Assembly: GCF_900564155.1 (NCBI RefSeq)
Contig: NZ_LS999839.1
Span: forward strand, 4,833,097-4,897,096
Length of the DNA stretch: 64,000 nucleotides
Reading direction: 5' to 3'
DNA from: Pedobacter schmidteae
Lineage (GTDB): Bacteria; Bacteroidota; Bacteroidia; Sphingobacteriales; Sphingobacteriaceae
Position numbers and translations under genes: made by a program. Below, piece after piece: positions 1 to 64,000 of this stretch. The notes below the pieces were generated by a model that saw only the letters and a program-made list of their open reading frames with translations, did no database searches and was not told the origin of the DNA. Each line of letters opens with the position of its first letter. Position 1 is the stretch's first letter.

Positions 1-219
1 ATCCGTCTGAAAAATATCACCCTTGGTTACAGTTTACCTAAATCTATAACAGAACGATTAAAAATGCGAAATATAGATATAGCCATTGTGGGTAATAATA
101 TTGCCTTATTGTATGCTGATAAGAAGTTAAATGGAGCTGATCCAGAATTCTTTGGTAGTGGAGGGGTAGCTTTGCCGGTGCCAAGACAGTTTACATTTTC
201 CCTAAAAGCTGGTTTTTAA
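1..219 (+). CDS. SusC/RagA-family TonB-linked outer membrane protein, C-terminal end (partial)
   Basis: The open frame enters from the left edge and stops with TAA at 217-219, leaving 72 residues. The visible part has LKNITLGYSLP, a segment near LYADKKLNGADPEF, and a C-terminus ending in FTFSLKAGF with a terminal Phe. These are typical of the last beta-strands of SusC-type TonB-dependent receptors, which end in an aromatic residue for insertion by the BAM machinery. A SusD gene follows 18 bp later on the same strand, the standard SusC-SusD order. The family call therefore rests on both the C-terminal strand pattern and the context. Substrate cannot be told from this fragment. Confidence 0.85.
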   Translation: MRLKNITLGYSLPKSITERLKMRNIDIAIVGNNIALLYADKKLNGADPEFFGSGGVALPVPRQFTFSLKAGF

Positions 220-237
220 CGATTAAAATGCGATCTA

Positions 238-1692
238 ATGAATACAAGAACACTATATAGAATATTGGGACTCTCCTTCTTTGCACTGATGACACAAAGC
301 TGTGAGAAATACTTTCAGGTCAATCCGGATATGCGTACTGAAATGGATTCGGCGGACAAGGTAGGGCAACTACTGGTTACGGCCTACCCTTCTACGGATT
401 ACCTTCTATTTGCAGAGACTGCTTCAGATAATGCTACAGATAAAGGGCCGGGAGCTTATGCAACCAATGATGTGGCACGAGGTAGTTATTATTGGGAGGA
501 ACTAACGCGTGCAGACGACGCCTATTCTCCAAGTACATATTGGTTGGATATGTATAAAGTCATTGCAGCCGCGAATCATGCTATTGAAGCGGTAGATGAC
601 AACCATTTTGGCATTAAAGGACAACAGTACAAAGGCGAAGCATTGATCTGTCGTGCCTATGCACACCATATGCTGGTTTCCCTATTTTCTAAGGCTTATC
701 AGATTGGGGGAGATAATTCTTCTTATGGGATCCCCTATATAACTTTACCCGAAAAGAATGCCATTCAGGACTACGAACGAGGTACTGTAGCATCGGTATA
801 CGAAAACATCGAAAAGGATCTGGTGGAAGGCATGAAGTTGATTAAAGGTGTAACATTCAAATCTTCTAAATTCCATTTCAATGAGCAGGCAGTTAATGCC
901 TTTGCAGCTCGCTTTTACCTTTTTAAAGGAGATTATGATAAAGTGATTCAATACAGTTCCGCTATTTTTCCAGAAAATAACTTTAAGCAGAATATTCGTC
1001 CTGTGGCGGGTGCCTGGAAAGCTATAGGAAATCCTAACCAGCAATTTGGTAGTGCCGCAGGAACTTACAATCTGTTGTTGGCTAATGTATTTACCAGGTT
1101 TGCTTACTCTTCTGGTGCAAATCGCTACGGAGGGGGTAAACTGTTTACTACCATGATTACTGAAAAAAATGTAACTGGAAAAGGGTTCTTCCAATACCTG
1201 ACATCAACCGGTGGTGATGCTGAAAAACCTAACCTTAACAAATATCCGGAATATCGTGCAGACGGAAATTATTACACCGTACAGGTATTGTTTTCGGCCG
1301 ATGAAGCCTTGATGAACAGAGCTGAGGCCTATATCCAAAAGGGACAGTATGACTTAGCATTGAAAGATCTAAACGATTTTGCAGCGGTACGCATTGATGC
1401 TTATGATGTGACACAACACACTATAACCCAACAAAAAGTACTGGATTTCTATAACACCACAGATATCAAAGAGGGCCTAATCAAAACTGTATTAGATTTT
1501 AGACAAAAAGCTTTTGCACACGAAGGCTTACGATGGTTTGATATCAATCGCTATGGTATTGAGATTGCGCATAAGCATTATGATAGCAATATGGTAGAGA
1601 CCACGGATATACTAAAAAAAGATGATTTGAGACGTGTTTTCCAATTACCGGAAAGGAGCTCCTTATCTGGCCTACCAAAGAATCCAAGATAA
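238..1692 (+). CDS. SusD/RagB-family nutrient-binding outer membrane lipoprotein
   Basis: Encodes 484 residues. The signal peptide ends in a lipobox with Cys22 (TQSC), so the mature protein should be lipid-anchored at the outer membrane. The N-terminal YFQVNPD segment, the helical TPR-like repeats (for example the Tyr-rich EALICRAYAHHMLVSLF helix near residues 133-150) and the C-terminal RQKAFAHEGLRWFDINRYG signature are characteristic of SusD. SusD forms the lid over its partner SusC and captures ligand for TonB-driven import. The partner is the truncated gene directly upstream. Two more lipoproteins follow (metallohydrolase and DUF4302), so this is probably one operon. The ligand is unknown; peptide- or metal-linked substrates are as likely as glycans because no glycoside hydrolase is adjacent. 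Confidence 0.93.
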   Translation: MNTRTLYRILGLSFFALMTQSCEKYFQVNPDMRTEMDSADKVGQLLVTAYPSTDYLLFAETASDNATDKGPGAYATNDVARGSYYWEELTRADDAYSPSTYWLDMYKVIAAANHAIEAVDDNHFGIKGQQYKGEALICRAYAHHMLVSLFSKAYQIGGDNSSYGIPYITLPEKNAIQDYERGTVASVYENIEKDLVEGMKLIKGVTFKSSKFHFNEQAVNAFAARFYLFKGDYDKVIQYSSAIFPENNFKQNIRPVAGAWKAIGNPNQQFGSAAGTYNLLLANVFTRFAYSSGANRYGGGKLFTTMITEKNVTGKGFFQYLTSTGGDAEKPNLNKYPEYRADGNYYTVQVLFSADEALMNRAEAYIQKGQYDLALKDLNDFAAVRIDAYDVTQHTITQQKVLDFYNTTDIKEGLIKTVLDFRQKAFAHEGLRWFDINRYGIEIAHKHYDSNMVETTDILKKDDLRRVFQLPERSSLSGLPKNPR

Positions 1693-1721
1693 AAATCAAC
1701 GAAAGCAATAAACATATATAT

Positions 1722-3152
1722 ATGATTATGAAAAAATATTATTTACCACTGGTTCTATCGCTTGTAGTTAGTTTAGTAAGCTGTAGAAAAGCTGAAAAAA
1801 TTGATTTTCAATTCAATAAAGATTTGGACTATATCCCTACTGAATTAGACCAATGGTTAGCGGGGCAATTCACCAATCCTTACAACATGGAAATTGTCTA
1901 TCGATTTGACCGATACAAAATGGGCGAATTAAAACAGAATTTATCCCCTGCAAAGGAAGAGAAAGTAAGGGAACAAATGGAGATGGTTAGGAATGGATTT
2001 ATTATCCCCTTTCAAAAAGCAGCAGGTCCCGTTTTTGCGAAAACTTATTTTCCTAAAGAATGGGTCTTATCCGGTTCCTATGCGGTCACTTCAGATGGAC
2101 GTATACTGGCCATTTCTTCCGGAGGTCGCAGTATTACCATATATGAAGTAAATACTGCGGATACGACAAATGCTGAAGTAACCCGGACGAAGTTAAAGAC
2201 GGTTCATCATGAGTATGCCCATACCCTGACACAGATTATTCGTATCCCACGCGAGTTCGAATCCATCTCTGAGGCCAACTATTCTGCAGATTGGCGAAGT
2301 ACCTTTACCTATCCTGATGCAGTAAATGATGCTCAGGGTTTTGTATCACGCTATTCCCGAGCCAATGTAATGGAAGATTTTGCGGAGACCGCCGGATTTC
2401 TATTGGCGCACGGACAGCTTTGGTATGACACCCGCGCTGGAAAAGTGCCGAGTTCAGGTTATGATATCCTGAAGAAAAAAGAAGCTGCGTTAGTTAAATT
2501 CTATAAGGATAGTTATGGAGTAGATTTCAGAAGGGTACAACGTGAAATGGCGCAGGCCATGTATACCCGCTTTAATGATAAGGAAAAGCAATCTTTTGCC
2601 TACTGGTTTTTTGATCAGGGTACCTTCAATTATACCTTGCCATACAACACGGCAGCAAGTTCAGCAGATTTAAAAACGAAGGTAAACAACTTCATTACAA
2701 AGGCACCTTTGGCAGCCAATACGCAATTCGACAAGTATGTTGTAAAAGACCTGAGTTTTATATTTACACCCGGAGCTCTAATTCCAAATAGTAATGCAAA
2801 GCAAGGGGATTTGATTATCAGGGTTGCCTATCAGCGAAATACGGCGCCAATTTCGTATGCAGATTACACGTTTAAATATTTAACAAACCCAACAACCAAT
2901 ACAGTCAAATTTGACAAATCAGCCCAAGGAACAGCGGATGTGAATCAAAATGCCAACGCAAAATTGTTTATGACACCTTTTATGGATGAAATAGCAAGCT
3001 ATTTTACAAGTGGAAACTTTGTCCCGGAGTGGTCTATTGATGCCCCTTCCCGCACACGATTAGACGAATTCTTTTTTGATTTTGGTGGTTTCTATAAAGA
3101 AGGGAACAGAGATAGCTATATCAATTTCTCACTACAAAGAGCGAGAAAATAG
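1722..3152 (+). CDS. Substrate import-associated zinc metallohydrolase lipoprotein
   Basis: Encodes 476 residues with a lipoprotein signal (LVSC, Cys21). The zincin motif HHEYAH gives HExxH at residues 163-167. A downstream MEDFAET segment (217-223) supplies a likely third acidic ligand, the gluzincin arrangement. The early FNKDLDYIPTELDQW segment matches the family of zinc-binding lipoproteins that travel with SusC/SusD pairs (the import-associated metallohydrolase family, TIGR04549-like). It is probably surface or periplasmic and trims a substrate before or after import. An alternative ATG two codons downstream (1728) starts at MKKYY and is equally plausible. It lies 29 bp after the SusD gene and 33 bp before the DUF4302 gene, so co-transcription is likely. 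The true substrate is unknown. Confidence 0.85.
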   Translation: MIMKKYYLPLVLSLVVSLVSCRKAEKIDFQFNKDLDYIPTELDQWLAGQFTNPYNMEIVYRFDRYKMGELKQNLSPAKEEKVREQMEMVRNGFIIPFQKAAGPVFAKTYFPKEWVLSGSYAVTSDGRILAISSGGRSITIYEVNTADTTNAEVTRTKLKTVHHEYAHTLTQIIRIPREFESISEANYSADWRSTFTYPDAVNDAQGFVSRYSRANVMEDFAETAGFLLAHGQLWYDTRAGKVPSSGYDILKKKEAALVKFYKDSYGVDFRRVQREMAQAMYTRFNDKEKQSFAYWFFDQGTFNYTLPYNTAASSADLKTKVNNFITKAPLAANTQFDKYVVKDLSFIFTPGALIPNSNAKQGDLIIRVAYQRNTAPISYADYTFKYLTNPTTNTVKFDKSAQGTADVNQNANAKLFMTPFMDEIASYFTSGNFVPEWSIDAPSRTRLDEFFFDFGGFYKEGNRDSYINFSLQRARK

Positions 3153-3185
3153 GACAAACAATAGAATTGTAATAAAAATAAGAAG

Positions 3186-4499
3186 ATGAAAAAATTAAAT
3201 AAACTTTTGTTTTTGGGTATACTATTGTTTGCTAGTTGTCGCCCGGATGATATTGACTTGACTTTTAATAAAACACCTGACCAGCGCATGGGAGAATTAC
3301 AAAAACAAGTTAAACAGCAATTGGTCGAAGCAAAATATGGTTGGCGGGTACTGAGCTCGACCTTAACCAAAGGGACATATGGATTTTATATGGATTTTGA
3401 TGCGGATGGAAAGACAGATCGTGTCCGTATGGTTTCCGATATCGACAACGTGTCAAGTAAGATAGTACGTACTTCTGCTTACCGTGTGAAATTGATTAAT
3501 GCGCCCATGCTTTCTTTCGAGACATACAGCTACATCCACCAGCTCGCGGATCCAGACCCTAATGTAATCGGCGGTGAATATGGCGATGGTTTAAAAGCGG
3601 ATATTGAATTTGAACTGCAACGCACAACTACAGACTCTTTGTTCTTCAAAGGCCGTAAGTTCCGTAGTGAGATGATATTAATCCGTGCTACCCGGGAAGA
3701 GCAGCAGGTGTATCTGTCTGGTGGCTTTATAAATGTAATAAATGAGGTTAAAGGCATATTTGCAACCAATCAGATCTCCTTATTTGACCATGCAGGTGTT
3801 ACCTACCAGATGACCATCAACTCCGACTCACGTACACTGGGCATCATGAGTTATGTTAACGATAAAATAGTGACAAGCAATGATTTATTCTCTTATACCG
3901 CTGATGGGCTTCAAATAGGTAAAGGTATACCATTGTTAAATGGAGACGTTATTTCTAAAATTTTACTCACCGGAGGCAAGTTGTATGTAATTACCGGCAA
4001 AGGAGATAAACAGGAAATCAGGGGTTCTCAAACACCTTTATTGCCACTGGCTGATATCATGGGCGTGATGTATACCAGGTTATTCTCCCCTTACCGGGTT
4101 CAGTATTCTGGTACTAATGCTGCCGGGGCAAACATCTTATATCAGGTACATAGGCAAATAGCAATCCCTGCTCCTCCAGGCTCTGCCTCAAAAATTGATC
4201 TGGATTTACAATGGGATACCATAAATAAATACATTTACCTACAAGGGTACATGTATTATTCTGCTACACCTACCATGACGCGGTACCGGTATAATTATAC
4301 GTACGATAAAACAACAGGCTTATTCAAACTGAGCAATAAAGTGGTGCAGGCTACAGGATTTGCTTCTGTAGGACTAATGGATACTTTCCTTTTGAATAAC
4401 GAATTCAAATTAGAATACTACTTTGATAGCGGAAATGCTTACGGACGAGTAGTAAGCAAGGATGGCAGTATTACGATGACTTTGATGCCGCTTAAATAA
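3186..4499 (+). CDS. DUF4302 domain lipoprotein
   Basis: Encodes 437 residues with a short signal peptide and lipobox FASC, Cys18. The segment after the anchor (RMGELQKQVKQQLVEA, then KYGWRV) and the GTYGFYMDFDADGKTDRV block resemble the DUF4302 family. These are outer-surface lipoproteins usually found beside SusCD pairs and the import-associated metallohydrolase, as here. The rest is predicted beta-rich without catalytic motifs that I recognise. It is the last gene of the + operon; a strong hairpin terminator follows 15 bp after the stop codon. Role in substrate binding at the cell surface is inference from context. Confidence 0.8.
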   Translation: MKKLNKLLFLGILLFASCRPDDIDLTFNKTPDQRMGELQKQVKQQLVEAKYGWRVLSSTLTKGTYGFYMDFDADGKTDRVRMVSDIDNVSSKIVRTSAYRVKLINAPMLSFETYSYIHQLADPDPNVIGGEYGDGLKADIEFELQRTTTDSLFFKGRKFRSEMILIRATREEQQVYLSGGFINVINEVKGIFATNQISLFDHAGVTYQMTINSDSRTLGIMSYVNDKIVTSNDLFSYTADGLQIGKGIPLLNGDVISKILLTGGKLYVITGKGDKQEIRGSQTPLLPLADIMGVMYTRLFSPYRVQYSGTNAAGANILYQVHRQIAIPAPPGSASKIDLDLQWDTINKYIYLQGYMYYSATPTMTRYRYNYTYDKTTGLFKLSNKVVQATGFASVGLMDTFLLNNEFKLEYYFDSGNAYGRVVSKDGSITMTLMPLK

Positions 4500-4514
4500 T
4501 GTAAAAACAATACT

Positions 4515-4546
4515 AAAGCACCTCACCTACCCGGTGGGGTGCTTTT
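4515..4546. terminator. Bidirectional hairpin terminator between SusCD operon and arsenic operon
   Basis: The arm AAAGCACCTCACC (4515-4527) pairs with GGTGGGGTGCTTT (4533-4545) with one G-T wobble and a 5-nt loop. It is flanked by short A and T runs, so it can act in both directions. It serves the + lipoprotein operon (stop at 4499). It also overlaps the last codons and stop codon of the convergent arsenate reductase gene. Confidence 0.8.
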
Positions 4547-5173
4547 AAAGAATCTATTGATTTGTGAAAAGACGTAAAACATTTCAGTTGCAATCTGCAA
4601 ACTTCTTTCCTGATACTTTTCTGCTTGTTCTGGCGTATTGTCAAATGCCTTTGGGTCTTCAAACGTTATTAGAATGCGCTTTTCAGCCCCCGAAATAAAT
4701 GGGCAGCCGCCATCAGCCTGCGAGCAGGTCATTATTGCTGCAAATGCGCCTGAAGGGTTAAATTCACTATCATAGGTCTTTGAAAAGCCAATAACCGGAT
4801 GGTCATTATCGCTATATTTTATGGCATATATTGGATTATTCCCTTCAGCGATAACCTGAATTTTAAATCCCGATTGTCTCAACGTTTCGGCAACTACAGG
4901 AAACAAGGCAGTGGCTTCTGTCCCCCCAGAATAACAAAAGACATTTTTAATGCCATAATAAGCTGCTGCTGTTTGCGCCCAAACTTGTGAAAGGTGACTT
5001 CTACGTGAATTGTGTGTACAAATCAGATTAAGCCGTACCTCGTTTTGAGTACGATATTTGTCTTGAATAAAATCAACTAAGGGTTGTAATATCGCTTTGC
5101 GCTCTGATGTGATACTATCAAACTTGAAAGTGTTCACCACACTTTCAAGTTCCTGAAAAAGTTTTGTGTTCAT
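4523..5173 (-). CDS. arsC: Thioredoxin-type arsenate reductase / low-molecular-weight phosphatase family
   Basis: Encodes 216 residues when started at the ATG at 5173. A longer frame from 5212 would overlap the previous gene and adds a non-conserved N-terminus. The phosphatase P-loop CTHNSRRS (CX5R) has its nucleophile at Cys52. The TCSQADGGCPF segment gives Cys150 and Cys157, matching the Cys82/Cys89 relay of thioredoxin-coupled ArsC. All three catalytic cysteines are therefore present. Function: reduction of arsenate to arsenite in the cytoplasm. It is the third gene of arsR-DUF6428-arsC. No arsenite efflux pump lies in this window, so export must be encoded elsewhere. The N-terminal ~45 residues precede the P-loop as an extra helical region typical of the Bacteroidota versions. 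Confidence 0.85.
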   Translation of the reverse strand: MNTKLFQELESVVNTFKFDSITSERKAILQPLVDFIQDKYRTQNEVRLNLICTHNSRRSHLSQVWAQTAAAYYGIKNVFCYSGGTEATALFPVVAETLRQSGFKIQVIAEGNNPIYAIKYSDNDHPVIGFSKTYDSEFNPSGAFAAIMTCSQADGGCPFISGAEKRILITFEDPKAFDNTPEQAEKYQERSLQIATEMFYVFSQINRFFKSTPPGR

Positions 5174-5195
5174 GTTATATTTATCGGCTTTAAAA

Positions 5196-5663
5196 TTAGC
5201 AGCACCCGCCACCTGGAGTACAAGTTGAACCTGAAGCCAGATTTACCATGTCGATTTTTTGCTTTTCGGCCGGAACCCCACATTTATCTGACGCCAGGCA
5301 AGCCGTTTTCTTAGCCAGTAAAAGAAAATTTGCACCATCAAACCCAAGGTCATATTTACCTATAGTTTCTGCCTGATATTCCACTTCAATTTCCAAATCT
5401 TCCATTCCCAAAACCTTTTCTGAAAGTGAGATGATATGGAGCAGTTTTCCAGCCTTTAAACGGTGTTCGTAATCATCCGCATCCCATAACTGGAAATTAG
5501 CTACTTTTTCGTGGCGTACAGTTCCCCCGCAGTCGATAAAGTCTTTTGTAATAATTCCGACCTCGGTTACATGGAAATGTTCCGGTACCGAACTACCATT
5601 TTCCAACTTAAAATTTACTCCTTCAGCCGTAGCAAGGATTTCTTTTATTTCAGATAGTTTCAT
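5196..5663 (-). CDS. DUF6428 family protein of arsenic operon
   Basis: Encodes 155 residues. It is compact, with a SVPEHFHVTEVG segment (His-x-His) near the start and a C-terminus ending in GGGCC. These potential thiol and imidazole ligands suggest metalloid or metal binding, but no enzymatic motif is recognised. The family (DUF6428) is known mainly from Bacteroidota arsenic operons, where it sits between arsR and an arsenate reductase, exactly as here. An ArsR-like operator lies 22 bp upstream of the start codon. The stop codon is 22 bp from the arsenate reductase start. Function as an arsenite carrier or chaperone is inference. Confidence 0.72.
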   Translation of the reverse strand: MKLSEIKEILATAEGVNFKLENGSSVPEHFHVTEVGIITKDFIDCGGTVRHEKVANFQLWDADDYEHRLKAGKLLHIISLSEKVLGMEDLEIEVEYQAETIGKYDLGFDGANFLLLAKKTACLASDKCGVPAEKQKIDMVNLASGSTCTPGGGCC

Positions 5664-5684
5664 AATTTATGTATTTATAGTATT

Positions 5685-5700
5685 ATTGCAATTTAACGAT
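5685..5700. promoter_or_regulatory. Putative second ArsR operator
   Basis: On the - strand this reads ATCGTTAAATTGCAAT and matches the operator in front of arsR (6058-6073) at 13 of 16 positions. It lies in the arsR-DUF6428 gap, suggesting an internal ArsR-controlled promoter for the DUF6428 and arsenate reductase genes. Confidence 0.5.
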
Positions 5701-5719
5701 TGATATAGGCAAAAAAAGG

Positions 5720-6049
5720 TTAACAACAAGTTGTTTCGCCTTTGTACTGTGCAAGAAAAGTACCCAATTGCTGCTCTAACAACTTCCATGTTTTCGGATT
5801 GATACAATAGCAAATACTAACTCCCTCTATTGTTCCTTGTATTATTCCTGCATTCTTTAATTCTTTCAAATGCTGCGAAATTGTTGCCTGTGCTAATCCT
5901 AATTCCCCAACAAGATCACCACAAATGCAGGTATTGGAAATCAATATCCTTTGCAGGATAGCAATCCGGGCAGGATGAGCCATCGCCTTTAATAAGGTTG
6001 CAAGCTGGTTTTGCTCGTCTGTAAATATTTCTGTTTTTGTAAGTCCCAT
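5720..6049 (-). CDS. arsR: ArsR family metalloregulatory transcription factor
   Basis: Encodes 109 residues from the ATG at 6049. A TTG 15 bp upstream would lie inside the operator and is less likely. The winged-helix body has the recognition-helix segment GLAQATISQHLKELKNAGII. Metal-site cysteines occur as CIC (Cys41, Cys43) in the helix before it, with additional C-terminal cysteines (Cys108, Cys109). ArsR-type repressors leave DNA when arsenite binds such a Cys cluster. A near-perfect palindrome at 6058-6073 sits just upstream of the start, consistent with autorepression. It is the first gene of the - strand arsenic operon. Confidence 0.9.
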   Translation of the reverse strand: MGLTKTEIFTDEQNQLATLLKAMAHPARIAILQRILISNTCICGDLVGELGLAQATISQHLKELKNAGIIQGTIEGVSICYCINPKTWKLLEQQLGTFLAQYKGETTCC

Positions 6050-6057
6050 AATTATAT

Positions 6058-6073
6058 ATCGCAATATTACGAT
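6058..6073. promoter_or_regulatory. ArsR operator (near-perfect palindrome)
   Basis: ATCGCAATATTACGAT is a 16-bp palindrome broken only at one symmetric pair (C/A). It ends 9 bp before the arsR start codon and has a related copy at 5685-5700, which supports a role as operator for the adjacent ArsR-family protein. Confidence 0.6.
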
Positions 6074-6195
6074 TTTTATTTTGAAATAAAAATAAAATTA
6101 ATTCCATAGCATTCTTTTGTTTCAAAACCAAGGTTACGGAAATCACGAACAAACAATTCCCTTCGCTTTGCATTTATGATGCAATCTTTTATTAT

Positions 6196-7380
6196 TTAAA
6201 ATCGGCCTCTTTTATTGTAATACCTTTCCAGTACTTTATCCAAATCATCTGTAGCACTAGCAGTAACCCTTAGCACTACCTTACCTTCCTCATCCAACAA
6301 AATCTTGGTAGGAAAACCCGTTATAAGATATGTTTTAACTACATCAATATCGGTATCGTCTTTATTAAGCAGATTAATCCAATCCACGCCATCCTCTAAC
6401 ATCGCTTTAACAGAAGCAGCTCTACGTTCAACCGCTGTTTTATTATTTTCATTACTGACTCCAATAATTTCAAAGCCTTTATTTTTATACTTGTCACTCA
6501 ACATTTTCAGATGAGGTTGCCCCATCCTACAAGGTTTGCACCAACTTCCCCAAAAATCTAACAACACCAGTTTCCCACGTTTACTCTTTAGATCAAAACT
6601 TTTCCCCCCGGTGGTTGTGCCTTTAAAGCTCGCGGCGATGGTACCTGCGGCTGTGACTTTAAGTGATTCTACTTTTTTATTGACCTTAGCAGCTAATGAA
6701 GTATGCTTATAAAGTTCAGATAAATTATTATAAGCAGCAATATATTGATCCGCTGTATAAAAATTTGACATACGACTAAGGAAGTATAAACTTGTAAAAG
6801 ATGTAGGATAATCTTCAATATATCCTTTTTGTTTAGCGATAATCTGTCGGGAAATACGCTGGCCTTTATCGATCAGTGACCTCAACAAGATGCTATCTTT
6901 TTTTTCAAGTGACATGATTTCACGTCTTATAAGAAAATCCTGCTTGATTAAAATTGCAGTAGCCCGTCTATAAACGGCAAATTCTTTGTTCTCCTGATCA
7001 GCTATTACTACAGTTGAAAGTATATCATCAGGGCTTGTTTCAAGTTTGATTGGTGATTTATAAATAATCAGTTCTATCCCCATTGCCCTAATACTGGCCT
7101 GTCGTCCAGAAATACTTCCCATAGCTTCACAGGCTAAATTAGCAATAACAGGTTCATCCTGTGCCTTCACATGAAAGGCAAACTTGCCGTTCAACACCTG
7201 TTTTTCATAAAGCTGCGTCTGTCCGGTTACCGAACTAAAAGAGAGGGTCAGCCTACAGCTGTCCCTCCCGTTTATATGGCCACTTACTAAAATACTATCG
7301 CCCTGTGCAAAGGATAAGGATACATAGAACAGTAAGCTCAAGCAAAGTCCAACACTTTGAATACATTTCAGTTTTCTCAT
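6196..7380 (-). CDS. TlpA-like thioredoxin-fold lipoprotein-cluster protein with DUF4369-like N-terminus
   Basis: Encodes 394 residues. A cleavable signal peptide (about residues 1-25, ending SFAQ) directs export. Residues ~30-110 look like the beta-sandwich DUF4369 domain common in Bacteroidota TlpA proteins. A helical middle follows, then a thioredoxin domain with DFWGSWCKPC (Cys281, Cys284) and a later cis-Pro segment TGFPTKILL. Function: thiol-disulfide exchange in the periplasm. The start ATG overlaps the stop TAA of the upstream PKD-like gene by one base (TAATG), suggesting translational coupling. It is the last gene of the sigma/FecR-controlled SusCD operon, so it probably acts on a product of that system. 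Confidence 0.88.
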   Translation of the reverse strand: MRKLKCIQSVGLCLSLLFYVSLSFAQGDSILVSGHINGRDSCRLTLSFSSVTGQTQLYEKQVLNGKFAFHVKAQDEPVIANLACEAMGSISGRQASIRAMGIELIIYKSPIKLETSPDDILSTVVIADQENKEFAVYRRATAILIKQDFLIRREIMSLEKKDSILLRSLIDKGQRISRQIIAKQKGYIEDYPTSFTSLYFLSRMSNFYTADQYIAAYNNLSELYKHTSLAAKVNKKVESLKVTAAGTIAASFKGTTTGGKSFDLKSKRGKLVLLDFWGSWCKPCRMGQPHLKMLSDKYKNKGFEIIGVSNENNKTAVERRAASVKAMLEDGVDWINLLNKDDTDIDVVKTYLITGFPTKILLDEEGKVVLRVTASATDDLDKVLERYYNKRGRF

Positions 7381-8777
7381 TACTGTGGTTTATAAACCAT
7401 ATCAATAATTTTTCCTATCCCAGGAAACTTCTTAGCTGTTGAAGTGACATCACCTGTGGGTGCCAGATTCAAATAATAAACGGTACCATTTTCACCTTCA
7501 TTAACTCCGGCTACCAATACTGTATTCAACATCCCCAGTACAGCAACATTTGCTCCAGCTCCAGGTGCATCATATACCTTACGGGCAGCGTTCATCTCTA
7601 AATCATATACATAGATCTTCTGATCAACCGCATAATAGATCAGTGGTAAAGTAGCAGAAACTGCAAAACTGGAGGCTCTATCTATATCAGGGACATTTAA
7701 CATTTGCTGATATTTGACTGCGGGTGTACCGTTAGAATTGATCACATAAAAATGGAAGCTATTATTGGCTAAATTTTTACAAATAGCATAATAATGATCT
7801 GTTACCGGTGCAGCACGCATAAACACCATTTTTTTGCCAATGTTATTCATATCAAATGGGTCTACTTTAGCATCATAAGGAAATGCGGTCAGTTCAGATT
7901 TGTTGGCTGGTAGCTGTAAAAATCTCCCATTTTTTTCGTCATAAATGATACCTGGGTATCTGGAACCAACGGCCATAAATGGTGCTGCGCGATAATCACC
8001 AGAAACCTTATCACCAAATCTCGTTGGTGGAGGTACAGCGGTTGCCATAAAATATAAATCACCATTGTTAATGATATACTCTCTGCTGTCTCTATTTTTC
8101 ATAAAATAGAGCTGAGGCGCCAAAACTGCTGGTTTTTCGAAAAACAAAGAGTTATAGTCTATAATTTTGGCAAAATCATTCCCTTTCAATTGCAAGATAT
8201 CTGTATTACTTTGTAAAAACACCTTTTGCTCCTGTTGTCCAAAATAAGTATATACTCTATTGGCACCACCAGGAATTGCATTACCATTGGTCCGTTTATA
8301 AATTTCGTCATAAACTTTATCTCCAGGCGTAATCATGTCAATATCGGTATTGGCACCTCGTTTATTTAAGACAACCCAGCCCTGAGAAAATGGCGTAACA
8401 ATTTTTAAATCAAACGTCCTGAAGTCGCTAATACCTGTTGCCGGATCTGTTACTTTCAGGATTACCTCATAGGCATTTACTGAAGGTTCTTCCTCCACTA
8501 CAATGGCTAGCCTTTTTTCTGTCGACAGTTGTTTCGTAAGGCCAGTTATCGGTGAATAAATTTTCCATTCGTAAGTCAATTTACTGTTTTCATCAGATTT
8601 GGTAATTACCGGAGCTATTTTTAAGGAATCAAACTTCATTAGTGTAAAGTCCGGTATAGAATCTATATTAACCTTATTTAGCTTTTTGTAATCGTAATTG
8701 CCTTCATCTTTGGCACACCCTGCGATCATTAATGTTGCGGTACAGAAAAGGCAAATGATATAAATATATAATTTCAT
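7380..8777 (-). CDS. PKD-like family surface lipoprotein
   Basis: Encodes 465 residues with lipobox IAGC, Cys21. After the anchor, residues ~25-130 form a PKD/Ig-like beta domain (EWKIYSP, AYEVILKVTDPATGISD). The remainder is a repetitive beta-strand region, possibly propeller-like (VNRYTYFGQQEQ-type strands and IYVYDLEMNAARKVYD). This matches the PKD-like lipoproteins that follow SusD and DUF4843 genes in Bacteroidota. No catalytic motif seen. It likely sits on the cell surface and binds or presents ligand to the SusCD pair; this is inference from operon position. Confidence 0.78.
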   Translation of the reverse strand: MKLYIYIICLFCTATLMIAGCAKDEGNYDYKKLNKVNIDSIPDFTLMKFDSLKIAPVITKSDENSKLTYEWKIYSPITGLTKQLSTEKRLAIVVEEEPSVNAYEVILKVTDPATGISDFRTFDLKIVTPFSQGWVVLNKRGANTDIDMITPGDKVYDEIYKRTNGNAIPGGANRVYTYFGQQEQKVFLQSNTDILQLKGNDFAKIIDYNSLFFEKPAVLAPQLYFMKNRDSREYIINNGDLYFMATAVPPPTRFGDKVSGDYRAAPFMAVGSRYPGIIYDEKNGRFLQLPANKSELTAFPYDAKVDPFDMNNIGKKMVFMRAAPVTDHYYAICKNLANNSFHFYVINSNGTPAVKYQQMLNVPDIDRASSFAVSATLPLIYYAVDQKIYVYDLEMNAARKVYDAPGAGANVAVLGMLNTVLVAGVNEGENGTVYYLNLAPTGDVTSTAKKFPGIGKIIDMVYKPQ

Positions 8778-8788
8778 CAGTATATGTT

Positions 8789-9520
8789 TTAATTTGGAAA
8801 TACAACCCTATTGTCCAGTTCATCCATCATTGGACCATTAATTTTCTCGTAATCTGCCAGCACATTTTTAAGTCTTAATTTAAAGAAGACCATCTGGCTG
8901 TATGGAATCTCTTCGGGATATACAAACTTTGATAAGCCTAGTGTACTAAAGATAAAAGCAAATTTCCTCTGACTAAAAACGCCAAAAAAGACGGCAAGTC
9001 TGGAGTCCCAGTTATCTGGTTTAGAGAAGAAGTCATTGATCTTTATTTTGTAATCCAGCTGACTCACAATACCAGGTTTAAAATCTTTAGATTCTACGAT
9101 ACTCAATTTCAAAAAAACTTCTTTTTTTAGCAGATCTGGATTACGCATCACCAATATTGGTAGTTTCACTTTAACCGCATTGGCCGGCATCACATAAGTC
9201 ATCAGTTTATAATGTGTGCCTTCAACTGCGGTGCTTTGTTCAGCAACCTTTAAATTGATTTCACGGGCTGATTTACTGGTTTTACCCATGGTATGAACAT
9301 TTAAATAAACAGTATCTTCCTTTAAATTCAACGGCTTTATAGCAAAAGAGAAAGAAGTACTGTCGTTATTATCTGCATTTGTCTTTTTCTCAAAGTAAAG
9401 ATTTGCCGCATCATCATAGGTAATCAATTTATCTTTGGTACAGGAGCCTAATACGACAAAGATCAATGTGCAGCATGAAATGGCTAATTTCTTTCTCGAT
9501 TTATTTATTTCTGAATTCAT
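8789..9520 (-). CDS. DUF4843 domain lipoprotein
   Basis: Encodes 243 residues from the ATG at 9520. A frame running back to 9592 would sit inside the SusD gene and adds a non-signal N-terminus. The chosen start gives a basic n-region, a hydrophobic core and a lipobox LGSC at Cys27. The mature start KDKLITYDDAANLYF and the VEGTHYKL block are recognisable DUF4843 features. The gene overlaps the SusD stop region by about 20 bp, and the PKD-like gene follows after 11 bp, so it is firmly inside the operon. Biochemical role unknown; probably a surface accessory of the SusCD transporter. Confidence 0.8.
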   Translation of the reverse strand: MNSEINKSRKKLAISCCTLIFVVLGSCTKDKLITYDDAANLYFEKKTNADNNDSTSFSFAIKPLNLKEDTVYLNVHTMGKTSKSAREINLKVAEQSTAVEGTHYKLMTYVMPANAVKVKLPILVMRNPDLLKKEVFLKLSIVESKDFKPGIVSQLDYKIKINDFFSKPDNWDSRLAVFFGVFSQRKFAFIFSTLGLSKFVYPEEIPYSQMVFFKLRLKNVLADYEKINGPMMDELDNRVVFPN

Positions 9521-10934
9521 ACTCATTATCTGGAATAGGTAAAACATAAATTTTATTACTGGTATTAATTGATGAACCTGGAATACGTGCAAAGTTCAGT
9601 CGCTTATAGTAGTAGAACAGCTGTCCTTCACTAAAAAACTCTTTACGGTATTCCTTCAAGATCTCATCCTTTACCCCGTCTATAGTAAAATTGGTAGATA
9701 GTGCTGCGAGGCCACGGTTTAGGCGTACCTCATTGATATAACCAATGGCAGTAACCGGGTTGCTTTCACACTCGGCCAATATGTAAAACATCTCGGAAAT
9801 ACGAATAAGAGGCATAAGCCTGATAAAAGCATCACCATCTCTTACATTACTCCCATATTCCTGCCAGAATTTTGAATGATATCTCGTTGCCTGATCAATC
9901 TCCCATAAATAGACGTACCTGAAATCCGTTGATCCACCTGCAGAGACCTCAAAAGCAGTTTTTATATTAGTTTCAGTATTGTTTAGCTCAGTAGAACCAC
10001 TACCACCAGTTTGAAATTTAAAATATTCAGCTACGGGTTCATTCAGTTTTGTGATGTACAAAGAAAAAATATGTTCTGTTGAAAATGTGCGATCCTTCCG
10101 GTTACCTGTAAGCTCTGCAGTTGTGATGAACTTATGTTTTTTAGCATCTACCACAGATTTGGCCATTAATGCTGCATTTACTTTATCATCCATAAACAAG
10201 TAAACACGAGCAAGCAGTGCTCTTACTGCCAGATAGTTCATCCGATTGGTACGAAATCTAGCCAGATCATCACCGCTTGAAACGGCATTATTAATGGGGT
10301 CTGACTTTTCTAACAAGGACTCCGCCTCTTTAAGATCTGCAATAATCTGTGTTAGCGTTTCTGAAACGGTTGATACTTTTGTCACTGTGGTACTAAAATG
10401 TTTTACATAGGGTATCCCCTCAGCAGTGCTCCCTCCACGATATGCGGGGGCAAAAAGTCGTAATAAATCAAAATGCATAAAAGCACGTAATGCCAAAGTT
10501 TCACCTTTTATAATATTGTAATTACTTGCTGCAAAAACAGTCTTTTTGGCTTCAATATGTCCTAATATATTATTTGCATTTGCTATGGTATTATACATCA
10601 CATTCCATACTTTATCAATACGTGGTTTAATCTTTATATTTTCATAATCATAGCGTACGGCATAATAAAAATTATGATTGATATTACTTACTGCATAACG
10701 TTGGGCCAGCACATCAACAAATCCCATAGTCATATTATCGGCATATAAATCCCTTGTTGACATTTTAGAGTAAATGCCCAATAATGCGTCTTTAAATCCC
10801 TGCTCATTTATTAGCAGGTCATCTTGTTTAATCTGTGAAGCAGGACTAACATCCAACCATTTATTACAACTGCTTAAGCCTAAGGTCAGCCATACCATAG
10901 CAAAACCAACCATAAATATTTTAATCGCTTTCAT
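9501..10934 (-). CDS. SusD/RagB-family outer membrane lipoprotein
   Basis: Encodes 477 residues with lipobox LSSC, Cys23, then the classic NKWLDVSPASQI mature start of SusD proteins. TPR-like helices follow (for example AFMHFDLLRLFAPAYRGG and YLAVRALLARVYLFMDD). The C-terminal EYRKEFFSEGQLFYYYKRLNF signature is the RagB/SusD consensus. It starts 8 bp after the SusC stop, so the two proteins should form the usual SusCD duo at the outer membrane. Unlike the SusD at 238-1692 it belongs to a locus with its own sigma/anti-sigma pair. Ligand unknown. Confidence 0.94.
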   Translation of the reverse strand: MKAIKIFMVGFAMVWLTLGLSSCNKWLDVSPASQIKQDDLLINEQGFKDALLGIYSKMSTRDLYADNMTMGFVDVLAQRYAVSNINHNFYYAVRYDYENIKIKPRIDKVWNVMYNTIANANNILGHIEAKKTVFAASNYNIIKGETLALRAFMHFDLLRLFAPAYRGGSTAEGIPYVKHFSTTVTKVSTVSETLTQIIADLKEAESLLEKSDPINNAVSSGDDLARFRTNRMNYLAVRALLARVYLFMDDKVNAALMAKSVVDAKKHKFITTAELTGNRKDRTFSTEHIFSLYITKLNEPVAEYFKFQTGGSGSTELNNTETNIKTAFEVSAGGSTDFRYVYLWEIDQATRYHSKFWQEYGSNVRDGDAFIRLMPLIRISEMFYILAECESNPVTAIGYINEVRLNRGLAALSTNFTIDGVKDEILKEYRKEFFSEGQLFYYYKRLNFARIPGSSINTSNKIYVLPIPDNEYEFRNK

Positions 10935-10942
10935 AATTTTAA

Positions 10943-13900
10943 TTATAAAGTTGTTCTTAAGGAAAAGGAAACTGAACGGGCAAAAGGATAATCCAGACCA
11001 CGTTCTTGTTTTACCGAAGAGATTCTGAAAACATCATTCATATAAAAAGACAACTTCAGATTCTGTAATTTTATTTTTTTCAGGAATTTTTGTTCGAAAT
11101 CATAAGAAAGAGAGGCCGACTGTAAAGAGAATACATTTTCATCCTGAATAAATCTTGAGGATGCTTTTGTTCTGGTTTTGTCTTTTACATCTTTAAAAAA
11201 TGTAATATCTCCAGGCTTGGTCCACCTTTGTTCATAAACTCTCCTGTCGGTGTTAAATTCCGGGTCTACATTCTCAACCCTGTTAATCAAAGTAGAATTG
11301 TATACTTCAGCACCATATGCGTAGGCAAAAATCACATTCAGCGTAAAACCTTTATAACCTCCAAATGTACCAAGGCGACCTTCTACATCTGCTTCCCGAT
11401 TGCCCATTGCCCGTTTATCGGCAGCATCCCAGATATAAGTGAGCGACCCATCCTTCTTAATAAATACCTCTTTACCATTACTTGGATCAATTCCTTTTGA
11501 GGGTACTACCCAAATGGTATTTACAGAATAACCTTCTTCCAGCTTTACTTTTGGCAAAGTCTGGTCGCCACCATCCTGGTCTGCATTTAGTTTTTTAAAT
11601 ATACTGCCTACATTTTTTATTTTATTGCGGTTTCGTACAGCCGAAGCAGAAATCCCTAAGTGGAAATTTCTCCTGTTATCCAATTTAATCAGGTTAAACC
11701 TTGAGCTGATTTCGAATCCACGATTTAATAATTCTCCAAAATTTGCCTTATAACTTTCAAATCCAACTGATGGAGGAGCAGTAATATCTGCCAGAGCATT
11801 TTTAGTTATATCACGATAGTAGTTAGCAGATACATCTAAGCGTTCATCGAAAATTAGAAAATCAACACCAATGTTTGTGCTCAATTTATTCTGCCACTTT
11901 AGATTGTCATCTCCCAACGCACGAAGAAATGCACCTACGCCAACCCTATAGTTCATATCTGTAAAATAACCATAGGTGGTCATCGCCTGATAGGCTGGAA
12001 CATTTAAACCTCCCTGGGAACCATAACTTCCTCTAACTTTAAACAGATTAACAAAATCAAACTGTTTCATGAATTCTTCCTTGTGCATATTCCAACCCAG
12101 CCCTACAGACCAAAATTGTCCGAAACGGCTTTTTGCTCCAAATTGAGAAGAGCCATCCATCCTGAAAGATGCATCAAGCAGGTACTTCTCCATATAAGCA
12201 TAATTCAGATTGGAGAAAAATCCAATCCTCCGGGCCACTTCTTCTAAACCACCTGGAGTACCATTTTTAAGGTATTGCATGGCAAAAGTAATGTCAGACA
12301 GCCTATCATTTGGAAATCCCTCTGCATCAAAAGAATTAAAGTTTCTAGAATTTTCAGCCATGTTAACCCCACCCGCTGCGTACAGCGTATGCTTGCCATA
12401 TGCCTTACCAAAGTTAAAGGCCAGGTTTCCTTCATAATTCAGCATCTTACCATTTTTTATCGCATAAGAGCCTCTTCTGAAAAAGTCAGTAGTACTATAA
12501 TTTACAAAAGCAGTGTGCTGAGCTGGCAGAAACAGTTCGGATGATGAATTGTTCTTTGTCAAGCTAAAGTTAGCGACCAAACGCAGTGGCCTGGTTACAA
12601 ACCATTCGGCAGTAAAATTATTTACGAATTCATTATAGGTACTGAAATCTTTAGTATTCAATGTTGTATTGTAAATGGGATTTGTTCGTATCACAGGAAG
12701 ACCAAACTTATCAATACGCTCCTTTTCAAGTGTTGGACGCACACGTCCAAACTCATCATGGATACTCCAGTATGGATTAAGCAGCGCGTATTGTCCATAG
12801 GCTCCATAGGGTGAAGCGTTAGCTGTATTGGAATTAATGGTGAGGGAATTTCTAAATTTAAACTGCTCAAACTGGTAAGACAGGAAAAATTCACCAGAGT
12901 AATTTGTTCTGTCAGATCCCTTCATTACCCCCTGTTCCTTCCCTCCTGTAAATTGTAAACCATAACGGACAAAATCATCTCCGCCCTCGGCGTAAATGGT
13001 ACTTCTATTGGTATATCCGGTACGTACAGGCTGGGCAAGCCAATCGGTATTTACACCTCTTACCACTTCTTTAAAACGAAGATGATAGAGCTCTTCTTTT
13101 ACTTGCGGAAATCCATCCTCTTCAGAACCAAATAGACCAGCATTTTTTTCCAGTTTTAATTTATCTGTAGCATTTAAAAGATCGTAACCACTGAGATCAG
13201 GTGCCGAAACTTTTAAATCATTATTAAAAGTAATATTCAACTTACCTTTTTTAGGTTTAATCGTTTCGATAACCATAACCCCATTAGCACCCCTGGAACC
13301 ATAAATTGCTGTAGCTGCTGCATCTTTTAACAAAGAGACTGATGCAACCCTATTCATATCTAAGTCAAAAACTCTTTGTAATGGTACTTCAAAACCATCC
13401 ATGATAAACAATGGCTGGTTAGGCTTTCCAGTATATGAGCCTTTTATATCCGGAAATCCGGAACCTCCACGAATCTGGATATCAGGTAATTCATTTATAT
13501 TAGACCCAATTACAGTATTGTCCATTATACGAAATGAAGGATCTATCCCGGCAATTGCGGCTAATACGTTTTGAGCAGATACTTTTTTCAGGTCTACTGC
13601 CGAAATTGTAGTTACTGCACCGGTATAAATTTCTTTCGGTCGTTCAGAAATACCATTGATCACCACCTCTGACAATGCCATTTTCTCAGGCTCCATCCGC
13701 ACAATATAATTGGTTTTGCCTGTCAGTTCCAATTCCCTTTCTGAGTAGCCGATATACCTAAAAACAAGCACCTTAACATCATCAGCGACTTCAATACTGA
13801 ACTCTCCCTTATCATTGCTTTTAAAAACTCCAGGTTTCCCTTTAATCGTTATACTTGCATTGGGCAAAGGAAGTCCCATTTCATCAATGACTTTTCCTTT

Positions 13901-14335
13901 TACCGGCGCTTCTTTTAGGTATTCGACTATCTTATTGAGCAGCGAAGGTTCGCGATAACGAACCATAATTGTCTTGTCCTTAATGGTGTAAACAAAATTT
14001 TGTCCGGTAAGAATAGTTCTCAAAGCCTCTTCTAAAGGCTTATTATAGACATTAACATCTATTTTACTTAATTCAGCGACCTTATCAGGTTGCCAAAGTA
14101 CATCATATCCAGTTTGACTTCTTAGCATACTGAATACCTCTTCGAGTGCCATATTCTTTTTCTTAATCGTCACCATCTGACCAAAGCTAGCAGCGCTAAC
14201 ATGGACCACAGTAACAAATAGAAATAATGTGATTAATTTAACCTGCATCAGTAATTTCCTTTTATCTGTTTTGCACAGAAATTTAATAATGTAGCCGGGG
14301 GGCCTACACCCCTTTTGTGTAATTTTTTTATACAT
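10943..14335 (-). CDS. SusC/RagA TonB-linked outer membrane receptor with N-terminal STN signalling domain
   Basis: Encodes 1130 residues. An in-frame ATG at 14248 (MQVKLITLFLF) would give a shorter signal peptide; the longer N-terminus is kept because it carries the basic segment often seen in this family. After the signal come an STN (secretin/TonB short N-terminal) domain at ~50-130, a carboxypeptidase-like regulatory domain at ~140-215, and the plug with GSRGANGVMVIETIKP (the SusC signature) near residues 350. A ~750-residue barrel ends in FSLRTTL. The STN domain normally contacts a FecR-type anti-sigma factor, and fecR plus a sigma factor gene lie directly upstream. The receptor is therefore probably a sensor as well as an importer. 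Confidence 0.95.
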   Translation of the reverse strand: MYKKITQKGCRPPGYIIKFLCKTDKRKLLMQVKLITLFLFVTVVHVSAASFGQMVTIKKKNMALEEVFSMLRSQTGYDVLWQPDKVAELSKIDVNVYNKPLEEALRTILTGQNFVYTIKDKTIMVRYREPSLLNKIVEYLKEAPVKGKVIDEMGLPLPNASITIKGKPGVFKSNDKGEFSIEVADDVKVLVFRYIGYSERELELTGKTNYIVRMEPEKMALSEVVINGISERPKEIYTGAVTTISAVDLKKVSAQNVLAAIAGIDPSFRIMDNTVIGSNINELPDIQIRGGSGFPDIKGSYTGKPNQPLFIMDGFEVPLQRVFDLDMNRVASVSLLKDAAATAIYGSRGANGVMVIETIKPKKGKLNITFNNDLKVSAPDLSGYDLLNATDKLKLEKNAGLFGSEEDGFPQVKEELYHLRFKEVVRGVNTDWLAQPVRTGYTNRSTIYAEGGDDFVRYGLQFTGGKEQGVMKGSDRTNYSGEFFLSYQFEQFKFRNSLTINSNTANASPYGAYGQYALLNPYWSIHDEFGRVRPTLEKERIDKFGLPVIRTNPIYNTTLNTKDFSTYNEFVNNFTAEWFVTRPLRLVANFSLTKNNSSSELFLPAQHTAFVNYSTTDFFRRGSYAIKNGKMLNYEGNLAFNFGKAYGKHTLYAAGGVNMAENSRNFNSFDAEGFPNDRLSDITFAMQYLKNGTPGGLEEVARRIGFFSNLNYAYMEKYLLDASFRMDGSSQFGAKSRFGQFWSVGLGWNMHKEEFMKQFDFVNLFKVRGSYGSQGGLNVPAYQAMTTYGYFTDMNYRVGVGAFLRALGDDNLKWQNKLSTNIGVDFLIFDERLDVSANYYRDITKNALADITAPPSVGFESYKANFGELLNRGFEISSRFNLIKLDNRRNFHLGISASAVRNRNKIKNVGSIFKKLNADQDGGDQTLPKVKLEEGYSVNTIWVVPSKGIDPSNGKEVFIKKDGSLTYIWDAADKRAMGNREADVEGRLGTFGGYKGFTLNVIFAYAYGAEVYNSTLINRVENVDPEFNTDRRVYEQRWTKPGDITFFKDVKDKTRTKASSRFIQDENVFSLQSASLSYDFEQKFLKKIKLQNLKLSFYMNDVFRISSVKQERGLDYPFARSVSFSLRTTL

Positions 14336-14408
14336 TTGATTGTGTTTAGGTTCTATTTGTAATAGAATGGTTTAGAGACTTTTTTATACGGTAACCTCAA
14401 TACAATTC

Positions 14409-14441
14409 CAATGTCCGATAGCCATCGGACATTGTTTTTTT
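14409..14441 (+). terminator. Hairpin with T-run between fecR and susC, oriented on the + strand
   Basis: CAATGTCCGAT (14409-14419) pairs perfectly with ATCGGACATTG (14424-14434) around a 4-nt loop and is followed by seven Ts. By sequence it is an intrinsic terminator for + strand transcription, though both flanking genes are on the - strand. On the - strand it would be a strong hairpin without a downstream U-run, able to affect RNA stability or partial readthrough between fecR and susC. Confidence 0.6.
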
Positions 14442-14511
14442 ATACTGAAATCTTCTTTAAAAATGTTCGTTTGGTTTCTTTTTTCTTACGCTCATGGTGG
14501 TTTAATTGGTT

Positions 14512-15693
14512 TTAATCAGGCATTACGATAATTTTTTTATCTGTTATTTTAAATTTGACCGGACCGGTTAGTTCCAGCTTTTCCAACAATTCTGCTAAAT
14601 TTTTAAATCGTGAGACAGTACCACTAAAACGCTGGGATTTCAGCATTTCTGTTTCGTAAATCACATCTACATCATACCATCTACTGATCTTTCGCATGAT
14701 ACTCAGCAGGCTCTCTTTATTAAACATAAAATAATCCTGTTTCCAGGCAATGGACTCTTTAGCGTTAACAGCTTTGATTAGCAATTGATTAGCAGTAACC
14801 AGGATAGCCTGCTGATTAGGTTTTAACAAGACACTTTTTTGAGTGCTAAACACCTTTACTGATCCCTCTAATAATGTTGTTCTTGTATCTGGCTCGTCAC
14901 TATAACTATTGATGTTAAAATGTGTCCCCAGGACCTCAACTTCTTGTTTATCTGTCTGAACAACAAAGGGTAGCTTCCCTTCTGGTTCTGTATGCTTTTT
15001 TACTATCCGGTCTTGCTGAGCTACTTCAAAATATGCTTCACCAAATAGCTGTACCCTACGTTCTTTTTGCGTTTGAAATGAGATAGGATAAATTAATTTT
15101 GATGCAGCATTTAACCATACCCTGGTTCCATCAGGCAAACGAATTTCATATTGCCCACCCCTGGGTGTTTCAATAGTATTGAACAACTGTTTATCCGTTT
15201 TTTCATTACAAGTTGTACAAGTCATATATACCAATTTACCATCGGCTGTTTTACTAATTTTAACCCCTTGTTGTTCGAGTAATTCTTGCTGATTGGCATC
15301 ATTAAGTGTAACTCTTTTACCATTCGCTAAAGTAAGGACTGCCTTATTTCCACCTGGTGAAATATCATTTTCAATTACTGCGACCTGTAAATCATTTTTT
15401 GTCTTCAATAGGAAATAAGAAGCGACACTCAATGAAATAATAATCATTGCTGCAACAGATATGCTCCAACTTAATTTTCTCTTCTTCGCACGCTGTCTAT
15501 ATTGATCATTAAAATTGCTAATTAGACGTGTGTGTAGCTGTTCTTCTGACTGATCAGATCCCATCCAAACTAGTGGTTCATCGCTATCTGTATCATACCA
15601 TTTGTCAAGTAGTTCCCTTTCTTCTGGTTTAATGATACCCTTTAGCCATTTATCGGCAAGCTGGTTTAACTGATCATTTGTAGGCTTCTTCAT
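14512..15693 (-). CDS. FecR family anti-sigma factor
   Basis: Encodes 393 residues. Cytoplasmic N-terminus (~1-75) with LADKWLKGIIKPEERELLDKWY, one membrane segment (~78-98, WSISVAAMIIISLSVASYFLL region), then a periplasmic FecR domain. The FecR domain shows TPRGGQYEIRLPDGTRVWLNA, SFQTQKERRVQLFGEAYFEV and VLGTHFNINSY, all family hallmarks. The C-terminus matches the DUF4974 domain (SLLSIMRKISRWYDVDVIY), which resembles the STN fold of the receptor. It holds the partner sigma factor until the SusC receptor signals. It sits 51 bp after the sigma gene and 176 bp before susC. Confidence 0.93.
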   Translation of the reverse strand: MKKPTNDQLNQLADKWLKGIIKPEERELLDKWYDTDSDEPLVWMGSDQSEEQLHTRLISNFNDQYRQRAKKRKLSWSISVAAMIIISLSVASYFLLKTKNDLQVAVIENDISPGGNKAVLTLANGKRVTLNDANQQELLEQQGVKISKTADGKLVYMTCTTCNEKTDKQLFNTIETPRGGQYEIRLPDGTRVWLNAASKLIYPISFQTQKERRVQLFGEAYFEVAQQDRIVKKHTEPEGKLPFVVQTDKQEVEVLGTHFNINSYSDEPDTRTTLLEGSVKVFSTQKSVLLKPNQQAILVTANQLLIKAVNAKESIAWKQDYFMFNKESLLSIMRKISRWYDVDVIYETEMLKSQRFSGTVSRFKNLAELLEKLELTGPVKFKITDKKIIVMPD

Positions 15694-15744
15694 TCAGAAT
15701 AACTATTGTATTCTTATATAGTGTATTAAAAAGTAAGCTTACCC

Positions 15745-16362
15745 TTAGTTAGCTGTAAAAAAAATAAAAGATCCTGGTGAAAGATTAAAGAATGATGCAC
15801 TTCTAATGAATCGGATAGTATTACGAAGGTATTTAAGTGCTTTACTGATGTGTGCTTCAACTGTTTTCTGAGAAATATTTAGTTCTTCAGCAATCTTCCT
15901 GTCACTAAGCCCATCTTCTCTACTCATACGAAAAACTATTTGGCATTTTTCTGGAAGCATTTGCACGACACTTTCTATCTCGGTTTGAAGATCGGAAAAT
16001 TGCAACCATTGTTGTGTGGAGTGATCTGGAACTTGTAACTGATAGACATTGTCTGTTGCCTCGTATGGGATTTTTTTATTGGCTGCCAGCTTTGCCATTA
16101 CTTTATACTTGACAATGGCTGCAATGTAAGTTTGAAAACTATACTGAATTTTTATTCTATGTCTGCTATTCCAAATATCCATAAAGGTATCCTGAACCAC
16201 TTCTTCAGCATCTGTATCAGAATCTAGTTTTAATGCTGCTTTATAAATCATGCGTTTCCAATATCGATTGTACAATATGGTCAATGCCTCCTCATTGTCC
16301 TGAGTTAAGCAATCATAAAGCTCATTATCATTTAGATTTTTATAAGTGAAATCATTTAACAT
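15745..16362 (-). CDS. ECF-type RNA polymerase sigma factor
   Basis: Encodes 205 residues. Region 2 is visible as NEEALTILYNRYWKRMI and AEEVVQDTFMDIWNSR. Region 4 contains MLPEKCQIVFRMSREDGLSDRKIAEELNISQKTVEAHISKAL segments with a clear helix-turn-helix. It resembles the FecI-like sigma factors of Bacteroidota that control SusCD operons. It is the first gene of the seven-gene - strand locus; its anti-sigma partner follows immediately. Expected function: directing polymerase to the downstream susC promoter after the signal. A C-terminal tail of about 20 residues (FFNLSPGSFIFF) is hydrophobic and unusual. Confidence 0.92.
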   Translation of the reverse strand: MLNDFTYKNLNDNELYDCLTQDNEEALTILYNRYWKRMIYKAALKLDSDTDAEEVVQDTFMDIWNSRHRIKIQYSFQTYIAAIVKYKVMAKLAANKKIPYEATDNVYQLQVPDHSTQQWLQFSDLQTEIESVVQMLPEKCQIVFRMSREDGLSDRKIAEELNISQKTVEAHISKALKYLRNTIRFIRSASFFNLSPGSFIFFTAN

Positions 16363-16683
16363 CCTTGACGAATGTAGTAAATTAAAGCTAATTTTAAAAT
16401 TACTGCCATTTCATTTTTTTCACTATACCTTGCTCATAAAGTGAAAGAAGAAGCAATACTTAATATGTAATTCTTTGGCTTTTTCAGGTGGAAAAGCAGA
16501 CTAAAACTCGTTTTCATAATCAACTGATTTAAGGTTACGTTGTTTGGCTGATAAATGTAAGCAGAATCAAATTTCATAGCATTATCAATATGAACTTTTG
16601 ACCAATACAAAATTGAACTTCTCACAAACTAATTTCATAGCTAATTAGTTCAATTTTACTTTATAAATTAAAATATAAAAAAT
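16363..16683. other. Divergent intergenic region with nested inverted repeats
   Basis: This 321-bp gap between the sigma gene (-) and the SDR gene (+) holds no convincing gene. It contains a direct repeat AATTTCATAGC (16570-16580 and 16631-16641) and the nested palindromes listed separately at 16611-16655. A possible 63-residue frame on the - strand was not accepted because it has no domain, no conserved start context and lies across the repeats. Confidence 0.5.
16611..16655. promoter_or_regulatory. Nested inverted repeats upstream of SDR gene (operator-like)
   Basis: An outer pair AATTGAAC (16611-16618) and GTTCAATT (16648-16655) encloses an inner pair AACTAATT (16627-16634) and AATTAGTT (16643-16650). 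The block ends 28 bp before the SDR start codon. It is a candidate binding site for the AraC-type regulator encoded at 17962-18765 or another dimeric factor. Confidence 0.45.
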
Positions 16684-17475
16684 ATGCACAAGAGAATTTT
16701 AATTACAGGAGCTGCAAGTGGATTTGGCAAAATCGCTGCATTTGATTTGGCAAAAAAAGGACATAAAGTAATTGCAACGGCACAGGTTTATCCGCAAATG
16801 AGCGACTTGATAAGAGAAGCTAAAGAGCAAGGAATAGAATTGACGGCAGATAAATTGGATGTGACCAACGCCAAAGACATCGCTTACATCACCCAAAAAT
16901 ACGACATCGATATTTTAATCAGCAACGCCGGAATTATGGAAGGTGGACCAATCGCCGAGCAACCGATAGATTTAATCCGTTCGATGTTTGATGTAAATGT
17001 TTTTGGAGGTTTGCAATTGGCACAAGGTTTCATCAAGAAATTTATTGATGAAAAAAGACCGGGTAAAATCGTTTTCACAACTTCTATGGGCGAATTATGG
17101 ACGGTTCCTTATGTTGCCGCATATTGTGCTTCAAAACACGCAATGGGTTCAATCGCCGAAGGTTTGAAAACAGAATTAGCGCCGTTCAATATCAAGATTG
17201 CAACTTGTAATCCGGGCATTTTTGGCACGGGTTTCAACGATCGTGGTGTCGATACCATTTCTCGTTGGTACAATCCAGAAACCAATTTCACACCTTCATC
17301 TGCATTCGACGGTACAGCCGAGGCTTTGGCAAATCAGTTAGACCCGCAATCAATGGCAGAGTGTATTGCTGAGGTGGCTTTGGATGAAAATTCTAACTTC
17401 AGAAATGTACATCCAAAAGAAACCGAAGATTTTGTAAAACATTTACAGGCAGATGCCTGGACGGCAAAGAGCTAA
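16684..17475 (+). CDS. Short-chain dehydrogenase/reductase (classical SDR)
   Basis: Encodes 263 residues, the usual length for a classical SDR. The Rossmann nucleotide loop TGAASGFG lies at 8-15, NAG at 81-83, catalytic Ser134 (FTTS) and the YCASK motif with Tyr147 and Lys151. It is a cytosolic NAD(P)-dependent oxidoreductase of unknown substrate. It heads a small + strand unit with a HbpS-like protein and an AraC regulator. The terminator hairpin just after it may cap or attenuate that unit. Its A/T-rich codon choice and this gene trio look like those of Flavobacteria, so transfer is possible, but I cannot quantify it. Confidence 0.9.
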   Translation: MHKRILITGAASGFGKIAAFDLAKKGHKVIATAQVYPQMSDLIREAKEQGIELTADKLDVTNAKDIAYITQKYDIDILISNAGIMEGGPIAEQPIDLIRSMFDVNVFGGLQLAQGFIKKFIDEKRPGKIVFTTSMGELWTVPYVAAYCASKHAMGSIAEGLKTELAPFNIKIATCNPGIFGTGFNDRGVDTISRWYNPETNFTPSSAFDGTAEALANQLDPQSMAECIAEVALDENSNFRNVHPKETEDFVKHLQADAWTAKS

Positions 17476-17485
17476 ATTAAACTAG

Positions 17486-17515
17486 AAAAGCACAGTCGGA
17501 AAGCTGTGCTTTTTT
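17486..17515 (+). terminator. Intrinsic terminator after SDR gene
   Basis: AAAAGCACAG (17486-17495) pairs with CTGTGCTTTT (17504-17513) around an 8-nt loop, followed by further Ts. It lies 11 bp after the SDR stop and before the HbpS-like gene, so the downstream genes may depend on readthrough or another promoter. Confidence 0.75.
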
Positions 17516-17540
17516 CATCACTAATTAATAAAATATAAAA

Positions 17541-17942
17541 ATGAACATGACTTATAACGAGGCAACAAAAGCATTAAATGCTTCCATCGAAAAGGCCAAA
17601 AACTTAAACATTGCTGTAAGCATTGCTGTGGTAGATACAGGTGGACATTTGGTTGCATTTGCAAGATTAGACAGTGTTTTTGGCGTGATAGAATTCGCCG
17701 TGAAAAAAGCAAGAACTGCCGTGATGTTTGGTGTAGATAGCGACATAATGGGAACAATCGTTTCTGGAGCAGGCATTCACGGATACGGAATGTTAAATTC
17801 AAACGATGGATTATTGACCATTGCTGGTGGGGTTGTCATTAAAAACGAAGAAGGCAATATCATCGGAGCTATCGCTTCTTCGGGCGGTTCGCCAGAACAG
17901 GATAAAGAAATCGCGGATGCAGGTGCGGCAGAGCTCAATTAA
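17541..17942 (+). CDS. HbpS/GlcG-family heme-binding-like protein
   Basis: Encodes 133 residues, typical for the GlcG/HbpS (DUF336) fold. The VSIAVVDTGGHLVAFARLD block near residues 25-43, the FAVKKARTAV helix, and the GGVVIKNEEGNIIGAIASSGGSPEQDKEIADAG block near residues 94-126 are family signatures. Some members bind heme or degrade small aldehydes, but many are uncharacterised. No signal peptide, so cytosolic. It lies 66 bp after the SDR stop and 19 bp before the AraC gene. Function next to an SDR (aldehyde or quinone metabolism) is inference. Confidence 0.85.
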   Translation: MNMTYNEATKALNASIEKAKNLNIAVSIAVVDTGGHLVAFARLDSVFGVIEFAVKKARTAVMFGVDSDIMGTIVSGAGIHGYGMLNSNDGLLTIAGGVVIKNEEGNIIGAIASSGGSPEQDKEIADAGAAELN

Positions 17943-17961
17943 ATTTTAAGATATTTGTAGT

Positions 17962-18765
17962 ATGGAAGCAAAGCGTGAAATCATTTTTGATAAGTTGGTC
18001 TATTCCTGTGTTTTCGAAAAGCACAGAGGAAATGAAGAATTTATTCCTGAGCATTTTTTAGGATTTCAATTATCGGGCGAAACACACGCCTTTCACGCAG
18101 ATGGAAATACGATAATTCCTGAAAACACTATCGTATTGGTTCGGAAAAATCAATTAATAAGAACGATTAAATATCCTTCAAAATCAGGAAAATACCAGTT
18201 TTTATCCATTACATTGGACAAAGAAGCCCTGCAACAATATGCTTTGGAAAACAAAATTGTAATTGACAGAAAATATGCTGGTAAAGAGAAATTATTATTT
18301 GAACCCGATGATTTTCTGCAAAATTATTTCGTTTCGTTATCACCCTACATCAACAAGAAAAAAGAAGCAACGCCAAGATTGGCAGATTTAAAAATCAGGG
18401 AAGCAATAGAATTACTACTGCAAAGCAACTCTGATTTTAAACAAATTTTATTCGATTTTTCCGAACCTCACAAAATGAATTTGGAAGAATTTATGAACCA
18501 AAATTATATGTTTAATATTTCAGTAACATCTTTTGCAAAGCTTACCGGGAGAAGTCTTTCAGGGTTTAAGCGAGATTTCACTAAAACATTTGATACCACG
18601 CCAAAACAATGGCTGTTGGCAAAACGTTTGGATGAAGCCCATTATTTAATCAAGTATAAAAAACAAAAACCAGCGGATTTTTATTTGGACTTAGGTTTCG
18701 AAAACCTATCTCATTTTTATTCTTCATTCAAAGAAAAATTTGGCTTAACCACTTCACAAATTTAA
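17962..18765 (+). CDS. AraC family transcriptional regulator
   Basis: Encodes 267 residues. The N-terminal ~150 residues form a cupin-like ligand domain (EEFIPEHFLGFQLSGETHAF, then IIPENTIVLVRKNQL). The C-terminal ~100 residues carry two helix-turn-helix motifs: SVTSFAKLTGRSLSGFKRDFTKTF and KPADFYLDLGFENLSHFYSSFKEKFG, ending with the TPKQWLLAKRL linker between them. It probably controls the SDR/HbpS unit, whose upstream nested repeats are a natural target. It starts 19 bp after the HbpS stop. Ligand unknown. Confidence 0.88.
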   Translation: MEAKREIIFDKLVYSCVFEKHRGNEEFIPEHFLGFQLSGETHAFHADGNTIIPENTIVLVRKNQLIRTIKYPSKSGKYQFLSITLDKEALQQYALENKIVIDRKYAGKEKLLFEPDDFLQNYFVSLSPYINKKKEATPRLADLKIREAIELLLQSNSDFKQILFDFSEPHKMNLEEFMNQNYMFNISVTSFAKLTGRSLSGFKRDFTKTFDTTPKQWLLAKRLDEAHYLIKYKKQKPADFYLDLGFENLSHFYSSFKEKFGLTTSQI

Positions 18766-18768
18766 AAT

Positions 18769-18837
18769 ATGGATTTCATACAACATTTGCACACTTATAC
18801 AAAAGGTGACCTGCAACAAGGAAAATGGATGATTTGA
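18769..18837 (+). pseudogene. 22-residue truncated frame after AraC gene
   Basis: The short frame begins MDFIQHLHTYTKGDLQQGKW and ends with TGA just before the tRNA-linked repeat block. It starts 3 bp after the AraC stop. The sequence looks like the amphipathic N-terminus of a small membrane protein cut short. I read it as a remnant left by the rearrangement that placed the repeat here, though a tiny functional peptide cannot be excluded. Confidence 0.3.
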
Positions 18838-18885
18838 AATGACTTATTATTTTTTGAAAATGCCCATTAAAATACATTTTAAACA

Positions 18886-18910
18886 GAAAAGGCGCAATTT
18901 CTTGCGACTT
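18886..18910 (-). terminator. Weak hairpin at the outer end of repeat copy A
   Basis: CGCAA (18893-18897) pairs with TTGCG (18902-18906) around a TTTC loop, and read on the - strand it is followed by four Ts. It occupies the same place in repeat copy A as the hairpin at 22743-22782 does in copy B. Confidence 0.4.
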
Positions 18911-18912
18911 TA

Positions 18913-19068
18913 GTGATCCCGCTGGGATTTTTCGCTCGCTCCAAACCAAACACGTACCCGCTCAAGAGAAAGCTCGAACCCGGCCTACCCTTCTGTTCGA
19001 ATCCAATATTAACACAAAAAGCCTCAATTTGCATTGAGGCTTTTTGTGATCCCGCTGGGATTCGAACC
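18913..19068 (-). repeat. tRNA-Lys-linked repeat, copy A, including a 23-bp tRNA-Lys 3' fragment
   Basis: Read on the - strand, this block begins with the last 23 nt of a tRNA-Lys (GGTTCGAATCCCAGCGGGAT and following, 19046-19068). A 16-bp terminator hairpin comes next, then about 75 nt of conserved sequence, and finally a second tRNA 3'-end copy (AATCCCAGCGGGATCAC, 18913-18929). The same arrangement, about 90 percent identical by eye over the conserved ~100 nt, sits beside the intact tRNA-Lys at 22784-22940. The tRNA fragment has no 5' half, so this is not a functional tRNA. It behaves like a duplicated attachment-site end. Confidence 0.75.
19013..19048 (-). terminator. Perfect 16-bp terminator hairpin in repeat copy A
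   Basis: CACAAAAAGCCTCAAT (19013-19028) pairs perfectly with 19033-19048 around a TTGC loop, with A/T runs on both sides. It corresponds to the terminator of the intact tRNA-Lys at 22886-22915 (shared GCCTCA stem core), so it is a carried-over tRNA terminator. Confidence 0.7.
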
Positions 19069-19231
19069 TTGTTCAAAAATCAGCGTTTAAATAGTATTTG
19101 GAGGTGTTTTTAAAATCGACTCACCGAATCGTTCACCATTTTTTCAATACGTTTTAGCTGCAATTGCTATAGATTAAATATACTGATTTTAGTTGTATTA
19201 TTCAACAAAAAAGCACTTTTTCTAACCATAT

Positions 19232-21412
19232 TTACAGCTTAAACTTAATTCCCCCATTAACAACAAACCCATCGACGGGAGCATAAATGTCCCTGAAAAT
19301 AGGATTGGTAATTGTCCCTGAATAAATAGAATCAAATTTAGTCTGGCGGGTATTTGTGAAGTTCTCAAAGTTTACAAAAATAGAAAAGCGTTCCCAAATC
19401 TTTTCTGCCATTAAACCAGCCGTCCAATAGCTCTTTCCTGTTGTACCATCGTTTAGCCTTTGTTTGCTAAAGTAATAAGCCTCTGCACCAATTTTCCATT
19501 CATCTTCCACTTCATACATTAAAACGTTGTTTAGCCTATGTTTAGATACCAAAGGATAAGTTTCCGAGGTATTTCCAGTGTGCTGATTAACATCTGCAAG
19601 CGTGTACCCAATAAATAATTTAAAATCACTATAGGTAATCTTTACATTAGTTTCCATGCCTTTAGTATCTAAATTTCCTTTTGGCTGGATATATTGAAGA
19701 TTACCGCCCACTACTGGAGTAAGCAAGATTGGGTTATTAATTCGAGTATAGAAAAACATTTGATTTATGCTAAAACCTACTTTATCATCAAACAACGATG
19801 TTCGGTAGTTAACATCGTAATTGGCACCATAGGAACGTTCAGCTTTAGTATTCGCTACATCTATAGGAAGTACATTTCTGAACTGAATACGTTCTGCATC
19901 TTCTGTGAAAACGCTAGGTGCTTTGTAACCTAATCCACCCCCTAAGCGTGTAGAAAAATGTTCATTAATTTTCCATAGACCGGAAAGCCTTGGTAAAAAG
20001 AAAAAACCGTACTCATTGTGATAATCCCCACGAATGCCAGATTCGACAGTGAACTGCTCCGCTACATTCCAGGTATTCTGGACAAAAGCACCTATAGTGT
20101 TATAGTTATAACTTCTTAAAGCGAAATCACTGTTTTTGTCTTCTTTAAAGTGATCTGTAAGAAAATTTATCCCTGCTACCCAATCTGCTTTTTCGCCTTT
20201 ACGGGAATAATTTGCTTCACTATAGGTTGAAAGCTGTACTCCTGAAAAAAGATAGCTTGGGAGACCAATACTTCGATCATAATAACTAACCGAGTTGCGT
20301 ATAATGAGTTTTTCATTATCGTTTAGTTTGTGATCTAACTCAACTTGTGTACTATAACGTCCCGTTTTGTTCTCTTCAAAATAGCTGTGCTGGGTACTAC
20401 CATTTCCTTTGATGTATTCAAGATCACCGCCTATACGTTTTTCAATGGTTGCATTTAATCCCGCTGAAAGTGTTGTTTCGTTATTGAAATATACAAACAA
20501 CTTAGGATTTAAAGTAAAACGGTCAAATTTTGGAATGGCAGTCAAACCAATATTAGACGGATCGTAGGCCGTTCCGTGGTTATAAGCGGCGTAAACTGTA
20601 GCACCGACTTTTTCAAACTTTTGAGCATAGAAACCACTTATATCTGCTCCTAAAGCGGAATTTCCATTTAATAGAAAGTTAAGTTGACGCTCTTCTGTTG
20701 GCTTCTTTGATACAAGGTTTACCAAGCCTGCAATTGCACCCCCACCATACAAGGTTGATGACGAACCTTTGATAACTTCCACCTGCTGTAAATCTAAGGG
20801 TGCAATTTGAAGAAGCCCTAATCCCCCTGAAAAGCCGGAGTATAAAGGAAAACCATCACGTATGATCTGGGTATATTTTCCGTCCAGCCCTTGAATACGG
20901 ATGCTGGAATTTCCGCTTGTTGCAGATGTTTGTTGAGTTTGAATACCGGTACTTTCTGCCAATAGCATTCGTATATCTCCGGGTTTCATATTTCCTTTTT
21001 CATCTAATTCTTCCCCCGAAATAACTTCAACTCTTGTCGGTATATTTTCTATCGTTCTACTGCTTCTGGTTGCCGAAACCGTAACTTCTTCTAATTCTTC
21101 ACCTTCTTCAGACGTTTCTAGACTTATTTCAGCAGGTACAGTCTGTACCAATGGAAAATTTAAAGTTTGCGTTTCCGGTTTAAAACCAATATAGCTAAAC
21201 TGAATAACTTGTTTACCCGACGGGATATTATTTAATGTAACTAATCCGTCAGTGCCGGAAACTGAACTAATGTTCAATCCTTGTACCTTTACGATTACCC
21301 CGGGTATGTTTTGTTTTGTTTTTGCGTCTTTGATGATCGCTTTATAAGTGTTTTGAGCATAAACAGTGACTGTAAAAAACAGCACAGCAATAAACACAAC
21401 TAATTTCTTCAT
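19232..21412 (-). CDS. TonB-dependent receptor with carboxypeptidase-like regulatory domain
   Basis: Encodes 726 residues. Signal peptide at 1-19, a CarboxypepD_reg-like domain at ~22-105 (IPGVIVKVQGLNISSVSGTD), a TonB-box-like EELEEVTVSATRSS, and a plug with IRIQGLDGKYTQIIRDGFPL and VEVIKGSSSTLYGGGAIAGL. A barrel follows, ending in Phe-Lys-Leu. This is the FepA/BtuB/CirA-like class, not SusC (no SusD neighbour, shorter). It should import a metal complex or similar small ligand across the outer membrane. It is downstream of the DUF6660 protein on the same strand and inside the interval bounded by the tRNA-Lys repeats. The neighbour's Cys/His content hints at metal, but the ligand is not determinable. 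Confidence 0.92.
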   Translation of the reverse strand: MKKLVVFIAVLFFTVTVYAQNTYKAIIKDAKTKQNIPGVIVKVQGLNISSVSGTDGLVTLNNIPSGKQVIQFSYIGFKPETQTLNFPLVQTVPAEISLETSEEGEELEEVTVSATRSSRTIENIPTRVEVISGEELDEKGNMKPGDIRMLLAESTGIQTQQTSATSGNSSIRIQGLDGKYTQIIRDGFPLYSGFSGGLGLLQIAPLDLQQVEVIKGSSSTLYGGGAIAGLVNLVSKKPTEERQLNFLLNGNSALGADISGFYAQKFEKVGATVYAAYNHGTAYDPSNIGLTAIPKFDRFTLNPKLFVYFNNETTLSAGLNATIEKRIGGDLEYIKGNGSTQHSYFEENKTGRYSTQVELDHKLNDNEKLIIRNSVSYYDRSIGLPSYLFSGVQLSTYSEANYSRKGEKADWVAGINFLTDHFKEDKNSDFALRSYNYNTIGAFVQNTWNVAEQFTVESGIRGDYHNEYGFFFLPRLSGLWKINEHFSTRLGGGLGYKAPSVFTEDAERIQFRNVLPIDVANTKAERSYGANYDVNYRTSLFDDKVGFSINQMFFYTRINNPILLTPVVGGNLQYIQPKGNLDTKGMETNVKITYSDFKLFIGYTLADVNQHTGNTSETYPLVSKHRLNNVLMYEVEDEWKIGAEAYYFSKQRLNDGTTGKSYWTAGLMAEKIWERFSIFVNFENFTNTRQTKFDSIYSGTITNPIFRDIYAPVDGFVVNGGIKFKL

Positions 21413-21470
21413 GTGTATTTTTAATTAAGTGATTTCAATAAAACCAGTCCATATTAGACTGTACTAATGA

Positions 21471-21782
21471 TTAACTTAATTTTGGCGGTTGCCAGATTAT
21501 GGTAGGAATTTGATTAGGTTCAACAGTTAAGTAAATGCTATTGTGTTGAACTGGCTTTATAATAACGGCAAAAGACAAAATAGAATAGCTATTTATTGTA
21601 AAACCAACACATGTCCCACAAACGTAGAATGGTGAACAACATTTACAACAATCGTTTCCGTCTTCTGAACAGGTATCTGGTTTCTGTTCCTGATGATGTG
21701 CTTCGTTACTTTCTAAAGCGCAACAGGGTACTGTAGTCAGAACAAAAACAAAAATCGATAAGAATAGCGCAAATAGCTTCAC
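21471..21782 (-). CDS. DUF6660-like small exported Cys/His-rich protein
   Basis: Encodes 103 residues from a GTG start. A hydrophobic N-terminus (LFALFLSIFVFVLTTVPCC) directs export. The mature part has AHHQEQKPDTCSEDGNDCCKCCSPFYVCGTC segments, a dense cluster of potential metal-binding cysteines and histidines. A later hydrophobic stretch (YSILSFAVII) follows. This matches the DUF6660-type proteins that precede TonB receptors or metal-efflux genes in Bacteroidota. It lies 58 bp upstream of the TonB receptor on the same strand, probably in one operon. A periplasmic or membrane metal-binding role is inferred. Confidence 0.7.
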   Translation of the reverse strand: MKLFALFLSIFVFVLTTVPCCALESNEAHHQEQKPDTCSEDGNDCCKCCSPFYVCGTCVGFTINSYSILSFAVIIKPVQHNSIYLTVEPNQIPTIIWQPPKLS

Positions 21783-22145
21783 ACAGTAAAATTATATATT
21801 TTGTTTTAACTATTTACGCCTAGCAACATTTTAGTTTTGAAATTATGCAATTGTAAAAATCTATTGATTTGCGGAACAATAATGCAAGATGTAACACCGA
21901 CATAAGTATTCCACCCGGAATTAACTGCTTAACAATGGAAATAAACAAGTCCTGCTGTGGTACATTCCGAAAATCATGTATAAAAAAGATAAACAGGCAT
22001 ATCATTAATTAAACATTAGATTTAATTTTGAAATTACACTAGGAAACAAAGAATGAAAACACCGACTGAGATCAAGTTTGACCAAGTCATTTAGAATGGA
22101 TTTCACGACATTCTAAAGCCTATTGAATTTAAACAACCTAACCTC
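21783..22145. other. Intergenic stretch with gene remnant
   Basis: Between the DUF6660 gene and the ATPase gene there is no intact gene. The right part carries a decayed DUF4304-like frame (listed separately). The left part (21783-22052) is AT-rich and should hold the promoter of the DUF6660/TonB receptor pair; a 61-residue frame on the - strand at 21820-22005 has no recognisable features and was not accepted. Confidence 0.45.
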
Positions 22146-22151
22146 TTATGA
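22053..22151 (+). pseudogene. Decayed DUF4304-like gene fragment
   Basis: Translation from ATG at 22053 gives MKTPTEIKFDQVI, an in-frame TAG, then NGFHDILKPIEFKQ before the frame ends. The split sequence resembles the N-terminus of DUF4304-type proteins, whose start has the form M-K-x-x-x-E-I...FH.ILK.xGFK. Both the internal stop and the loss of the remaining ~100 residues mark it as non-functional. Its 3' end runs into the convergent ATPase gene. It shows gene decay within the tRNA-bounded interval. Confidence 0.4.
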
Positions 22152-22655
22152 AATTTTAGCAAGTACCTGGTCTCTGCGGTTTAATAAGGTATCCCCCACT
22201 TCAATTACCTCGATACCAAAATCTCCAATCCAATCATACAATAAATTATTAACCCGGTTTCTGAGTTTTGGAAGATCTGTCTGACGGCAAGGTATCAGAT
22301 CAGGTTCTTCTATTGGAACAAACACGAGAAGGTCAAGTCCAGCAATGACCGATTGAGCAGTTTTAAATAGCAATTGAATGTTCCTACCTGGGGTTATAAC
22401 ATGCAAATAGGCTAAAATATCAATAACACATCTGTCAAATATCACATTACCTTCACTTTTGGAAACCAGTCTGGCCGAATAATTGAACTGCTCAATAAAA
22501 TCTTCAGCAGTAGGGATTTCCGAGAATTCATACCCTGATGTTTCTAGTTGATAGTATGGTTCCATCTCAAGTATATAGTCAGGAAGATTCATCTGGAGTT
22601 CTTCAGCCAGGGTTGATTTTCCCACCCGGTGAGCACCGACAATTGCAATTTTCAT
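22146..22655 (-). CDS. Small P-loop ATPase (AAA_28/NadR-like)
   Basis: Encodes 169 residues, almost entirely one P-loop domain. Walker A is GAHRVGKS at 7-14, and VIFDRCVIDILAYL near residues 70-83 gives the acidic DR motif of kinase-like NTPases. The overall form resembles the AAA_28 / NadR kinase-like ATPases found near bacterial defence or accessory genes. No partner domain or partner gene is evident. It lies between the decayed DUF4304 fragment and the tRNA-Lys repeat, so it is probably cargo of the accessory interval. Substrate unknown: nucleotide or nucleoside phosphorylation is possible. Confidence 0.75.
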   Translation of the reverse strand: MKIAIVGAHRVGKSTLAEELQMNLPDYILEMEPYYQLETSGYEFSEIPTAEDFIEQFNYSARLVSKSEGNVIFDRCVIDILAYLHVITPGRNIQLLFKTAQSVIAGLDLLVFVPIEEPDLIPCRQTDLPKLRNRVNNLLYDWIGDFGIEVIEVGDTLLNRRDQVLAKIS

Positions 22656-22742
22656 AGTTTAACTCTATTCCTACAGATAGCCATTATTACTAATTCTTTC
22701 CATCAAATTTACCATTTGTGTAATAGAATTTCCTAAAAACAA

Positions 22743-22782
22743 AAAAAAGCCTTTCAATCTATTGATTTGTAAAGCTTTTTTA
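22743..22782 (-). terminator. Terminator-like hairpin at outer end of repeat copy B
   Basis: Read on the - strand, AAAAAAGC pairs with GCTTTTTT, with a bulged stem continuing into an AATC/GATT inner pair. The T-run follows. It sits after the second tRNA 3'-end copy of repeat B, matching the place of the hairpin at 18886-18910 in copy A. Confidence 0.55.
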
Positions 22783-22783
22783 A

Positions 22784-22940
22784 GTGATCCCGCTGGGATT
22801 TTTCGCTCGCACCAGCTAAACACGTACCCGCTCAAGAGAAAGTTCGAACCAGGCCTGCTCTTCTGTTCGAATCCATTAATAACGCAAAAAAGCCTCACAT
22901 TTCTGTGAGGCTTTTGGTGATCCCGCTGGGATTCGAACCC
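22784..22940 (-). repeat. tRNA-Lys-linked repeat, copy B, joined to the intact tRNA
   Basis: Read on the - strand it comprises the 3' part of the intact tRNA-Lys, its terminator, a conserved ~75-nt spacer (with TTCTCTTGAGCGGGTACGTG) and a second tRNA 3'-end copy AATCCCAGCGGGATCAC (22784-22800). It aligns along its length with copy A at 18913-19068, with scattered substitutions, so the copies are old or came from different sources. Confidence 0.75.
22886..22915 (-). terminator. tRNA-Lys terminator
   Basis: AAAAGCCTCACA (22888-22899) pairs with TGTGAGGCTTTT (22904-22915) around TTTC. On the - strand it follows the tRNA 3' end immediately and ends in a six-T run. Confidence 0.85.
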
Positions 22941-22990
22941 AGGACCACTACATTAAAAGTGTAATGCTCTACCAGCTGAGCTACGGAATC
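22915..22990 (-). tRNA. tRNA-Lys (anticodon TTT)
   Basis: On the - strand the 76-nt gene begins GATTCCGTAGCTCAGCTGGT and ends CGGGATCACCA with CCA encoded. The acceptor stem pairs GATTCCG with CGGGATC (one G-T). The anticodon stem TTACA/TGTAG frames the loop CTTTTAA, giving anticodon TTT (Lys). The T-loop GGTTCGAATCC is canonical. Promoter -7 element is at 23011-23018 and the terminator follows directly. Confidence 0.96.
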
Positions 22991-23010
22991 TTCTCTGTTT
23001 GAAGAGGGTG

Positions 23011-23041
23011 CAAAGATAAAATTATTAATCCATTCTTCTAA
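23011..23041 (-). promoter_or_regulatory. Bacteroidota-type promoter of tRNA-Lys
   Basis: On the - strand a perfect -7 element TATCTTTG (23018-23011, consensus TAnnTTTG) lies 19 nt after TTAG (23041-23038, consensus TTTG). Predicted start of transcription is about 10-15 nt upstream of the mature tRNA. Confidence 0.75.
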
Positions 23042-23238
23042 TTTTTTTTCAAAAAAAACGAAAGCAAGTATTTAAAACATTTATTTTCAGGAAGATTATT
23101 TCATGTGGGCGCCATAATCAGAAATGTACCCACCGGCTAAGTTACAAGCTATAACTGCGACAAAAAAAATACTTGTTTCGATAGTTTAACTGTTTAACCA
23201 AATAAACTATTGGTCTTTAGTATAAAAATGAGTTAAAG

Positions 23239-23299
23239 GATCAAAAAAAATGTAAAGGATACAACTCAATCATTGTAAACTTTTGTACATTTTTTGATC
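23239..23299 (+). promoter_or_regulatory. Long inverted repeat upstream of polysaccharide export operon
   Basis: GATCAAAAAAAATGTA (23239-23254) and TACATTTTTTGATC (23286-23299) form an inverted repeat with a 2-nt length difference, separated by 31 nt. The right arm region includes TTGTAAACTTTTGTACA, a motif also present in front of the - arm of the locus (around 54158). It may be an operator or a leader hairpin. Confidence 0.4.
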
Positions 23300-23317
23300 T
23301 GTTTTCGTAAAGCATTC

Positions 23318-23331
23318 TGTAAATATTTACA
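23318..23331. promoter_or_regulatory. 14-bp perfect palindrome upstream of polysaccharide export operon
   Basis: TGTAAATATTTACA is a perfect palindrome about 110 bp before the Wza start codon. Its TGTAAA half-sites resemble the neighbouring TTGTAAAC motif. A dimeric regulator could bind, for example one of the two HTH paralogues of the locus. Confidence 0.4.
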
Positions 23332-23439
23332 ATTTGAAATACAACCTGATCAGGCCCACATCGCATCGCATATAAATTATATAACTTTATTCAACAAATT
23401 TAAAGAATATCATTTCGTGAAATTTTAGCCTTGATCAAA

Positions 23440-24192
23440 ATGAAAAATTTACACCTTGTTTTATTCATCTCTCTGGTCTTCCTGGCCTGCTCTCCTCAAA
23501 GAAATCTTGTTTATTTCAGTAATTTATCGGAAATCTCCAGTAGTCAGATTAAGAATATACCTGAACTTAAGCTTCAAAAAAATGACCAGCTAAGCATAAC
23601 GGTAAATAGCCTCAATGCCGAATACAATGCCTTGTTTGCAGGAGCCAACAACAACAGTACGAATACACAACCAAACACCAGAACAGGCTTTAAAATAAAC
23701 GAGAACGGAGTGGTGAACCTACCACTGATTGGGAATTTAAAGGTTGAAGGAATGACCATAGAAGAAGCCAAGCAATTAATTACAAATGAGTTAAAAAAAC
23801 AAATTAAAAACCCTGTAGTAGACCTTCAGCTGGTTAATTTCAAAATTACGGTTATAGGAGAAGTGAACCACCCTGCCTCTCTAACCATCCCCGACGATCA
23901 AATCAATTTACTGGAAGCTTTGGGTATGGCCGGAGATATGACGGTATATGGCAAACGAGAAAATGTTTTGGTTATCCGTGAAACAAATGGCGTACGTAAC
24001 ATGACCAGACTTAACCTTAACGATAAAAGCGTATATGATTCACCATACTTTCATTTAAAGCAAAATGACATCGTATATGTTGAACCTGATAAATCAAAAG
24101 AAAAAGAATATAGTCCAAATAATCGTGCCCTACCTATCATAACAGCCTGCATATCAGCCGTAGCCGTATTGCTAACCGCATTTTTAAGATAA
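23440..24192 (+). CDS. Polysaccharide export lipoprotein (Wza-like)
   Basis: Encodes 250 residues from the ATG at 23440; an upstream in-frame TTG (23431) is less likely. The lipobox FLAC puts the lipid on Cys17. The Poly_export domain occupies ~40-125 (LQKNDQLSITVNSLN, GFKINENGVVNLPLIGNLKVEG), then an SLBB-like domain (ITVIGEVNHPASLTIPDDQINLLEALGMAGDM). A hydrophobic C-terminal helix (LPIITACISAVAVLLTAFL) replaces the amphipathic barrel helix of classical Wza. It forms the outer-membrane exit for the polysaccharide. Wzc follows after 24 bp. Confidence 0.92.
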   Translation: MKNLHLVLFISLVFLACSPQRNLVYFSNLSEISSSQIKNIPELKLQKNDQLSITVNSLNAEYNALFAGANNNSTNTQPNTRTGFKINENGVVNLPLIGNLKVEGMTIEEAKQLITNELKKQIKNPVVDLQLVNFKITVIGEVNHPASLTIPDDQINLLEALGMAGDMTVYGKRENVLVIRETNGVRNMTRLNLNDKSVYDSPYFHLKQNDIVYVEPDKSKEKEYSPNNRALPIITACISAVAVLLTAFLR

Positions 24193-24216
24193 TAAATTAT
24201 TTATAATTCTAAAAAA

Positions 24217-26526
24217 ATGAACTCATCTGTTTATCAAAATACAACGTCTACAAGAGAAAATCTAAAAGAGATTTTTCAGAAATACTTTAGATACTGGTAT
24301 GTTTTTGTAATCACTATTGTACTGAGTTTTGCAGCGGCCTATTTTTACCTGCAAACTGTAACACCCAGGTATAAGGTGAGTAGTACTTTAATGGTGCAGG
24401 ATGATAAAAATGGTGACGGGGCTGTACCGAAAGGAAGTGCTTTTAGTGATCTGAACATGTTTAGGACGGATAGAAAAGCTGATAATGAGATGGAGGTTCT
24501 TCGCTCCCGCGACCTCATATATAAAACACTGAAGGCACTTTCCTTAGAGGTATCTTATACAAAGAAAGGTAGTCTTAGGGCTAAAGAACTGTATGGAAAA
24601 GATTTGCCTATAAAGGTTAAAATATTGGGAATAAATGCAACAGGTTATCTCAAAAATTTAACTATAACTCCACTAAATGATCATCAATTTACCTTAACTG
24701 ATGGTGACCAGAGCTCGGATTTTTCGTACGAAAGCACAATTCAGAAACCAGGTTACAAAATAATAGTAAGCAAAGGACCTGCTTATAAAAGAAACACAGG
24801 AGCTGTTAACATTAAATTTAAAGATCTAAGGCGCATGGCCGAATCTTACAGTTTATCGGGTCTGGTTGTTATGCCCATCATCAAAGATGCAAATACGATT
24901 ACCATAAGTTTAACCGATAACATCCCTCAAAGAGGCATTGATATTTTAACCGTATTGATTAATACTTATAATGAAGAAAACGTAATCAGAAAAAATGCCA
25001 TTCTGGTAAATACAATCAATTTTATAGATAAGAGACTAAAATATCTGAGTCAGGATTTAAATGGTGTTGAGCAATCCGTAGAGAGTTACAAACAAAGTAA
25101 TATGGTTTCGGACGTAGGTATGGAAGCCCAAATGAATATCGCGAAGTCGGGTGAATACAATCAAATGTTGTCTTTTACTACTGTGCAGCTTGGCGTGTTA
25201 GGATCGCTTGAAAAATATTTACAGAATGACAATCTGAATATGGTACCCAGCTCATTGAGCATCAACAACTCAACTTTAAATGAGCTAACCAGCAAGTATA
25301 ACGCATTACAGCAGGAAAGAACCAGGATGTTGCGCACTTCTGAAGAAGCCAATCCCCTGGTGCAAAACCTGACCGCCCAATTGGTAAGCCTGAAATCGAA
25401 TATCCGGGAAAATGTACAAAACATTAAAAAAGGACTTCAAATTGAGCAAAACAATTTGCAGGGAATGACTTCAAAATTCAATTCAAAAATTCGCATGGTA
25501 CCGGCAGTAGAGCGCGGGATACAGGAAAGAAGCAGGGAGCAAAGTGTAAAATCGGGATTGTACAATTATCTGCTACAAAAAAGAGAAGAAACTACACTTT
25601 CACTTTCGGGAACTGTACCTACTACTCAAATAGTTGATAATCCGGCTTACAACAGTACACCCGTATCACCTAAGAAACAATTAATTTACCTTTTTGCCGG
25701 GTTTGCAGGCTGTCTGTTGCCAGGAATGGTCATTTATGGTCGATCGCTACTGAATAACAAAATAACGGATGTAAAAGAAATAGAACTGCTTACAGGGGCA
25801 CCGGTTTTGGGTATATTAAGCCATTTGGAAAAAAATGAAACAGCGGTACTGGAACAAAATAGCCGCTCAACGATGTCCGAATTATTCAGGTACATCAGGA
25901 GCAATCTACATTTCATGAATTCGGGTTTACCCGACCAGGTGATGCTGGTAACCTCGTGTATGAAGGCTGAAGGAAAAACTTTTTTTTCTATCAATCTTGG
26001 AATGACCCTGGCATCGGTAAATAAAAGGGTTGTTTTGCTGGAATTCGATATGCGAGACCCTCAGCTGCTGCAAAAGATGAATCTGAGTTCGAAAATTGGC
26101 ATTACTGATTACCTGACGAGAGACGACATCACTATAGATGAACTCATTGTAAATTCCAGAAAGTATAAAGATTTGGTTTTAGTGGATTGCGGGCCTATGC
26201 CACAGAATCCGGCAGAGATGATGATGCATCCAAAGATTGGACAAATGCTGGAAGAATTGAAGTGTCGGTTTGACTATGTGATTATTGACACAGCTCCTGT
26301 TGGCCAGGTTGCGGACGCTTTCAGCCTGTCGCCCTACACAGACCTGAGCATATACCTTATCCGCTACAACTATACGGACAAACTACAACTGAATATATTA
26401 AAAGACATACTTTACTATAAAAAACTCAGTAACCCTATGGTGGTTTTGAATGATGCGAAACTGGGTAATTATAATACCTACGGATATGGCGGGTATGGAT
26501 ATGGCTTGGAGCTGTCAAGAAACTAA
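24217..26526 (+). CDS. Polysaccharide co-polymerase with BY-kinase domain (Wzc-like)
   Basis: Encodes 769 residues. N-terminal Wzz domain with first membrane helix at ~30-52, long periplasmic coiled region, second membrane helix near residues 489-507, then a cytoplasmic tyrosine-kinase domain. The phosphate loop is SCMKAEGKT with EGKT at 585-588, Walker A' LLEFDMRDP, and Walker B VIIDTAP with Asp691. The C-terminus carries the tyrosine cluster YNTYGYGGYGYG, the autophosphorylation tail. It controls chain length and assembly of the polysaccharide together with Wza. It is the last gene before the leader element preceding upxY. Confidence 0.93.
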   Translation: MNSSVYQNTTSTRENLKEIFQKYFRYWYVFVITIVLSFAAAYFYLQTVTPRYKVSSTLMVQDDKNGDGAVPKGSAFSDLNMFRTDRKADNEMEVLRSRDLIYKTLKALSLEVSYTKKGSLRAKELYGKDLPIKVKILGINATGYLKNLTITPLNDHQFTLTDGDQSSDFSYESTIQKPGYKIIVSKGPAYKRNTGAVNIKFKDLRRMAESYSLSGLVVMPIIKDANTITISLTDNIPQRGIDILTVLINTYNEENVIRKNAILVNTINFIDKRLKYLSQDLNGVEQSVESYKQSNMVSDVGMEAQMNIAKSGEYNQMLSFTTVQLGVLGSLEKYLQNDNLNMVPSSLSINNSTLNELTSKYNALQQERTRMLRTSEEANPLVQNLTAQLVSLKSNIRENVQNIKKGLQIEQNNLQGMTSKFNSKIRMVPAVERGIQERSREQSVKSGLYNYLLQKREETTLSLSGTVPTTQIVDNPAYNSTPVSPKKQLIYLFAGFAGCLLPGMVIYGRSLLNNKITDVKEIELLTGAPVLGILSHLEKNETAVLEQNSRSTMSELFRYIRSNLHFMNSGLPDQVMLVTSCMKAEGKTFFSINLGMTLASVNKRVVLLEFDMRDPQLLQKMNLSSKIGITDYLTRDDITIDELIVNSRKYKDLVLVDCGPMPQNPAEMMMHPKIGQMLEELKCRFDYVIIDTAPVGQVADAFSLSPYTDLSIYLIRYNYTDKLQLNILKDILYYKKLSNPMVVLNDAKLGNYNTYGYGGYGYGLELSRN

Positions 26527-26565
26527 AAAAATCATCCCTGATTAGTCATTTTAGTAAAATTATCA

Positions 26566-26588
26566 TGTAAGTGATGTAGCGAAGCTAT
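26566..26588 (+). promoter_or_regulatory. ops-like leader element upstream of upxY (copy 1)
   Basis: This 23-nt site, TGTAAGTGAT followed by GTAGCGAAGCTAT, matches 53979-54001 (- strand) at 21 of 23 positions. It can fold as TGTAGC-GAA-GCTATG with two wobble pairs. Its GTAGCG core equals the core of the RfaH ops site (GGCGGTAGCGT). It lies 53 nt before the start codon of the NusG/UpxY-family gene and after the Wzc stop. Confidence 0.65.
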
Positions 26589-26641
26589 GTATTTTTCATG
26601 GTAGTGTTGCCAATTGCCTTTGTAATCTAAAAATTCTCGAT

Positions 26642-27175
26642 ATGGAAAATCAATTAGGATCCAGTTATATCTGGACCAGACGATGGCTGGTTGTTTATAC
26701 TCGTCCGAGGTGGGAAAAAAAAGTAGACAGATTGTTAAAAGGGCAGAATATAAAATCTTACTGTCCGGTTAGACAGGTTACAAACCAATGGGCCGATAGA
26801 AAGAAGGTGGTAGAACTTCCTCTTTTTAGCGGGTATGTATTTGTATGGGTCAATGAACGTGAGGAATATAAAGTGAGACAAACTTTAGGTGTATTGAATT
26901 TTATCTATTACATGGGAAAACCTGCTGTAATTAGAGACAATGTGATAGAAAAAATTGAAAATCTAATGAAAATACATACGGATTATGAAGTTATAAATTC
27001 CCGGGATATAAATCTTGGCGATCGGATACGGATTAAAAATGGGATTTTTTACAATCAGGAAGGAACTGTTATTAAAGTGTGTGGTAAAACTGTATTGATG
27101 GTTTTTGATCATTTAGACTGTGCCCTGGTTAGTAATGTCCCCATATCTGATATCATGTTGAATACGGCAATATAA
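26642..27175 (+). CDS. UpxY/NusG-family transcription antiterminator
   Basis: Encodes 177 residues: NGN domain at ~10-115 (RRWLVVYTRPRWEKKVDRLL, ELPLFSGYVFVWVNE, LNFIYYMGKPAVI) and a KOW-containing C-terminal domain (LGDRIRIKNGIFYNQEGTVIKV). It matches the UpxY class that prevents premature termination in Bacteroides capsule operons and is related to RfaH. It is separated from wzc by a leader with the ops-like element, and an almost identical element occurs in the leader of the - strand biosynthesis arm. It is therefore likely to act on both arms. Confidence 0.92.
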   Translation: MENQLGSSYIWTRRWLVVYTRPRWEKKVDRLLKGQNIKSYCPVRQVTNQWADRKKVVELPLFSGYVFVWVNEREEYKVRQTLGVLNFIYYMGKPAVIRDNVIEKIENLMKIHTDYEVINSRDINLGDRIRIKNGIFYNQEGTVIKVCGKTVLMVFDHLDCALVSNVPISDIMLNTAI

Positions 27176-27222
27176 TTCTGCTTGCCCCACGAACCAATTT
27201 CACAACAATAAATTTCAAAGCA

Positions 27223-28389
27223 ATGATTCCTGTAACCAAACCTTTTCTTCCAAAGGAAGAAGAATTTAAAGCTTATATTGATAGCATTTGGGAACGTCAA
27301 TGGCTTACCAACAACGGCCCTTTGTTGAGCGATCTTGAGATAAAACTCAAAGAATATCTAAATGTAAAGCACCTTCTGTATGTTTGCAACGGCACTTTTG
27401 CATTACAATTAGCCATCAGAGCCTTACAGCTTACTGGCGAAATCATTACTACACCATTTTCGTATGTTGCAACTACAAGCAGCATTGTATGGGAAGGTTG
27501 CAAACCTGTGTATGTTGATATAGATAGTGAAACATTCAATATTGACCCTTCAAAAATAGAAGCCGCAATTACTTCACATACTTCAGCTATATTGGCTACA
27601 CATGTTTATGGGAATCCATGTGACATAGATGCAATTCAACAGATAGCCGATAAGTATGGGTTAAAGGTTATTTATGATGCGGCACATTGCTTTGGTACCA
27701 AATACAAGCAAAAATCTGTATTTGAATACGGAGATATCAGCACCACCAGCTTTCATGCGACTAAATTATTTCATACGATTGAAGGCGGTGCCGTGTTTAC
27801 AAAAGATCCTGATCTGTTAAAACGAATGTTGTTTATGCGCAATTTTGGACATAGTGGGCCTGAAACCTTTGAAGGGCTTGGTGTAAATGGCAAGAATTGT
27901 GAATTTCACGCTGCAATGGGTTTATGCAACCTGAAATACGTGGATCAAATACTGGAAAGAAGAAAAATGCTCTCGTTGCATTATTTTGAAAAACTAAAAA
28001 ATGTTAAAGCCAAATTTCCAAAGCTAAATCAGGATGAAGATTACAATTATGCATATTTCCCGATACTATTCGAATCGGAACAGATGAGACAAAAGTGTGT
28101 AGAGCAGCTTGAACTGGCGAAAGTATATTGCCGACGGTACTTCTCGCCATCGCTGGCTACCCTACCCTATGTAAATCAGAAGGAGATGCCCGTATGTGAT
28201 GATATCGTAAAGAGAATAGCATGTTTGCCGCTCTACCATAGCTTAACACTTCCTGATCTGGATATGATTTGTCGTACTATCCAAAGGGTACAAAACTACG
28301 AACTCCCAGATGCAACAGAAAAAGAAAACTTTGGAATGCAAATAGCTAAGAAAATTGAGACAGAAATCAACATTCTGGTAAAAAAATGA
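27223..28389 (+). CDS. DegT/DnrJ/EryC1/StrS family sugar aminotransferase
   Basis: Encodes 388 residues. Fold-type I PLP enzyme: the internal aldimine lysine is Lys181 in TSFHATKLFHTIEGG, with KVIYDAAHCFG providing the Asp that contacts PLP and ITTPFSYVATTSSI the substrate-side loop. It converts a nucleotide-linked keto-sugar to an amino-sugar for the polysaccharide. It likely uses the product of the 4,6-dehydratase at 31499-33451. It starts 47 bp after upxY. Confidence 0.88.
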   Translation: MIPVTKPFLPKEEEFKAYIDSIWERQWLTNNGPLLSDLEIKLKEYLNVKHLLYVCNGTFALQLAIRALQLTGEIITTPFSYVATTSSIVWEGCKPVYVDIDSETFNIDPSKIEAAITSHTSAILATHVYGNPCDIDAIQQIADKYGLKVIYDAAHCFGTKYKQKSVFEYGDISTTSFHATKLFHTIEGGAVFTKDPDLLKRMLFMRNFGHSGPETFEGLGVNGKNCEFHAAMGLCNLKYVDQILERRKMLSLHYFEKLKNVKAKFPKLNQDEDYNYAYFPILFESEQMRQKCVEQLELAKVYCRRYFSPSLATLPYVNQKEMPVCDDIVKRIACLPLYHSLTLPDLDMICRTIQRVQNYELPDATEKENFGMQIAKKIETEINILVKK

Positions 28390-28445
28390 CCACCTGAAGG
28401 CCCATCTTTTATATGATTTAACCATGTAGTTGTCCAGAATTCATC

Positions 28446-29558
28446 ATGACAAAGCATACCGGTCGAAAATTGCTATTCGTAGTAAACTCCCTTGATGGTG
28501 GGGTGACAGAGCGAATGATCGCTAATCTGTGCAACTATTTTGACAACCACGAGTACGAGGTAAGCATTGTTTGCTTAAATAAGACTTATCGGGCTTATTT
28601 TCTTGGAACTGAAATAAAAATATCTGCATTAAAAGGTCTGAATCCGGACTCGCGCTTAATAAATAAGCTTTGGTATATATTTTCAACATTTTTCAGATTA
28701 ATTGCTTTATTAAGAAGATATAAACCCAATATGGTCATCTCATTTAAAACTTCAGCCAATTTATGGGCTGGTATTACTTGTAGTTTGCTGACCATACCGT
28801 ACGTGCTTTCTGAACGAATTACCGAGGATACCACTTTTATTAAATTGAATCGTTTACTCACCTGGTTTTTTTTGAAGATATACAACAACGCAAAAATGGT
28901 TGTTGTTCCTTCTAAAAGAATGACAATTGGCTTTGGAAAAGGAAAACACTTTAAACCCATAGCAAATTGTGAGGTAATCAGCTACCCCGTAAATCAGTTG
29001 AGACCTTTGGTGGCAAGGGGTGTACACAAAAGAAAGTTCATTCTGGCCGCAGGCAGGCTAGACGATCAAAAAAGTTTTGCTCATTTAATAACGGCATTTA
29101 AGGGATTATCCCAGCAGGACGTTGATCTGTTAGTATTGGGTGAAGGAGGTGAATTCCCTAAACTTGAGGCTCAAATTAAGCAAATGGGAATGCAACACCG
29201 GATAATGTTGATAGGATTTAAAGAATGTTTGCAAGACTATTATAAAGAGGCCCAGCTTTTTGTGCTCTCGGCACGGGACCAAAGTTATTCAAGTATTGTA
29301 GCTGAAGCTATGAATTTGGGATGCACCTGTATTGCAACCGATTGTGAGCAGGAACTTTCGGATAGTACAGCACAGGAAAAGAATGGATTGCTGGTAAAAG
29401 TAAATGGTCTGGCTCATTTAACGGAAGCCATGAACCTTGCTTTGAGCAATTCGACTGCAAAAAAAGGGGCTTTAAAGCATACCAACCAAGATAACAAGAC
29501 CACTTTTGCAGAAATCACTTCAGCAAAATGGGAAAAGCTGATTCAGCAGATTTTATAA
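28446..29558 (+). CDS. GT4-family glycosyltransferase with altered active-site motifs
   Basis: Encodes 370 residues, GT-B fold. It aligns end to end with the glycosyltransferase at 49009-50109 (shared VVNSL/VINAL, ISFKTSANLWAGITC / ISFMTSANLWTGLTC, HKRKFILAAGRLDDQKSF / HHRKFILGVGRLSYEKGF). Where that paralogue has GGAERV, RNEGYPNALIEAM and GPSEII, this one has GGVTERM, RDQSYSSIVAEAM and QELSDS. The first acidic residue of the E-x7-E donor-binding motif is thus Gln here. It may be a diverged enzyme with a different donor or may be inactive. It lies between the two aminotransferases. Confidence 0.82.
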   Translation: MTKHTGRKLLFVVNSLDGGVTERMIANLCNYFDNHEYEVSIVCLNKTYRAYFLGTEIKISALKGLNPDSRLINKLWYIFSTFFRLIALLRRYKPNMVISFKTSANLWAGITCSLLTIPYVLSERITEDTTFIKLNRLLTWFFLKIYNNAKMVVVPSKRMTIGFGKGKHFKPIANCEVISYPVNQLRPLVARGVHKRKFILAAGRLDDQKSFAHLITAFKGLSQQDVDLLVLGEGGEFPKLEAQIKQMGMQHRIMLIGFKECLQDYYKEAQLFVLSARDQSYSSIVAEAMNLGCTCIATDCEQELSDSTAQEKNGLLVKVNGLAHLTEAMNLALSNSTAKKGALKHTNQDNKTTFAEITSAKWEKLIQQIL

Positions 29559-29634
29559 CCATCATGTTACCGCAGTTCCCGCTAATGCCTTATAGGCATA
29601 AGGCAAAATATTGACACTTTTTAAACTTAAGCAT

Positions 29635-30879
29635 ATGAAAATCTCATTCTCCCCTCCGTTTATTGACCAACATGTAATTACTGAAGTGCTGGATTGTTTA
29701 AAATCTGGCTGGATTACATCCGGACCAAAAGTAAAAGAACTGGAAGCAGAAGTAATTAACCTAACGAAATCAAAATCAGCCGTTTGCGTAAACTCCTGGA
29801 CTTCAGGCGCCATTATGATGCTAAAATGGTTTGGAGTAAAAGAAGGAGATGAAGTAATCATTCCGGCATACTCCTACTGCGCAACAGCTTTATGTGTGCT
29901 ACATTGTGGCGCCACCCCTGTTATGGTTGACATATCAGATGATCTCACTATAGATCCTCAGCAAATAAAAATGGCAATTACCAGTAAAACTAAGGCCATC
30001 ATCGCTGTAGATATTGCCGGTTTACCCTGCGATTACAACGCGATTAAAAGACTGATTAAAAGCACCCGGATTAGAAACCTGTTTGTGCCCAACTCGGAGC
30101 GGCAGGCAAAGCTGGGACGCATTATTCTGATTTCAGATGCAGCGCACTCCATTGGCGCTACTTACATGGGACATTCGGCAGCACTAAGCAGTGACGTGGC
30201 CATTTTTTCATTCCACGCGGTAAAAAACATCACTACGGCTGAGGGAGGATGCATATGTTTGAATCTTCCAGGATTTTTTAACACCAATGAAGAGTATACT
30301 TTTCTGAAAACTTTTTCTCTAAATGGTCAAAATAAAGATGCGTATGCAAAATCGAGAGGAGCAAACTGGAAGTACGACATCTTGTATAAAGGTTTAAAAA
30401 TTAATATGCCCGACATTTGTGCGGCTATAGGCCTGGCACAGATAAAACAATATAAACGATTGTTGTTACCTGCCCGTAAAAAAATTGCCTTAAAATATTG
30501 CCATATGCTGAGTAAATTTGATTGGTTTATTCCACCTTCTCTAAAAGATTATACCCGGGAATCGTCCTATCACATTTTTCCGCTTCGCATAAAAAACATC
30601 ACAGAAGCCCAACGGGATCAGATTATTGAAGATATTGTTATTCTGGGAGTTGTAGTAAATGTTCACTTCATCCCCATGCCAATGCTCACTTATTTTAAAA
30701 AAACGGGGTACAACATTGCTAATTATCCAAATAGCTACAAACAGTATGCCTGCGAAATATCGTTACCGATCTATCCTGGGTTGACAGATGAAGATACAGA
30801 CTACATTATTGACGCCGTTATTAGTGTAGTTCAGGCTCAAATGAGAAACACCAAACTGCGTGAATTATCGCTCACCTAA
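29635..30879 (+). CDS. DegT/DnrJ/EryC1/StrS family sugar aminotransferase (second)
   Basis: Encodes 414 residues from the ATG at 29635 (MKISFSPPF), the typical start of UDP-4-amino-sugar aminotransferases; an upstream TTG at 29611 is not needed. PLP lysine is Lys197 in IFSFHAVKNITTAEGG. PAYSYCATALCVLHCGATPVMVD and DAAHSIGATY are family blocks. An insert near RNLFVPNSERQAKLGRI lengthens it relative to the first DegT enzyme. It probably aminates a 4-keto nucleotide sugar (PseC/ArnB-like) for the repeat unit. Last gene of the + arm, followed by the perfect bidirectional hairpin. Confidence 0.88.
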   Translation: MKISFSPPFIDQHVITEVLDCLKSGWITSGPKVKELEAEVINLTKSKSAVCVNSWTSGAIMMLKWFGVKEGDEVIIPAYSYCATALCVLHCGATPVMVDISDDLTIDPQQIKMAITSKTKAIIAVDIAGLPCDYNAIKRLIKSTRIRNLFVPNSERQAKLGRIILISDAAHSIGATYMGHSAALSSDVAIFSFHAVKNITTAEGGCICLNLPGFFNTNEEYTFLKTFSLNGQNKDAYAKSRGANWKYDILYKGLKINMPDICAAIGLAQIKQYKRLLLPARKKIALKYCHMLSKFDWFIPPSLKDYTRESSYHIFPLRIKNITEAQRDQIIEDIVILGVVVNVHFIPMPMLTYFKKTGYNIANYPNSYKQYACEISLPIYPGLTDEDTDYIIDAVISVVQAQMRNTKLRELSLT

Positions 30880-30902
30880 TTTTTAATTTTACATCCACCT
30901 TG

Positions 30903-30954
30903 TCGCGTAAAAAAAAAAGCACTGCATATCTGCAGTGCTTTTTTTTTTACGCGA
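30903..30954. terminator. Perfect 24-bp bidirectional terminator hairpin
   Basis: Arms 30903-30926 and 30931-30954 are exact reverse complements over 24 bp around TATC. The inner stem GCACTGCA/TGCAGTGC is GC-rich and flanked by ten As on the left and ten Ts on the right, so it works in both directions: it ends the + arm and the HTH gene on the - strand. Confidence 0.93.
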
Positions 30955-30974
30955 TTTTATTGTTTTAATAAGAA

Positions 30975-31385
30975 TTATATTTTTTGAGTAGGCCTTAATG
31001 AATCAGATTCTTCGTCTGTGAAGGGCGAAGAAAATTCATGACTCAACAGCTCATTATATTTTTCGAGTAGTGTAATATACTTATTCATCCAGTAGCCAAC
31101 TGAACTGGAATAGTTCTCATCCGTGTTTCGATCAACATTCGTCAACAGATTCATATTGTATCCTATTTCGTGGTCAATAGTGGCAAAATCATCAGGAAAT
31201 TCCTTCGAAAAGTCATGCTTAATGGCGTTTCCGATTTTACAGATGATTTCAAAACTAAGTGTCTTTTGGCTGAACCAATTGTATATGGTTCTTCTGCTAA
31301 CGTGTAATTTTCTGGAGAGCTCGCTTATTCCCATATGATCCCTTCTCACGATGTGCTCAACTACCTGACCTACATTTAAATTCAT
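30975..31385 (-). CDS. HTH regulator bracketing the polysaccharide locus (paralogue 1)
   Basis: Encodes 136 residues from the ATG at 31385 (a TTG three codons earlier is possible). The helix-turn-helix is GISELSRKLHVSRRTIYNWF at about residues 20-39. The C-terminal part has GYWMNKYITLLEKYNELL, probably a short coiled coil. It is a clear paralogue of 54374-54811 (GISELSRILNVSRTSIYNWF, YWMNKYIALLEKYNQLL). One lies just past the downstream end of the - arm, the other upstream and divergent from its first gene. It probably regulates the locus; the ligand or signal is unknown. Confidence 0.75.
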   Translation of the reverse strand: MNLNVGQVVEHIVRRDHMGISELSRKLHVSRRTIYNWFSQKTLSFEIICKIGNAIKHDFSKEFPDDFATIDHEIGYNMNLLTNVDRNTDENYSSSVGYWMNKYITLLEKYNELLSHEFSSPFTDEESDSLRPTQKI

Positions 31386-31498
31386 AACAATCAATTTAAT
31401 TCATAAATCTGCTGATATTTTGGACTTAAGGGATGATAGTCACTCTAATTTAAGTATTTTTTTGCATAAATACAAGTCAAAAAAAGACCTTTTTTTAG

Positions 31499-33451
31499 TT
31501 AGTTAATGATGTAATAATCGATCTTTTCATACCTGGAGTTTTTGCTTTTATAGTCGGGTATGATTTCTTTCATTTTTTTGACCATATCAAAGTCATTGTT
31601 TAAATTATTGAGCCTCAACAGCTCTTCAATTACGTCCTGTACGTATCGGAAACTATGGCTTATGATCTTTGATATTTTAATTTTAGGGTGATAGGTAGCC
31701 ATATTTTGTTCCTCTACCATCAACAATTCTTCATACAGTTTTTCGCCGGGCCGTAAGCCTGTAAATATTATTTTAATATCTTTCTCCGGAGCAAGCCCTG
31801 CCAGTTTGATCATATTGATAGCCAGGTCTACAATTTTAACCGGCTCGCCCATATCAAATAGATATATTTCTCCGCCATTTCCCATTGCGGCAGCCTCAAG
31901 CACCAGTTGTACAGACTCAGGAATCGTCATAAAATACCGTGTAATTTCAGGATGGGTAACAGTAATGGGGCCACCACGTTCTATCTGAGCCTTAAATCGT
32001 GGTAACACAGAGCCATTAGATCCTAATACATTACCAAATCGGGTGGTAATAAATTTGGTTTTGCTTTCTAACCTTTCATTCGTTCCATTTACTTTTTCGC
32101 CCGAAATATTCAAAACCTTATCATTGTTAAGAGATTGAATATACATTTCGGCCAAACGTTTAGATGCACCCATAATATTGGTCGGCTTTACTGCTTTGTC
32201 GGTAGATATCATGATAAACTTTTCTACCGCCGACTCAATGGCCAGATCGGATATATTTTTTGTTCCAAGTACATTGGTGAGTATGGCCTCTGAAGGATTA
32301 TTTTCCATCATGGGAACATGTTTGTAAGCTGCTGCATGGAAAATAATCTGCGGGTGATATTCATCAAAAATGGCTTTCATTCTGCTTCTGTTTTGGATAT
32401 TTGCCATAACGATATGGGTTTTGGCCCCAGGAAAATCATCCTCAATTTCGAGCTGCAGTTCGTGTAAGGGAGTTTCTGCCTGATCGCAAAGCACCACATA
32501 CTGTGGGCTGAAATTGATGACCTGACGTACAATTTCCGACCCAATTGAACCGGCCGCTCCGGTGATTAAAATCCGTTTTCCATTGATCTCTCTTAAAATA
32601 TTATCCTTGGATAATACTATGGGCTCGCGATGCAGGAGGTCCTCAATCTTCAGGTCTTTGATTTGATTTGCAGTTAATTTGCCGTACAGCCATTTATCCG
32701 ACTGTGGAACCGTAAGCACCTTGATTCCCATTTCAATGCATTTATCTATAGTAGATTTCTTTCCATTTATGCTCAGATCATCACCCACGAACAGGATTTT
32801 TTTAATATTAAATTTATCTTTCAGCAGCGTTATAGAGTTGGAGTGATATACCTTTTTTTGTTCAATTTGCTTGTTTATTTTATCCTGATTGTCATCAATA
32901 AAAGCAAACACATTTAAGGCACTTGCCTTACTATCATCAAGTGCTTTTTTGACCAGCATAGAGTCTGTATCTGAACCATATATCAGGATATTTTCCTTCT
33001 TATCGCATGGTTCCATTGTTTTGATATAGCTAAACAAATTTTTCACGGCCACTCTTAGAATAACCAAAAGCGATGAGGAAACAAAAAAGTTCATGATCAT
33101 GATTTCAGGAAACCATTTTGAAGAAATAGTATAATGAGAAATCAAAAAAACGCGACTTAAGATTGTAAACACAAAACCCGTGAGCAGAATGGCCATAAAC
33201 ACACGAATTATGTCTTCAGTATTAGAATACCTGATGATACCGGTGTGTATACGCATACTTATAAATACACCAACTGCTATAAAACTATATAGGCCGGCAT
33301 AGATAAAAAAATTAGCAAGAAACAGCTGTTCATAGTCAAATTTATTAATCAGCAAAAAAGACATGAAGAGTGTCCAGGCTACTATAACCTGATCAATCAA
33401 TAAGATTAACCAACGTGAATAAATTTTTTCACGGAAGAGAAGCTTTGTCAT
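31499..33451 (-). CDS. Membrane-bound nucleotide-sugar 4,6-dehydratase (PglF/WbpM/CapD-like)
   Basis: Encodes 650 residues. Four N-terminal membrane helices (about 12-36, 44-66, 82-102, 117-137), a CoA-binding-like Rossmann domain (NILIYGSDTDSML near residues 154-166) and a C-terminal SDR dehydratase with TGAAGSIGSE (297-306) and STDKAVKPTNIMGASKRLAEM. It forms 4-keto-6-deoxy sugars from UDP-HexNAc, the precursor for the aminotransferases in the + arm. It is the last gene of the - arm; the stop lies 114 bp from the HTH start. Confidence 0.93.
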   Translation of the reverse strand: MTKLLFREKIYSRWLILLIDQVIVAWTLFMSFLLINKFDYEQLFLANFFIYAGLYSFIAVGVFISMRIHTGIIRYSNTEDIIRVFMAILLTGFVFTILSRVFLISHYTISSKWFPEIMIMNFFVSSSLLVILRVAVKNLFSYIKTMEPCDKKENILIYGSDTDSMLVKKALDDSKASALNVFAFIDDNQDKINKQIEQKKVYHSNSITLLKDKFNIKKILFVGDDLSINGKKSTIDKCIEMGIKVLTVPQSDKWLYGKLTANQIKDLKIEDLLHREPIVLSKDNILREINGKRILITGAAGSIGSEIVRQVINFSPQYVVLCDQAETPLHELQLEIEDDFPGAKTHIVMANIQNRSRMKAIFDEYHPQIIFHAAAYKHVPMMENNPSEAILTNVLGTKNISDLAIESAVEKFIMISTDKAVKPTNIMGASKRLAEMYIQSLNNDKVLNISGEKVNGTNERLESKTKFITTRFGNVLGSNGSVLPRFKAQIERGGPITVTHPEITRYFMTIPESVQLVLEAAAMGNGGEIYLFDMGEPVKIVDLAINMIKLAGLAPEKDIKIIFTGLRPGEKLYEELLMVEEQNMATYHPKIKISKIISHSFRYVQDVIEELLRLNNLNNDFDMVKKMKEIIPDYKSKNSRYEKIDYYIIN

Positions 33452-33463
33452 AGTGTTAAAAAT

Positions 33464-34531
33464 TTAGATTGCCAACAATTGAACCCAGGTACAGGCCAGC
33501 GTATTAACTACAGCACGATAGAGCGGAAAAAAATCAATGTCAGCGTCCCTATCAATTCCCTGTTTATCAACCAACGCATGATAGACTGGTTGATTAGCCA
33601 CATATCGCCAGCTTTTGTATTCCAAAAGCATATCCGAGAAGCCTACTTTCCAGTTAAACAGTGTATCTTCTTTAAATCCATATCCTCCGCCCAAATGAAA
33701 ATATTTCATACCCAACCTACGTCCCAGAATGCTAACTTCGTCTATTAAAAATTTTGCTGGTGAAGTAGAAATATAGTTAGCTGTAGTAGCTACCAAATGT
33801 CCCTGTATAATACCGCATGTGCAGGTAATGATAATGCCACAAATTATCTTTTCATTGAGGTAGACTAATATAAGTCTACAATCAAATTCATCATTATTAA
33901 TGAGATCTATAAAATATTGTTTATTAAAAAAGTAATAATCAGCAGCACCAATCCTGGCCATGTTTTGAGTATAGATATCAAAAAAAGATTCGATATCATC
34001 CAGTTCCTTACTTTCCTTAACAGAATATCCATAGTCGCGTGCCTTTTTTACACTCTTTAGTGTATTTTTTCTATACTTTTTGCGTTGTTCTTCAATAGGT
34101 ATAGTTAAGTCTATGGCTACAGTTTTTCCATTTTCATAAACACCACCAAATTTTTCAATGAGCAGGTATTGATTAAAAAAAGGATTTAACCTGGAGAACA
34201 CAGAAATGTTTTGCTCCTGATCTAAAAATTCTAAAAAGGCTTCCTTAAAATTATCCATTAAACTTTCGTTCAGGTCTTCGAACTTTCGGTTAGATATGGG
34301 CCCGGGATATCCGTACACGGATATCAAATCAGAAAAAGGAGAACCTGATATTTCTCTTTTAACTAAAGGAAAAGCGATATAGTCATTTTCTTGTTCGTAT
34401 ACAAAAAGGAATGGTTCTCCACTTACATCCATAGAGTGATAAAGCCAGGTATGATAAAAATCGTATTCTACAGAACCATTTACATAGGCGGTCCATTGTT
34501 CCTTATTAAGAATGGTGATTAATTTTCTCAT
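33464..34531 (-). CDS. FemAB-like acyl/aminoacyltransferase (copy 2)
   Basis: Encodes 355 residues. The YGYPGPISN block (~residues 74-82) and the downstream SVKKARDYGYSVKES, GIIITCTCGIIQGHLVATTANY and GMKYFHLGGGYG segments match the FemAB-related GNAT-fold (Acetyltransf_6). It is a paralogue of 35968-36999. Such enzymes transfer amino acids or acyl groups to amino groups of sugars or peptides. It sits between the GNAT gene and the dehydratase, so modifying an amino-sugar of the polysaccharide is a reasonable guess. Its C-terminus extends 12 residues beyond its paralogue. Confidence 0.78.
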   Translation of the reverse strand: MRKLITILNKEQWTAYVNGSVEYDFYHTWLYHSMDVSGEPFLFVYEQENDYIAFPLVKREISGSPFSDLISVYGYPGPISNRKFEDLNESLMDNFKEAFLEFLDQEQNISVFSRLNPFFNQYLLIEKFGGVYENGKTVAIDLTIPIEEQRKKYRKNTLKSVKKARDYGYSVKESKELDDIESFFDIYTQNMARIGAADYYFFNKQYFIDLINNDEFDCRLILVYLNEKIICGIIITCTCGIIQGHLVATTANYISTSPAKFLIDEVSILGRRLGMKYFHLGGGYGFKEDTLFNWKVGFSDMLLEYKSWRYVANQPVYHALVDKQGIDRDADIDFFPLYRAVVNTLACTWVQLLAI

Positions 34532-34568
34532 AACATCTTGAATTTTAAAGTTAAACCGCAGATAAAAA

Positions 34569-35063
34569 TCAATTATCTGGTGTAAACATATGTTTGGTCA
34601 ATACCATTTTAATGTGCTGATCTTGTTTACCAACCGTAACAAAACCCAAATTTTCATAGATGGAGAGTGCTGCGGCATTATCTTCGTGGGTAAAGAGAAA
34701 GACACTTTCCAGATTTTTTGCAAAAAAACCGTATTCAAGAATGAGTCTGGAAGCCTGTTTTCCTATTCCTTTGCCCCAAAACTGTTTTTCTCCGATGAAC
34801 ATATGGAATTCACCGCGGTGTTCATCCAGATCTATCAATTGGATATTTCCAATATACTGATCGGTATCCCGCAGACAAATAGCAAACCTGCTGTCATTTG
34901 CTTTATTCAATTTACCTCGAAGCCATTCTGTTTCTTTTTCCAACGTGATATCAGTGCTGGGCTTAAATTCGGTATACACCCATATATCAGGGTCATTACG
35001 CCATTGATAGGATATCTTCGCATCCTCTAAATTTAAGGGTCTCAAATAGATGGTCGTATTCAT
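34569..35063 (-). CDS. GNAT family N-acetyltransferase (RimJ/PseH-like)
   Basis: Encodes 164 residues from the ATG at 35063 (MNTTIYLRPL), the usual start of this family. An ATG at 35111, overlapping the previous stop, would add 16 atypical residues. The acetyl-CoA loop is GEKQFWGKGIGKQASRL (Q/RxxGxG/A type), with VFLFTHEDNAAALSIYENLGF downstream. In PseH-like enzymes this architecture N-acetylates 4-amino-sugar nucleotides, consistent with the aminotransferases in the locus. It lies between the PhyH gene and FemAB-like copy 2. Confidence 0.85.
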   Translation of the reverse strand: MNTTIYLRPLNLEDAKISYQWRNDPDIWVYTEFKPSTDITLEKETEWLRGKLNKANDSRFAICLRDTDQYIGNIQLIDLDEHRGEFHMFIGEKQFWGKGIGKQASRLILEYGFFAKNLESVFLFTHEDNAAALSIYENLGFVTVGKQDQHIKMVLTKHMFTPDN

Positions 35064-35113
35064 AATATTTTGTTTAAAAACACTGTTACTTAATTTTTCA
35101 TCAAAAAGCATCC

Positions 35114-35917
35114 TCAACCCTGACCAGGTTGATACATTCTTAAATGAGGAGGCTGATAAAATTCCTGAAGATTGGCAGAAATACGGGCGTTGTATCCAAT
35201 AACTTGTCTTAAATGCGGACTTAGGCCTTCGCCAAATTCGTAGCCTAAAAACCTTGGAAAATCAAACTGAGGTTTAAAGAATGGCCTTGTAAAAGTGAGG
35301 GTTAAACCACGCCTAGGGCTATCGGTATTGTTGTTACCAGCTGCGTGCCATATATTGGAATCAAATAAAATAATACTTCCCCGTTTACCTACCGCCCTTT
35401 CGGCTTGCTCGTAAAAAAATTCCTCGTCTGGTGGATTTGCATGCTTGTGAGAGCCTGAAAGGAAGTAGGTAGCTCCATTATCAACTGTATAATCGTCCAA
35501 CAATACGATCATTTGGATGGCTATTTTAAAATCACCTGTAAAGCTTCTGATATCACGATGAATATTGTGTACATAGGCTTTGAAATTTTTAAAATTCAGC
35601 ACACCACTTATTCCGTTAATAATATAATTGCCATTCAGAAAATGTCTCATTTCTTTATCACAATACTGTTGCTCCAAAAAAGGCATACTAAAATTATCTC
35701 TTTCCAGCAGATGATGAAGTGTTCCTTCCATATTGGTTTCGATACCATTTTGGATTTGGATTTCTCTCCTTAATAAATAAGCAGGCTCAAGGTCATTAAT
35801 GATTTTATCGAGCATTTTTTCATCAACGGCATCCTCATAAATGACCCAACCAAATTGATCCATTGCATTCTCGAAGTCAGCTATCGTTGCTTCGGAATAG
35901 ATAAATTTATTTTTCAA
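35114..35917 (-). CDS. Phytanoyl-CoA dioxygenase (PhyH) family Fe(II)/2-oxoglutarate oxygenase
   Basis: Encodes 267 residues with a double-stranded beta-helix. The iron ligands are visible as HRDIRSF (HxD) and a later WHAAGNN (His), followed by RRGLTLTFTRPF which supplies the 2-oxoglutarate Arg. The DFENAMDQFGWVIYEDAV N-terminus is typical. It should hydroxylate a small molecule or acyl/aminoacyl group; bacterial homologues act on free or carrier-bound substrates. It is wedged between two FemAB-like paralogues and a GNAT gene inside a polysaccharide locus, an unusual place. Confidence 0.87.
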   Translation of the reverse strand: MKNKFIYSEATIADFENAMDQFGWVIYEDAVDEKMLDKIINDLEPAYLLRREIQIQNGIETNMEGTLHHLLERDNFSMPFLEQQYCDKEMRHFLNGNYIINGISGVLNFKNFKAYVHNIHRDIRSFTGDFKIAIQMIVLLDDYTVDNGATYFLSGSHKHANPPDEEFFYEQAERAVGKRGSIILFDSNIWHAAGNNNTDSPRRGLTLTFTRPFFKPQFDFPRFLGYEFGEGLSPHLRQVIGYNARISANLQEFYQPPHLRMYQPGQG

Positions 35918-35967
35918 AACAAAAAAATTAGTGGTTTAATTTAAATTGACTTTTATCCTTTATATTT

Positions 35968-36999
35968 CTACTTAACAGCTACCGTAGGGCTACGGTAAAG
36001 TGGGAAGTAGTTTGTATTTATATGATCATCTCTTTCTTTAACAAGATCATTATAGGTAAATATATCCGATACAAATCTCCAGGTAGTGTCTTCTAAAAAG
36101 AGAGATGAAAAAGAAGACTTAAACTTGAACAATGAATCTTCGCGTCCTCCCAAACCACCACCAAGGTGAAAATATTTTTTTCCTAATCGTCTCCCTATCA
36201 CACTGATTTCGTCGGTTAGGAGTTTGCTGGGCGAATGATTTATATATGCATTAGCTGTAGCAGATAAATGATTACGAATCACATTTCCTGCACACATAAT
36301 GACGGCCCCGCAAATCATTTCATCACCATCGTAAATGACAATTAACTTGCAATCTTCGCCTTTGAGCAGCTGAGTAAAATATGCTTCATCATAAAAATAA
36401 CTTTCCTGGGCCCTTAGGCGGAGCATATTTTCGGTATACATCCTTGCGAACAATCTGATTTCGTCCTGGCTGTTGGTTTCTTTGATATGGTAGGGCATTC
36501 GTCTTAATTGCCTTATTTGTCTACCAAGTCTTTTCTCATACCCAGCTCTTTGTTCTTCAATAGGGATTGACAAGTCCATGTAAACAGTTCTTCCATTGTT
36601 CCAAATTCCCCCTATTTTTTCTATGAGTATCTTTTGGTCGATAAATGGGTTCAGTCTTGAAAATACACATACATACCCTCCCATTTTCATAAAATTCAGG
36701 AATGAGTGTTTGAAATTTTCAAGTATCTGATCATTGATATCTGCAAATTTCACATTGGCTATTGGTCCGCAATAACCATACACCGATGTCAGGTCGAACA
36801 TGCCCGAGTTGTCAATCTTCCTTTTGAGCAATGGCAGAGCGATAAAAATATCCGCCTCTTCGTAAACAAAAAGCAAAGGTTCGCCACTTTTTTCCAGAGA
36901 ATGATAGGCCCAGGTATGATAAAAATCATAGTTGACAGCTTTGCGAACATAGGCTGTCCATTTTTCAGATTGCTGAAAGTTTATTAAATGATATGCCAT
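35968..36999 (-). CDS. FemAB-like acyl/aminoacyltransferase (copy 1)
   Basis: Encodes 343 residues. It shares NYDFYHTWAYHSLEKSGEP, LTSVYGYCGPIANVKF, VCVFSRLNPFIDQKILIEKIGG and LGKKYFHLGGGLG with copy 2 at 33464-34531. This points to a duplication with later divergence. FemAB-type GNAT fold; no signal peptide. In cell-wall biology relatives add amino acids to lipid II, but here it is inside a polysaccharide cluster, so the acceptor may be an amino-sugar on the lipid-linked repeat unit. It is first in the four-gene cassette copy1-PhyH-GNAT-copy2. Confidence 0.78.
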   Translation of the reverse strand: MAYHLINFQQSEKWTAYVRKAVNYDFYHTWAYHSLEKSGEPLLFVYEEADIFIALPLLKRKIDNSGMFDLTSVYGYCGPIANVKFADINDQILENFKHSFLNFMKMGGYVCVFSRLNPFIDQKILIEKIGGIWNNGRTVYMDLSIPIEEQRAGYEKRLGRQIRQLRRMPYHIKETNSQDEIRLFARMYTENMLRLRAQESYFYDEAYFTQLLKGEDCKLIVIYDGDEMICGAVIMCAGNVIRNHLSATANAYINHSPSKLLTDEISVIGRRLGKKYFHLGGGLGGREDSLFKFKSSFSSLFLEDTTWRFVSDIFTYNDLVKERDDHINTNYFPLYRSPTVAVK

Positions 37000-37040
37000 G
37001 ATAAATTAGAAATTTTAATAGATCCGGAACCGTTATTTAT

Positions 37041-38189
37041 TTAGTATGCATTCATGATTTTAAGCATTTCGGCATTAACCAAATTGACATCAAATTTTTG
37101 CTTTGCAAACCTTCTCCCGTTTAATCCATAGGTAAGGATGTCTTTGGTATGATTGATATAATATTCCATTTTGGAGGCTAGAGCAGCTACATTTTTCACA
37201 GGAATTAAAAATCCATTTGGCTGCACGCCAGAGGTATTAATGGTTTCGCGACAACCCACAGAGTCGCAGGTAATGATAGCCCTCCCCATGGCCATTCCCT
37301 CCAATATACACCTTGGTACTCCTTCTCCGTAATAAGAAGGCAATACAACAATTGAAGCGTCTTTAATATGAGGTCTCACATCGTCAACCGGGCCAATAAA
37401 TTCAATGGTATTTCCCGATTGAATTTTAGCATACAAATCATCGTCTATTGCATCAATATTATGATCAAAAGACCCAATAAGCTTAAATTTGATATTAGGA
37501 TATTTATCCTGTATCACCCGGGCTGCTTCGTAATATTCCTTTATCCCTTTTGCATTAATTAATCGGGATATCATCAGAAAGCTAATACATGAAGTTTTTG
37601 GTGTTGAATATTTATAGTGAGTTAAATCGACACCGGAACCATTGACTACAAATGCCTGGTGCTTAACCCCAATTATTCTGGCTTCAACCAGCTTATGATA
37701 ATCGTCCTTATTTTGAAAAATTATCCGGATCCTTTTGTTTTGGCTTAAGCTAAACTTTAACAGCATTTTAGTTATAAGGCTAACTAATCCTTTCTTAGAA
37801 CCGTTTTCAGTAAAATTATATCCTAATCCCGTTAACATGGGGGTTATGCAGTCTGTTTTACAAATTTTTGCTACAACCGTTCCATATATAACCGGCTTAA
37901 ATGTGTAGGGGAAGAATACATCAGGTTTAATCTTCCTCATCAATTTGTATAGCTGAAAGATATATTTGAGATCAGAAAAAATAGAGACGTTACTGCCATC
38001 CAATTCATTCTCATAAACAGTAACATTCATGTTTTTCAGTTTATCCCTGACGTACTGATGCGAAATTACAGGGGTAAAAACTGATACATCATTTTTTTTA
38101 ACCAATTCTTCAATAAGTTTACCTCGAAAGCCCAATAAGGTTAGGGACGAATCGCAGGCGATCAGTACTTTTTTCATTTGTTGGCTCAT
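37041..38189 (-). CDS. GT4-family glycosyltransferase (PglA-like)
   Basis: Encodes 382 residues from the ATG at 38189 (MSQQMKK); upstream in-frame codons to 38261 give an unlikely N-terminus. Rossmann start KKVLIACDSSLTLLGFRGKL, donor-site EGVPRCILEGMAMGRAIITCDSVGCRETI with an intact E-x7-E, and PYTFKPVIYGTVVAKICK in the middle. It resembles the WbpX/PglA type that adds a HexNAc to an undecaprenyl-linked sugar. Located between FemAB copy 1 and the pectate lyase gene; a terminator (38386-38427) separates it from the lyase on the same strand. Confidence 0.88.
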   Translation of the reverse strand: MSQQMKKVLIACDSSLTLLGFRGKLIEELVKKNDVSVFTPVISHQYVRDKLKNMNVTVYENELDGSNVSIFSDLKYIFQLYKLMRKIKPDVFFPYTFKPVIYGTVVAKICKTDCITPMLTGLGYNFTENGSKKGLVSLITKMLLKFSLSQNKRIRIIFQNKDDYHKLVEARIIGVKHQAFVVNGSGVDLTHYKYSTPKTSCISFLMISRLINAKGIKEYYEAARVIQDKYPNIKFKLIGSFDHNIDAIDDDLYAKIQSGNTIEFIGPVDDVRPHIKDASIVVLPSYYGEGVPRCILEGMAMGRAIITCDSVGCRETINTSGVQPNGFLIPVKNVAALASKMEYYINHTKDILTYGLNGRRFAKQKFDVNLVNAEMLKIMNAY

Positions 38190-38385
38190 AATACACAGAT
38201 ATTGAAAACATGAATCAATATTGAAACTATTCAGCGATACCTGATTCATAGGGACAATCAAGCGCTTGTGTCAATTAATATTATCAACAAAAGACTTATC
38301 GATGAATAAAATATATTAAGATATTCCGTAGTATACGGATGGCGAAACCGGAGAGAAAGTAGCGGCAATAAAAGATATAATGATC

Positions 38386-38427
38386 AAAAAACATTTAAGC
38401 TACCTGCTTATGCTGGTAGCTTAAATG
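38386..38427 (-). terminator. Terminator after pectate lyase gene
   Basis: CATTTAAGCTACC (38392-38404) pairs perfectly with GGTAGCTTAAATG (38415-38427) around a 10-nt loop; on the - strand six Ts follow. It lies 68 bp after the lyase stop codon, isolating the lyase from the downstream glycosyltransferase. Confidence 0.8.
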
Positions 38428-38494
38428 AGTTGGTTTGGAAATACAGACCGTCTATTTAACTTATCAGGTCAAAATATTTATCCAGTTTTTTATA

Positions 38495-39898
38495 TTATAG
38501 TGTTGCACCGGCACCTTTTGTTACGATGGCAGGCACATCTGCAGCGGCATTAAGTGTAGTTTGGTATGAATAAGTTGGCACCCAGCTTGATGGAGCTGAA
38601 GTAATTTTATTGCTACCTGAACTCTCAAATATATTGGTATTTAAACCACTGATTGTACCGGCAACCGGGCTAATCTCTGTTCTGATTGGAAGTGACGAGT
38701 TTTTGAAATAATTGTTTTCAACACGAACAATCGCTCCCATAAGTGAACCAACATAACCAGCATTAAGGATATAGTTGTTATAAACATGCACATTTCCGTA
38801 TCTAACATCCGGTGTACGTTCTGATACGTTATAGAAAAAGTTATGGTGTACAGTAACTTTTAAGTGGTTTGCATCATCCGGACGGGTATAACTGAAACCA
38901 ATAAGCATCGCTTTGTGATTGTCGTGCAATTTATTCCATGATAAAGTAACATAATCAGCACCTGTTCCTACGTCTAACAATCCATCATAATAATCCCAAT
39001 CACTTACCAGTTCTGAAGAAAGTTCGCAATGGTCTACCCATACATGGTGTGAACCTTCTTTGATAATAATGTTTGAATAGGTACGGACCTTACTGATGGT
39101 CATGTTTCTAACAATAACGTTGCTTTTTCCGTAGATCAGTAAACCAGCACCAATTAATTGAGATCCTTTAAGTCCTAAAATAGTTTTGTTCGATTCTACC
39201 TGAAGTAATCCTGAACCGGTAATTGTTCCCGACACTTGAATAATTAAAGGAGACTTTGACGTTAACGCGCTTTTAAATGCGTCTAAAGTTGTTACGGTAA
39301 CTGTTTGTCCACCTGCACCACCAGTTGTCTTACCATTAACTGACGCATATCCAACAGGCTCATTTTCACCTACCGGAGTTGTAGTTCCAGGATCGGTTGG
39401 TGTAACCGGCGGGGTAACTGGCGTAGTTGGCGGAGTAGTAACACCTTGTCCATTTGTAGTATAGGTGTATTTCTTACCGTTTGTTCTTGGATCTGAATTA
39501 TCAGATGCAGAAAGATATAAGAAATTTGATTTGTGACTGAAACGTCCTTTTCCTTTAGTTCTGATGTCTTCGTGCAATGAATGGGCCGGACCTATTTCTA
39601 CACCATTTTCAAATACTCTGACAGTTGAGCTGTTTTCTCCATTTGTGTCGCTTATCAATTTAGAATCCATTGGAATTCTAACAGAAAAACCGCCGTCGGA
39701 TGTTCCACTTGAAACATTTACTTTAAATTCTGAAGACGAACCTGATGATCTGGCACTTTGCGTGTCAACATTCACAGTATCTTCATAAGCAGGATTATTC
39801 TCAACACTATCCTTTTTACATTGAGTAAATGTTAAAATTGTGGATAGTATTAAACCCAATACACACATTCTTCTTAAATTTTTTCTTAATCTTTCCAT
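38495..39898 (-). CDS. Pectate lyase (PL1 family) lipoprotein
   Basis: Encodes 467 residues. N-terminal lipobox FTQC, Cys27. A Ser-rich, beta-strand domain (~28-150) is followed by a Pro/Thr linker (~154-176: TPPTTPVTPPVTPTDPGTT) and the catalytic right-handed parallel beta-helix with HVWVDHCELSS, GLLDVGTGADYVTLSWN, HDNHKAMLIGFSY and the active-site block VSERTPDVRYG. It should cleave alpha-1,4-polygalacturonate by beta-elimination outside the cell. It has its own promoter and terminator within the polysaccharide locus and lies beside the UDP-uronate epimerase gene. It may trim the organism's own polymer, as AlgL does for alginate; it could also be a stand-alone nutrient enzyme. Confidence 0.9.
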   Translation of the reverse strand: MERLRKNLRRMCVLGLILSTILTFTQCKKDSVENNPAYEDTVNVDTQSARSSGSSSEFKVNVSSGTSDGGFSVRIPMDSKLISDTNGENSSTVRVFENGVEIGPAHSLHEDIRTKGKGRFSHKSNFLYLSASDNSDPRTNGKKYTYTTNGQGVTTPPTTPVTPPVTPTDPGTTTPVGENEPVGYASVNGKTTGGAGGQTVTVTTLDAFKSALTSKSPLIIQVSGTITGSGLLQVESNKTILGLKGSQLIGAGLLIYGKSNVIVRNMTISKVRTYSNIIIKEGSHHVWVDHCELSSELVSDWDYYDGLLDVGTGADYVTLSWNKLHDNHKAMLIGFSYTRPDDANHLKVTVHHNFFYNVSERTPDVRYGNVHVYNNYILNAGYVGSLMGAIVRVENNYFKNSSLPIRTEISPVAGTISGLNTNIFESSGSNKITSAPSSWVPTYSYQTTLNAAADVPAIVTKGAGATL

Positions 39899-39941
39899 TA
39901 ATAACTTTGTTTTTTAAAATACGCTTTTTAAACGCAGGGCT

Positions 39942-39972
39942 TAAAAATAAATTGTATCTTAAAAGTTACAAA
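39942..39972 (-). promoter_or_regulatory. Promoter of pectate lyase gene
   Basis: On the - strand a TTTG (39972-39969) is followed after 19 nt by TATTTTTA (39949-39942), a one-mismatch version of TAnnTTTG. Predicted start lies about 35-40 nt before the lyase start codon. The surrounding AGTTTTGTAACTTTT resembles sequence in front of the - arm (around 54158-54173). Confidence 0.5.
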
Positions 39973-40128
39973 ACTAAAATGGAGTAAAACTGTTTAGTTC
40001 TCTAAAAAATGGCTTTGAAAGGCCTCAGCAAAGATTATGGGTCAATAAAGCAGGTGTAAAGTAGGTTTACAATTGTTACAAATGAAAATTTAATGACATT
40101 AAAAAGACAATTAAACAAAGACTAATCG

Positions 40129-41247
40129 TTAAATTCTTGTACCAAATATTGCCTTTTGCTCTGATCTTTTAATTCCAGGGCGTGTTTTTAGTCTATCAGC
40201 ACAATAAAATGATTTATACCAGTTAATAAAATTCTGCACCCCTTCTTTCACCGATGTTTTGGGTGTATAATTCAATTCGTTCTCTAACCCCGAAATATCA
40301 GCCCAGGTATCGGCTACATCGCCATCTTGCATCGGTAAATATTTTTTATTGGCCACAATACCGATATTATTTTCTATTTCCTGAATAAACTCTAAAAGAC
40401 TTACAGGGGCCCCCCTTCCTATATTAAATATGCTATAAGGTGCTTTTGAACTGGCAGGATCAGGTTTAAGCGCATCCCAATCGGCATTACGCACGGCAGG
40501 TCTGTCTATAACCCGCACTATCCCTTCCACAATATCATCTATATAAGTAAAATCTCTACTCATATTTCCATTGTTAAAAATTTCAATATGTTTGCCTTCC
40601 ATTATTGCTTTGGTGAAAATAAACAAGGCCATATCTGGCCTTCCCCATGGGCCATACACGGTAAAGAAACGCAAAGCTGTGTTCGACATATTAAAAAGGT
40701 GACTATAAGCGTGCGCCATTAATTCGTTACTCTTTTTTGATGCAGCGTATAGAGATACCGGATGATCGACATTGTTGTTTACAGAAAATGGCATTTTTTT
40801 ATTTAAACCATAAACGCTTGAAGAGCTTGCGTATAATAGATGCTTAATTTTTGCGCACCTGCAACCTTCCAACACATTCAAAAATCCGATTATATTGGAT
40901 TCTATATAGGCCTCCGGATTTGTTAAACTATAACGCACGCCTGCCTGGGCTGCCAAATTACATACAGCATCAAACTGGTAGGTACTGAAAAGTTCCAGCA
41001 TTCCCTCTTTATCTGTTAAATCGAGCTTAATAAATGTATAATTGTTGTATTTTGTACTTATTACAGGTTTATCGTAAGCTATAGCTGCTCTGGAAATCCC
41101 CGTTTCTTCCAACCTGGCGTATTTTAAATTGACGTCGTAATAATCGTTAATGATATCTATTCCGACAACTTCGTCGCCTCTTTCCAATAAACGTTTTGCC
41201 AAATGAAAGCCAATAAATCCGGCCGTACCTGTTACTAAAATTTTCAT
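40129..41247 (-). CDS. NAD-dependent UDP-uronate 4-epimerase-like protein
   Basis: Encodes 372 residues of the extended SDR family. NAD site GTAGFIGFHLAKRLLERGDEVVGID at residues 7-31, then the DYYDVNLKYARLEE segment typical of UDP-glucuronate 4-epimerases (CapI/LpsL-like). Catalytic Tyr/Lys occurs as YAASKKSNE. Expected to interconvert UDP-GlcA and UDP-GalA. With the neighbouring pectate lyase this hints at galacturonic acid in the polymer, but the dehydrogenase of this locus looks specific for HexNAc, so N-acetyl-uronic acid is also possible. Followed upstream by asnB in the same strand and order. Confidence 0.87.
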   Translation of the reverse strand: MKILVTGTAGFIGFHLAKRLLERGDEVVGIDIINDYYDVNLKYARLEETGISRAAIAYDKPVISTKYNNYTFIKLDLTDKEGMLELFSTYQFDAVCNLAAQAGVRYSLTNPEAYIESNIIGFLNVLEGCRCAKIKHLLYASSSSVYGLNKKMPFSVNNNVDHPVSLYAASKKSNELMAHAYSHLFNMSNTALRFFTVYGPWGRPDMALFIFTKAIMEGKHIEIFNNGNMSRDFTYIDDIVEGIVRVIDRPAVRNADWDALKPDPASSKAPYSIFNIGRGAPVSLLEFIQEIENNIGIVANKKYLPMQDGDVADTWADISGLENELNYTPKTSVKEGVQNFINWYKSFYCADRLKTRPGIKRSEQKAIFGTRI

Positions 41248-41298
41248 AATGTTTAGTTTAAGTGATTATTTATGCAAGTATTAAATCCGATAAAATGC

Positions 41299-43170
41299 TT
41301 AGGAAGACAATAAGGCTGATGCAACATTTACTTTATTAAGATTTTTGTACCAAACTTCCAATCCAAAGACGCAAAAAAGAATTTTTGCCCGTCTTTCATC
41401 AGAGATCTTAACTTTTGATTTGAGCAAATCTTCTATGAAACTTTGCCTGATAATTTTACTATACAATGTTTGAGGCGCGAGCAAGTAGTCCTCGATAATT
41501 TCTTTTAATTCATCGTTAATCCACTTCTTTAACGGGATTTCAAACCCCCTTTTGGGTTGATCAATTAATTCAGGCGGAAGATACCTGGTAGCTAAATTAC
41601 GAAGAATGGACTTTGTTGTGATTCCGTTTATTTTATACTTATCCGGTAAACCCGGGGCAAACTCTAATATTTCTTTAGATAAGAATGGGCTTCTTCCTTC
41701 CAATGAATGCGCCATAGTAGCAATATCCATTTTTGGAAGCAGACGGCTAAATAACATAGATTGAAAATCTGTCAGTATGATCTTCTTTAAGGACGATATA
41801 GGTAATTTATTGACCTCTGTCAGATCATGAGAAATATCTGCCATTAGCGGCCTTTGTAAAAACTGGTCTTCAAAACCTACAAACAAATCGCAAGAGGCAG
41901 AATTGTATACTTTAAGTATATCGCTGTAACTGGCCATTTTCAGTAAGCGATACAGGTAATTATAGCTGCTTTGTTTTTCGTTGGCAATTGGCAATATTCC
42001 GGCAAGAATTTTCGCTGTCTGTGTGGTTATTTTACCTGAGTTAAAAAAATCGAAATGTTTAAAGGGAACATACCGTCTGTATCCTCCAAATAATTCATCA
42101 GCTCCATCTCCATTTAACACAACAGTGATATGCTTTTTAGCTTCCCTTGCGACATAGTAGCTTGGTATAGCCGAATTGTCGCAATTTGGTTCTCCATGAT
42201 TAACGAGTATTTTTTCTATATCATTTTGTAATTCCCCAAAGGAAATATCAACAACTGTATGATCGGTATTATATTTCTTGGCAACCATTCGGGCTAATCC
42301 CGATTCGTCATAGCTTCCTTCCACTCTAACTGTAAATGTTTTTAAACTCCTTTTATGCATAGCAGCAATAGATGTGATTAGCCCGCTATCAATCCCCCCA
42401 CTTAGAAACGAGCCTACATCTAAATCGGAACTGTCTATCCTTCGCTTAACTGCCTGCTGCAGATTAAAATCCAACTGATCTATTGACGCTTCATAATTTA
42501 GTTTCTGTGTATGTTGGTAAAAGTCGGAAATGTCGAACCATTTAACTTTTTTACAAGCAGTTGTCAGGGTATCAATCTCCATATAGCATCCATTCTCCAA
42601 CTCCGAGACTAATAAATATGGTGTAGATTGCCTGTAATGGTATCCCAAGTAAAGATAATCGGCAATTGCTGAATAATTTATTTCCGGTTGCACCACCTTA
42701 AACAGAACATTCAACTCAGATGAAAAAACGCATTGGTTTCCTTTTTTGTAAACATATAGCGGTTTTTTTCCTGCGCGATCGCGGGCAAGATATAGCTTCT
42801 TATGCTCTGCATCGTACAATGCAAATGCAAACATTCCATCGCACTCTTCCAACAAACGCATCCCAATACGTTCGTATAACATCAAAATAGTTTTGGTATC
42901 GGAATTCGAAGACTCCACAAGACCGTATTTCTTTCTAAGTTCCAGATGATTATAAATCTCCCCATTAAAAACAATAGTGAGTTGCCGATATTTCATCGGC
43001 TGCTGCCCTAGTTCACTTAGGTCCTGTATAGCTAGTCGCGCATGATACAATTCTATGTTATCTTCCTGAAGCTGGCGTTGTTCATCTGGCCCCCGGTGAA
43101 ATAACTCACGAAATATCTCGTCATAATTTCGACTCGAATTAAAATTTATTGTTCCAAATATCCCACACAT
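41299..43170 (-). CDS. asnB: Asparagine synthase-like amidotransferase (glutamine-hydrolysing)
   Basis: Encodes 623 residues. The N-terminal Ntn glutaminase begins MCGIFGTINF with catalytic Cys2, RAGKKPLYVY in the body, and the synthetase domain has SFLSGGIDSG (P-loop pyrophosphatase; the usual final Ser is Gly here) and NGDGADELFGGYRRY. In polysaccharide loci such paralogues amidate uronic acids instead of making asparagine (compare WbpS in Pseudomonas O-antigen). The position beside a UDP-uronate epimerase and a HexNAc dehydrogenase supports that use. Metabolic asparagine synthase cannot be excluded. Confidence 0.88.
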   Translation of the reverse strand: MCGIFGTINFNSSRNYDEIFRELFHRGPDEQRQLQEDNIELYHARLAIQDLSELGQQPMKYRQLTIVFNGEIYNHLELRKKYGLVESSNSDTKTILMLYERIGMRLLEECDGMFAFALYDAEHKKLYLARDRAGKKPLYVYKKGNQCVFSSELNVLFKVVQPEINYSAIADYLYLGYHYRQSTPYLLVSELENGCYMEIDTLTTACKKVKWFDISDFYQHTQKLNYEASIDQLDFNLQQAVKRRIDSSDLDVGSFLSGGIDSGLITSIAAMHKRSLKTFTVRVEGSYDESGLARMVAKKYNTDHTVVDISFGELQNDIEKILVNHGEPNCDNSAIPSYYVAREAKKHITVVLNGDGADELFGGYRRYVPFKHFDFFNSGKITTQTAKILAGILPIANEKQSSYNYLYRLLKMASYSDILKVYNSASCDLFVGFEDQFLQRPLMADISHDLTEVNKLPISSLKKIILTDFQSMLFSRLLPKMDIATMAHSLEGRSPFLSKEILEFAPGLPDKYKINGITTKSILRNLATRYLPPELIDQPKRGFEIPLKKWINDELKEIIEDYLLAPQTLYSKIIRQSFIEDLLKSKVKISDERRAKILFCVFGLEVWYKNLNKVNVASALLSS

Positions 43171-43214
43171 TCTTCTTAAATCTTAAGCGTAAAACATAAA
43201 TGCAAGCTTCAATA

Positions 43215-44327
43215 CTATTGGGGTAGTAATTCAGTTAAAGGAGTTTTTTTCTTTTCAGAAAACTGTTCAACAATTGACAACCACTCTTCCAAAACCTTTT
43301 CTTCAGAGAAGGTTTTTTCAACATGTTGTCTTCCATTCTTTCCTAGGGCATATCGTTCCTCAACAGTCATGTCCATGATGCAGCTCATTTTTTCGGCCAG
43401 GCCAAGCTCATCTCCTTGTTTAAATAGAAAACCACAATTAACCCCACTAAGTAATTCTTCAATACCATCTACCGAAGAAGCTATGATTGGTTTATTGTGA
43501 GCCATCGCTTCTAACAATGCATTTGGCATACCTTCCAGGAAGGAAGAAAGCACAAAACCATCGGCATTGTGTAAAAAAGGCTCTGTTTCTGTTTTTAACC
43601 CCAGCAGGTTAATGTGCGTTCTGATCTCTAATTTCTCAATCATTTCAAATGGCCAATCCTGATGATACAAATTCCCAAGAATGTCAATTCTGAAATTTCT
43701 ATTTTTGATTAAAGCGGTTGCTCTGAATAACGTTTTATAGTCCTTCTCAGGGACAAAATGCGCCATTGAAATCCAAACAAAGTTTTTCGGCTCACCTTCA
43801 GATGATTTGCTATAGGTTATTTGGGGAATTGAAATTGCATTATTTATAACCAGGCCTCCCCTTTTTACAAGATTATTTTGCTCAAAGTTAAACTTCGACT
43901 TTTGAGAATTATACAAAACCAAATCGTCCCAACCTGAAGTTAACTTAAATATCTGGCGCCATTTATTTGAAATAACTGAGGTACGAATTGATGAGATTAA
44001 CTTAAACCCGAACCACATTTTTAAAAAACGTGCAAATATTATTGACACAAACATAAATGCGATGACCACATCCGCTTTAAATTCTTTAACAGACCTAAAA
44101 AGTGTGAAGCAATTTAAAAGAGGACTCTTTTTCCAATTTTTCAGAAAAACTACATCAAGTCCCTCAGCTCCGAAATCTGTATTAAAATCGTTTAATGGCT
44201 TTAAGGACACTATCCTGACCTTAAATTGTCTGGCTTTTAAGAAGCGGGCCACTTTAAGCAATTGTGTCTCCGCTCCGCCTTTAAGTAAGCCGGTTGTAAT
44301 GAACAAAATATTGCAAGCCATAGTCAT
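43215..44327 (-). CDS. GT4-family glycosyltransferase
   Basis: Encodes 370 residues from the ATG at 44327 (MTMACNILFITTGLLKGG). A longer frame to 44369 needs a TTG and is rejected. GT-B fold: GGAETQLLKVARFLKA at the acceptor side, FVWISMAHFVPEKDYKTL and SSFLEGMPNALLEAMAHNKPIIASSVDGIEELL at the donor side with E-x7-E intact. It adds a sugar to the lipid-linked repeat unit at the cytoplasmic membrane face. Preceded by the beta-propeller gene and followed by asnB. Confidence 0.88.
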   Translation of the reverse strand: MTMACNILFITTGLLKGGAETQLLKVARFLKARQFKVRIVSLKPLNDFNTDFGAEGLDVVFLKNWKKSPLLNCFTLFRSVKEFKADVVIAFMFVSIIFARFLKMWFGFKLISSIRTSVISNKWRQIFKLTSGWDDLVLYNSQKSKFNFEQNNLVKRGGLVINNAISIPQITYSKSSEGEPKNFVWISMAHFVPEKDYKTLFRATALIKNRNFRIDILGNLYHQDWPFEMIEKLEIRTHINLLGLKTETEPFLHNADGFVLSSFLEGMPNALLEAMAHNKPIIASSVDGIEELLSGVNCGFLFKQGDELGLAEKMSCIMDMTVEERYALGKNGRQHVEKTFSEEKVLEEWLSIVEQFSEKKKTPLTELLPQ

Positions 44328-44372
44328 TTCGTTATTTAATTCCAGGGGTTCATTGCCTGGCACAAGCAAAAC

Positions 44373-45263
44373 TTAAGATCGCTGGTAAAGAACCTTTTTT
44401 AAGAGTCTATGTATTGGGGTGATTACAGAGTGCCTCCTTCTTTTTCCATCAACTACGATAAGGTTTTCTCCGAAACTGATGTTGTGCATTCCTTCTAAAT
44501 AGGGGGCTTCCGGGGACAATTCAAAATCCAATTCGAACTTAAAATCTTCTTCAGAAAGCTCAGAAATTCTATTCACAATAATAGAACCACCATAACGGAC
44601 TTCAAGATTCTGCGTAGGCCTGTAAAGTACATTGTCGACAATAAATAAATTACCTGCACCTCTGCAATTTTTCAACCCCACGGATATCGGATTTAATCTA
44701 TGAGCCACAAATTCATTCTCCAAAGAGTCCGAATAATATATATAAATATCATTCAACTCCCCATCTATGTTGGTAAACAGCCAATATTTGCCTTTGTAGT
44801 AAATAATCGAACTATCCACGTACCGAGCACCGCCGAGTAGTACTTTTTTTTTTGTCAATTCTGCGCAGTTTTCCTGGTTTACCTGGTAAAGACTCACTTC
44901 GCCTGCATCTGCCGTCTCTGGGATGCAATAAAAGACGGATTTTTCTTCAAAAATATAGGGATAAGAAAAATGAATTTTATGAGGGGTAAACCCTGTTACC
45001 GTCCTTTTAGTACTAAAATCAAAATTTTTAATCTGCGATATTCTCCCTTTTATTTTCCAAAAATTAAGTTCTTCGTAGTAGATATAGAGGTTTGATTTGA
45101 TATTTACCACAAAAGGATCAGCGGAATAATCAGCTTTATCTTCTTTAAGCCAAAGTACCTCTCCGTCAAACCCCTTTCTTTTCACCAGGTCTCCCACCGA
45201 TTGTTTTACGAAACCAATATTCCATTTATCGGCTCCAAAATATCTATCAATAACTTTATACAT
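44373..45263 (-). CDS. Beta-propeller domain protein (GINT1 N-terminal-like)
   Basis: Encodes 296 residues. The repeated short strand motifs (YSADPFVVNIKSNLYIYYEE, GARYVDSSIIYYKGKYWLFTN, DIYIYYSDSLENEFVAHRLNP) indicate a five-bladed GH43-like propeller. It resembles the N-terminal domain of glucosamine inositolphosphorylceramide transferase 1, which in bacterial loci occurs next to formyl- or glycosyltransferases. No full catalytic triad is certain. It overlaps the upstream glycosyltransferase by 8 bp (start inside its end), so the two are tightly coupled. Role in recognising or processing the repeat unit is inferred. Confidence 0.6.
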   Translation of the reverse strand: MYKVIDRYFGADKWNIGFVKQSVGDLVKRKGFDGEVLWLKEDKADYSADPFVVNIKSNLYIYYEELNFWKIKGRISQIKNFDFSTKRTVTGFTPHKIHFSYPYIFEEKSVFYCIPETADAGEVSLYQVNQENCAELTKKKVLLGGARYVDSSIIYYKGKYWLFTNIDGELNDIYIYYSDSLENEFVAHRLNPISVGLKNCRGAGNLFIVDNVLYRPTQNLEVRYGGSIIVNRISELSEEDFKFELDFELSPEAPYLEGMHNISFGENLIVVDGKRRRHSVITPIHRLLKKVLYQRS

Positions 45264-46383
45264 GGTTATTATTTATAGAATTAGTACCATAGATTAGTGT
45301 GTGCTTGTTACCAGATGCTGCAATATGATACTTCAATTTAAATTCATGTATGCTGTTTTCACTGATCTCCGACTTATTTGGATAGAGTATTGCATTTTTT
45401 ATCGTCTGACAATAAGCATCCACACTGCTATCTTCACTTAAAAAACCGTTATAGCCATTATCAATCATATCATTGATGCCACCTACCCTGGTACAAATTG
45501 GGATACAACCTACAGACAATGCTTCAATTAGAGAAATGGGCATCCCCTCATAGAAGCTAGATAGACAGAAAAAATCGGCCAAAGCCAGGTAGTCGGCAAT
45601 ATTGTCTTTTCCTCCTAAAAAATCAATGTATTCATCTGTTCCCACCAGATCAAGAAGTTCCTGGTACAAAGCCTCGTCGCGAACTTCCCCTATCAATAAC
45701 AACTTACATTTTTTATAGGCCTGGGCATTAAATTTTTGTACCGCTTCAATTAATAGCCGCTGGTTTTTTACTTTTATAACTCTTCCAACATGAATTAAAA
45801 GAAAACAAATGGTACCTAGCTTATATTTTTTGACCAGGTCGGGATATTCATTTGTCATTTTTAAAAATGGTCTTCCGTTTTGAATCACCAACACGTTATC
45901 TAGCTTGTAATATTTTATAAATGATTCCTTCCCGTTGTGGGAAACAGCTATGGGCGTTATTAAGTTCCTTTTGTAAAGACCTTTACGTAAAGTCTTAATT
46001 AAAAGCCCGGGACACTCGGCTTCTGCTGTAGAATGAATAGTATGAAAAAATCTGGCCTTTCTATTTCTAAACCGGTATAAAAGCAAATATTCCAAAGCAT
46101 TTAAGTGTGTATGAATTATTTCTGCTTTTTGCTTTACCAGCCATGAGGTCAATCGCAAAAGTACACGTAAACTGAATCCATTGCCTTTATGGAAAGAAAC
46201 ATAATTTACTTCTTCGCTAATTTCTTCAAGAAAAGCCGTGTCTGCATCATTGGCACACAATGAAACCAGGTATACTTTATATAGTTCATTCCGGGCCAAC
46301 TCATTACATAAATCAATCACAAAACGCTCGGCACCACCTCTTCCTAGTACGCCTATAATATGTACTATTGTTACTTTGTTCAT
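45256..46383 (-). CDS. GT4-family glycosyltransferase
   Basis: Encodes 375 residues. GT-B: IIGVLGRGGAERFVIDLCNELA at the N-terminus, HVGRVIKVKNQRLLIEAV, and SSFYEGMPISLIEALSVGCIPICTRVGGINDMI with E-x7-E. Adds one sugar of the repeat unit. Overlaps by 8 bp with the following propeller gene and starts 16 bp after the methyltransferase stop. Confidence 0.89.
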   Translation of the reverse strand: MNKVTIVHIIGVLGRGGAERFVIDLCNELARNELYKVYLVSLCANDADTAFLEEISEEVNYVSFHKGNGFSLRVLLRLTSWLVKQKAEIIHTHLNALEYLLLYRFRNRKARFFHTIHSTAEAECPGLLIKTLRKGLYKRNLITPIAVSHNGKESFIKYYKLDNVLVIQNGRPFLKMTNEYPDLVKKYKLGTICFLLIHVGRVIKVKNQRLLIEAVQKFNAQAYKKCKLLLIGEVRDEALYQELLDLVGTDEYIDFLGGKDNIADYLALADFFCLSSFYEGMPISLIEALSVGCIPICTRVGGINDMIDNGYNGFLSEDSSVDAYCQTIKNAILYPNKSEISENSIHEFKLKYHIAASGNKHTLIYGTNSINNNHV

Positions 46384-46399
46384 GATTTACAATTAATAG

Positions 46400-47077
46400 T
46401 TATTTTTCTGCCACACCAATCAATATGTAATGCAATTTTCTCGGAAGTATTTTCTCTACTATATTATCTATCCTTCCCAGAAAATTTCTTTGCATCTCGT
46501 TTCTTCCCATACATCCAAAGAAACCTACGGTAGTGAATGTGATTTTTTTATAGGATTGAAAAATAGTTCTGATTTCATTCATCCTGATGTAATTCCAGTG
46601 TGGTGTTCCAAATTTTTTCCGAAGCATTTTATGGATCAGGGATGCTTCCAGGTTTTCAGCAAAAAAGAGTTTTCCTCCCGGTTTTAGTGCTTTATATATT
46701 TCATCTAACGTTTTTAATTTGTATTCATCATGGCAATTTTGACTTATCCCTCCAAGTATTGATTTAAATGCAACAATGTCAAAATGATTTTCAAAAGGGA
46801 TATTTGTAGCGTCCATCGGCGCATATTGAATACGGGAACTGCATTTATATTTTTTGTGCATTTTACGCGCTGCAGCTTTCGGTTCATTAATATCGGTACA
46901 CAATACTCTATTTTTATTCAGTGATAGCCATAGTGATAATCCGCCATTGGCTGCACCCAATTCCAGGCAGGTATATTTCTTATTTTTTATAGGGGTGCTT
47001 TTCTCCCAATATTCAAGTGCCTTAGCCCAATTTACAACGTCCCATTGAATAATCTCTTTGATGGTTTCATTTATCAT
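46400..47077 (-). CDS. Class I SAM-dependent methyltransferase
   Basis: Encodes 225 residues. SAM-binding motif I is CLELGAANGGLSLWLS (near residues 38-53), then VLCTDINEPKAA (motif II acidic) and IAFKSILGG-type post-motif; LKPGGKLFFAENL follows. It may O-methylate a sugar of the polymer or the chain end. It lies 27 bp after the Wzy-like gene. Confidence 0.83.
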   Translation of the reverse strand: MINETIKEIIQWDVVNWAKALEYWEKSTPIKNKKYTCLELGAANGGLSLWLSLNKNRVLCTDINEPKAAARKMHKKYKCSSRIQYAPMDATNIPFENHFDIVAFKSILGGISQNCHDEYKLKTLDEIYKALKPGGKLFFAENLEASLIHKMLRKKFGTPHWNYIRMNEIRTIFQSYKKITFTTVGFFGCMGRNEMQRNFLGRIDNIVEKILPRKLHYILIGVAEK

Positions 47078-47104
47078 AATTGCGGTAGTTTATGTTGAAT
47101 ACTA

Positions 47105-48331
47105 TTAGTCAATCACTACACCTGACTGTTCCTGAACTACTTTGTTTTTTTGAATACTGGCAAAGTGAAGAATACTGAAATACAAGAATAAGGTAGGTCC
47201 GTCGGCACTAACCAACCAGCCATTATGAGAAAGCGCGTTGATGGAAACAGCCAAAAAAGAAAAGCACAAACAAATTATTAATGCGTTTTCCTTATGTTTT
47301 ATCTTTCGTAGTCCGTTTATAAATATTTGCCCAACCCTATAATACAAGAAAATGAGCAGGCCCAGCCCAAAAAATGGCCCCAGATAGGTAAGAAACATTA
47401 AATAAGCATTATGTGAAGTCAAACCAAAAGGGAATACATGGTTCCGGTAAGTAACATCACTCCAGTTTTTGCCATAAAAAATCAGGCCAAATGGATAATC
47501 GGCATATATTTTCAGGTTCTCTTCTGAAAGTCCCACCCGGTTATAATAATTAGCATTCTTTGCCTCATTTTTTGCAAGGATATTATTTTTGGTATCCAGA
47601 TTATCTTTTACCACAAATGCATAAAACATTGCGCCAATTAGTACGGCGGTAACTACCATTAAGATCGATTTATAGCGATAATAACAAATGAGAAACAACA
47701 AAGAAGAACTTAAAAAAGTGATCAGGACCGATCTGTTCATTCCGAGGTAAATAAAAATAATGCATACAAAAAGCGCAATTATCTTTATCAAAAAATTCAT
47801 ATTGAAAGCACATGTAAAAATAAAAACAAATGAAACCAGGGCAGCTAACTGGTAACCATAGTTAAATTGTGTTAGTGCCAATCCAGCCGGACTTTGCATT
47901 ACCTTATCATCCAAAAGTGTTCCCCTTAAATCATCTATTTCAGCGGGGTAAAAATGATTTAAAACCATGATAACCGCTGATATGAACAGTAATACAAAAA
48001 ATACCAAAACAGAAAGGTTGAACCTTCGGGTATTATAGCCTACGAAGTAATTAAAATAGGCTATACAAAATAAAATAACTATCAATGTGGCAAAAAAAGA
48101 TATGTTATCAGACATTCCAATAAAATCATACAAAAAAAGAGAGATCAAGAAAAGTGCAGCTTCCCTGCCATATAAAAAAGGGATTCTACCTTCTTTGAAG
48201 AAAAGTATAAGTGGCAAACAGAAAACCATCGGTGCAGGAATTCTGAAAATCGCAGTCATGAAGATTCCAAATGACAAGGTATAGATATACCCCATCATCA
48301 TTGTCATTACAAATAGCTTTTTGAGCAACAT
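47105..48331 (-). CDS. Multi-pass O-antigen polymerase-like protein (Wzy)
   Basis: Encodes 408 residues, strongly hydrophobic with about ten predicted membrane helices and one larger periplasmic loop (~residues 235-300, DNLDTKNNILAKNEAKN and SEENLKIYADYPFGLIFYGK). Such a profile, with the loop and NHVFPFGLTSHNAYLMFLTYLGP, is typical for the Wzy polymerase/O-antigen ligase superfamily. It is the only polymerase candidate of the locus. Sequence conservation in this family is low, so the call rests on topology and place. Confidence 0.82.
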   Translation of the reverse strand: MLLKKLFVMTMMMGYIYTLSFGIFMTAIFRIPAPMVFCLPLILFFKEGRIPFLYGREAALFLISLFLYDFIGMSDNISFFATLIVILFCIAYFNYFVGYNTRRFNLSVLVFFVLLFISAVIMVLNHFYPAEIDDLRGTLLDDKVMQSPAGLALTQFNYGYQLAALVSFVFIFTCAFNMNFLIKIIALFVCIIFIYLGMNRSVLITFLSSSLLFLICYYRYKSILMVVTAVLIGAMFYAFVVKDNLDTKNNILAKNEAKNANYYNRVGLSEENLKIYADYPFGLIFYGKNWSDVTYRNHVFPFGLTSHNAYLMFLTYLGPFFGLGLLIFLYYRVGQIFINGLRKIKHKENALIICLCFSFLAVSINALSHNGWLVSADGPTLFLYFSILHFASIQKNKVVQEQSGVVID

Positions 48332-48348
48332 GATTAAATGTATTTGTA

Positions 48349-48945
48349 TTATCTGAGCATTATTTTTTTAAGCGTAAGAAAGATAATAGTAAGATCCACC
48401 CAGATTCCATGCTTATGAATATATTTCAGGTTTTGAATAATTTTGGACGGAATGATCTCTTTTATATAGAAATTTTCAGGATCATCCGACGTAGCCAACA
48501 ATGCATTTTCATTTGAAAATTCAATAGATGCCCAATCTGTAATTCCAGGCTTGAGGGAAAGAATCATTTGTTGTTGTTCATCATATAACTCTACGTATTT
48601 TTTTACTTCCGGCCTGGGGCCTACAAAACTCATATCTCCTTTTAATACATTAAGGAGCTGAGGCAATTCATCTATTTTATATTTTCTAAGCCAGCAACCT
48701 ACCCTGGTTATTCGTCTATCATGATCACCAACAGTTAATAAGCCCGCTTTATCAGAGTCGATATACATAGTTCTGAATTTTATCAATTCGAAATCTACCC
48801 GGTTTCTGCCGACACGCATTTGTTTGTAAAAAACATTTCCTTTGGAGTCCATAGCGATCAATACCGAGACCATCAAAAACAGCGGCAACAGAAATATAAT
48901 TCCCAACAGGGCAATTATAAAATCGAAAATTCTTTTTGCATACAT
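48349..48945 (-). CDS. Initiating phosphoglycosyl transferase (bacterial sugar transferase)
   Basis: Encodes 198 residues from the ATG at 48945 (MYAKRIFDF); a TTG at 48957 is possible but atypical. Small monotopic PGT of the PglC type: hydrophobic re-entrant helix IIALLGIIFLLPLFLMVSVLI, KFRTMYIDSDK, DELPQLLNVLKGDMSFVGPRPE (catalytic Asp-Glu context) and LKPGITDWASIEFSNE. It transfers a phospho-sugar to undecaprenyl phosphate, the first step of repeat-unit assembly. It lies between the GT4 gene and the Wzy-like gene. Confidence 0.92.
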   Translation of the reverse strand: MYAKRIFDFIIALLGIIFLLPLFLMVSVLIAMDSKGNVFYKQMRVGRNRVDFELIKFRTMYIDSDKAGLLTVGDHDRRITRVGCWLRKYKIDELPQLLNVLKGDMSFVGPRPEVKKYVELYDEQQQMILSLKPGITDWASIEFSNENALLATSDDPENFYIKEIIPSKIIQNLKYIHKHGIWVDLTIIFLTLKKIMLR

Positions 48946-49008
48946 AACCAGTTTCAATTAAAATACTTCATCATAACCCAGCAGCCATATTTGAGCTTTA
49001 AAGTGTTT

Positions 49009-50109
49009 TTACTGCGCGCTTAGTATTAATTTCTCCCATTTTGAAGTAATCACTTCCTGGGAATTTGTTTGATTTATCAACTTTGCGGATTCAGACAATT
49101 TGCCCTTGAGTAGCGCATTATTTAAAACTTCTGACATCGATTCGGCCAACATTAAAATGTTTTTATCTTCTACAAGTACACCATTCAACCCATTTTCAAT
49201 AATTTCAGATGGGCCAAATTCACAATCCATTGCAATACTTGGACATCCCATACTCATTGCTTCAATTAAAGCATTAGGATATCCCTCGTTTCTTGAAGGG
49301 AGTACAAATAATTCTGCCTGTCCATAATAATCCTGTAAATTCTCTTTTGCCCCAATTAGCACAACATGATCAGATAAATCCAGTTCTGCAATTTTGGCCA
49401 TTAAATTTTCACGCTCATTTCCATCACCGGCAATAATTAAATCAATGTCCCTTTTTTGCATTTTACTGTAGGCTTCTATTAGCTGGTCAAATCCTTTCTC
49501 GTAAGAAAGACGACCCACACCAAGAATAAATTTGCGATGATGAACACGCTGAGATCCGGGCGGATTAAATACATTCACATAATTTTTAATCAAAGAAAAA
49601 TTATTAAGCTTCCGGAAAGATTTGTTTTTTTTCAAACAATTTTCCATTGCTTTTGCCGGTATTACGATGGCTTTAGATTTACGATAGAGCATAAAAGAAA
49701 TCCATTTTAAGAAGAAATTAAACCGATTTATTGTGTGATCTGGTGTGGTACGTTCCGACACAATGAAAGGAATGCCAGTTAAACAACAGGTTAGTCCGGT
49801 CCAAAGGTTTGCGGATGTCATAAAAGAAATTACACATCCCGGTTTCTCTTTAATCAGTAAATACAGGAGCTTAAAAAATGTAATTATGCCAAACCACAAT
49901 CTAAAAAGCACATTATCGTTATTGTTCCTTTTAGTGAGATAAATTACCTCTACACCTTCTTCTAAACGGTAAACAGGTGTACTATAGTTAAGGCAAACAA
50001 TGGTCACCCGGAACCCTTTCTTACTAAAATAATTCCCAAGATTGGTCACCACGCGCTCTGCTCCGCCGGCGGTAAGCGCATTAATTACAAAGAAAAGTTG
50101 AAGTTTCAT
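49009..50109 (-). CDS. GT4-family glycosyltransferase (canonical paralogue)
   Basis: Encodes 366 residues. LTAGGAERVVTNLGNYFSKK, VSERTTPDHTINRF, FILGVGRLSYEKGFDQLIEAY, PSRNEGYPNALIEAMSMGC and GPSEIIENGLNGVLV are all intact GT4 signatures. It is the sister of 28446-29558, which has lost several of these residues. Transfers a sugar to the growing lipid-linked unit. It lies 59 bp after the GT2 gene. Confidence 0.9.
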   Translation of the reverse strand: MKLQLFFVINALTAGGAERVVTNLGNYFSKKGFRVTIVCLNYSTPVYRLEEGVEVIYLTKRNNNDNVLFRLWFGIITFFKLLYLLIKEKPGCVISFMTSANLWTGLTCCLTGIPFIVSERTTPDHTINRFNFFLKWISFMLYRKSKAIVIPAKAMENCLKKNKSFRKLNNFSLIKNYVNVFNPPGSQRVHHRKFILGVGRLSYEKGFDQLIEAYSKMQKRDIDLIIAGDGNERENLMAKIAELDLSDHVVLIGAKENLQDYYGQAELFVLPSRNEGYPNALIEAMSMGCPSIAMDCEFGPSEIIENGLNGVLVEDKNILMLAESMSEVLNNALLKGKLSESAKLINQTNSQEVITSKWEKLILSAQ

Positions 50110-50168
50110 ATCCGCTAAATGATCACTGTCAGTAACATTAGGATAAATACAATTTTTAAACTTATTGG

Positions 50169-51035
50169 TTAAAGCAGAAGATGTCTGATGGTATTAAAGG
50201 CGTTGTTAATTTGTAGCTTTCGAATGTCATGACGCAAATATTTCCTGGAATAAACTTTTAATAATTTCCATTTCAAATAAGAAGGATATTTAAAGCTGTT
50301 GATAATGATATTGAAATCGAATAATTCTCTACCTCTGATTTCATAGGGGTCTACCATACTCCAGATTCCCCCTCTATGCTTCCTATAACAGCTCATAACT
50401 TCTGGCATCACGTAAATCTTTTTACCTGTAACCCCGGTTGCGTATAACTTCAAAAACTTATCCGGAGCATGACATTTAATGTACCAATCCTGGTTGCGCA
50501 TATGATTAACGTCCAAACTTGTTCTGTATATTAATGTCGCTGTAAAAGTCTCATCTTTGTTCCCTTGTAAAATATCTTCATAACCAAATTCAAGACTTAC
50601 CGGATTAGGATTTACATACAGACTTTTGCCATGCTCATCAATAATTTCTGAATAGTGACAGCAAATTATATATTCCGGATGTGTTTCCATAAAATCAATT
50701 TGCTTTTGAAGTTTATATGGATCAGTCCAGAAGTCATCTCCTTCACACATGGCCATATATTTACCCTTGGCTTGTAAGGCTATTCGATCGAAATTATTCT
50801 TTAGGCCAACATTGTGTTCGGAGGTAACCAGTTTGATAATCTCAGGGTATTTTTTCTGGTACTCTTCCACAATCTTTCGGGTTCCATCAGTAGAACAATC
50901 TTCTCCAATTAAAGCTTCAAACTTAAACGTCGTTTTCTGCATTAAAAACCCTTCAATTGCCTGGGCAATATACTGTTCATGATTAAAGGTTAGACAGCTA
51001 ATACTAACCATCATTTCTTCATTATTTGTCTCCAT
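50169..51035 (-). CDS. GT2-family glycosyltransferase
   Basis: Encodes 288 residues. GT-A fold: MVSISCLTFNHEQYIAQAIE, LIGEDCSTDGTRKIVEEYQ (nucleotide-binding Asp), and AMCEGDDFWTDPYKLQKQID with the DxD-like EGDDFW. IWSMVDPYEIRG and a basic C-terminus follow. Adds a sugar at the cytoplasmic face. First glycosyltransferase after the flippase in this operon order. Confidence 0.89.
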   Translation of the reverse strand: METNNEEMMVSISCLTFNHEQYIAQAIEGFLMQKTTFKFEALIGEDCSTDGTRKIVEEYQKKYPEIIKLVTSEHNVGLKNNFDRIALQAKGKYMAMCEGDDFWTDPYKLQKQIDFMETHPEYIICCHYSEIIDEHGKSLYVNPNPVSLEFGYEDILQGNKDETFTATLIYRTSLDVNHMRNQDWYIKCHAPDKFLKLYATGVTGKKIYVMPEVMSCYRKHRGGIWSMVDPYEIRGRELFDFNIIINSFKYPSYLKWKLLKVYSRKYLRHDIRKLQINNAFNTIRHLLL

Positions 51036-51104
51036 ATAAATAATTTATTTTTATCGCCAACAAAAGTTCATCATATCAAACTGACAGTCAAAGTACTTAC
51101 TTAT

Positions 51105-52553
51105 CTACTGGTATATTCTTTTGAAGATCAATTGTATAAAATCTACAATAGCAGATAGTTTTAACAGAAAACTTAAAGCAAAATAACCTGCGAAATAAGC
51201 GAGGCCAACAACTATAACTCTGGATAAATCATTAAAGTTGAAAGAAAAAAGCAATTTGTCTAAAAAATAACCGCTTATGCCTATTAATCCGGAAACACAT
51301 AAGGTAGGTAGAATGTCCTCAATTTGTTTAACAAAAGGGTAGTCTATAAGTTTAACGGTATAAACGGAGTTGATATAGAAACTAAAGAAGCTAAAAAACA
51401 ATTGAAAATACAACAATCCATAAATGCCAAATGGGAAAGCGCAAATAATACCGGCAACACAAAGTACTTTTTTTATAATTTCTAATTTCAAAAACAAATT
51501 ACTGTGTCCTTTTACTTTTAAAATATTCAGATTAAAGGAATTAATTGGGTACATGATGCCAGAAATACACATAATTTGAAAATACGGGACAGCAGGTAGC
51601 CACTTATCAGTTAGCATGAGTCTAAACAGTGGTTCTGCGATAACACTTAAAGCCACTAAAGATGGCGCCATCCAAAAAAGTACCTGTAGCATTACCTTTC
51701 TATATACATTTACAAGTTGTTCTTTATTGTTTGCTATTTTAACGAACATTGGAAATGTAACCTTATTTACTGCAGAGGATATGATCCCTATTGGAAGTTG
51801 ACTAATTGTATCTGCTCTGGAATAAAACCCCAGTTGAGCGGGGATATAAAATTTACCAATAATTATGGTATAAATATTCTGATATAGTTTATCTATCAAC
51901 CCAGATAATGTGAGTTTATAGCCATAATGAAAGTGATTTTTAAAACTAGTAAGATCAAATAACATGATCGGTCGCCATTTAGAGAAATACCAATGTAATA
52001 CTGTAGATATAAATGAATTAAGTAAACTCATCCAAACCAGGCTCCAAACTCCAAAACCCAGTCGGGCCAAAATAATTCCTAAAATACCGCCACCTACAAC
52101 CGAGGGTAACTGAATGGCGGTCATTGTTTTGAATCTCATCTCTTTAACCAGAAGAGTCTGCTGAATTCCATAAAATGCATTAATAATCAATGAAATACCA
52201 TAAACTCTAACAATATTTATCAATACAGGTTGATTATAAAAAGCAGCTATAAGAGGGGCCGAAAAAAACAAAATTGCGTATATGACGATACTGCCAATCA
52301 AATTAAAATAGAAAACGGTAGAACAATCTTTTTGTGTTACTTCGATGGTACGCACTAATGAAGAAGTTAATCCTCCATCCAATAAGGAATTCCCAACAGC
52401 TATAAAAATTGACAGCATGGCTATCAAACCGAACTCTGCCGGTGATAAGATCCTGGCAAGTACAATGGTGATAAAAAAGCCGATGAATTTGGAACTCAAC
52501 TCCTGACCGACCGACCAAAAAACACCGTAAACCGTTTTTCCTTCCAGATCCAT
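51105..52553 (-). CDS. Wzx-like flippase (MOP superfamily, PST family)
   Basis: Encodes 482 residues with about 12-14 membrane helices. The N-terminus (LEGKTVYGVFWSVGQELSSKFIGFFITIVLARILSPAEFGLIAM) is the standard start of the polysaccharide-transporter family. It moves lipid-linked repeat units across the inner membrane for polymerisation by the Wzy-like protein. The stop of the dehydrogenase gene lies 4 bp upstream, so translation is likely coupled. Confidence 0.92.
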   Translation of the reverse strand: MDLEGKTVYGVFWSVGQELSSKFIGFFITIVLARILSPAEFGLIAMLSIFIAVGNSLLDGGLTSSLVRTIEVTQKDCSTVFYFNLIGSIVIYAILFFSAPLIAAFYNQPVLINIVRVYGISLIINAFYGIQQTLLVKEMRFKTMTAIQLPSVVGGGILGIILARLGFGVWSLVWMSLLNSFISTVLHWYFSKWRPIMLFDLTSFKNHFHYGYKLTLSGLIDKLYQNIYTIIIGKFYIPAQLGFYSRADTISQLPIGIISSAVNKVTFPMFVKIANNKEQLVNVYRKVMLQVLFWMAPSLVALSVIAEPLFRLMLTDKWLPAVPYFQIMCISGIMYPINSFNLNILKVKGHSNLFLKLEIIKKVLCVAGIICAFPFGIYGLLYFQLFFSFFSFYINSVYTVKLIDYPFVKQIEDILPTLCVSGLIGISGYFLDKLLFSFNFNDLSRVIVVGLAYFAGYFALSFLLKLSAIVDFIQLIFKRIYQ

Positions 52554-52557
52554 GGCC

Positions 52558-53856
52558 CTATAATCGGAAATCTACAGCTTCATCAGGAAACAGCGATTTT
52601 ATATCATAAATCACTGTATTTTTTTTACATAATTTTTTTAAATCAATCGTCTTAAATTCCTGATGAGCAACAGCCAATAGTATCCCATCATATTTCCTCG
52701 TTTTTGATTCCCCATTTTCACATATAATTCCGTATTCATGTTTTGCATGTTGCACATTTGCCCAGGGGTCGTGAACAGTTACAGTAACATTGTATTCTTT
52801 TAACCGATTGATGATATCAATCACCTTGGTGTTGCGCACATCGGGACAATTCTCTTTGAATGTAAAACCCAAAACCAGCACTTTCGCACCTATAATATGA
52901 GTATCCTTTTGAATCATTTGTTTAATCAGCTGATCGGCTACATAGGCCCCCATTCCATCATTAACCCGGCGTCCGGCTAAAATAATTTCAGGATGATATC
53001 CAACTTCCTGTGCTTTTTGTGCCAAATAATAAGGATCTACACCGATACAATGTCCACCAACTAATCCGGGTTTAAAGTTCAAAAAGTTCCATTTAGTCCC
53101 CGCAGCATTTAAAACTTCATTCGTATCAATGCCCAAACGATTAAAAATCATTGCCAGTTCATTAACAAACGCTATATTGATATCCCGCTGTGCGTTTTCA
53201 ATTATTTTGGCGGCTTCAGCTACCTTAATACTCGACGCTTTATGAGTTCCCGCCACAATGATAGACTTATATAACTGATCTACAATTTCAGCTACTTCAG
53301 GGGTGGAACCAGAGGTTATTTTGAGAATATTCGCGACAGTATGATTTTTATCGCCTGGATTAATACGTTCGGGAGAATAGCCGGCAAAAAAATCAACATT
53401 AAATTTCAAACCGGATATTTTAGCTAAAACGGGTACGCATTCATCTTCGGTAACTCCCGGATAAACGGTTGATTCATAAATCACGATATCCCCTTTCTTT
53501 AAAACTTTTCCAACAGCTGTACTTGCTTTGATCAAAGGTGATAAATCAGGTCGATTGTTTTTATCTACCGGAGTTGGTACAGTGACAATATATATAGAGC
53601 AGCTCTCAATTTTATTAAGTTCATTAGTACAGTACAGTCCTTTTGGTGTAGTACAGTCGTAAGTGAGTACATCTTTCAGGCTGCGCTCACTAATCTCCAA
53701 AGTTTGATCAATTCCTGAATTGAGTTCGGCTATACGGTTTTCATTAATATCAAAACCCAATACCTTATATTGCTTTGCAAACTCTACGGCTAAAGGTAGC
53801 CCCACATAGCCCAAACCAATAACCGCAATTTTTGTGTGTACGTTTAACATCATCAT
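52558..53856 (-). CDS. UDP-N-acetyl-hexosamine 6-dehydrogenase (WbpA/TviB-like)
   Basis: Encodes 432 residues; three consecutive in-frame ATGs mark the start. NAD domain [20 protein letters not shown] (~10-29), [15 protein letters not shown], and the catalytic loop [20 protein letters not shown] with nucleophilic Cys. [13 protein letters not shown] and the C-terminal [17 protein letters not shown] place it with UDP-HexNAc dehydrogenases rather than UDP-glucose dehydrogenase. Product: UDP-HexNAc uronic acid for the polymer. First gene of the - arm; its 122-nt proximal leader holds the second ops-like element. Confidence 0.9.
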
Positions 53857-53978
53857 AATTAATTATAGTCAATGGTGGTTTATTCTCTACAAATGGAAAA
53901 ACAGCAGTGAGTGGTATTAAGAAGGATAAATTTTATGCTTCTGGATGTGATAAAACTAAGTAAAAGATTTGCCTTCCT

Positions 53979-54001
53979 ATAGCTTCGCTATATCAGTTAC
54001 A
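53979..54001 (-). promoter_or_regulatory. ops-like leader element of the - arm (copy 2)
   Basis: Read on the - strand: TGTAACTGAT then ATAGCGAAGCTAT; it differs from copy 1 (26566-26588) at only two of 23 positions. It folds as TATAGC-GAA-GCTATA with six Watson-Crick pairs. Copy 1 has wobble pairs at the same places, so the stem is preserved despite change. It lies 122 nt before the first start codon of the - arm, a fitting place for an UpxY recruitment site. Confidence 0.65.
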
Positions 54002-54157
54002 GAAGCTGATATTTGTAATTCACCGTTATCTGCCGCACAAGTATTTATTGAATAAAGCTATGCAATATATCCAAGGAAGATAAGGCTTTTTTAGAGTTGT
54101 ATTTTTAATTGTATAGGTTATACATATTACTTCACAAAAGTGTACAAATCACCAGCT

Positions 54158-54169
54158 AAAAGTTTACAA
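54158..54169. promoter_or_regulatory. Motif AAAAGTTTACAA shared with wza promoter region
   Basis: The 12-mer AAAAGTTTACAA occurs here on the + strand and at 23273-23284 on the - strand, in both cases reading TTGTAAACTTTT toward the adjacent polysaccharide operon. Each copy is followed within 5-15 nt by a TTGTACA word. A shorter relative occurs at 40065-40072 upstream of the pectate lyase. Possibly a common operator. Confidence 0.4.
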
Positions 54170-54373
54170 AACTGTATACAAATCCTTGTTTTTAGTGGCA
54201 AAAACTGGCAAAAGCAACTGTCAACCGGTCGCCGGAAGGATAAAAAGTTTAACAATTATTTATTATTTTTTCCATTAATGGCATTTTTTTTATAACTTTC
54301 TATAAGATTAGCAACATCCCTCTAATCCAAATATTTAGATAATAGATTTTAGTTTCATTTAAACTATTGACTA

Positions 54374-54811
54374 ATGAATTCAAATAAAGGGGATGTAATT
54401 GAACGTATTGTTCGGACAAAAATTGGAATCAGCGAACTTTCACGAATACTAAATGTTAGTAGAACATCTATCTATAACTGGTTTGAACACGGACATTTGA
54501 CGCTTGAAACCATTTGCAAGATTGGTCAGGCCATAGATCACGATTTTGCAAATGAATTTCCAGAGGAATTTGCAAAAGCATCAAATCACACCTCTGAGGT
54601 GTTTAGTTCGAAAGAGACAAAAAAAGAAACTTGCGAAAGTTCAATCCATTATTGGATGAATAAATATATTGCCCTTCTGGAAAAATACAATCAATTGTTA
54701 ACTGAAATTGCAAAACCGGAGACAAAGACCGGTTTCGATGCTGTAGGATGCGCTTCAGGTACACACGAGAACATCGATAAAAGAGATCATAATTTAAGCT
54801 ACATCTTGTAA
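54374..54811 (+). CDS. HTH regulator bracketing the polysaccharide locus (paralogue 2)
   Basis: Encodes 145 residues. HTH GISELSRILNVSRTSIYNWF at ~17-36, then FANEFPEEF and the conserved YWMNKYIALLEKYNQLL near residues 94-110. Sister of 30975-31385. It diverges from the first gene of the - arm across a 517-bp control region, the usual position for a local regulator. It ends 24 bp from the convergent YeiH stop. What it senses is unknown. Confidence 0.75.
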   Translation: MNSNKGDVIERIVRTKIGISELSRILNVSRTSIYNWFEHGHLTLETICKIGQAIDHDFANEFPEEFAKASNHTSEVFSSKETKKETCESSIHYWMNKYIALLEKYNQLLTEIAKPETKTGFDAVGCASGTHENIDKRDHNLSYIL

Positions 54812-54835
54812 TTTCCCGAAATCATCTAAGTATCA

Positions 54836-56092
54836 TCAATTAAATAAAAGATAGGCTATAATTAAAGTAATAAAGATATTGAAGCCCTGCGCAATTAAAA
54901 AAGCGTAAAACGGAGTTTTACTATTTCTGCCAAATAAGTCTTTAAAATTGGTTTCCAGTCCGATACTGGTAAAAGCCAAAGCAAACCACAATCCCTGCAA
55001 ATTCTTTAGCATGCCCTTTACTTCCTTGTTTGTCTCCGGGGAAATCAAAAAAGAAAACAACAAGGAAGCCCCGATAAAACCCAATACAAATTTCGGGAAA
55101 CGCTCCCAGATTACCTTTAAGGTAGGTTTAGCTTCTTTATCTTTTCCTGCCGGATGTTGTGTATAGGTCCAATAAACAGAAATAGCAAATGCAGCAATCC
55201 CCAACAATACATTTTGAGAGAATTTTACAATGGTACTGATCTTTAATGCTTCTTCCCCTACCAAGCTACCTGAGGCAACAACTGCTCCTGTAGTATCAAT
55301 ACTTCCACCCAGCCATGCTCCTGTAACGGCCTGTGGAAAATTAAAATATTGTGCGATATATGGCATAAATATCATCATAGGTATGGCTGTAATTAAAACC
55401 ATTGAAATCACATATGATAGCTTCTTTGAGTCGCCTTTAATAGCACCCGATGTAGCTATTGCCGCAGAAACTCCACAAATAGAAACCGCACTGGAGATCA
55501 TCATGGTCAATTCACTGTCTACTTTTAACTTTTTACAGATCCAGTAAGCAAAATACCATACCGACAATACGACCACTAATGATTGAAGGAGTCCTTTTGA
55601 ACCGGCGTTTAAAATTTCTGAAAAAATGACAGTAGTTCCCAATAGCACCAAGCCTATTTTCACGAACAATTCGGTCGATAAAGAAGTCTTGAACCATTCT
55701 GGTAGCTTCAAAAAGTTCCCAATAATTAAACCTATGGTTAAACTAAAGATAACAGCTTCCAAATTGAGTGCTTTAACCTGACTGTTACCCGCCAATATTA
55801 AAGCAATAATTGTTAACAAATAAACCGCAGGAAAAGTCATTACAGCACTTTTCACTGATTTCCCGGTCAACATTGCACCAAGTCCCGCAATCACAATTAC
55901 AAATAGGAATTGTAATCCGATAATTTTAAGATTGGAGATGGAGCATACCGCTGTAAGAAGACCCGTAATATCTTTCCATCCAAAAACAGGAACTGGCAAC
56001 AGTAACCCCACAAGAGATAAAATAATAGTTAAGCTTCCTAAAATGACAACTACCCAATCCTCATGGATATTTAGCTTTTTATTTTCTGACAT
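54836..56092 (-). CDS. YeiH-family putative sulfate exporter
   Basis: Encodes 418 residues, about ten membrane helices. Family signatures include IGLIIGNFLKLPEWFK, IGLVLLGTTVIFSEIL, AVSICGVSAAIATSGAIKGD, GAWLGGSIDTTGAVVASGSLVG and TSIGLETNFKDL. YeiH proteins are inner-membrane transporters with poorly known substrate (sulfate, or 4-toluenesulfonate-like anions suggested). Lies outside the polysaccharide locus; no partner gene. Confidence 0.87.
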   Translation of the reverse strand: MSENKKLNIHEDWVVVILGSLTIILSLVGLLLPVPVFGWKDITGLLTAVCSISNLKIIGLQFLFVIVIAGLGAMLTGKSVKSAVMTFPAVYLLTIIALILAGNSQVKALNLEAVIFSLTIGLIIGNFLKLPEWFKTSLSTELFVKIGLVLLGTTVIFSEILNAGSKGLLQSLVVVLSVWYFAYWICKKLKVDSELTMMISSAVSICGVSAAIATSGAIKGDSKKLSYVISMVLITAIPMMIFMPYIAQYFNFPQAVTGAWLGGSIDTTGAVVASGSLVGEEALKISTIVKFSQNVLLGIAAFAISVYWTYTQHPAGKDKEAKPTLKVIWERFPKFVLGFIGASLLFSFLISPETNKEVKGMLKNLQGLWFALAFTSIGLETNFKDLFGRNSKTPFYAFLIAQGFNIFITLIIAYLLFN

Positions 56093-56177
56093 GATGTTTG
56101 ATTTGTGTGTATTTTGTTAGAGCTATACCTCAGTCAGTACGCAATACGCATATGATGAGTTATTAACTTTCGACAGA

Positions 56178-56828
56178 TCAGGACAGTTCCTGCATCAACT
56201 TGTCAAAAGCTTCTTTTAATTCAGCTAATTCCTGCTCTACTTTGATTAATCTGGTCTCCAACTCACTGGCAGGCCTGCTGTTGATATCATCTTGCGCATC
56301 AAGCTGAGTAAGGTCGGGCAGTCCTCCCAATAGATGAACATAACGTACTTCTTTTTGCCCTGCACGTTTAGGTAGTTGCATTACATAAGTCATTTCCGGA
56401 TCCGAAAGCCTTTCTAATACCGATTGAACTTCTTCGAGCGTTTCAAATTCGTACATTCTTCCCGAATTTGTATTGATTTCTCCTGGGGTTTGAGGACCTC
56501 TTAATATCAGTAAACACATCACAGCAACTTCCTGAGGAAGTACAGGAAATACAATTGCAAAATTATGTTTGTATTTTACACTCCGGCTTGATCCTCCGGT
56601 AGCTGTTGAAATAAGGCTTTTTCTTTTTAAAGAATCAAGGGCCAATACCACAGTTTGATCATCATACTGAACCACTGGCTTACGGGATGTTTTTTGATTA
56701 CAAGCCACTGTTATGGCATTGATAGTCATTGGATAATATTCTGGAGTTGTTTTTGATTTCTCCATCAACACTCCTAAAACGCGAAGTTCAACGGCATCAA
56801 GGATTGGTAGCTTTTGTGATAATTCCAT
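56178..56828 (-). CDS. YceH family (DUF480) protein
   Basis: Encodes 216 residues: two winged-helix domains with LDAVELRVLGVLMEKSKTTPEYYPMT at the N-terminus and LLILRGPQTPGEINTNSGRMYEFETLEEVQSVLERL in the middle; ends with a coiled-coil ETRLIKVEQELAELKEAFDKL. The DUF480/YceH family is widespread with unknown function, possibly DNA-binding. Located 49 bp from the aldo/keto reductase gene on the same strand. Confidence 0.88.
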   Translation of the reverse strand: MELSQKLPILDAVELRVLGVLMEKSKTTPEYYPMTINAITVACNQKTSRKPVVQYDDQTVVLALDSLKRKSLISTATGGSSRSVKYKHNFAIVFPVLPQEVAVMCLLILRGPQTPGEINTNSGRMYEFETLEEVQSVLERLSDPEMTYVMQLPKRAGQKEVRYVHLLGGLPDLTQLDAQDDINSRPASELETRLIKVEQELAELKEAFDKLMQELS

Positions 56829-56874
56829 CCCTAAATATAGAAATAAATCACTTCAGGCCAGAAAGAAATTGAAT

Positions 56875-57870
56875 TTAAACGGTAGCAAGAATACTTTCAA
56901 TCTGATTCAGCTCTGTTTGGTCGAAACTTATATTGTCCAAACATTTTAAAGAGTCAGCTAATTGCTCAGGTTTACTAGCACCAACTAAAACAGAAGTAAT
57001 GCGTTCATCTTTTAATATCCAGGATAAGGCCATCTGGGCCAATTTTTGACCACGGCTTTCTGCAATTACATTCAGTTGATTTATTTGTTTCAACCGCTCT
57101 GGAGTGATCTGGTCTTTTTTCAAAAATCCATGTGACTTTGCCGCTCTCGAATCCGAAGGAATACCTTGCAGATATTTATCGGTCAACATTCCCTGAGCTA
57201 ATGGCGAAAATGGAATACATCCTACTCCCTCCTTTCCGAGTAGATCAAGCAAACCTCCCTCTATCCAACGTTCGTACATAGAGTATTTAGGCTGATGAAT
57301 AATGCAGGGCGTTCCAAGCGCTTTCAATAAGGCAATTGCATTTTTAGCTTCTTCTGCATTATAATTTGAAATTCCAATATATAGTGCCTTTCCCTGGCGA
57401 ACAATCAAATCAAGCGCTGCCATGGTTTCTTCCAAGGGGGTTTCAGGATCAGGACGATGATGATAAAAAATGTCTACATAATCCAGATCAAGACGTTTTA
57501 AACTTTGATCCAGACTGGATACAAGATATTTTTTAGATCCCCAATCTCCGTAAGGCCCATCCCACATGGTGTAACCTGCTTTTGTCGAGATAATCATCTC
57601 ATCCCGATACCCCGAAAAATCTCTTTTTAATAAACGTCCAAAATTTTCCTCAGCAGATCCTGGAGGAGGACCGTAATTATTTGCCAAATCAAAATGGGTG
57701 ATGCCGTGGTCAAATGCCAATTTTAAAATATTACTACAATTTTCCAACTGGTCTACATGCCCGAAATTATGCCATAATCCTAAAGAAATTGCAGACAGCT
57801 TTAATCCGCTTTTACCACAACGGCGATATTGCATTTGTTTATACCGGGATATATTGGGGATATATGTCAT
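56875..57870 (-). CDS. L-glyceraldehyde 3-phosphate reductase-like aldo/keto reductase (YghZ-like)
   Basis: Encodes 331 residues, an (alpha/beta)8 NADPH-dependent AKR. MQYRRCGKSGLKLSAISLGLW, FDLANNYGPPPGSAEENFG (catalytic Asp-Tyr area), YVDIFYHHRPDPETPLEETM, YIGISNYNA and ILKDERITSVLVGASKPEQL match the YghZ/MgrA group, which acts on L-glyceraldehyde 3-phosphate or methylglyoxal. The histone terminator lies between its start and the histone gene, so it has its own promoter or relies on readthrough. Confidence 0.9.
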   Translation of the reverse strand: MTYIPNISRYKQMQYRRCGKSGLKLSAISLGLWHNFGHVDQLENCSNILKLAFDHGITHFDLANNYGPPPGSAEENFGRLLKRDFSGYRDEMIISTKAGYTMWDGPYGDWGSKKYLVSSLDQSLKRLDLDYVDIFYHHRPDPETPLEETMAALDLIVRQGKALYIGISNYNAEEAKNAIALLKALGTPCIIHQPKYSMYERWIEGGLLDLLGKEGVGCIPFSPLAQGMLTDKYLQGIPSDSRAAKSHGFLKKDQITPERLKQINQLNVIAESRGQKLAQMALSWILKDERITSVLVGASKPEQLADSLKCLDNISFDQTELNQIESILATV

Positions 57871-57875
57871 CTTTT

Positions 57876-57917
57876 ATAAAAAATATCGGTAGCATGTCTT
57901 TACATACTACCGATATT
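57876..57917 (-). terminator. Terminator of histone H1-like gene
   Basis: AATATCGGTAG (57882-57892) pairs with CTACCGATATT (57907-57917), with an inner ATG/CAT pair; on the - strand six Ts follow. It ends the short histone-like gene. Confidence 0.8.
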
Positions 57918-57931
57918 AAAATGATACGTTA

Positions 57932-58111
57932 TTACTTAGCGCTATTTTTTTTCTCTGTAACTTCAGTACGAATTTCCTGAGCAAGAACTTTTAAGTCTTG
58001 CATAGCTTTACGTACTCTTGTACCAGCGGCATTATTGCCTGCGTTATAAAATTTCTCTGCATCAGCTTCGATAGAAGCCAATAATTCTTTAACTTTTGAA
58101 AATTTTTCCAT
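57932..58111 (-). CDS. Histone H1-like protein (Hc1 family)
   Basis: Encodes 59 residues, starting MEKFSKVKELLASIEADAEK and containing KFYNAGNNAAGTRVRKAMQDLKV, ending KKNSAK. It is highly charged and helical, with spaced Lys/Arg, matching the short Bacteroidota Hc1/histone H1-like proteins that bind DNA and shape the nucleoid. Framed by its own terminator (57876-57917) and a possible -7 TATATTTG 5' of it. Its 5' leader contains a small hairpin AACGG/CCGTT (58143-58158). Confidence 0.85.
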   Translation of the reverse strand: MEKFSKVKELLASIEADAEKFYNAGNNAAGTRVRKAMQDLKVLAQEIRTEVTEKKNSAK

Positions 58112-58185
58112 GTTTTTTTGTTTTTTCTTTTAATGATATGAAAACGGTATAAGCCGTTCTCGGGTTTCGAATTTTTAATTTAAGC

Positions 58186-58193
58186 CAAATATA
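58186..58193 (-). promoter_or_regulatory. Candidate -7 element of histone gene
   Basis: On the - strand TATATTTG matches TAnnTTTG exactly, 75 nt before the start codon; no convincing -33 TTTG lies at the usual distance, so the call is tentative. Confidence 0.35.
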
Positions 58194-58391
58194 TATTATT
58201 TTGCAAATAAACGCATAAACTTACCTGCTATTGCGTTTTTCTACTCCAACTTTATGCTTTTCAAAATCTTTTTAGTCACTTATACGGTAGAAAAGTCTAT
58301 CCTGAAAAAAGTCTACACCTCGGAATTTATCAGTAAACTTTTTGATCATAATTACTTTCTCCAAAAGCGTTAAAGGACCTCTTCTGAAATA

Positions 58392-58433
58392 AGGAAAATA
58401 TTCCTAACATAAAAGAATTTTTTCTTATATTTG
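58392..58433 (+). promoter_or_regulatory. Promoter and operator-like palindrome of the Xre-RES operon
   Basis: A perfect -7 element TATATTTG (58426-58433) lies about 20 bp before the antitoxin ATG. Upstream, AGGAA-AATA-TTCCT (58392-58405) is a small palindrome at the -33 position, a plausible operator for autorepression by the Xre antitoxin. Confidence 0.45.
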
Positions 58434-58454
58434 AACAAACTAATATATAACATC

Positions 58455-58919
58455 ATGGCTGCTACACCAAAACCTTATAAAACCAAAGCTAAAGTTTCTA
58501 TAGTTGCCGAAAGCGCATTAATAGCCCCATATCAATCGTTATATGGAAACCCTATAAGCTTGCTTACCAGTTCAAAAAAAGGGCTATCTGCAAAAGCAGC
58601 ACTTGATTTTTTAAATCTTTCCGGTTTTAGCAAAGAAGAGTTCCAGGATACTTTTAAAACTAATGTCAAAACCATTCAGAATTATGTTTCTAACGCATCC
58701 AAACTGGATGCTTCTTTAAGTGAAAAATTATTAAAGTCTTTTTCTCTATTTGACAAAGGCATTGCGGTATTTGGATCTGCAAAAGCATTTCACCAATGGT
58801 TAAACATGCCTTCATATGGACTGGGCAATCAAGTTCCCTTCGATTTGATGGATACAATTACCGGCATTTCCCTCATTGAAGAAGAACTGATCAGAATAGA
58901 ATATGGTGATTTAGCTTAA
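58455..58919 (+). CDS. Xre/MbcA/ParS-type antitoxin of RES toxin-antitoxin system
   Basis: Encodes 154 residues from the ATG at 58455 (MAATPKPYKTKAK); the upstream TTG at 58431 overlaps the -7 element. N-terminal HTH region ISLLTSSKKGLSAKAALDFLNLSGFSKEEF, then the MbcA/ParS toxin-binding domain AVFGSAKAFHQWLNMPSYGLGNQVPFDLMDT, which is the recognised antitoxin-specific signature. It ends 2 bp before the toxin ATG. It binds and neutralises the RES protein and probably represses its own promoter. Confidence 0.9.
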   Translation: MAATPKPYKTKAKVSIVAESALIAPYQSLYGNPISLLTSSKKGLSAKAALDFLNLSGFSKEEFQDTFKTNVKTIQNYVSNASKLDASLSEKLLKSFSLFDKGIAVFGSAKAFHQWLNMPSYGLGNQVPFDLMDTITGISLIEEELIRIEYGDLA

Positions 58920-58921
58920 TT

Positions 58922-59374
58922 ATGCAGGTATTTCGAATTGGATTGGCTAAATATGCCTCTTTATTAAATGCATCGGGCCGAGCTGCACGCTGGAACCCAA
59001 ATGATATTGAAATGATTTATACCGCAGGATCACGTTCACTTGCCTGCCTCGAAAATGTGGTACACAGAAACCAAATAGGCTTAAACCAATCATTTAAAGT
59101 AATGACCATAGAAATACCTGATGATCTTTGTATTCTAAGCATTGAGCTCAAAAAACTACAACCGGGCTGGACGGAATTCCATCAAATGCCAATTACACAA
59201 AAATTAGGTGAGGATTGGATCAAAAATAACAAATCTGCTATTTTGAAAGTACCCTCAGCAATTATTAATGCCGAATACAATTATCTTCTAAATCCCATGC
59301 ATCCGGATTTCAAATCCATAAGGTTATTAAAATCTGAAACTTTTGTTTTTGACAAAAGGATAAAAATGTCATAA
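58922..59374 (+). CDS. RES-domain toxin
   Basis: Encodes 150 residues. The RES signature residues fall in GRAARWN (Arg), LACLENVVH (Glu) and VPSAIINAEYNYLLNPMHPDF (Ser), in the order typical for the family. Known RES toxins degrade NAD+ and arrest growth, acting in the cytoplasm. It is a normal length for the family and has no truncation. It overlaps no gene and is directly coupled to the Xre antitoxin. Confidence 0.9.
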   Translation: MQVFRIGLAKYASLLNASGRAARWNPNDIEMIYTAGSRSLACLENVVHRNQIGLNQSFKVMTIEIPDDLCILSIELKKLQPGWTEFHQMPITQKLGEDWIKNNKSAILKVPSAIINAEYNYLLNPMHPDFKSIRLLKSETFVFDKRIKMS

Positions 59375-59423
59375 TTTTCATTTTACTTTGCTTTTTTAAA
59401 AAAAGCTAACGACATTAGCAAGA

Positions 59424-59570
59424 ATGGAGCAAAAAGGGTTTTATAAAACGGTAGTGATGACTTACAATAAAAGTCAGTTGCAGGCCTATGCCCTATTTAA
59501 AAAGTTTTTCCGAGAAAACTATTCGCTAGGCTTTACATTCCAGGCAACCAGCAAGGACTTTATTATTTAA
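59424..59570 (+). CDS. Small hypothetical protein, 48 residues
   Basis: The frame starts MEQKGFYKTVVMTYNKSQLQ and ends SKDFII*. It lies 49 bp after the RES toxin stop. No domain recognised. Its stop codon is part of a hairpin (59570-59610), so gene and terminator fit together. Composition (Lys/Phe/Tyr-rich) is protein-like. Reality of the gene is uncertain; it might belong to the toxin-antitoxin operon or be independent. Confidence 0.35.
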   Translation: MEQKGFYKTVVMTYNKSQLQAYALFKKFFRENYSLGFTFQATSKDFII

Positions 59571-59610
59571 GCCCCGAATCATTCCTTTCACCTTCTTCGA
59601 TTCAGGGGCT
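59570..59610 (+). terminator. Hairpin after small frame
   Basis: AGCCCCGAATC (59570-59580) pairs with GATTCAGGGGCT (59599-59610) with one bulged A; no long T-run follows, so efficiency is uncertain. Confidence 0.5.
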
Positions 59611-59731
59611 CAGAAAATTTCTGATCAATCATTCTATTTAAAATTTCAAAGAGGAGCCTCCCCTTTTTAATTCAGCTCAGTCTTTAATTTTAAAAATTTA
59701 GCAAATCATCTTATTTAATACACATAAAATT

Positions 59732-60109
59732 ATGGAAACAAAATCATTATCACTTTCAAAAAACGATTTCAAACTTTTAAAAGAACATCTCGAAAAATCG
59801 AACATGAGCCCTTACAATAAAGAGAAGCTACAGGCAGAATTGAAAGCAGCGACAATATATGCCGAAAATGAGCTTCCCACTGATGTTGTTTGCTTAAAAT
59901 CAGAAGCAAGAATCGCCAATGTAAAAACGGGGAAAGAATTCACCTTTAAGCTGGTTATGCCGGAAGAAGCAAATATTAAAGTTCAGAAAGTATCAGTATT
60001 TGCTCCAATAGGTATTGCGCTTTTCGGATATCGAACAGGAGATAGCATTAACTGGGAAATGCCAGATGGTATTCAGGAATTTAAGATACTTGAAGTAAAA
60101 AAAATATAA
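59732..60109 (+). CDS. GreA/GreB family (Rnk-like) protein
   Basis: Encodes 125 residues. A short N-terminal helical part (FKLLKEHLEKSNMSPYNKEKLQAELK) replaces the long coiled coil of GreA; the C-terminal FKBP-like domain shows VSVFAPIGIALFGYRTGDSINWEMPDGIQEFKILEV, the family signature. It is like Rnk (nucleoside diphosphate kinase regulator), which binds RNA polymerase without a proven cleavage role. Monocistronic by appearance, with a hairpin following. Confidence 0.88.
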   Translation: METKSLSLSKNDFKLLKEHLEKSNMSPYNKEKLQAELKAATIYAENELPTDVVCLKSEARIANVKTGKEFTFKLVMPEEANIKVQKVSVFAPIGIALFGYRTGDSINWEMPDGIQEFKILEVKKI

Positions 60110-60124
60110 CAGCAATGATGTAAC

Positions 60125-60157
60125 AAGGAGATATTGGAATGATAGCATTATCTCCTT
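60125..60157 (+). terminator. Hairpin after GreA-like gene
   Basis: AAGGAGATA (60125-60133) pairs with TATCTCCTT (60149-60157) with a 15-nt loop; short T-rich stretch follows. It lies 16 bp after the stop codon. Confidence 0.5.
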
Positions 60158-60216
60158 CCTATCTTTTGAATCATGCAACGCGCTCTTTTGAATATTATTT
60201 CTATTTTCGCTGCAGC

Positions 60217-61362
60217 ATGATATCTATACAATCAAAACTCCCACATACCGGCACTACGATTTTTAGTGTAATGTCTAAATTAGCAGAAGAAAACAATGCC
60301 ATTAATTTATCTCAGGGCTTCCCGGATTATGATTGTGACCCTAAACTATTAAATTTCGTGACCGAGGCGATGCAAAAAGGCCATAACCAATATGCTCCAA
60401 TGCCCGGTTTAACAGTGCTTAGAGAACTCATTGCCGAAAAAGTAAGTAACCTGTATGGCACAAATTATCATCCAGATACCGAAATTACCATTACTGCGGG
60501 TGGTACTCAGGCCATTTTTACAGCTTTAAGTTCATGTATCAATTCGGGAGACGAGGTGATCATTTTCGAGCCTGCATATGATTGTTATGCACCAGCAATT
60601 AAATTATTAGGAGGTCTTGTTAAACCTTATGAACTATCCCCTCCAAATTACGAGATAGACTGGGAAATGGTTAAAAAGCTATTTACGGCTAATACAAAAA
60701 TGATCATTCTCAACAGTCCGCAAAACCCAACCGGATGTACCTTATCTGAGAAAGACATTAAAGCACTCATTAAACTCACAAAAAACACTGACATTTTAAT
60801 TTTAAGTGATGAAGTATACGAACACCTCGTATTTGACACCCATCAACACCAAAGTATTGCCTTATATCCCGAACTAAAGGAAAGAAGCTTTATAGTAGCT
60901 TCATTCGGGAAATTACTGCATGCAACAGGCTGGAAAATTGGTTACTGCCTTGCACCCGAACAATTAATGAAAGAATTTAGAAAAGTGCACCAGTTTAATG
61001 TATTTAGCGTAAATACTCCCATGCAGATTGGAATTGCCAACTATTTAAAAGATAAAGATACTTACATGGGGCTTTCTGGATTCTTTCAGCAAAAAAGGGA
61101 TTTTTTCCGTGGCTTGCTTCTGCAAACCAATTTTAAATTACTACCTTGTAATGGATCTTATTTTCAATGCGTTAGCTATGCCCACCTGAATAAAGAAAAA
61201 GATACAGAAATGGCTGTAAGATTAGTGAAAGACTATGGAGTAGCAAGTATCCCTGTTTCAGCCTTTTATATAAAGGGCACCGATCATCAGGTATTGAGAT
61301 TTTGTTTTGCAAAAAAACAAGAAACATTAGAAAAAGCCGTTGAAAGACTAATGAAATTATAA
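60217..61362 (+). CDS. Methionine aminotransferase (YbdL-like, PLP-dependent)
   Basis: Encodes 381 residues from the ATG at 60217; upstream in-frame codons (60139) run through the preceding hairpin and add a non-conserved tail. Fold-type I aminotransferase with INLSQGFPDYDCDP, the catalytic Lys in SFGKLLHATGWKIGYC, and LNSPQNPTGCTLSE. The combination matches methionine/glutamine transaminases of the YbdL group. It transaminates keto-acids such as 4-methylthio-2-oxobutanoate. The omega-amidase gene follows after 24 bp, the functional pair of this pathway. Confidence 0.88.
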   Translation: MISIQSKLPHTGTTIFSVMSKLAEENNAINLSQGFPDYDCDPKLLNFVTEAMQKGHNQYAPMPGLTVLRELIAEKVSNLYGTNYHPDTEITITAGGTQAIFTALSSCINSGDEVIIFEPAYDCYAPAIKLLGGLVKPYELSPPNYEIDWEMVKKLFTANTKMIILNSPQNPTGCTLSEKDIKALIKLTKNTDILILSDEVYEHLVFDTHQHQSIALYPELKERSFIVASFGKLLHATGWKIGYCLAPEQLMKEFRKVHQFNVFSVNTPMQIGIANYLKDKDTYMGLSGFFQQKRDFFRGLLLQTNFKLLPCNGSYFQCVSYAHLNKEKDTEMAVRLVKDYGVASIPVSAFYIKGTDHQVLRFCFAKKQETLEKAVERLMKL

Positions 61363-61386
61363 TTTACATCCCTATAAATTAGAATA

Positions 61387-62190
61387 ATGGATAATACAAG
61401 CTACTTAGATATAAATAATTTAAAAGTTACCATCTTCCAGGCTTATCTTTTCTGGGAAAACATAGATAAAAACCTGCAAAATCTTTCCTTACGTTTATCA
61501 TCGGGAGTAAAAGAAAAAACAGACCTGATCATTTTACCGGAGATGTTTAATACCGGCTTCAGCATGAATGCTCCGGAACTTGCCGAAGAAATGAATGGGA
61601 AAACAATGCAATGGATGCATCAAATTGCTGAAAAGTACGAATGTGTAGTAACCGGAAGTTTGATTATTAAAGAAAATGAAAACTATTATAACCGATTAAT
61701 ATGGATGCTGCCTGATGGCAATTCCAGTTATTATGACAAAAGACACTTGTTTGGCTTGGGAGATGAAGACAAAAACTACACTCCAGGAAATGAAAAAGTT
61801 ATTGTGGAGTTGAAAGGATGGAAAATACGTTTAGCCATTTGCTATGATTTGCGCTTCCCGGTTTGGCTTCGTAACCAAAATGAAGAATATGACATATTGT
61901 TATTAATTGCCAGCTGGCCTGATAAGCGCTCCGCGCACTGGAAAACACTCATCCCAGCACGTGCAATTGAAAACCAAAGTTATGTGATTGCGGCCAATAG
62001 AGTTGGCCATGACGGAAAAGAAGTTTATCACAGTGGTCACTCCATGTGTATCGATCCTATGGGAAAAACAGTTTATTATAAGCCGGAAGATGAGGATCTA
62101 TACACGTTTAGCATTGGCTATGAAGAACTGGTAAAAACCCGCAAAAGCTTTCCTTTTTTAAAGGATGCGGATAATTTTAAAATTATTTAA
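61387..62190 (+). CDS. Omega-amidase (YafV-like nitrilase family)
   Basis: Encodes 267 residues of the carbon-nitrogen hydrolase fold. Triad: Glu in LIILPEMFNTGFS, Lys in YYDKRHLFGLGDE, Cys in RLAICYDLRFPVW. The GDEDKNYTPGNEKV stretch is typical of YafV/omega-amidases, which hydrolyse 2-oxoglutaramate made by glutamine transaminases. Located directly after such an aminotransferase, so it removes the by-product of methionine transamination. Confidence 0.9.
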   Translation: MDNTSYLDINNLKVTIFQAYLFWENIDKNLQNLSLRLSSGVKEKTDLIILPEMFNTGFSMNAPELAEEMNGKTMQWMHQIAEKYECVVTGSLIIKENENYYNRLIWMLPDGNSSYYDKRHLFGLGDEDKNYTPGNEKVIVELKGWKIRLAICYDLRFPVWLRNQNEEYDILLLIASWPDKRSAHWKTLIPARAIENQSYVIAANRVGHDGKEVYHSGHSMCIDPMGKTVYYKPEDEDLYTFSIGYEELVKTRKSFPFLKDADNFKII

Positions 62191-62205
62191 CCGATATAGG
62201 CTCAA

Positions 62206-63237
62206 ATGTTTAGTCGTAGAAATTTTATTAAAACAACAGCTATCTCTGCATCATTAATTGCGGTAGATAAAAAAAGTATGGCAGCAATAATTCCTCCTGT
62301 CACACCTTCCAATGGCAAACCAATCGTGATTTCCACCTGGGATTTTGGAATAGCAGCCAATAAGGAAGCATGGGCAGTCTTATCTGTCGGAGGAAGCGCA
62401 TTAGATGCAGTAGAAAAAGGCGTACGCGTACCAGAAGCCGATCCTAAAAATCAATCGGTTGGATATGGAGGATTGCCAGATAGAGACGGCCATGTGACCC
62501 TTGATGCCTGCATCATGGATGAAGCCGGCAATTGCGGCGCCGTTGCAGGATTGGAGCATATCATGCATCCAATTTCAGTTGCCAGACTGGTAATGGAAAA
62601 AACACCACATGTAATGCTTGTGGGCGATGGCGCACTTCAATTTGCATTAGAAAACGGTTTTAAAAAAGAGAATTTATTGACGAAGGAGAGTGAAAAAGCG
62701 TGGAAAGAATGGCTTAAAACAGCCAAATATGCTCCAATAATGAATATTGAAAATAAACTCTATGAAAAAGCCGCCCCTACCAAATTACCTGGAAATCAAT
62801 ACAATCACGACACCATTGGCATGTTGGCACTTGACGCTAAAGGAAATTTATCAGGCGCCTGCACAACAAGCGGAATGGCTTTTAAATTACATGGTCGTGT
62901 AGGTGATAGTCCGATTATTGGTGCCGGTCTCTATGTGGATAATGAAATTGGAGGTGCTACATCTACAGGTGTAGGTGAAGAAGTAATCCGTAATGTCGGA
63001 AGCTTCCTTGTTGTCGAACTGATGAGACAAGGCTACACTCCTCAGGATGCCTGCAAAGAAGCGGTCATGCGTATCATCAAGAAAAAACCTGAAATTGCTA
63101 AAAAAATACAGGTAGGCTTTTTAGCCTTAAATAAAAAAGGAGAATACGGCGCTTACGCCATTCAGCAGGGCTTTAGCTATGCTGTTTGTACAGAACAGCA
63201 AAACGATTTACTGATTCCGGGAAAAAGCTATTATTAA
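62206..63237 (+). CDS. Glycosylasparaginase (N4-(beta-N-acetylglucosaminyl)-L-asparaginase)
   Basis: Encodes 343 residues. The N-terminus FSRRNFIKTTAISASL is a twin-arginine signal, so it folds in the cytoplasm and is exported. The Ntn-hydrolase autocleavage site is HDTIGM, releasing the catalytic Thr at the start of the beta chain. SGACTTSGMAFKLHGRVGDSPIIGAGLYVDNE completes the signature. It cleaves the GlcNAc-Asn bond of N-glycan remnants in the periplasm. Lies 16 bp after the omega-amidase. Confidence 0.92.
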   Translation: MFSRRNFIKTTAISASLIAVDKKSMAAIIPPVTPSNGKPIVISTWDFGIAANKEAWAVLSVGGSALDAVEKGVRVPEADPKNQSVGYGGLPDRDGHVTLDACIMDEAGNCGAVAGLEHIMHPISVARLVMEKTPHVMLVGDGALQFALENGFKKENLLTKESEKAWKEWLKTAKYAPIMNIENKLYEKAAPTKLPGNQYNHDTIGMLALDAKGNLSGACTTSGMAFKLHGRVGDSPIIGAGLYVDNEIGGATSTGVGEEVIRNVGSFLVVELMRQGYTPQDACKEAVMRIIKKKPEIAKKIQVGFLALNKKGEYGAYAIQQGFSYAVCTEQQNDLLIPGKSYY

Positions 63238-63246
63238 TACTCAATT

Positions 63247-63987
63247 ATGGTAAATATGGAAGTTTGCGCAAATTCCCTGGAATCGGCGCTTGCAGCACAA
63301 AAAGGTGGGGCAATACGGGTAGAACTGTGTGACAATTTACCTGAAGGTGGAACAACCCCTAGCTATGCACAAATTGCATTGGCCAAACAAAAACTACACA
63401 TTAAAGTATATCCCATTATACGACCACGTGGAGGCGATTTTCTATATTCAGATCTGGAGTTTGAATTGATGAAAACAGATATTAAAACCTGCAAATCACT
63501 AAATTGTGATGGTATTGTTATAGGTATTTTAAAAGCCGACGGTAGTGTAGACCGCAACAGATGTGCAGAATTAATTGCATTAGCTGCCCCAATGCCGGTT
63601 ACCTTCCATAGGGCTTTTGATATGTGTAATGACCTGCAAAAAGCATTGGAAGATATTATCGAACTGGGCTGTGAACGAATTCTGACCTCCGGCGGCGAAT
63701 CATCTGCACTTAAAGGTGCCGAAACAATTGCGAGACTGATTCAACAGGCAAATGGAAGAATCATCATTATGCCTGGTGCGGGTGTTTCAACCGACAATAT
63801 CAGAACGATTATTCAAACTACAGGAGCAACAGAGTTTCATGCTTCGGCAAAACAAGCCGTAAAAAGCCTTATGCAGTTTAGAAACTCCAGGTTAAACATG
63901 GGAACAGTAGAAGATGAATTTAGCTATGATATAACTAATAGCCAGATCGTTAACACCTTAATCAAACTAGCAAACACATCTTCATAA
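63247..63987 (+). CDS. cutC: CutC-family copper homeostasis protein
   Basis: Encodes 246 residues, TIM-barrel. Family segments: MEVCANSLESALAAQKGGAIRVELCDNLPEGGTTPSY, IRPRGGDFLYSDLEFELM, VTFHRAFDMCNDLQKALEDI and ILTSGGESSALKGAETIARL, GRIIIMPGAGVSTDNI. CutC was linked to copper tolerance in E. coli and other bacteria, though the true role is debated. Last full gene of the window; 9 bp after the glycosylasparaginase. Confidence 0.93.
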   Translation: MVNMEVCANSLESALAAQKGGAIRVELCDNLPEGGTTPSYAQIALAKQKLHIKVYPIIRPRGGDFLYSDLEFELMKTDIKTCKSLNCDGIVIGILKADGSVDRNRCAELIALAAPMPVTFHRAFDMCNDLQKALEDIIELGCERILTSGGESSALKGAETIARLIQQANGRIIIMPGAGVSTDNIRTIIQTTGATEFHASAKQAVKSLMQFRNSRLNMGTVEDEFSYDITNSQIVNTLIKLANTSS

Positions 63988-64000
63988 ATCTACTTGCCGT

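Follow-up and report, generated by a model that had tools for sequence, protein, structure and literature searches.

Analysis of a 64,000-nt stretch of the Pedobacter schmidteae genome (the window) revealed two copies of a 24-nt element, one beside a gene for a UpxY-family antiterminator and the other ahead of a polysaccharide biosynthesis arm. What the data show directly are its sequence and conservation, its bias to one strand, the covariation of its third pair, and its occurrence together with UpxY and ahead of polysaccharide genes; on these grounds we consider it likely that the element is an ops-like loading site for UpxY, through which one protein would control both arms, with UpxY binding, pausing, recognition of a DNA strand and antitermination as its predicted activities. 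The coordinates of the features are given in Table 1.

Table 1 Features of the window
Feature	Position	Strand	Remarks
Wza-like export gene	23431-24192	+	Upstream of copy 1, within 23431..26526
Wzz/Wzc-like gene	24217-26526	+	Immediately precedes copy 1
Element copy 1, -23 to +1	26566..26589	+	TGTAAGTGATGTAGCGAAGCTATG; between wzc and upxY; model R1 46.0 bits (training row)
Upstream box TGTAAGTGA, -23 to -15	26566..26574	+	Column counts over 226 distinct elements
Mini-hairpin core of copy 1, -11 to -3	26578..26586	+	A-GC-GAA-GC-T, GNA loop
UpxY-family antiterminator, NusG paralogue	26642..27175	+	NF033644, PF02357; model resembling NusG/RfaH
Two similar HTH proteins flanking the minus arm	30975-31394 and 54374-54811
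Biosynthesis arm, 22 kb	31499..53856	-	Downstream of copy 2
Nucleotide-sugar dehydrogenase	52558-53856	-	First gene of the biosynthesis arm
Element copy 2, -23 to +1	53978..54001	-	TGTAACTGATATAGCGAAGCTATA; precedes the long biosynthesis arm on the minus strand; model R1 37.2 bits (training row)
Mini-hairpin core of copy 2	53981..53989	-	A-GC-GAA-GC-T
Inverted repeat ATATCAG-N9-CTGATAT	53990..54012	-	ATCAG/CTGAT in 8/8 second-arm leaders read

Two copies of the element and the UpxY protein

A preliminary description of the window had reported a 23-nt repeat, and comparison of 26566-26588 on the plus strand (TGTAAGTGATGTAGCGAAGCTAT) with 54001-53979 on the minus strand (TGTAACTGATATAGCGAAGCTAT) confirmed identity at 21 of 23 positions. 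Each copy had been placed in the leader of a polysaccharide operon in sense orientation; both indeed lie on the sense strand, but the location of copy 1 is corrected to the 115 nt that separate wzc from upxY. In six Markov-simulated windows, the number of 23-mer pairs identical at no fewer than 21 positions was 2, 3, 2, 1, 0 and 2, and within one 64-kb window the repeat by itself is thus not beyond chance. A chance repeat could therefore not be rejected inside the window, though comparison across genomes ruled it out.

The exact core TAGCGAAGCTA occurs three times in the 6.2-Mb genome, the third time (at 502510) inside an ORF, where it was treated as a chance match. With one mismatch allowed, there are 73 occurrences versus 83 for the reversed control, so the short core is uninformative by itself. 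The fuller pattern TGKRANYNANNNRGCGAAGCY was found at three sites, namely the two in the window and one adjoining a second upxY, while the reversed pattern gave none. All three sites are at polysaccharide loci, and the concern that the motif might be spread over the genome with no link to such loci was not borne out. A genome search with model R1 at E ≤ 0.01 matched only the two window copies, both of which are among the 29 training rows of the model.

The UpxY protein scores 123.4 bits against the family profile NF033644 (cut-off 100) and is encoded in a polysaccharide operon; the second UpxY of the genome scores 144.4 bits against the same cut-off. PF02357 spans 14-105 of the protein, which has the NGN and KOW-like C-terminal domains of the family. 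Foldseek analysis of its AlphaFold2 model (mean pLDDT 79.8, lower in the β-strand C-terminal part) gave NusG and RfaH as the best matches. The protein is neither RfaH (71.8 bits, cut-off 144.5) nor LoaP (42.1 bits, cut-off 125) according to the respective profiles. The UpxZ profile PF06603 had no match in this genome, and was silent in the control genomes as well. No intrinsic terminator was found at 53700-54400; past copy 1, the search gave one terminator-like site, inside upxY, where 0.5 were expected.

Consensus, register and pairing

The conserved block over the elements is TGTRANTGA-N3-RGCGNAGCYNYR. Among 226 distinct elements, a pyrimidine occupies -1 in 222 and a purine +1 in 213 (A 128, G 85), both columns having been free in the search, and from +2 on conservation is at most 0.37 bits per column. 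The end of conservation sets a register fitting a G-10/Y-1/R+1 pause, the pause itself being predicted and G-10 being fixed by the search pattern. The box from -23 to -15, several of whose columns are likewise fixed by the pattern, would be located in the duplex behind RNA polymerase.

The six-pair stem first proposed for the element can form when the two window copies are considered by themselves, but only RGC/GCY (three pairs) is kept over the 226 elements; the stem was rejected because its outer pairs are not maintained, with -12:-2 standard in 135 of 226 (144.9 expected). The suggested covariation check did uphold the third pair, -11:-3, which is standard in 146/146 elements from loci found through the UpxY protein (130.6 expected; 0/2000 shuffles as high), a result that concerns a single pair and comes from shuffles that ignore relatedness. 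It is A-T in 50, G-C in 45 and G-T in 51 of these elements, with no other combinations. Taken set by set, the covariation is clear only in set A (63/63, where 54.8 were expected); it is weak in fam, does not appear in B and falls short of significance in the named loci. Three elements have a broken -11:-3 pair.

The sequence GCGNAGC is that of a DNA mini-hairpin of very high stability; GNA and GNNA DNA loops closed by two G-C pairs are described as exceptionally stable in PMC4686876. Folding of the 22-nt window copies gave -4.5 and -4.1 kcal/mol as RNA, and -1.2 and -2.8 kcal/mol as DNA with parameters that we assume overlook GNA-loop stability. Folded as DNA, an element from the paralogue clade (L122) showed no structure (0 kcal/mol), and 23 of 200 shuffles of copy 1 folded equally well.

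The inverted repeat upstream of copy 2 had been put forward as one state of a switch. Its pairing spans -18 to -12, clear of the conserved three-pair hairpin at -11 to -3; both are present in the DNA fold, and a mutually exclusive switch was rejected because the pairings are compatible. ATCAG/CTGAT is invariant in the 8 second-arm leaders read. A 61-nt RNA fold of copy 2 favours AGCUUC/GAAGCU, which would undo the mini-hairpin; inspection by eye indicated that this pairing is impossible in the other second-arm leaders read, and it competes in copy 2 alone.

These folds bear on an alternative in which UpxY, in the manner of LoaP, would recognize a hairpin formed by the element in nascent RNA rather than in non-template DNA. 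LoaP binds a small RNA hairpin (PMC12691694), the window copies fold better as RNA than as DNA, the frequent G-T third pairs are tolerated by RNA, and -26:-15 in the upstream inverted repeat covaries (T-A 96, C-G 27 of 226). Against this, just three stem pairs are maintained, conservation stops at the inferred +1, the loop is a GNA triloop and not UNCG, copy 2 folds differently in a longer RNA context, and the protein is far under the LoaP cut-off. We thus regard recognition of RNA as unlikely, and favour the non-template DNA strand as the putative target of UpxY.

Distribution across the genus

The genome search for the hairpin beside UpxY genes, as proposed in the preliminary description, was run on 145 genomes of the genus. 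The motif was detected in 110 of 118 genomes with UpxY, the pattern being missing from eight, and in 1 of 27 without (Fisher 1.3e-20), counts that include a few chance-looking matches (for example G049, G120 and the UpxY-negative G061); the reversed control gave three matches across the 145. At individual loci, the element adjoins upxY in 59/60 of the close clade (30/30 plus 29/30), in 24/29 of the paralogue loci, three of which were chosen because the element had already been seen there, and in 74/80 named loci. The reversed sequence gave 0 in each set counted. These sets overlap, and some named loci belong to the same genomes as the G-numbered ones.

Of 167 elements at 139 loci, 160 are oriented along the upxY strand, and the remaining seven, all from one clade, each precede a divergent gene in sense. 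In the paralogue clade, the element is downstream of upxY. Presence labels on the tree, assigned with a looser pattern than that of the locus counts, required 19 changes versus 48.9 in shuffles. Where the next ORF is not upxY (n = 66), it encodes a glutamine amidotransferase domain in 24 cases (23 with asparagine synthase as well), a group 1 glycosyltransferase in 10, Poly_export in 9 and an NDP-sugar dehydrogenase in 7, the last being deliberately chosen second-arm loci. Between the element and the next ORF called there are 0 to 649 nt. The distribution and the next genes support the earlier proposal of a polysaccharide-linked recruitment element common to both arms, not scattered, to which UpxY would bind.

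A different role, as an RNA leader that governs the next gene through mRNA stability, translation or attenuation and does so independently of UpxY, would suit a hairpin that is transcribed, oriented and often near start codons. We consider it very improbable given the variable distance to the next ORF, the unrelated families of the next genes, the near absence of the element from genomes lacking UpxY, and an Rfam scan of the window in which only tRNA was reported and the element matched no family at gathering score.

Of the 11 genomes whose UpxY is nearest, 10 carry the second-arm copy, which is followed by the same sugar dehydrogenase in the 8 genomes whose context was checked, window included. 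In 8 second-arm leaders the element forms an island of conservation. A homologue of the HTH gene at 54374 adjoins this copy in 7/7 relatives read, as might be expected if the element were an operator bound in duplex form by a regulator such as either HTH protein of the window. The strong bias to the upxY strand, the downstream position in the paralogue clade and the tracking of UpxY presence over the 145 genomes make an operator very improbable.

UpxY loci beyond Pedobacter

In other families of the class, the strict element was found at 16 of 41 UpxY loci, where the reversed sequence gave 0, and was absent at 25, including all of f5 (0/4), f11 (0/4) and f76 (0/5); one element for the entire class was rejected on account of these three. 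At L280 and L298, which are truncated by the ends of their contigs and do not belong to the 41, no element was found. GCGAAGC or GCGTAGC occurs at the f5 loci and L219 (f11) but lacks the spacing to the box, and the Spirosoma locus L381 carries GCGCAGC with no box; none of these was counted. Among four Bacteroidaceae loci, the strict motif is present at two and GCGNAGC near the upxY start at all four, and by eye the Y-1/R+1 register fails at three. None of 19 UpxY loci outside the class had the box plus GCGAAGC; two of these 19 (L235 and L246) have TGTGACTGA with GCGGAGC beside upxY and no -11:-3 pair. A class pattern with a 4-nt spacer matched 12 times in 11 of 247 genomes, versus three when reversed, with UpxY within 1.5 kb at six of the 12 loci and not at the other six.

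Proposed mechanism

In the proposed pathway, arrival of the polymerase at the site would place RGCGNAGCYNYR in the transcription bubble, where it would make the enzyme pause. The non-template DNA exposed there would form the GNA mini-hairpin GC-GAA-GC, to be read by UpxY along with the TGTRANTGA box, which would lie in duplex DNA behind the polymerase. UpxY would then remain on the polymerase, preventing early termination through the long sugar-making operons. At copy 1 UpxY would control its own operon, and at copy 2, on the opposite strand at a distance of 27 kb, it would act in trans on the biosynthesis arm. With its sharp register and its link to UpxY in more than 100 genomes, this well-defined 24-nt element makes recruitment testable outside gut Bacteroides, and would predict UpxY regulons straight from sequence, with three sites in this genome.

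Comparison with known systems

In Bacteroides, UpxY is known to act as an antiterminator at capsule loci (PMC7819879), and a 2020 paper (PMC7593976) describes the recruitment of operon-encoded NusG paralogues as unknown. A literature search of titles and abstract beginnings, which did not cover Saba et al. 2024, met no account of the element; we do not claim its absence from print. In that 2024 study, Bacteroides UpxY is reportedly recruited at paused polymerase in capsule-operon leaders, and is said to recognize two blocks, one in the bubble and one in the upstream duplex. The present system is similar in that UpxY is associated with capsule-operon leaders, in that two blocks occur at fitting positions, and in the GCGNAGC of all four Bacteroidaceae loci. 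It differs in that the reach of one UpxY would extend to a second operon at a distance of 27 kb, and in having no UpxZ match, with the control genomes equally silent.

The LoaP/dfn system of Bacillus resembles it in that a small leader hairpin recruits a NusG paralogue. LoaP, however, uses a UNCG RNA hairpin and no discernible pause (PMC12691694), whereas the core here is GNA.

Like ops, the site of RfaH in Escherichia coli, the element is a short transcribed sense site before long surface-polysaccharide operons, with few copies per genome and a NusG paralogue as its presumed partner. The likeness had been seen in a shared TAGCG, but the two sequences correspond in a different register: RGC-GNA-GCYNYR aligns gap-free to ops12 (GGCGGTAGCGTG), and ops12 aligned in this way with RGCGNAGCYNYR has G-10, T-1 and G+1. 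By the rule given in PMC4686876, GC-GGTA-GC of ops is a GNNA mini-hairpin. The non-template DNA hairpin mode of RfaH at ops is established, with only C3:G8 held to form in the elongation complex (PMC5995543). The element differs from ops in its GNA triloop and consensus RGCGNAGCYNYR, which does not match the ops consensus with its GGTA loop, and in the extra conserved upstream box, the tandem copies and the UpxY family of the protein.

The comparison suggests that the same unusual DNA shape is read by RfaH and UpxY. We tentatively raise the further possibility that a GC-GNA/GNNA-GC non-template mini-hairpin is a common signal of specialised NusG proteins. The ops site (GGTA) and the UpxY element (GAA, GGA, GCA, GTA) might then be two forms of one DNA-shape signal with clade-specific flanking bases, so that in a large part of Bacteroidia a single UpxY could act in trans on several operons.

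Results

The two copies of the element were re-read from the window sequence and agree exactly with the preliminary description. Six simulated windows contained 0 to 3 pairs as similar as these; a two-copy match within one window of this size is not rare alone, and the case therefore had to rest on comparison. The window is part of one 6.2-Mb contig, on which TGKRANYNANNNRGCGAAGCY gave three matches, the two window copies and a site downstream of a second upxY, directly ahead of a glycosyltransferase-like gene, versus zero for the reversed control. The motif, earlier proposed as the UpxY recruitment site, is thus not scattered over the genome. The short core TAGCGAAGCTA, searched at one mismatch, was no more frequent in the genome than its reversed control.

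Coordinates of the element copies and other features (window positions unless a contig or locus is named)
Feature	Position	Strand	Remark
Element, copy 1	26566-26588	+	by upxY
upxY	26642-27175		
Element, copy 2	53979-54001	-	before biosynthesis arm
Third TGKRANYNANNNRGCGAAGCY match, 6.2-Mb contig	1690994-1691014		
Imperfect direct repeat, ~160 bases	18908-19071; 22779-22942		possibly ends of an inserted segment with a TonB-receptor-like gene (gene by eye); second copy extends into tRNA gene
tRNA gene	22918-22990	-	
A-rich inverted repeat	30901-30956		where two converging arms end; perhaps a two-way terminator
Two similar small HTH proteins	30975-31394; 54374-54811		on either side of minus-strand arm
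TGTGACTGA with GCGGAGC, outside the class	L235:2118-2156; L246:9-47		beside upxY, without -11:-3 pair
GCGNAGC over N-terminus of longest upxY ORF, Bacteroidaceae	L379, L380, L383: 2415-2500		

The window UpxY passes profile NF033644, and its AlphaFold2 model (mean pLDDT 79.8) has structural matches to NusG and RfaH; its closest named relatives are from Pedobacter. UpxZ had no match in this genome, and the control set was likewise silent.

Among the 145 Pedobacter genomes, 118 have a UpxY protein match and 111 the element pattern (reversed control, 3 matches in total). By genome-level presence, the pattern occurs in 110/118 UpxY genomes versus 1/27 others (Fisher, 1.3e-20), 7 of the UpxY-negative genomes being identified by elimination, as unlisted among the protein matches. 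Genome-level matches unlike the element by UpxY were seen in G049, G061 and G120, plus one common to G013 and G043. UpxY lies within 1.5 kb in 27 of 30 fetched genus pattern loci; the exceptions are a second-arm site (L183), a locus with UpxY ~1.5 kb off by the protein-match coordinates (L165) and one other, from G013 (L168). Across the family, the pattern was found in 183/351 genomes and 15/25 genera (reversed, 10 matches), with UpxY within 1.5 kb in 24 of 30 fetched loci.

The close clade comprises all 60 UpxY matches listed at E <= 5.2e-37, every one fetched. The element is upstream of upxY in each of the first 30 loci, 14 of which carry it twice, at a distance of 72-86 nt. Of the remaining 30, 22 have it ahead of upxY, 7 on the other strand and 1 not at all. 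These seven elements lie 381-432 nt upstream of upxY and precede a divergent gene, resembling Poly_export lipoproteins by N-terminus in 6/7 (Pfam table seen for one, L114); a Poly_export match was found in 9 of all 66 next ORFs. Paralogue-clade loci carry the strict form in 24/29 (23 downstream and 1 upstream of upxY); 20 were picked by score order (15 with the strict form), and the remaining nine all carry it, L149, L150 and L151 having been chosen since the element was already known there. Of 80 named loci (Pedobacter, Mucilaginibacter, Sphingobacterium, Chitinophagaceae and others, partly the same genomes as the genus set), 74 have the strict form ahead of upxY. The upxY strand carries 160 of 167 elements from the second 30 close-clade, the 29 paralogue and the 80 named loci. 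On a rapidly built tree with 112 UpxY proteins, location tracks clade, with 19 changes versus 48.9 shuffled. Upstream of upxY, Mucilaginibacter gossypii and relatives (L354-L358) have 4-5 tandem elements spaced by ~120 nt, whose loops are mostly GGA. In L258, L259 and L260 the element is 648-677 nt past upxY. In these three and in L188, L192, L193 and L278, from several families, it is past or immediately ahead of a small gene (by eye an HTH protein, start like M-L-x-T-L-I-T-S-K-T-R), found beside upxY or without upxY nearby.

A second site, detected by the sequence model R1 and the pattern, lies on the opposite strand ~26-28 kb from upxY in G000, G012, G030, G038, G059, G076, G098, G114 and G128, and on a different contig in G125. 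It is present in 10/11 genomes whose UpxY is closest (>=78% identity), G053 having a single site. Gene context was read in the window and seven relatives, G030 and G114 being left out. The same nucleotide-sugar dehydrogenase follows in 7/7 relatives, 83.6-88.2% identical to that of the window. Eight second-arm leaders, aligned gaplessly, have a mean majority frequency of 0.94 in the element versus 0.59 and 0.51 in the flanks. A homologue of the HTH protein at 54374 adjoins the second-arm element in 7/7 relatives read.

All fetched sets together gave 226 distinct elements with 3-nt spacing, numbered -23 to +1 (box TGTRANTGA, -23 to -15; mini-hairpin, -11 to -3). In columns fixed by no search, Y-1 occurs in 222/226 and R+1 in 213/226; from +2 onward information is at most 0.37 bits per column. 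At the N of the GNA loop, 195 elements have A and 31 have G. Pattern-fetched loci carry GAA, R-11 and Y-3 by construction; for the 146 elements from UpxY-protein-found loci, GCGNAGC alone was required and -11, -7 and -3 were free. In these 146, -11:-3 is A-T in 50, G-C in 45 and G-T in 51, with no other combination: standard pairing in 146/146 versus 130.6 expected, and as high in 0/2000 shuffles, which ignore relatedness. The adjacent -12:-2 is standard in 105/146 versus 110.4 expected. Overall, -11:-3 is standard in 223/226 versus 205.5 expected; taken set by set, the excess is clear for the close clade, marginal for the family, and not significant for the named or paralogue loci. In the upstream repeat (YCA...TGR), -26:-15 alternates between T-A and C-G, suggesting that a nascent-RNA hairpin may be an addition in some lineages. 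Forms with a 4-nt spacer have GAA, GCA and GGA loops in other families and GTA in Bacteroidaceae; loops other than GNA were sought in one locus comparison.

GCGNAGC occurs close to the start of upxY in four Bacteroidaceae UpxY loci that are filed as plasmids (GTA in three, GAA in one). By eye, it follows TGTGA, TGTGA and TCTGA by 14 nt in three of them; this Bacteroidales count leaves out three further UpxY-like matches. When the search also takes in the opening 90 bases of the longest ORF, 2/4 have the strict pattern; Y-1/R+1 is missed in 3/4. The ORF overlap seen in three agrees with annotation in L379 and L380, and may reflect a misplaced upxY start codon or a stretch with a double role. 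Elsewhere in the class, the strict pattern occurs in 16/41 UpxY loci; outside it, the box with GCGGAGC occurs in 2/19. The reach of the element may be wider than the strict form shows.

Discussion

We confidently link the element to UpxY, as a predicted loading element of the ops kind. Recognition is likely to involve a DNA hairpin. In standard DNA folding, copy 2 forms a clear hairpin (1/200 shuffles as good) and copy 1 a weak one (23/200); one paralogue element gave none. The mini-hairpin would sit in the transcription bubble, with TGTRANTGA in the duplex behind. In work by Saba et al. from 2024, Bacteroides UpxY reportedly makes use, at a pause, of the exposed non-template strand together with duplex DNA upstream.

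As far as the literature examined allows, the element is known in kind, and its form, reach and second-arm arrangement are new. Gapless alignment to ops12 of RfaH gives the element G at -10, a pyrimidine at -1 and a purine at +1, which would match the ops pause register, T11-G12 falling on its -1/+1. RfaH recognises a hairpin in the non-template strand that is closed by C3:G8 (PMC5995543). As DNA, GCGAAGC has a melting temperature of 78 degrees C, and the same unusual mini-hairpins are formed by GNA or GNNA loops on two or more G-C pairs (PMC4686876). The E. coli ops site contains GC-GGTA-GC, and we infer that ops and the UpxY element would be two forms of one DNA shape.
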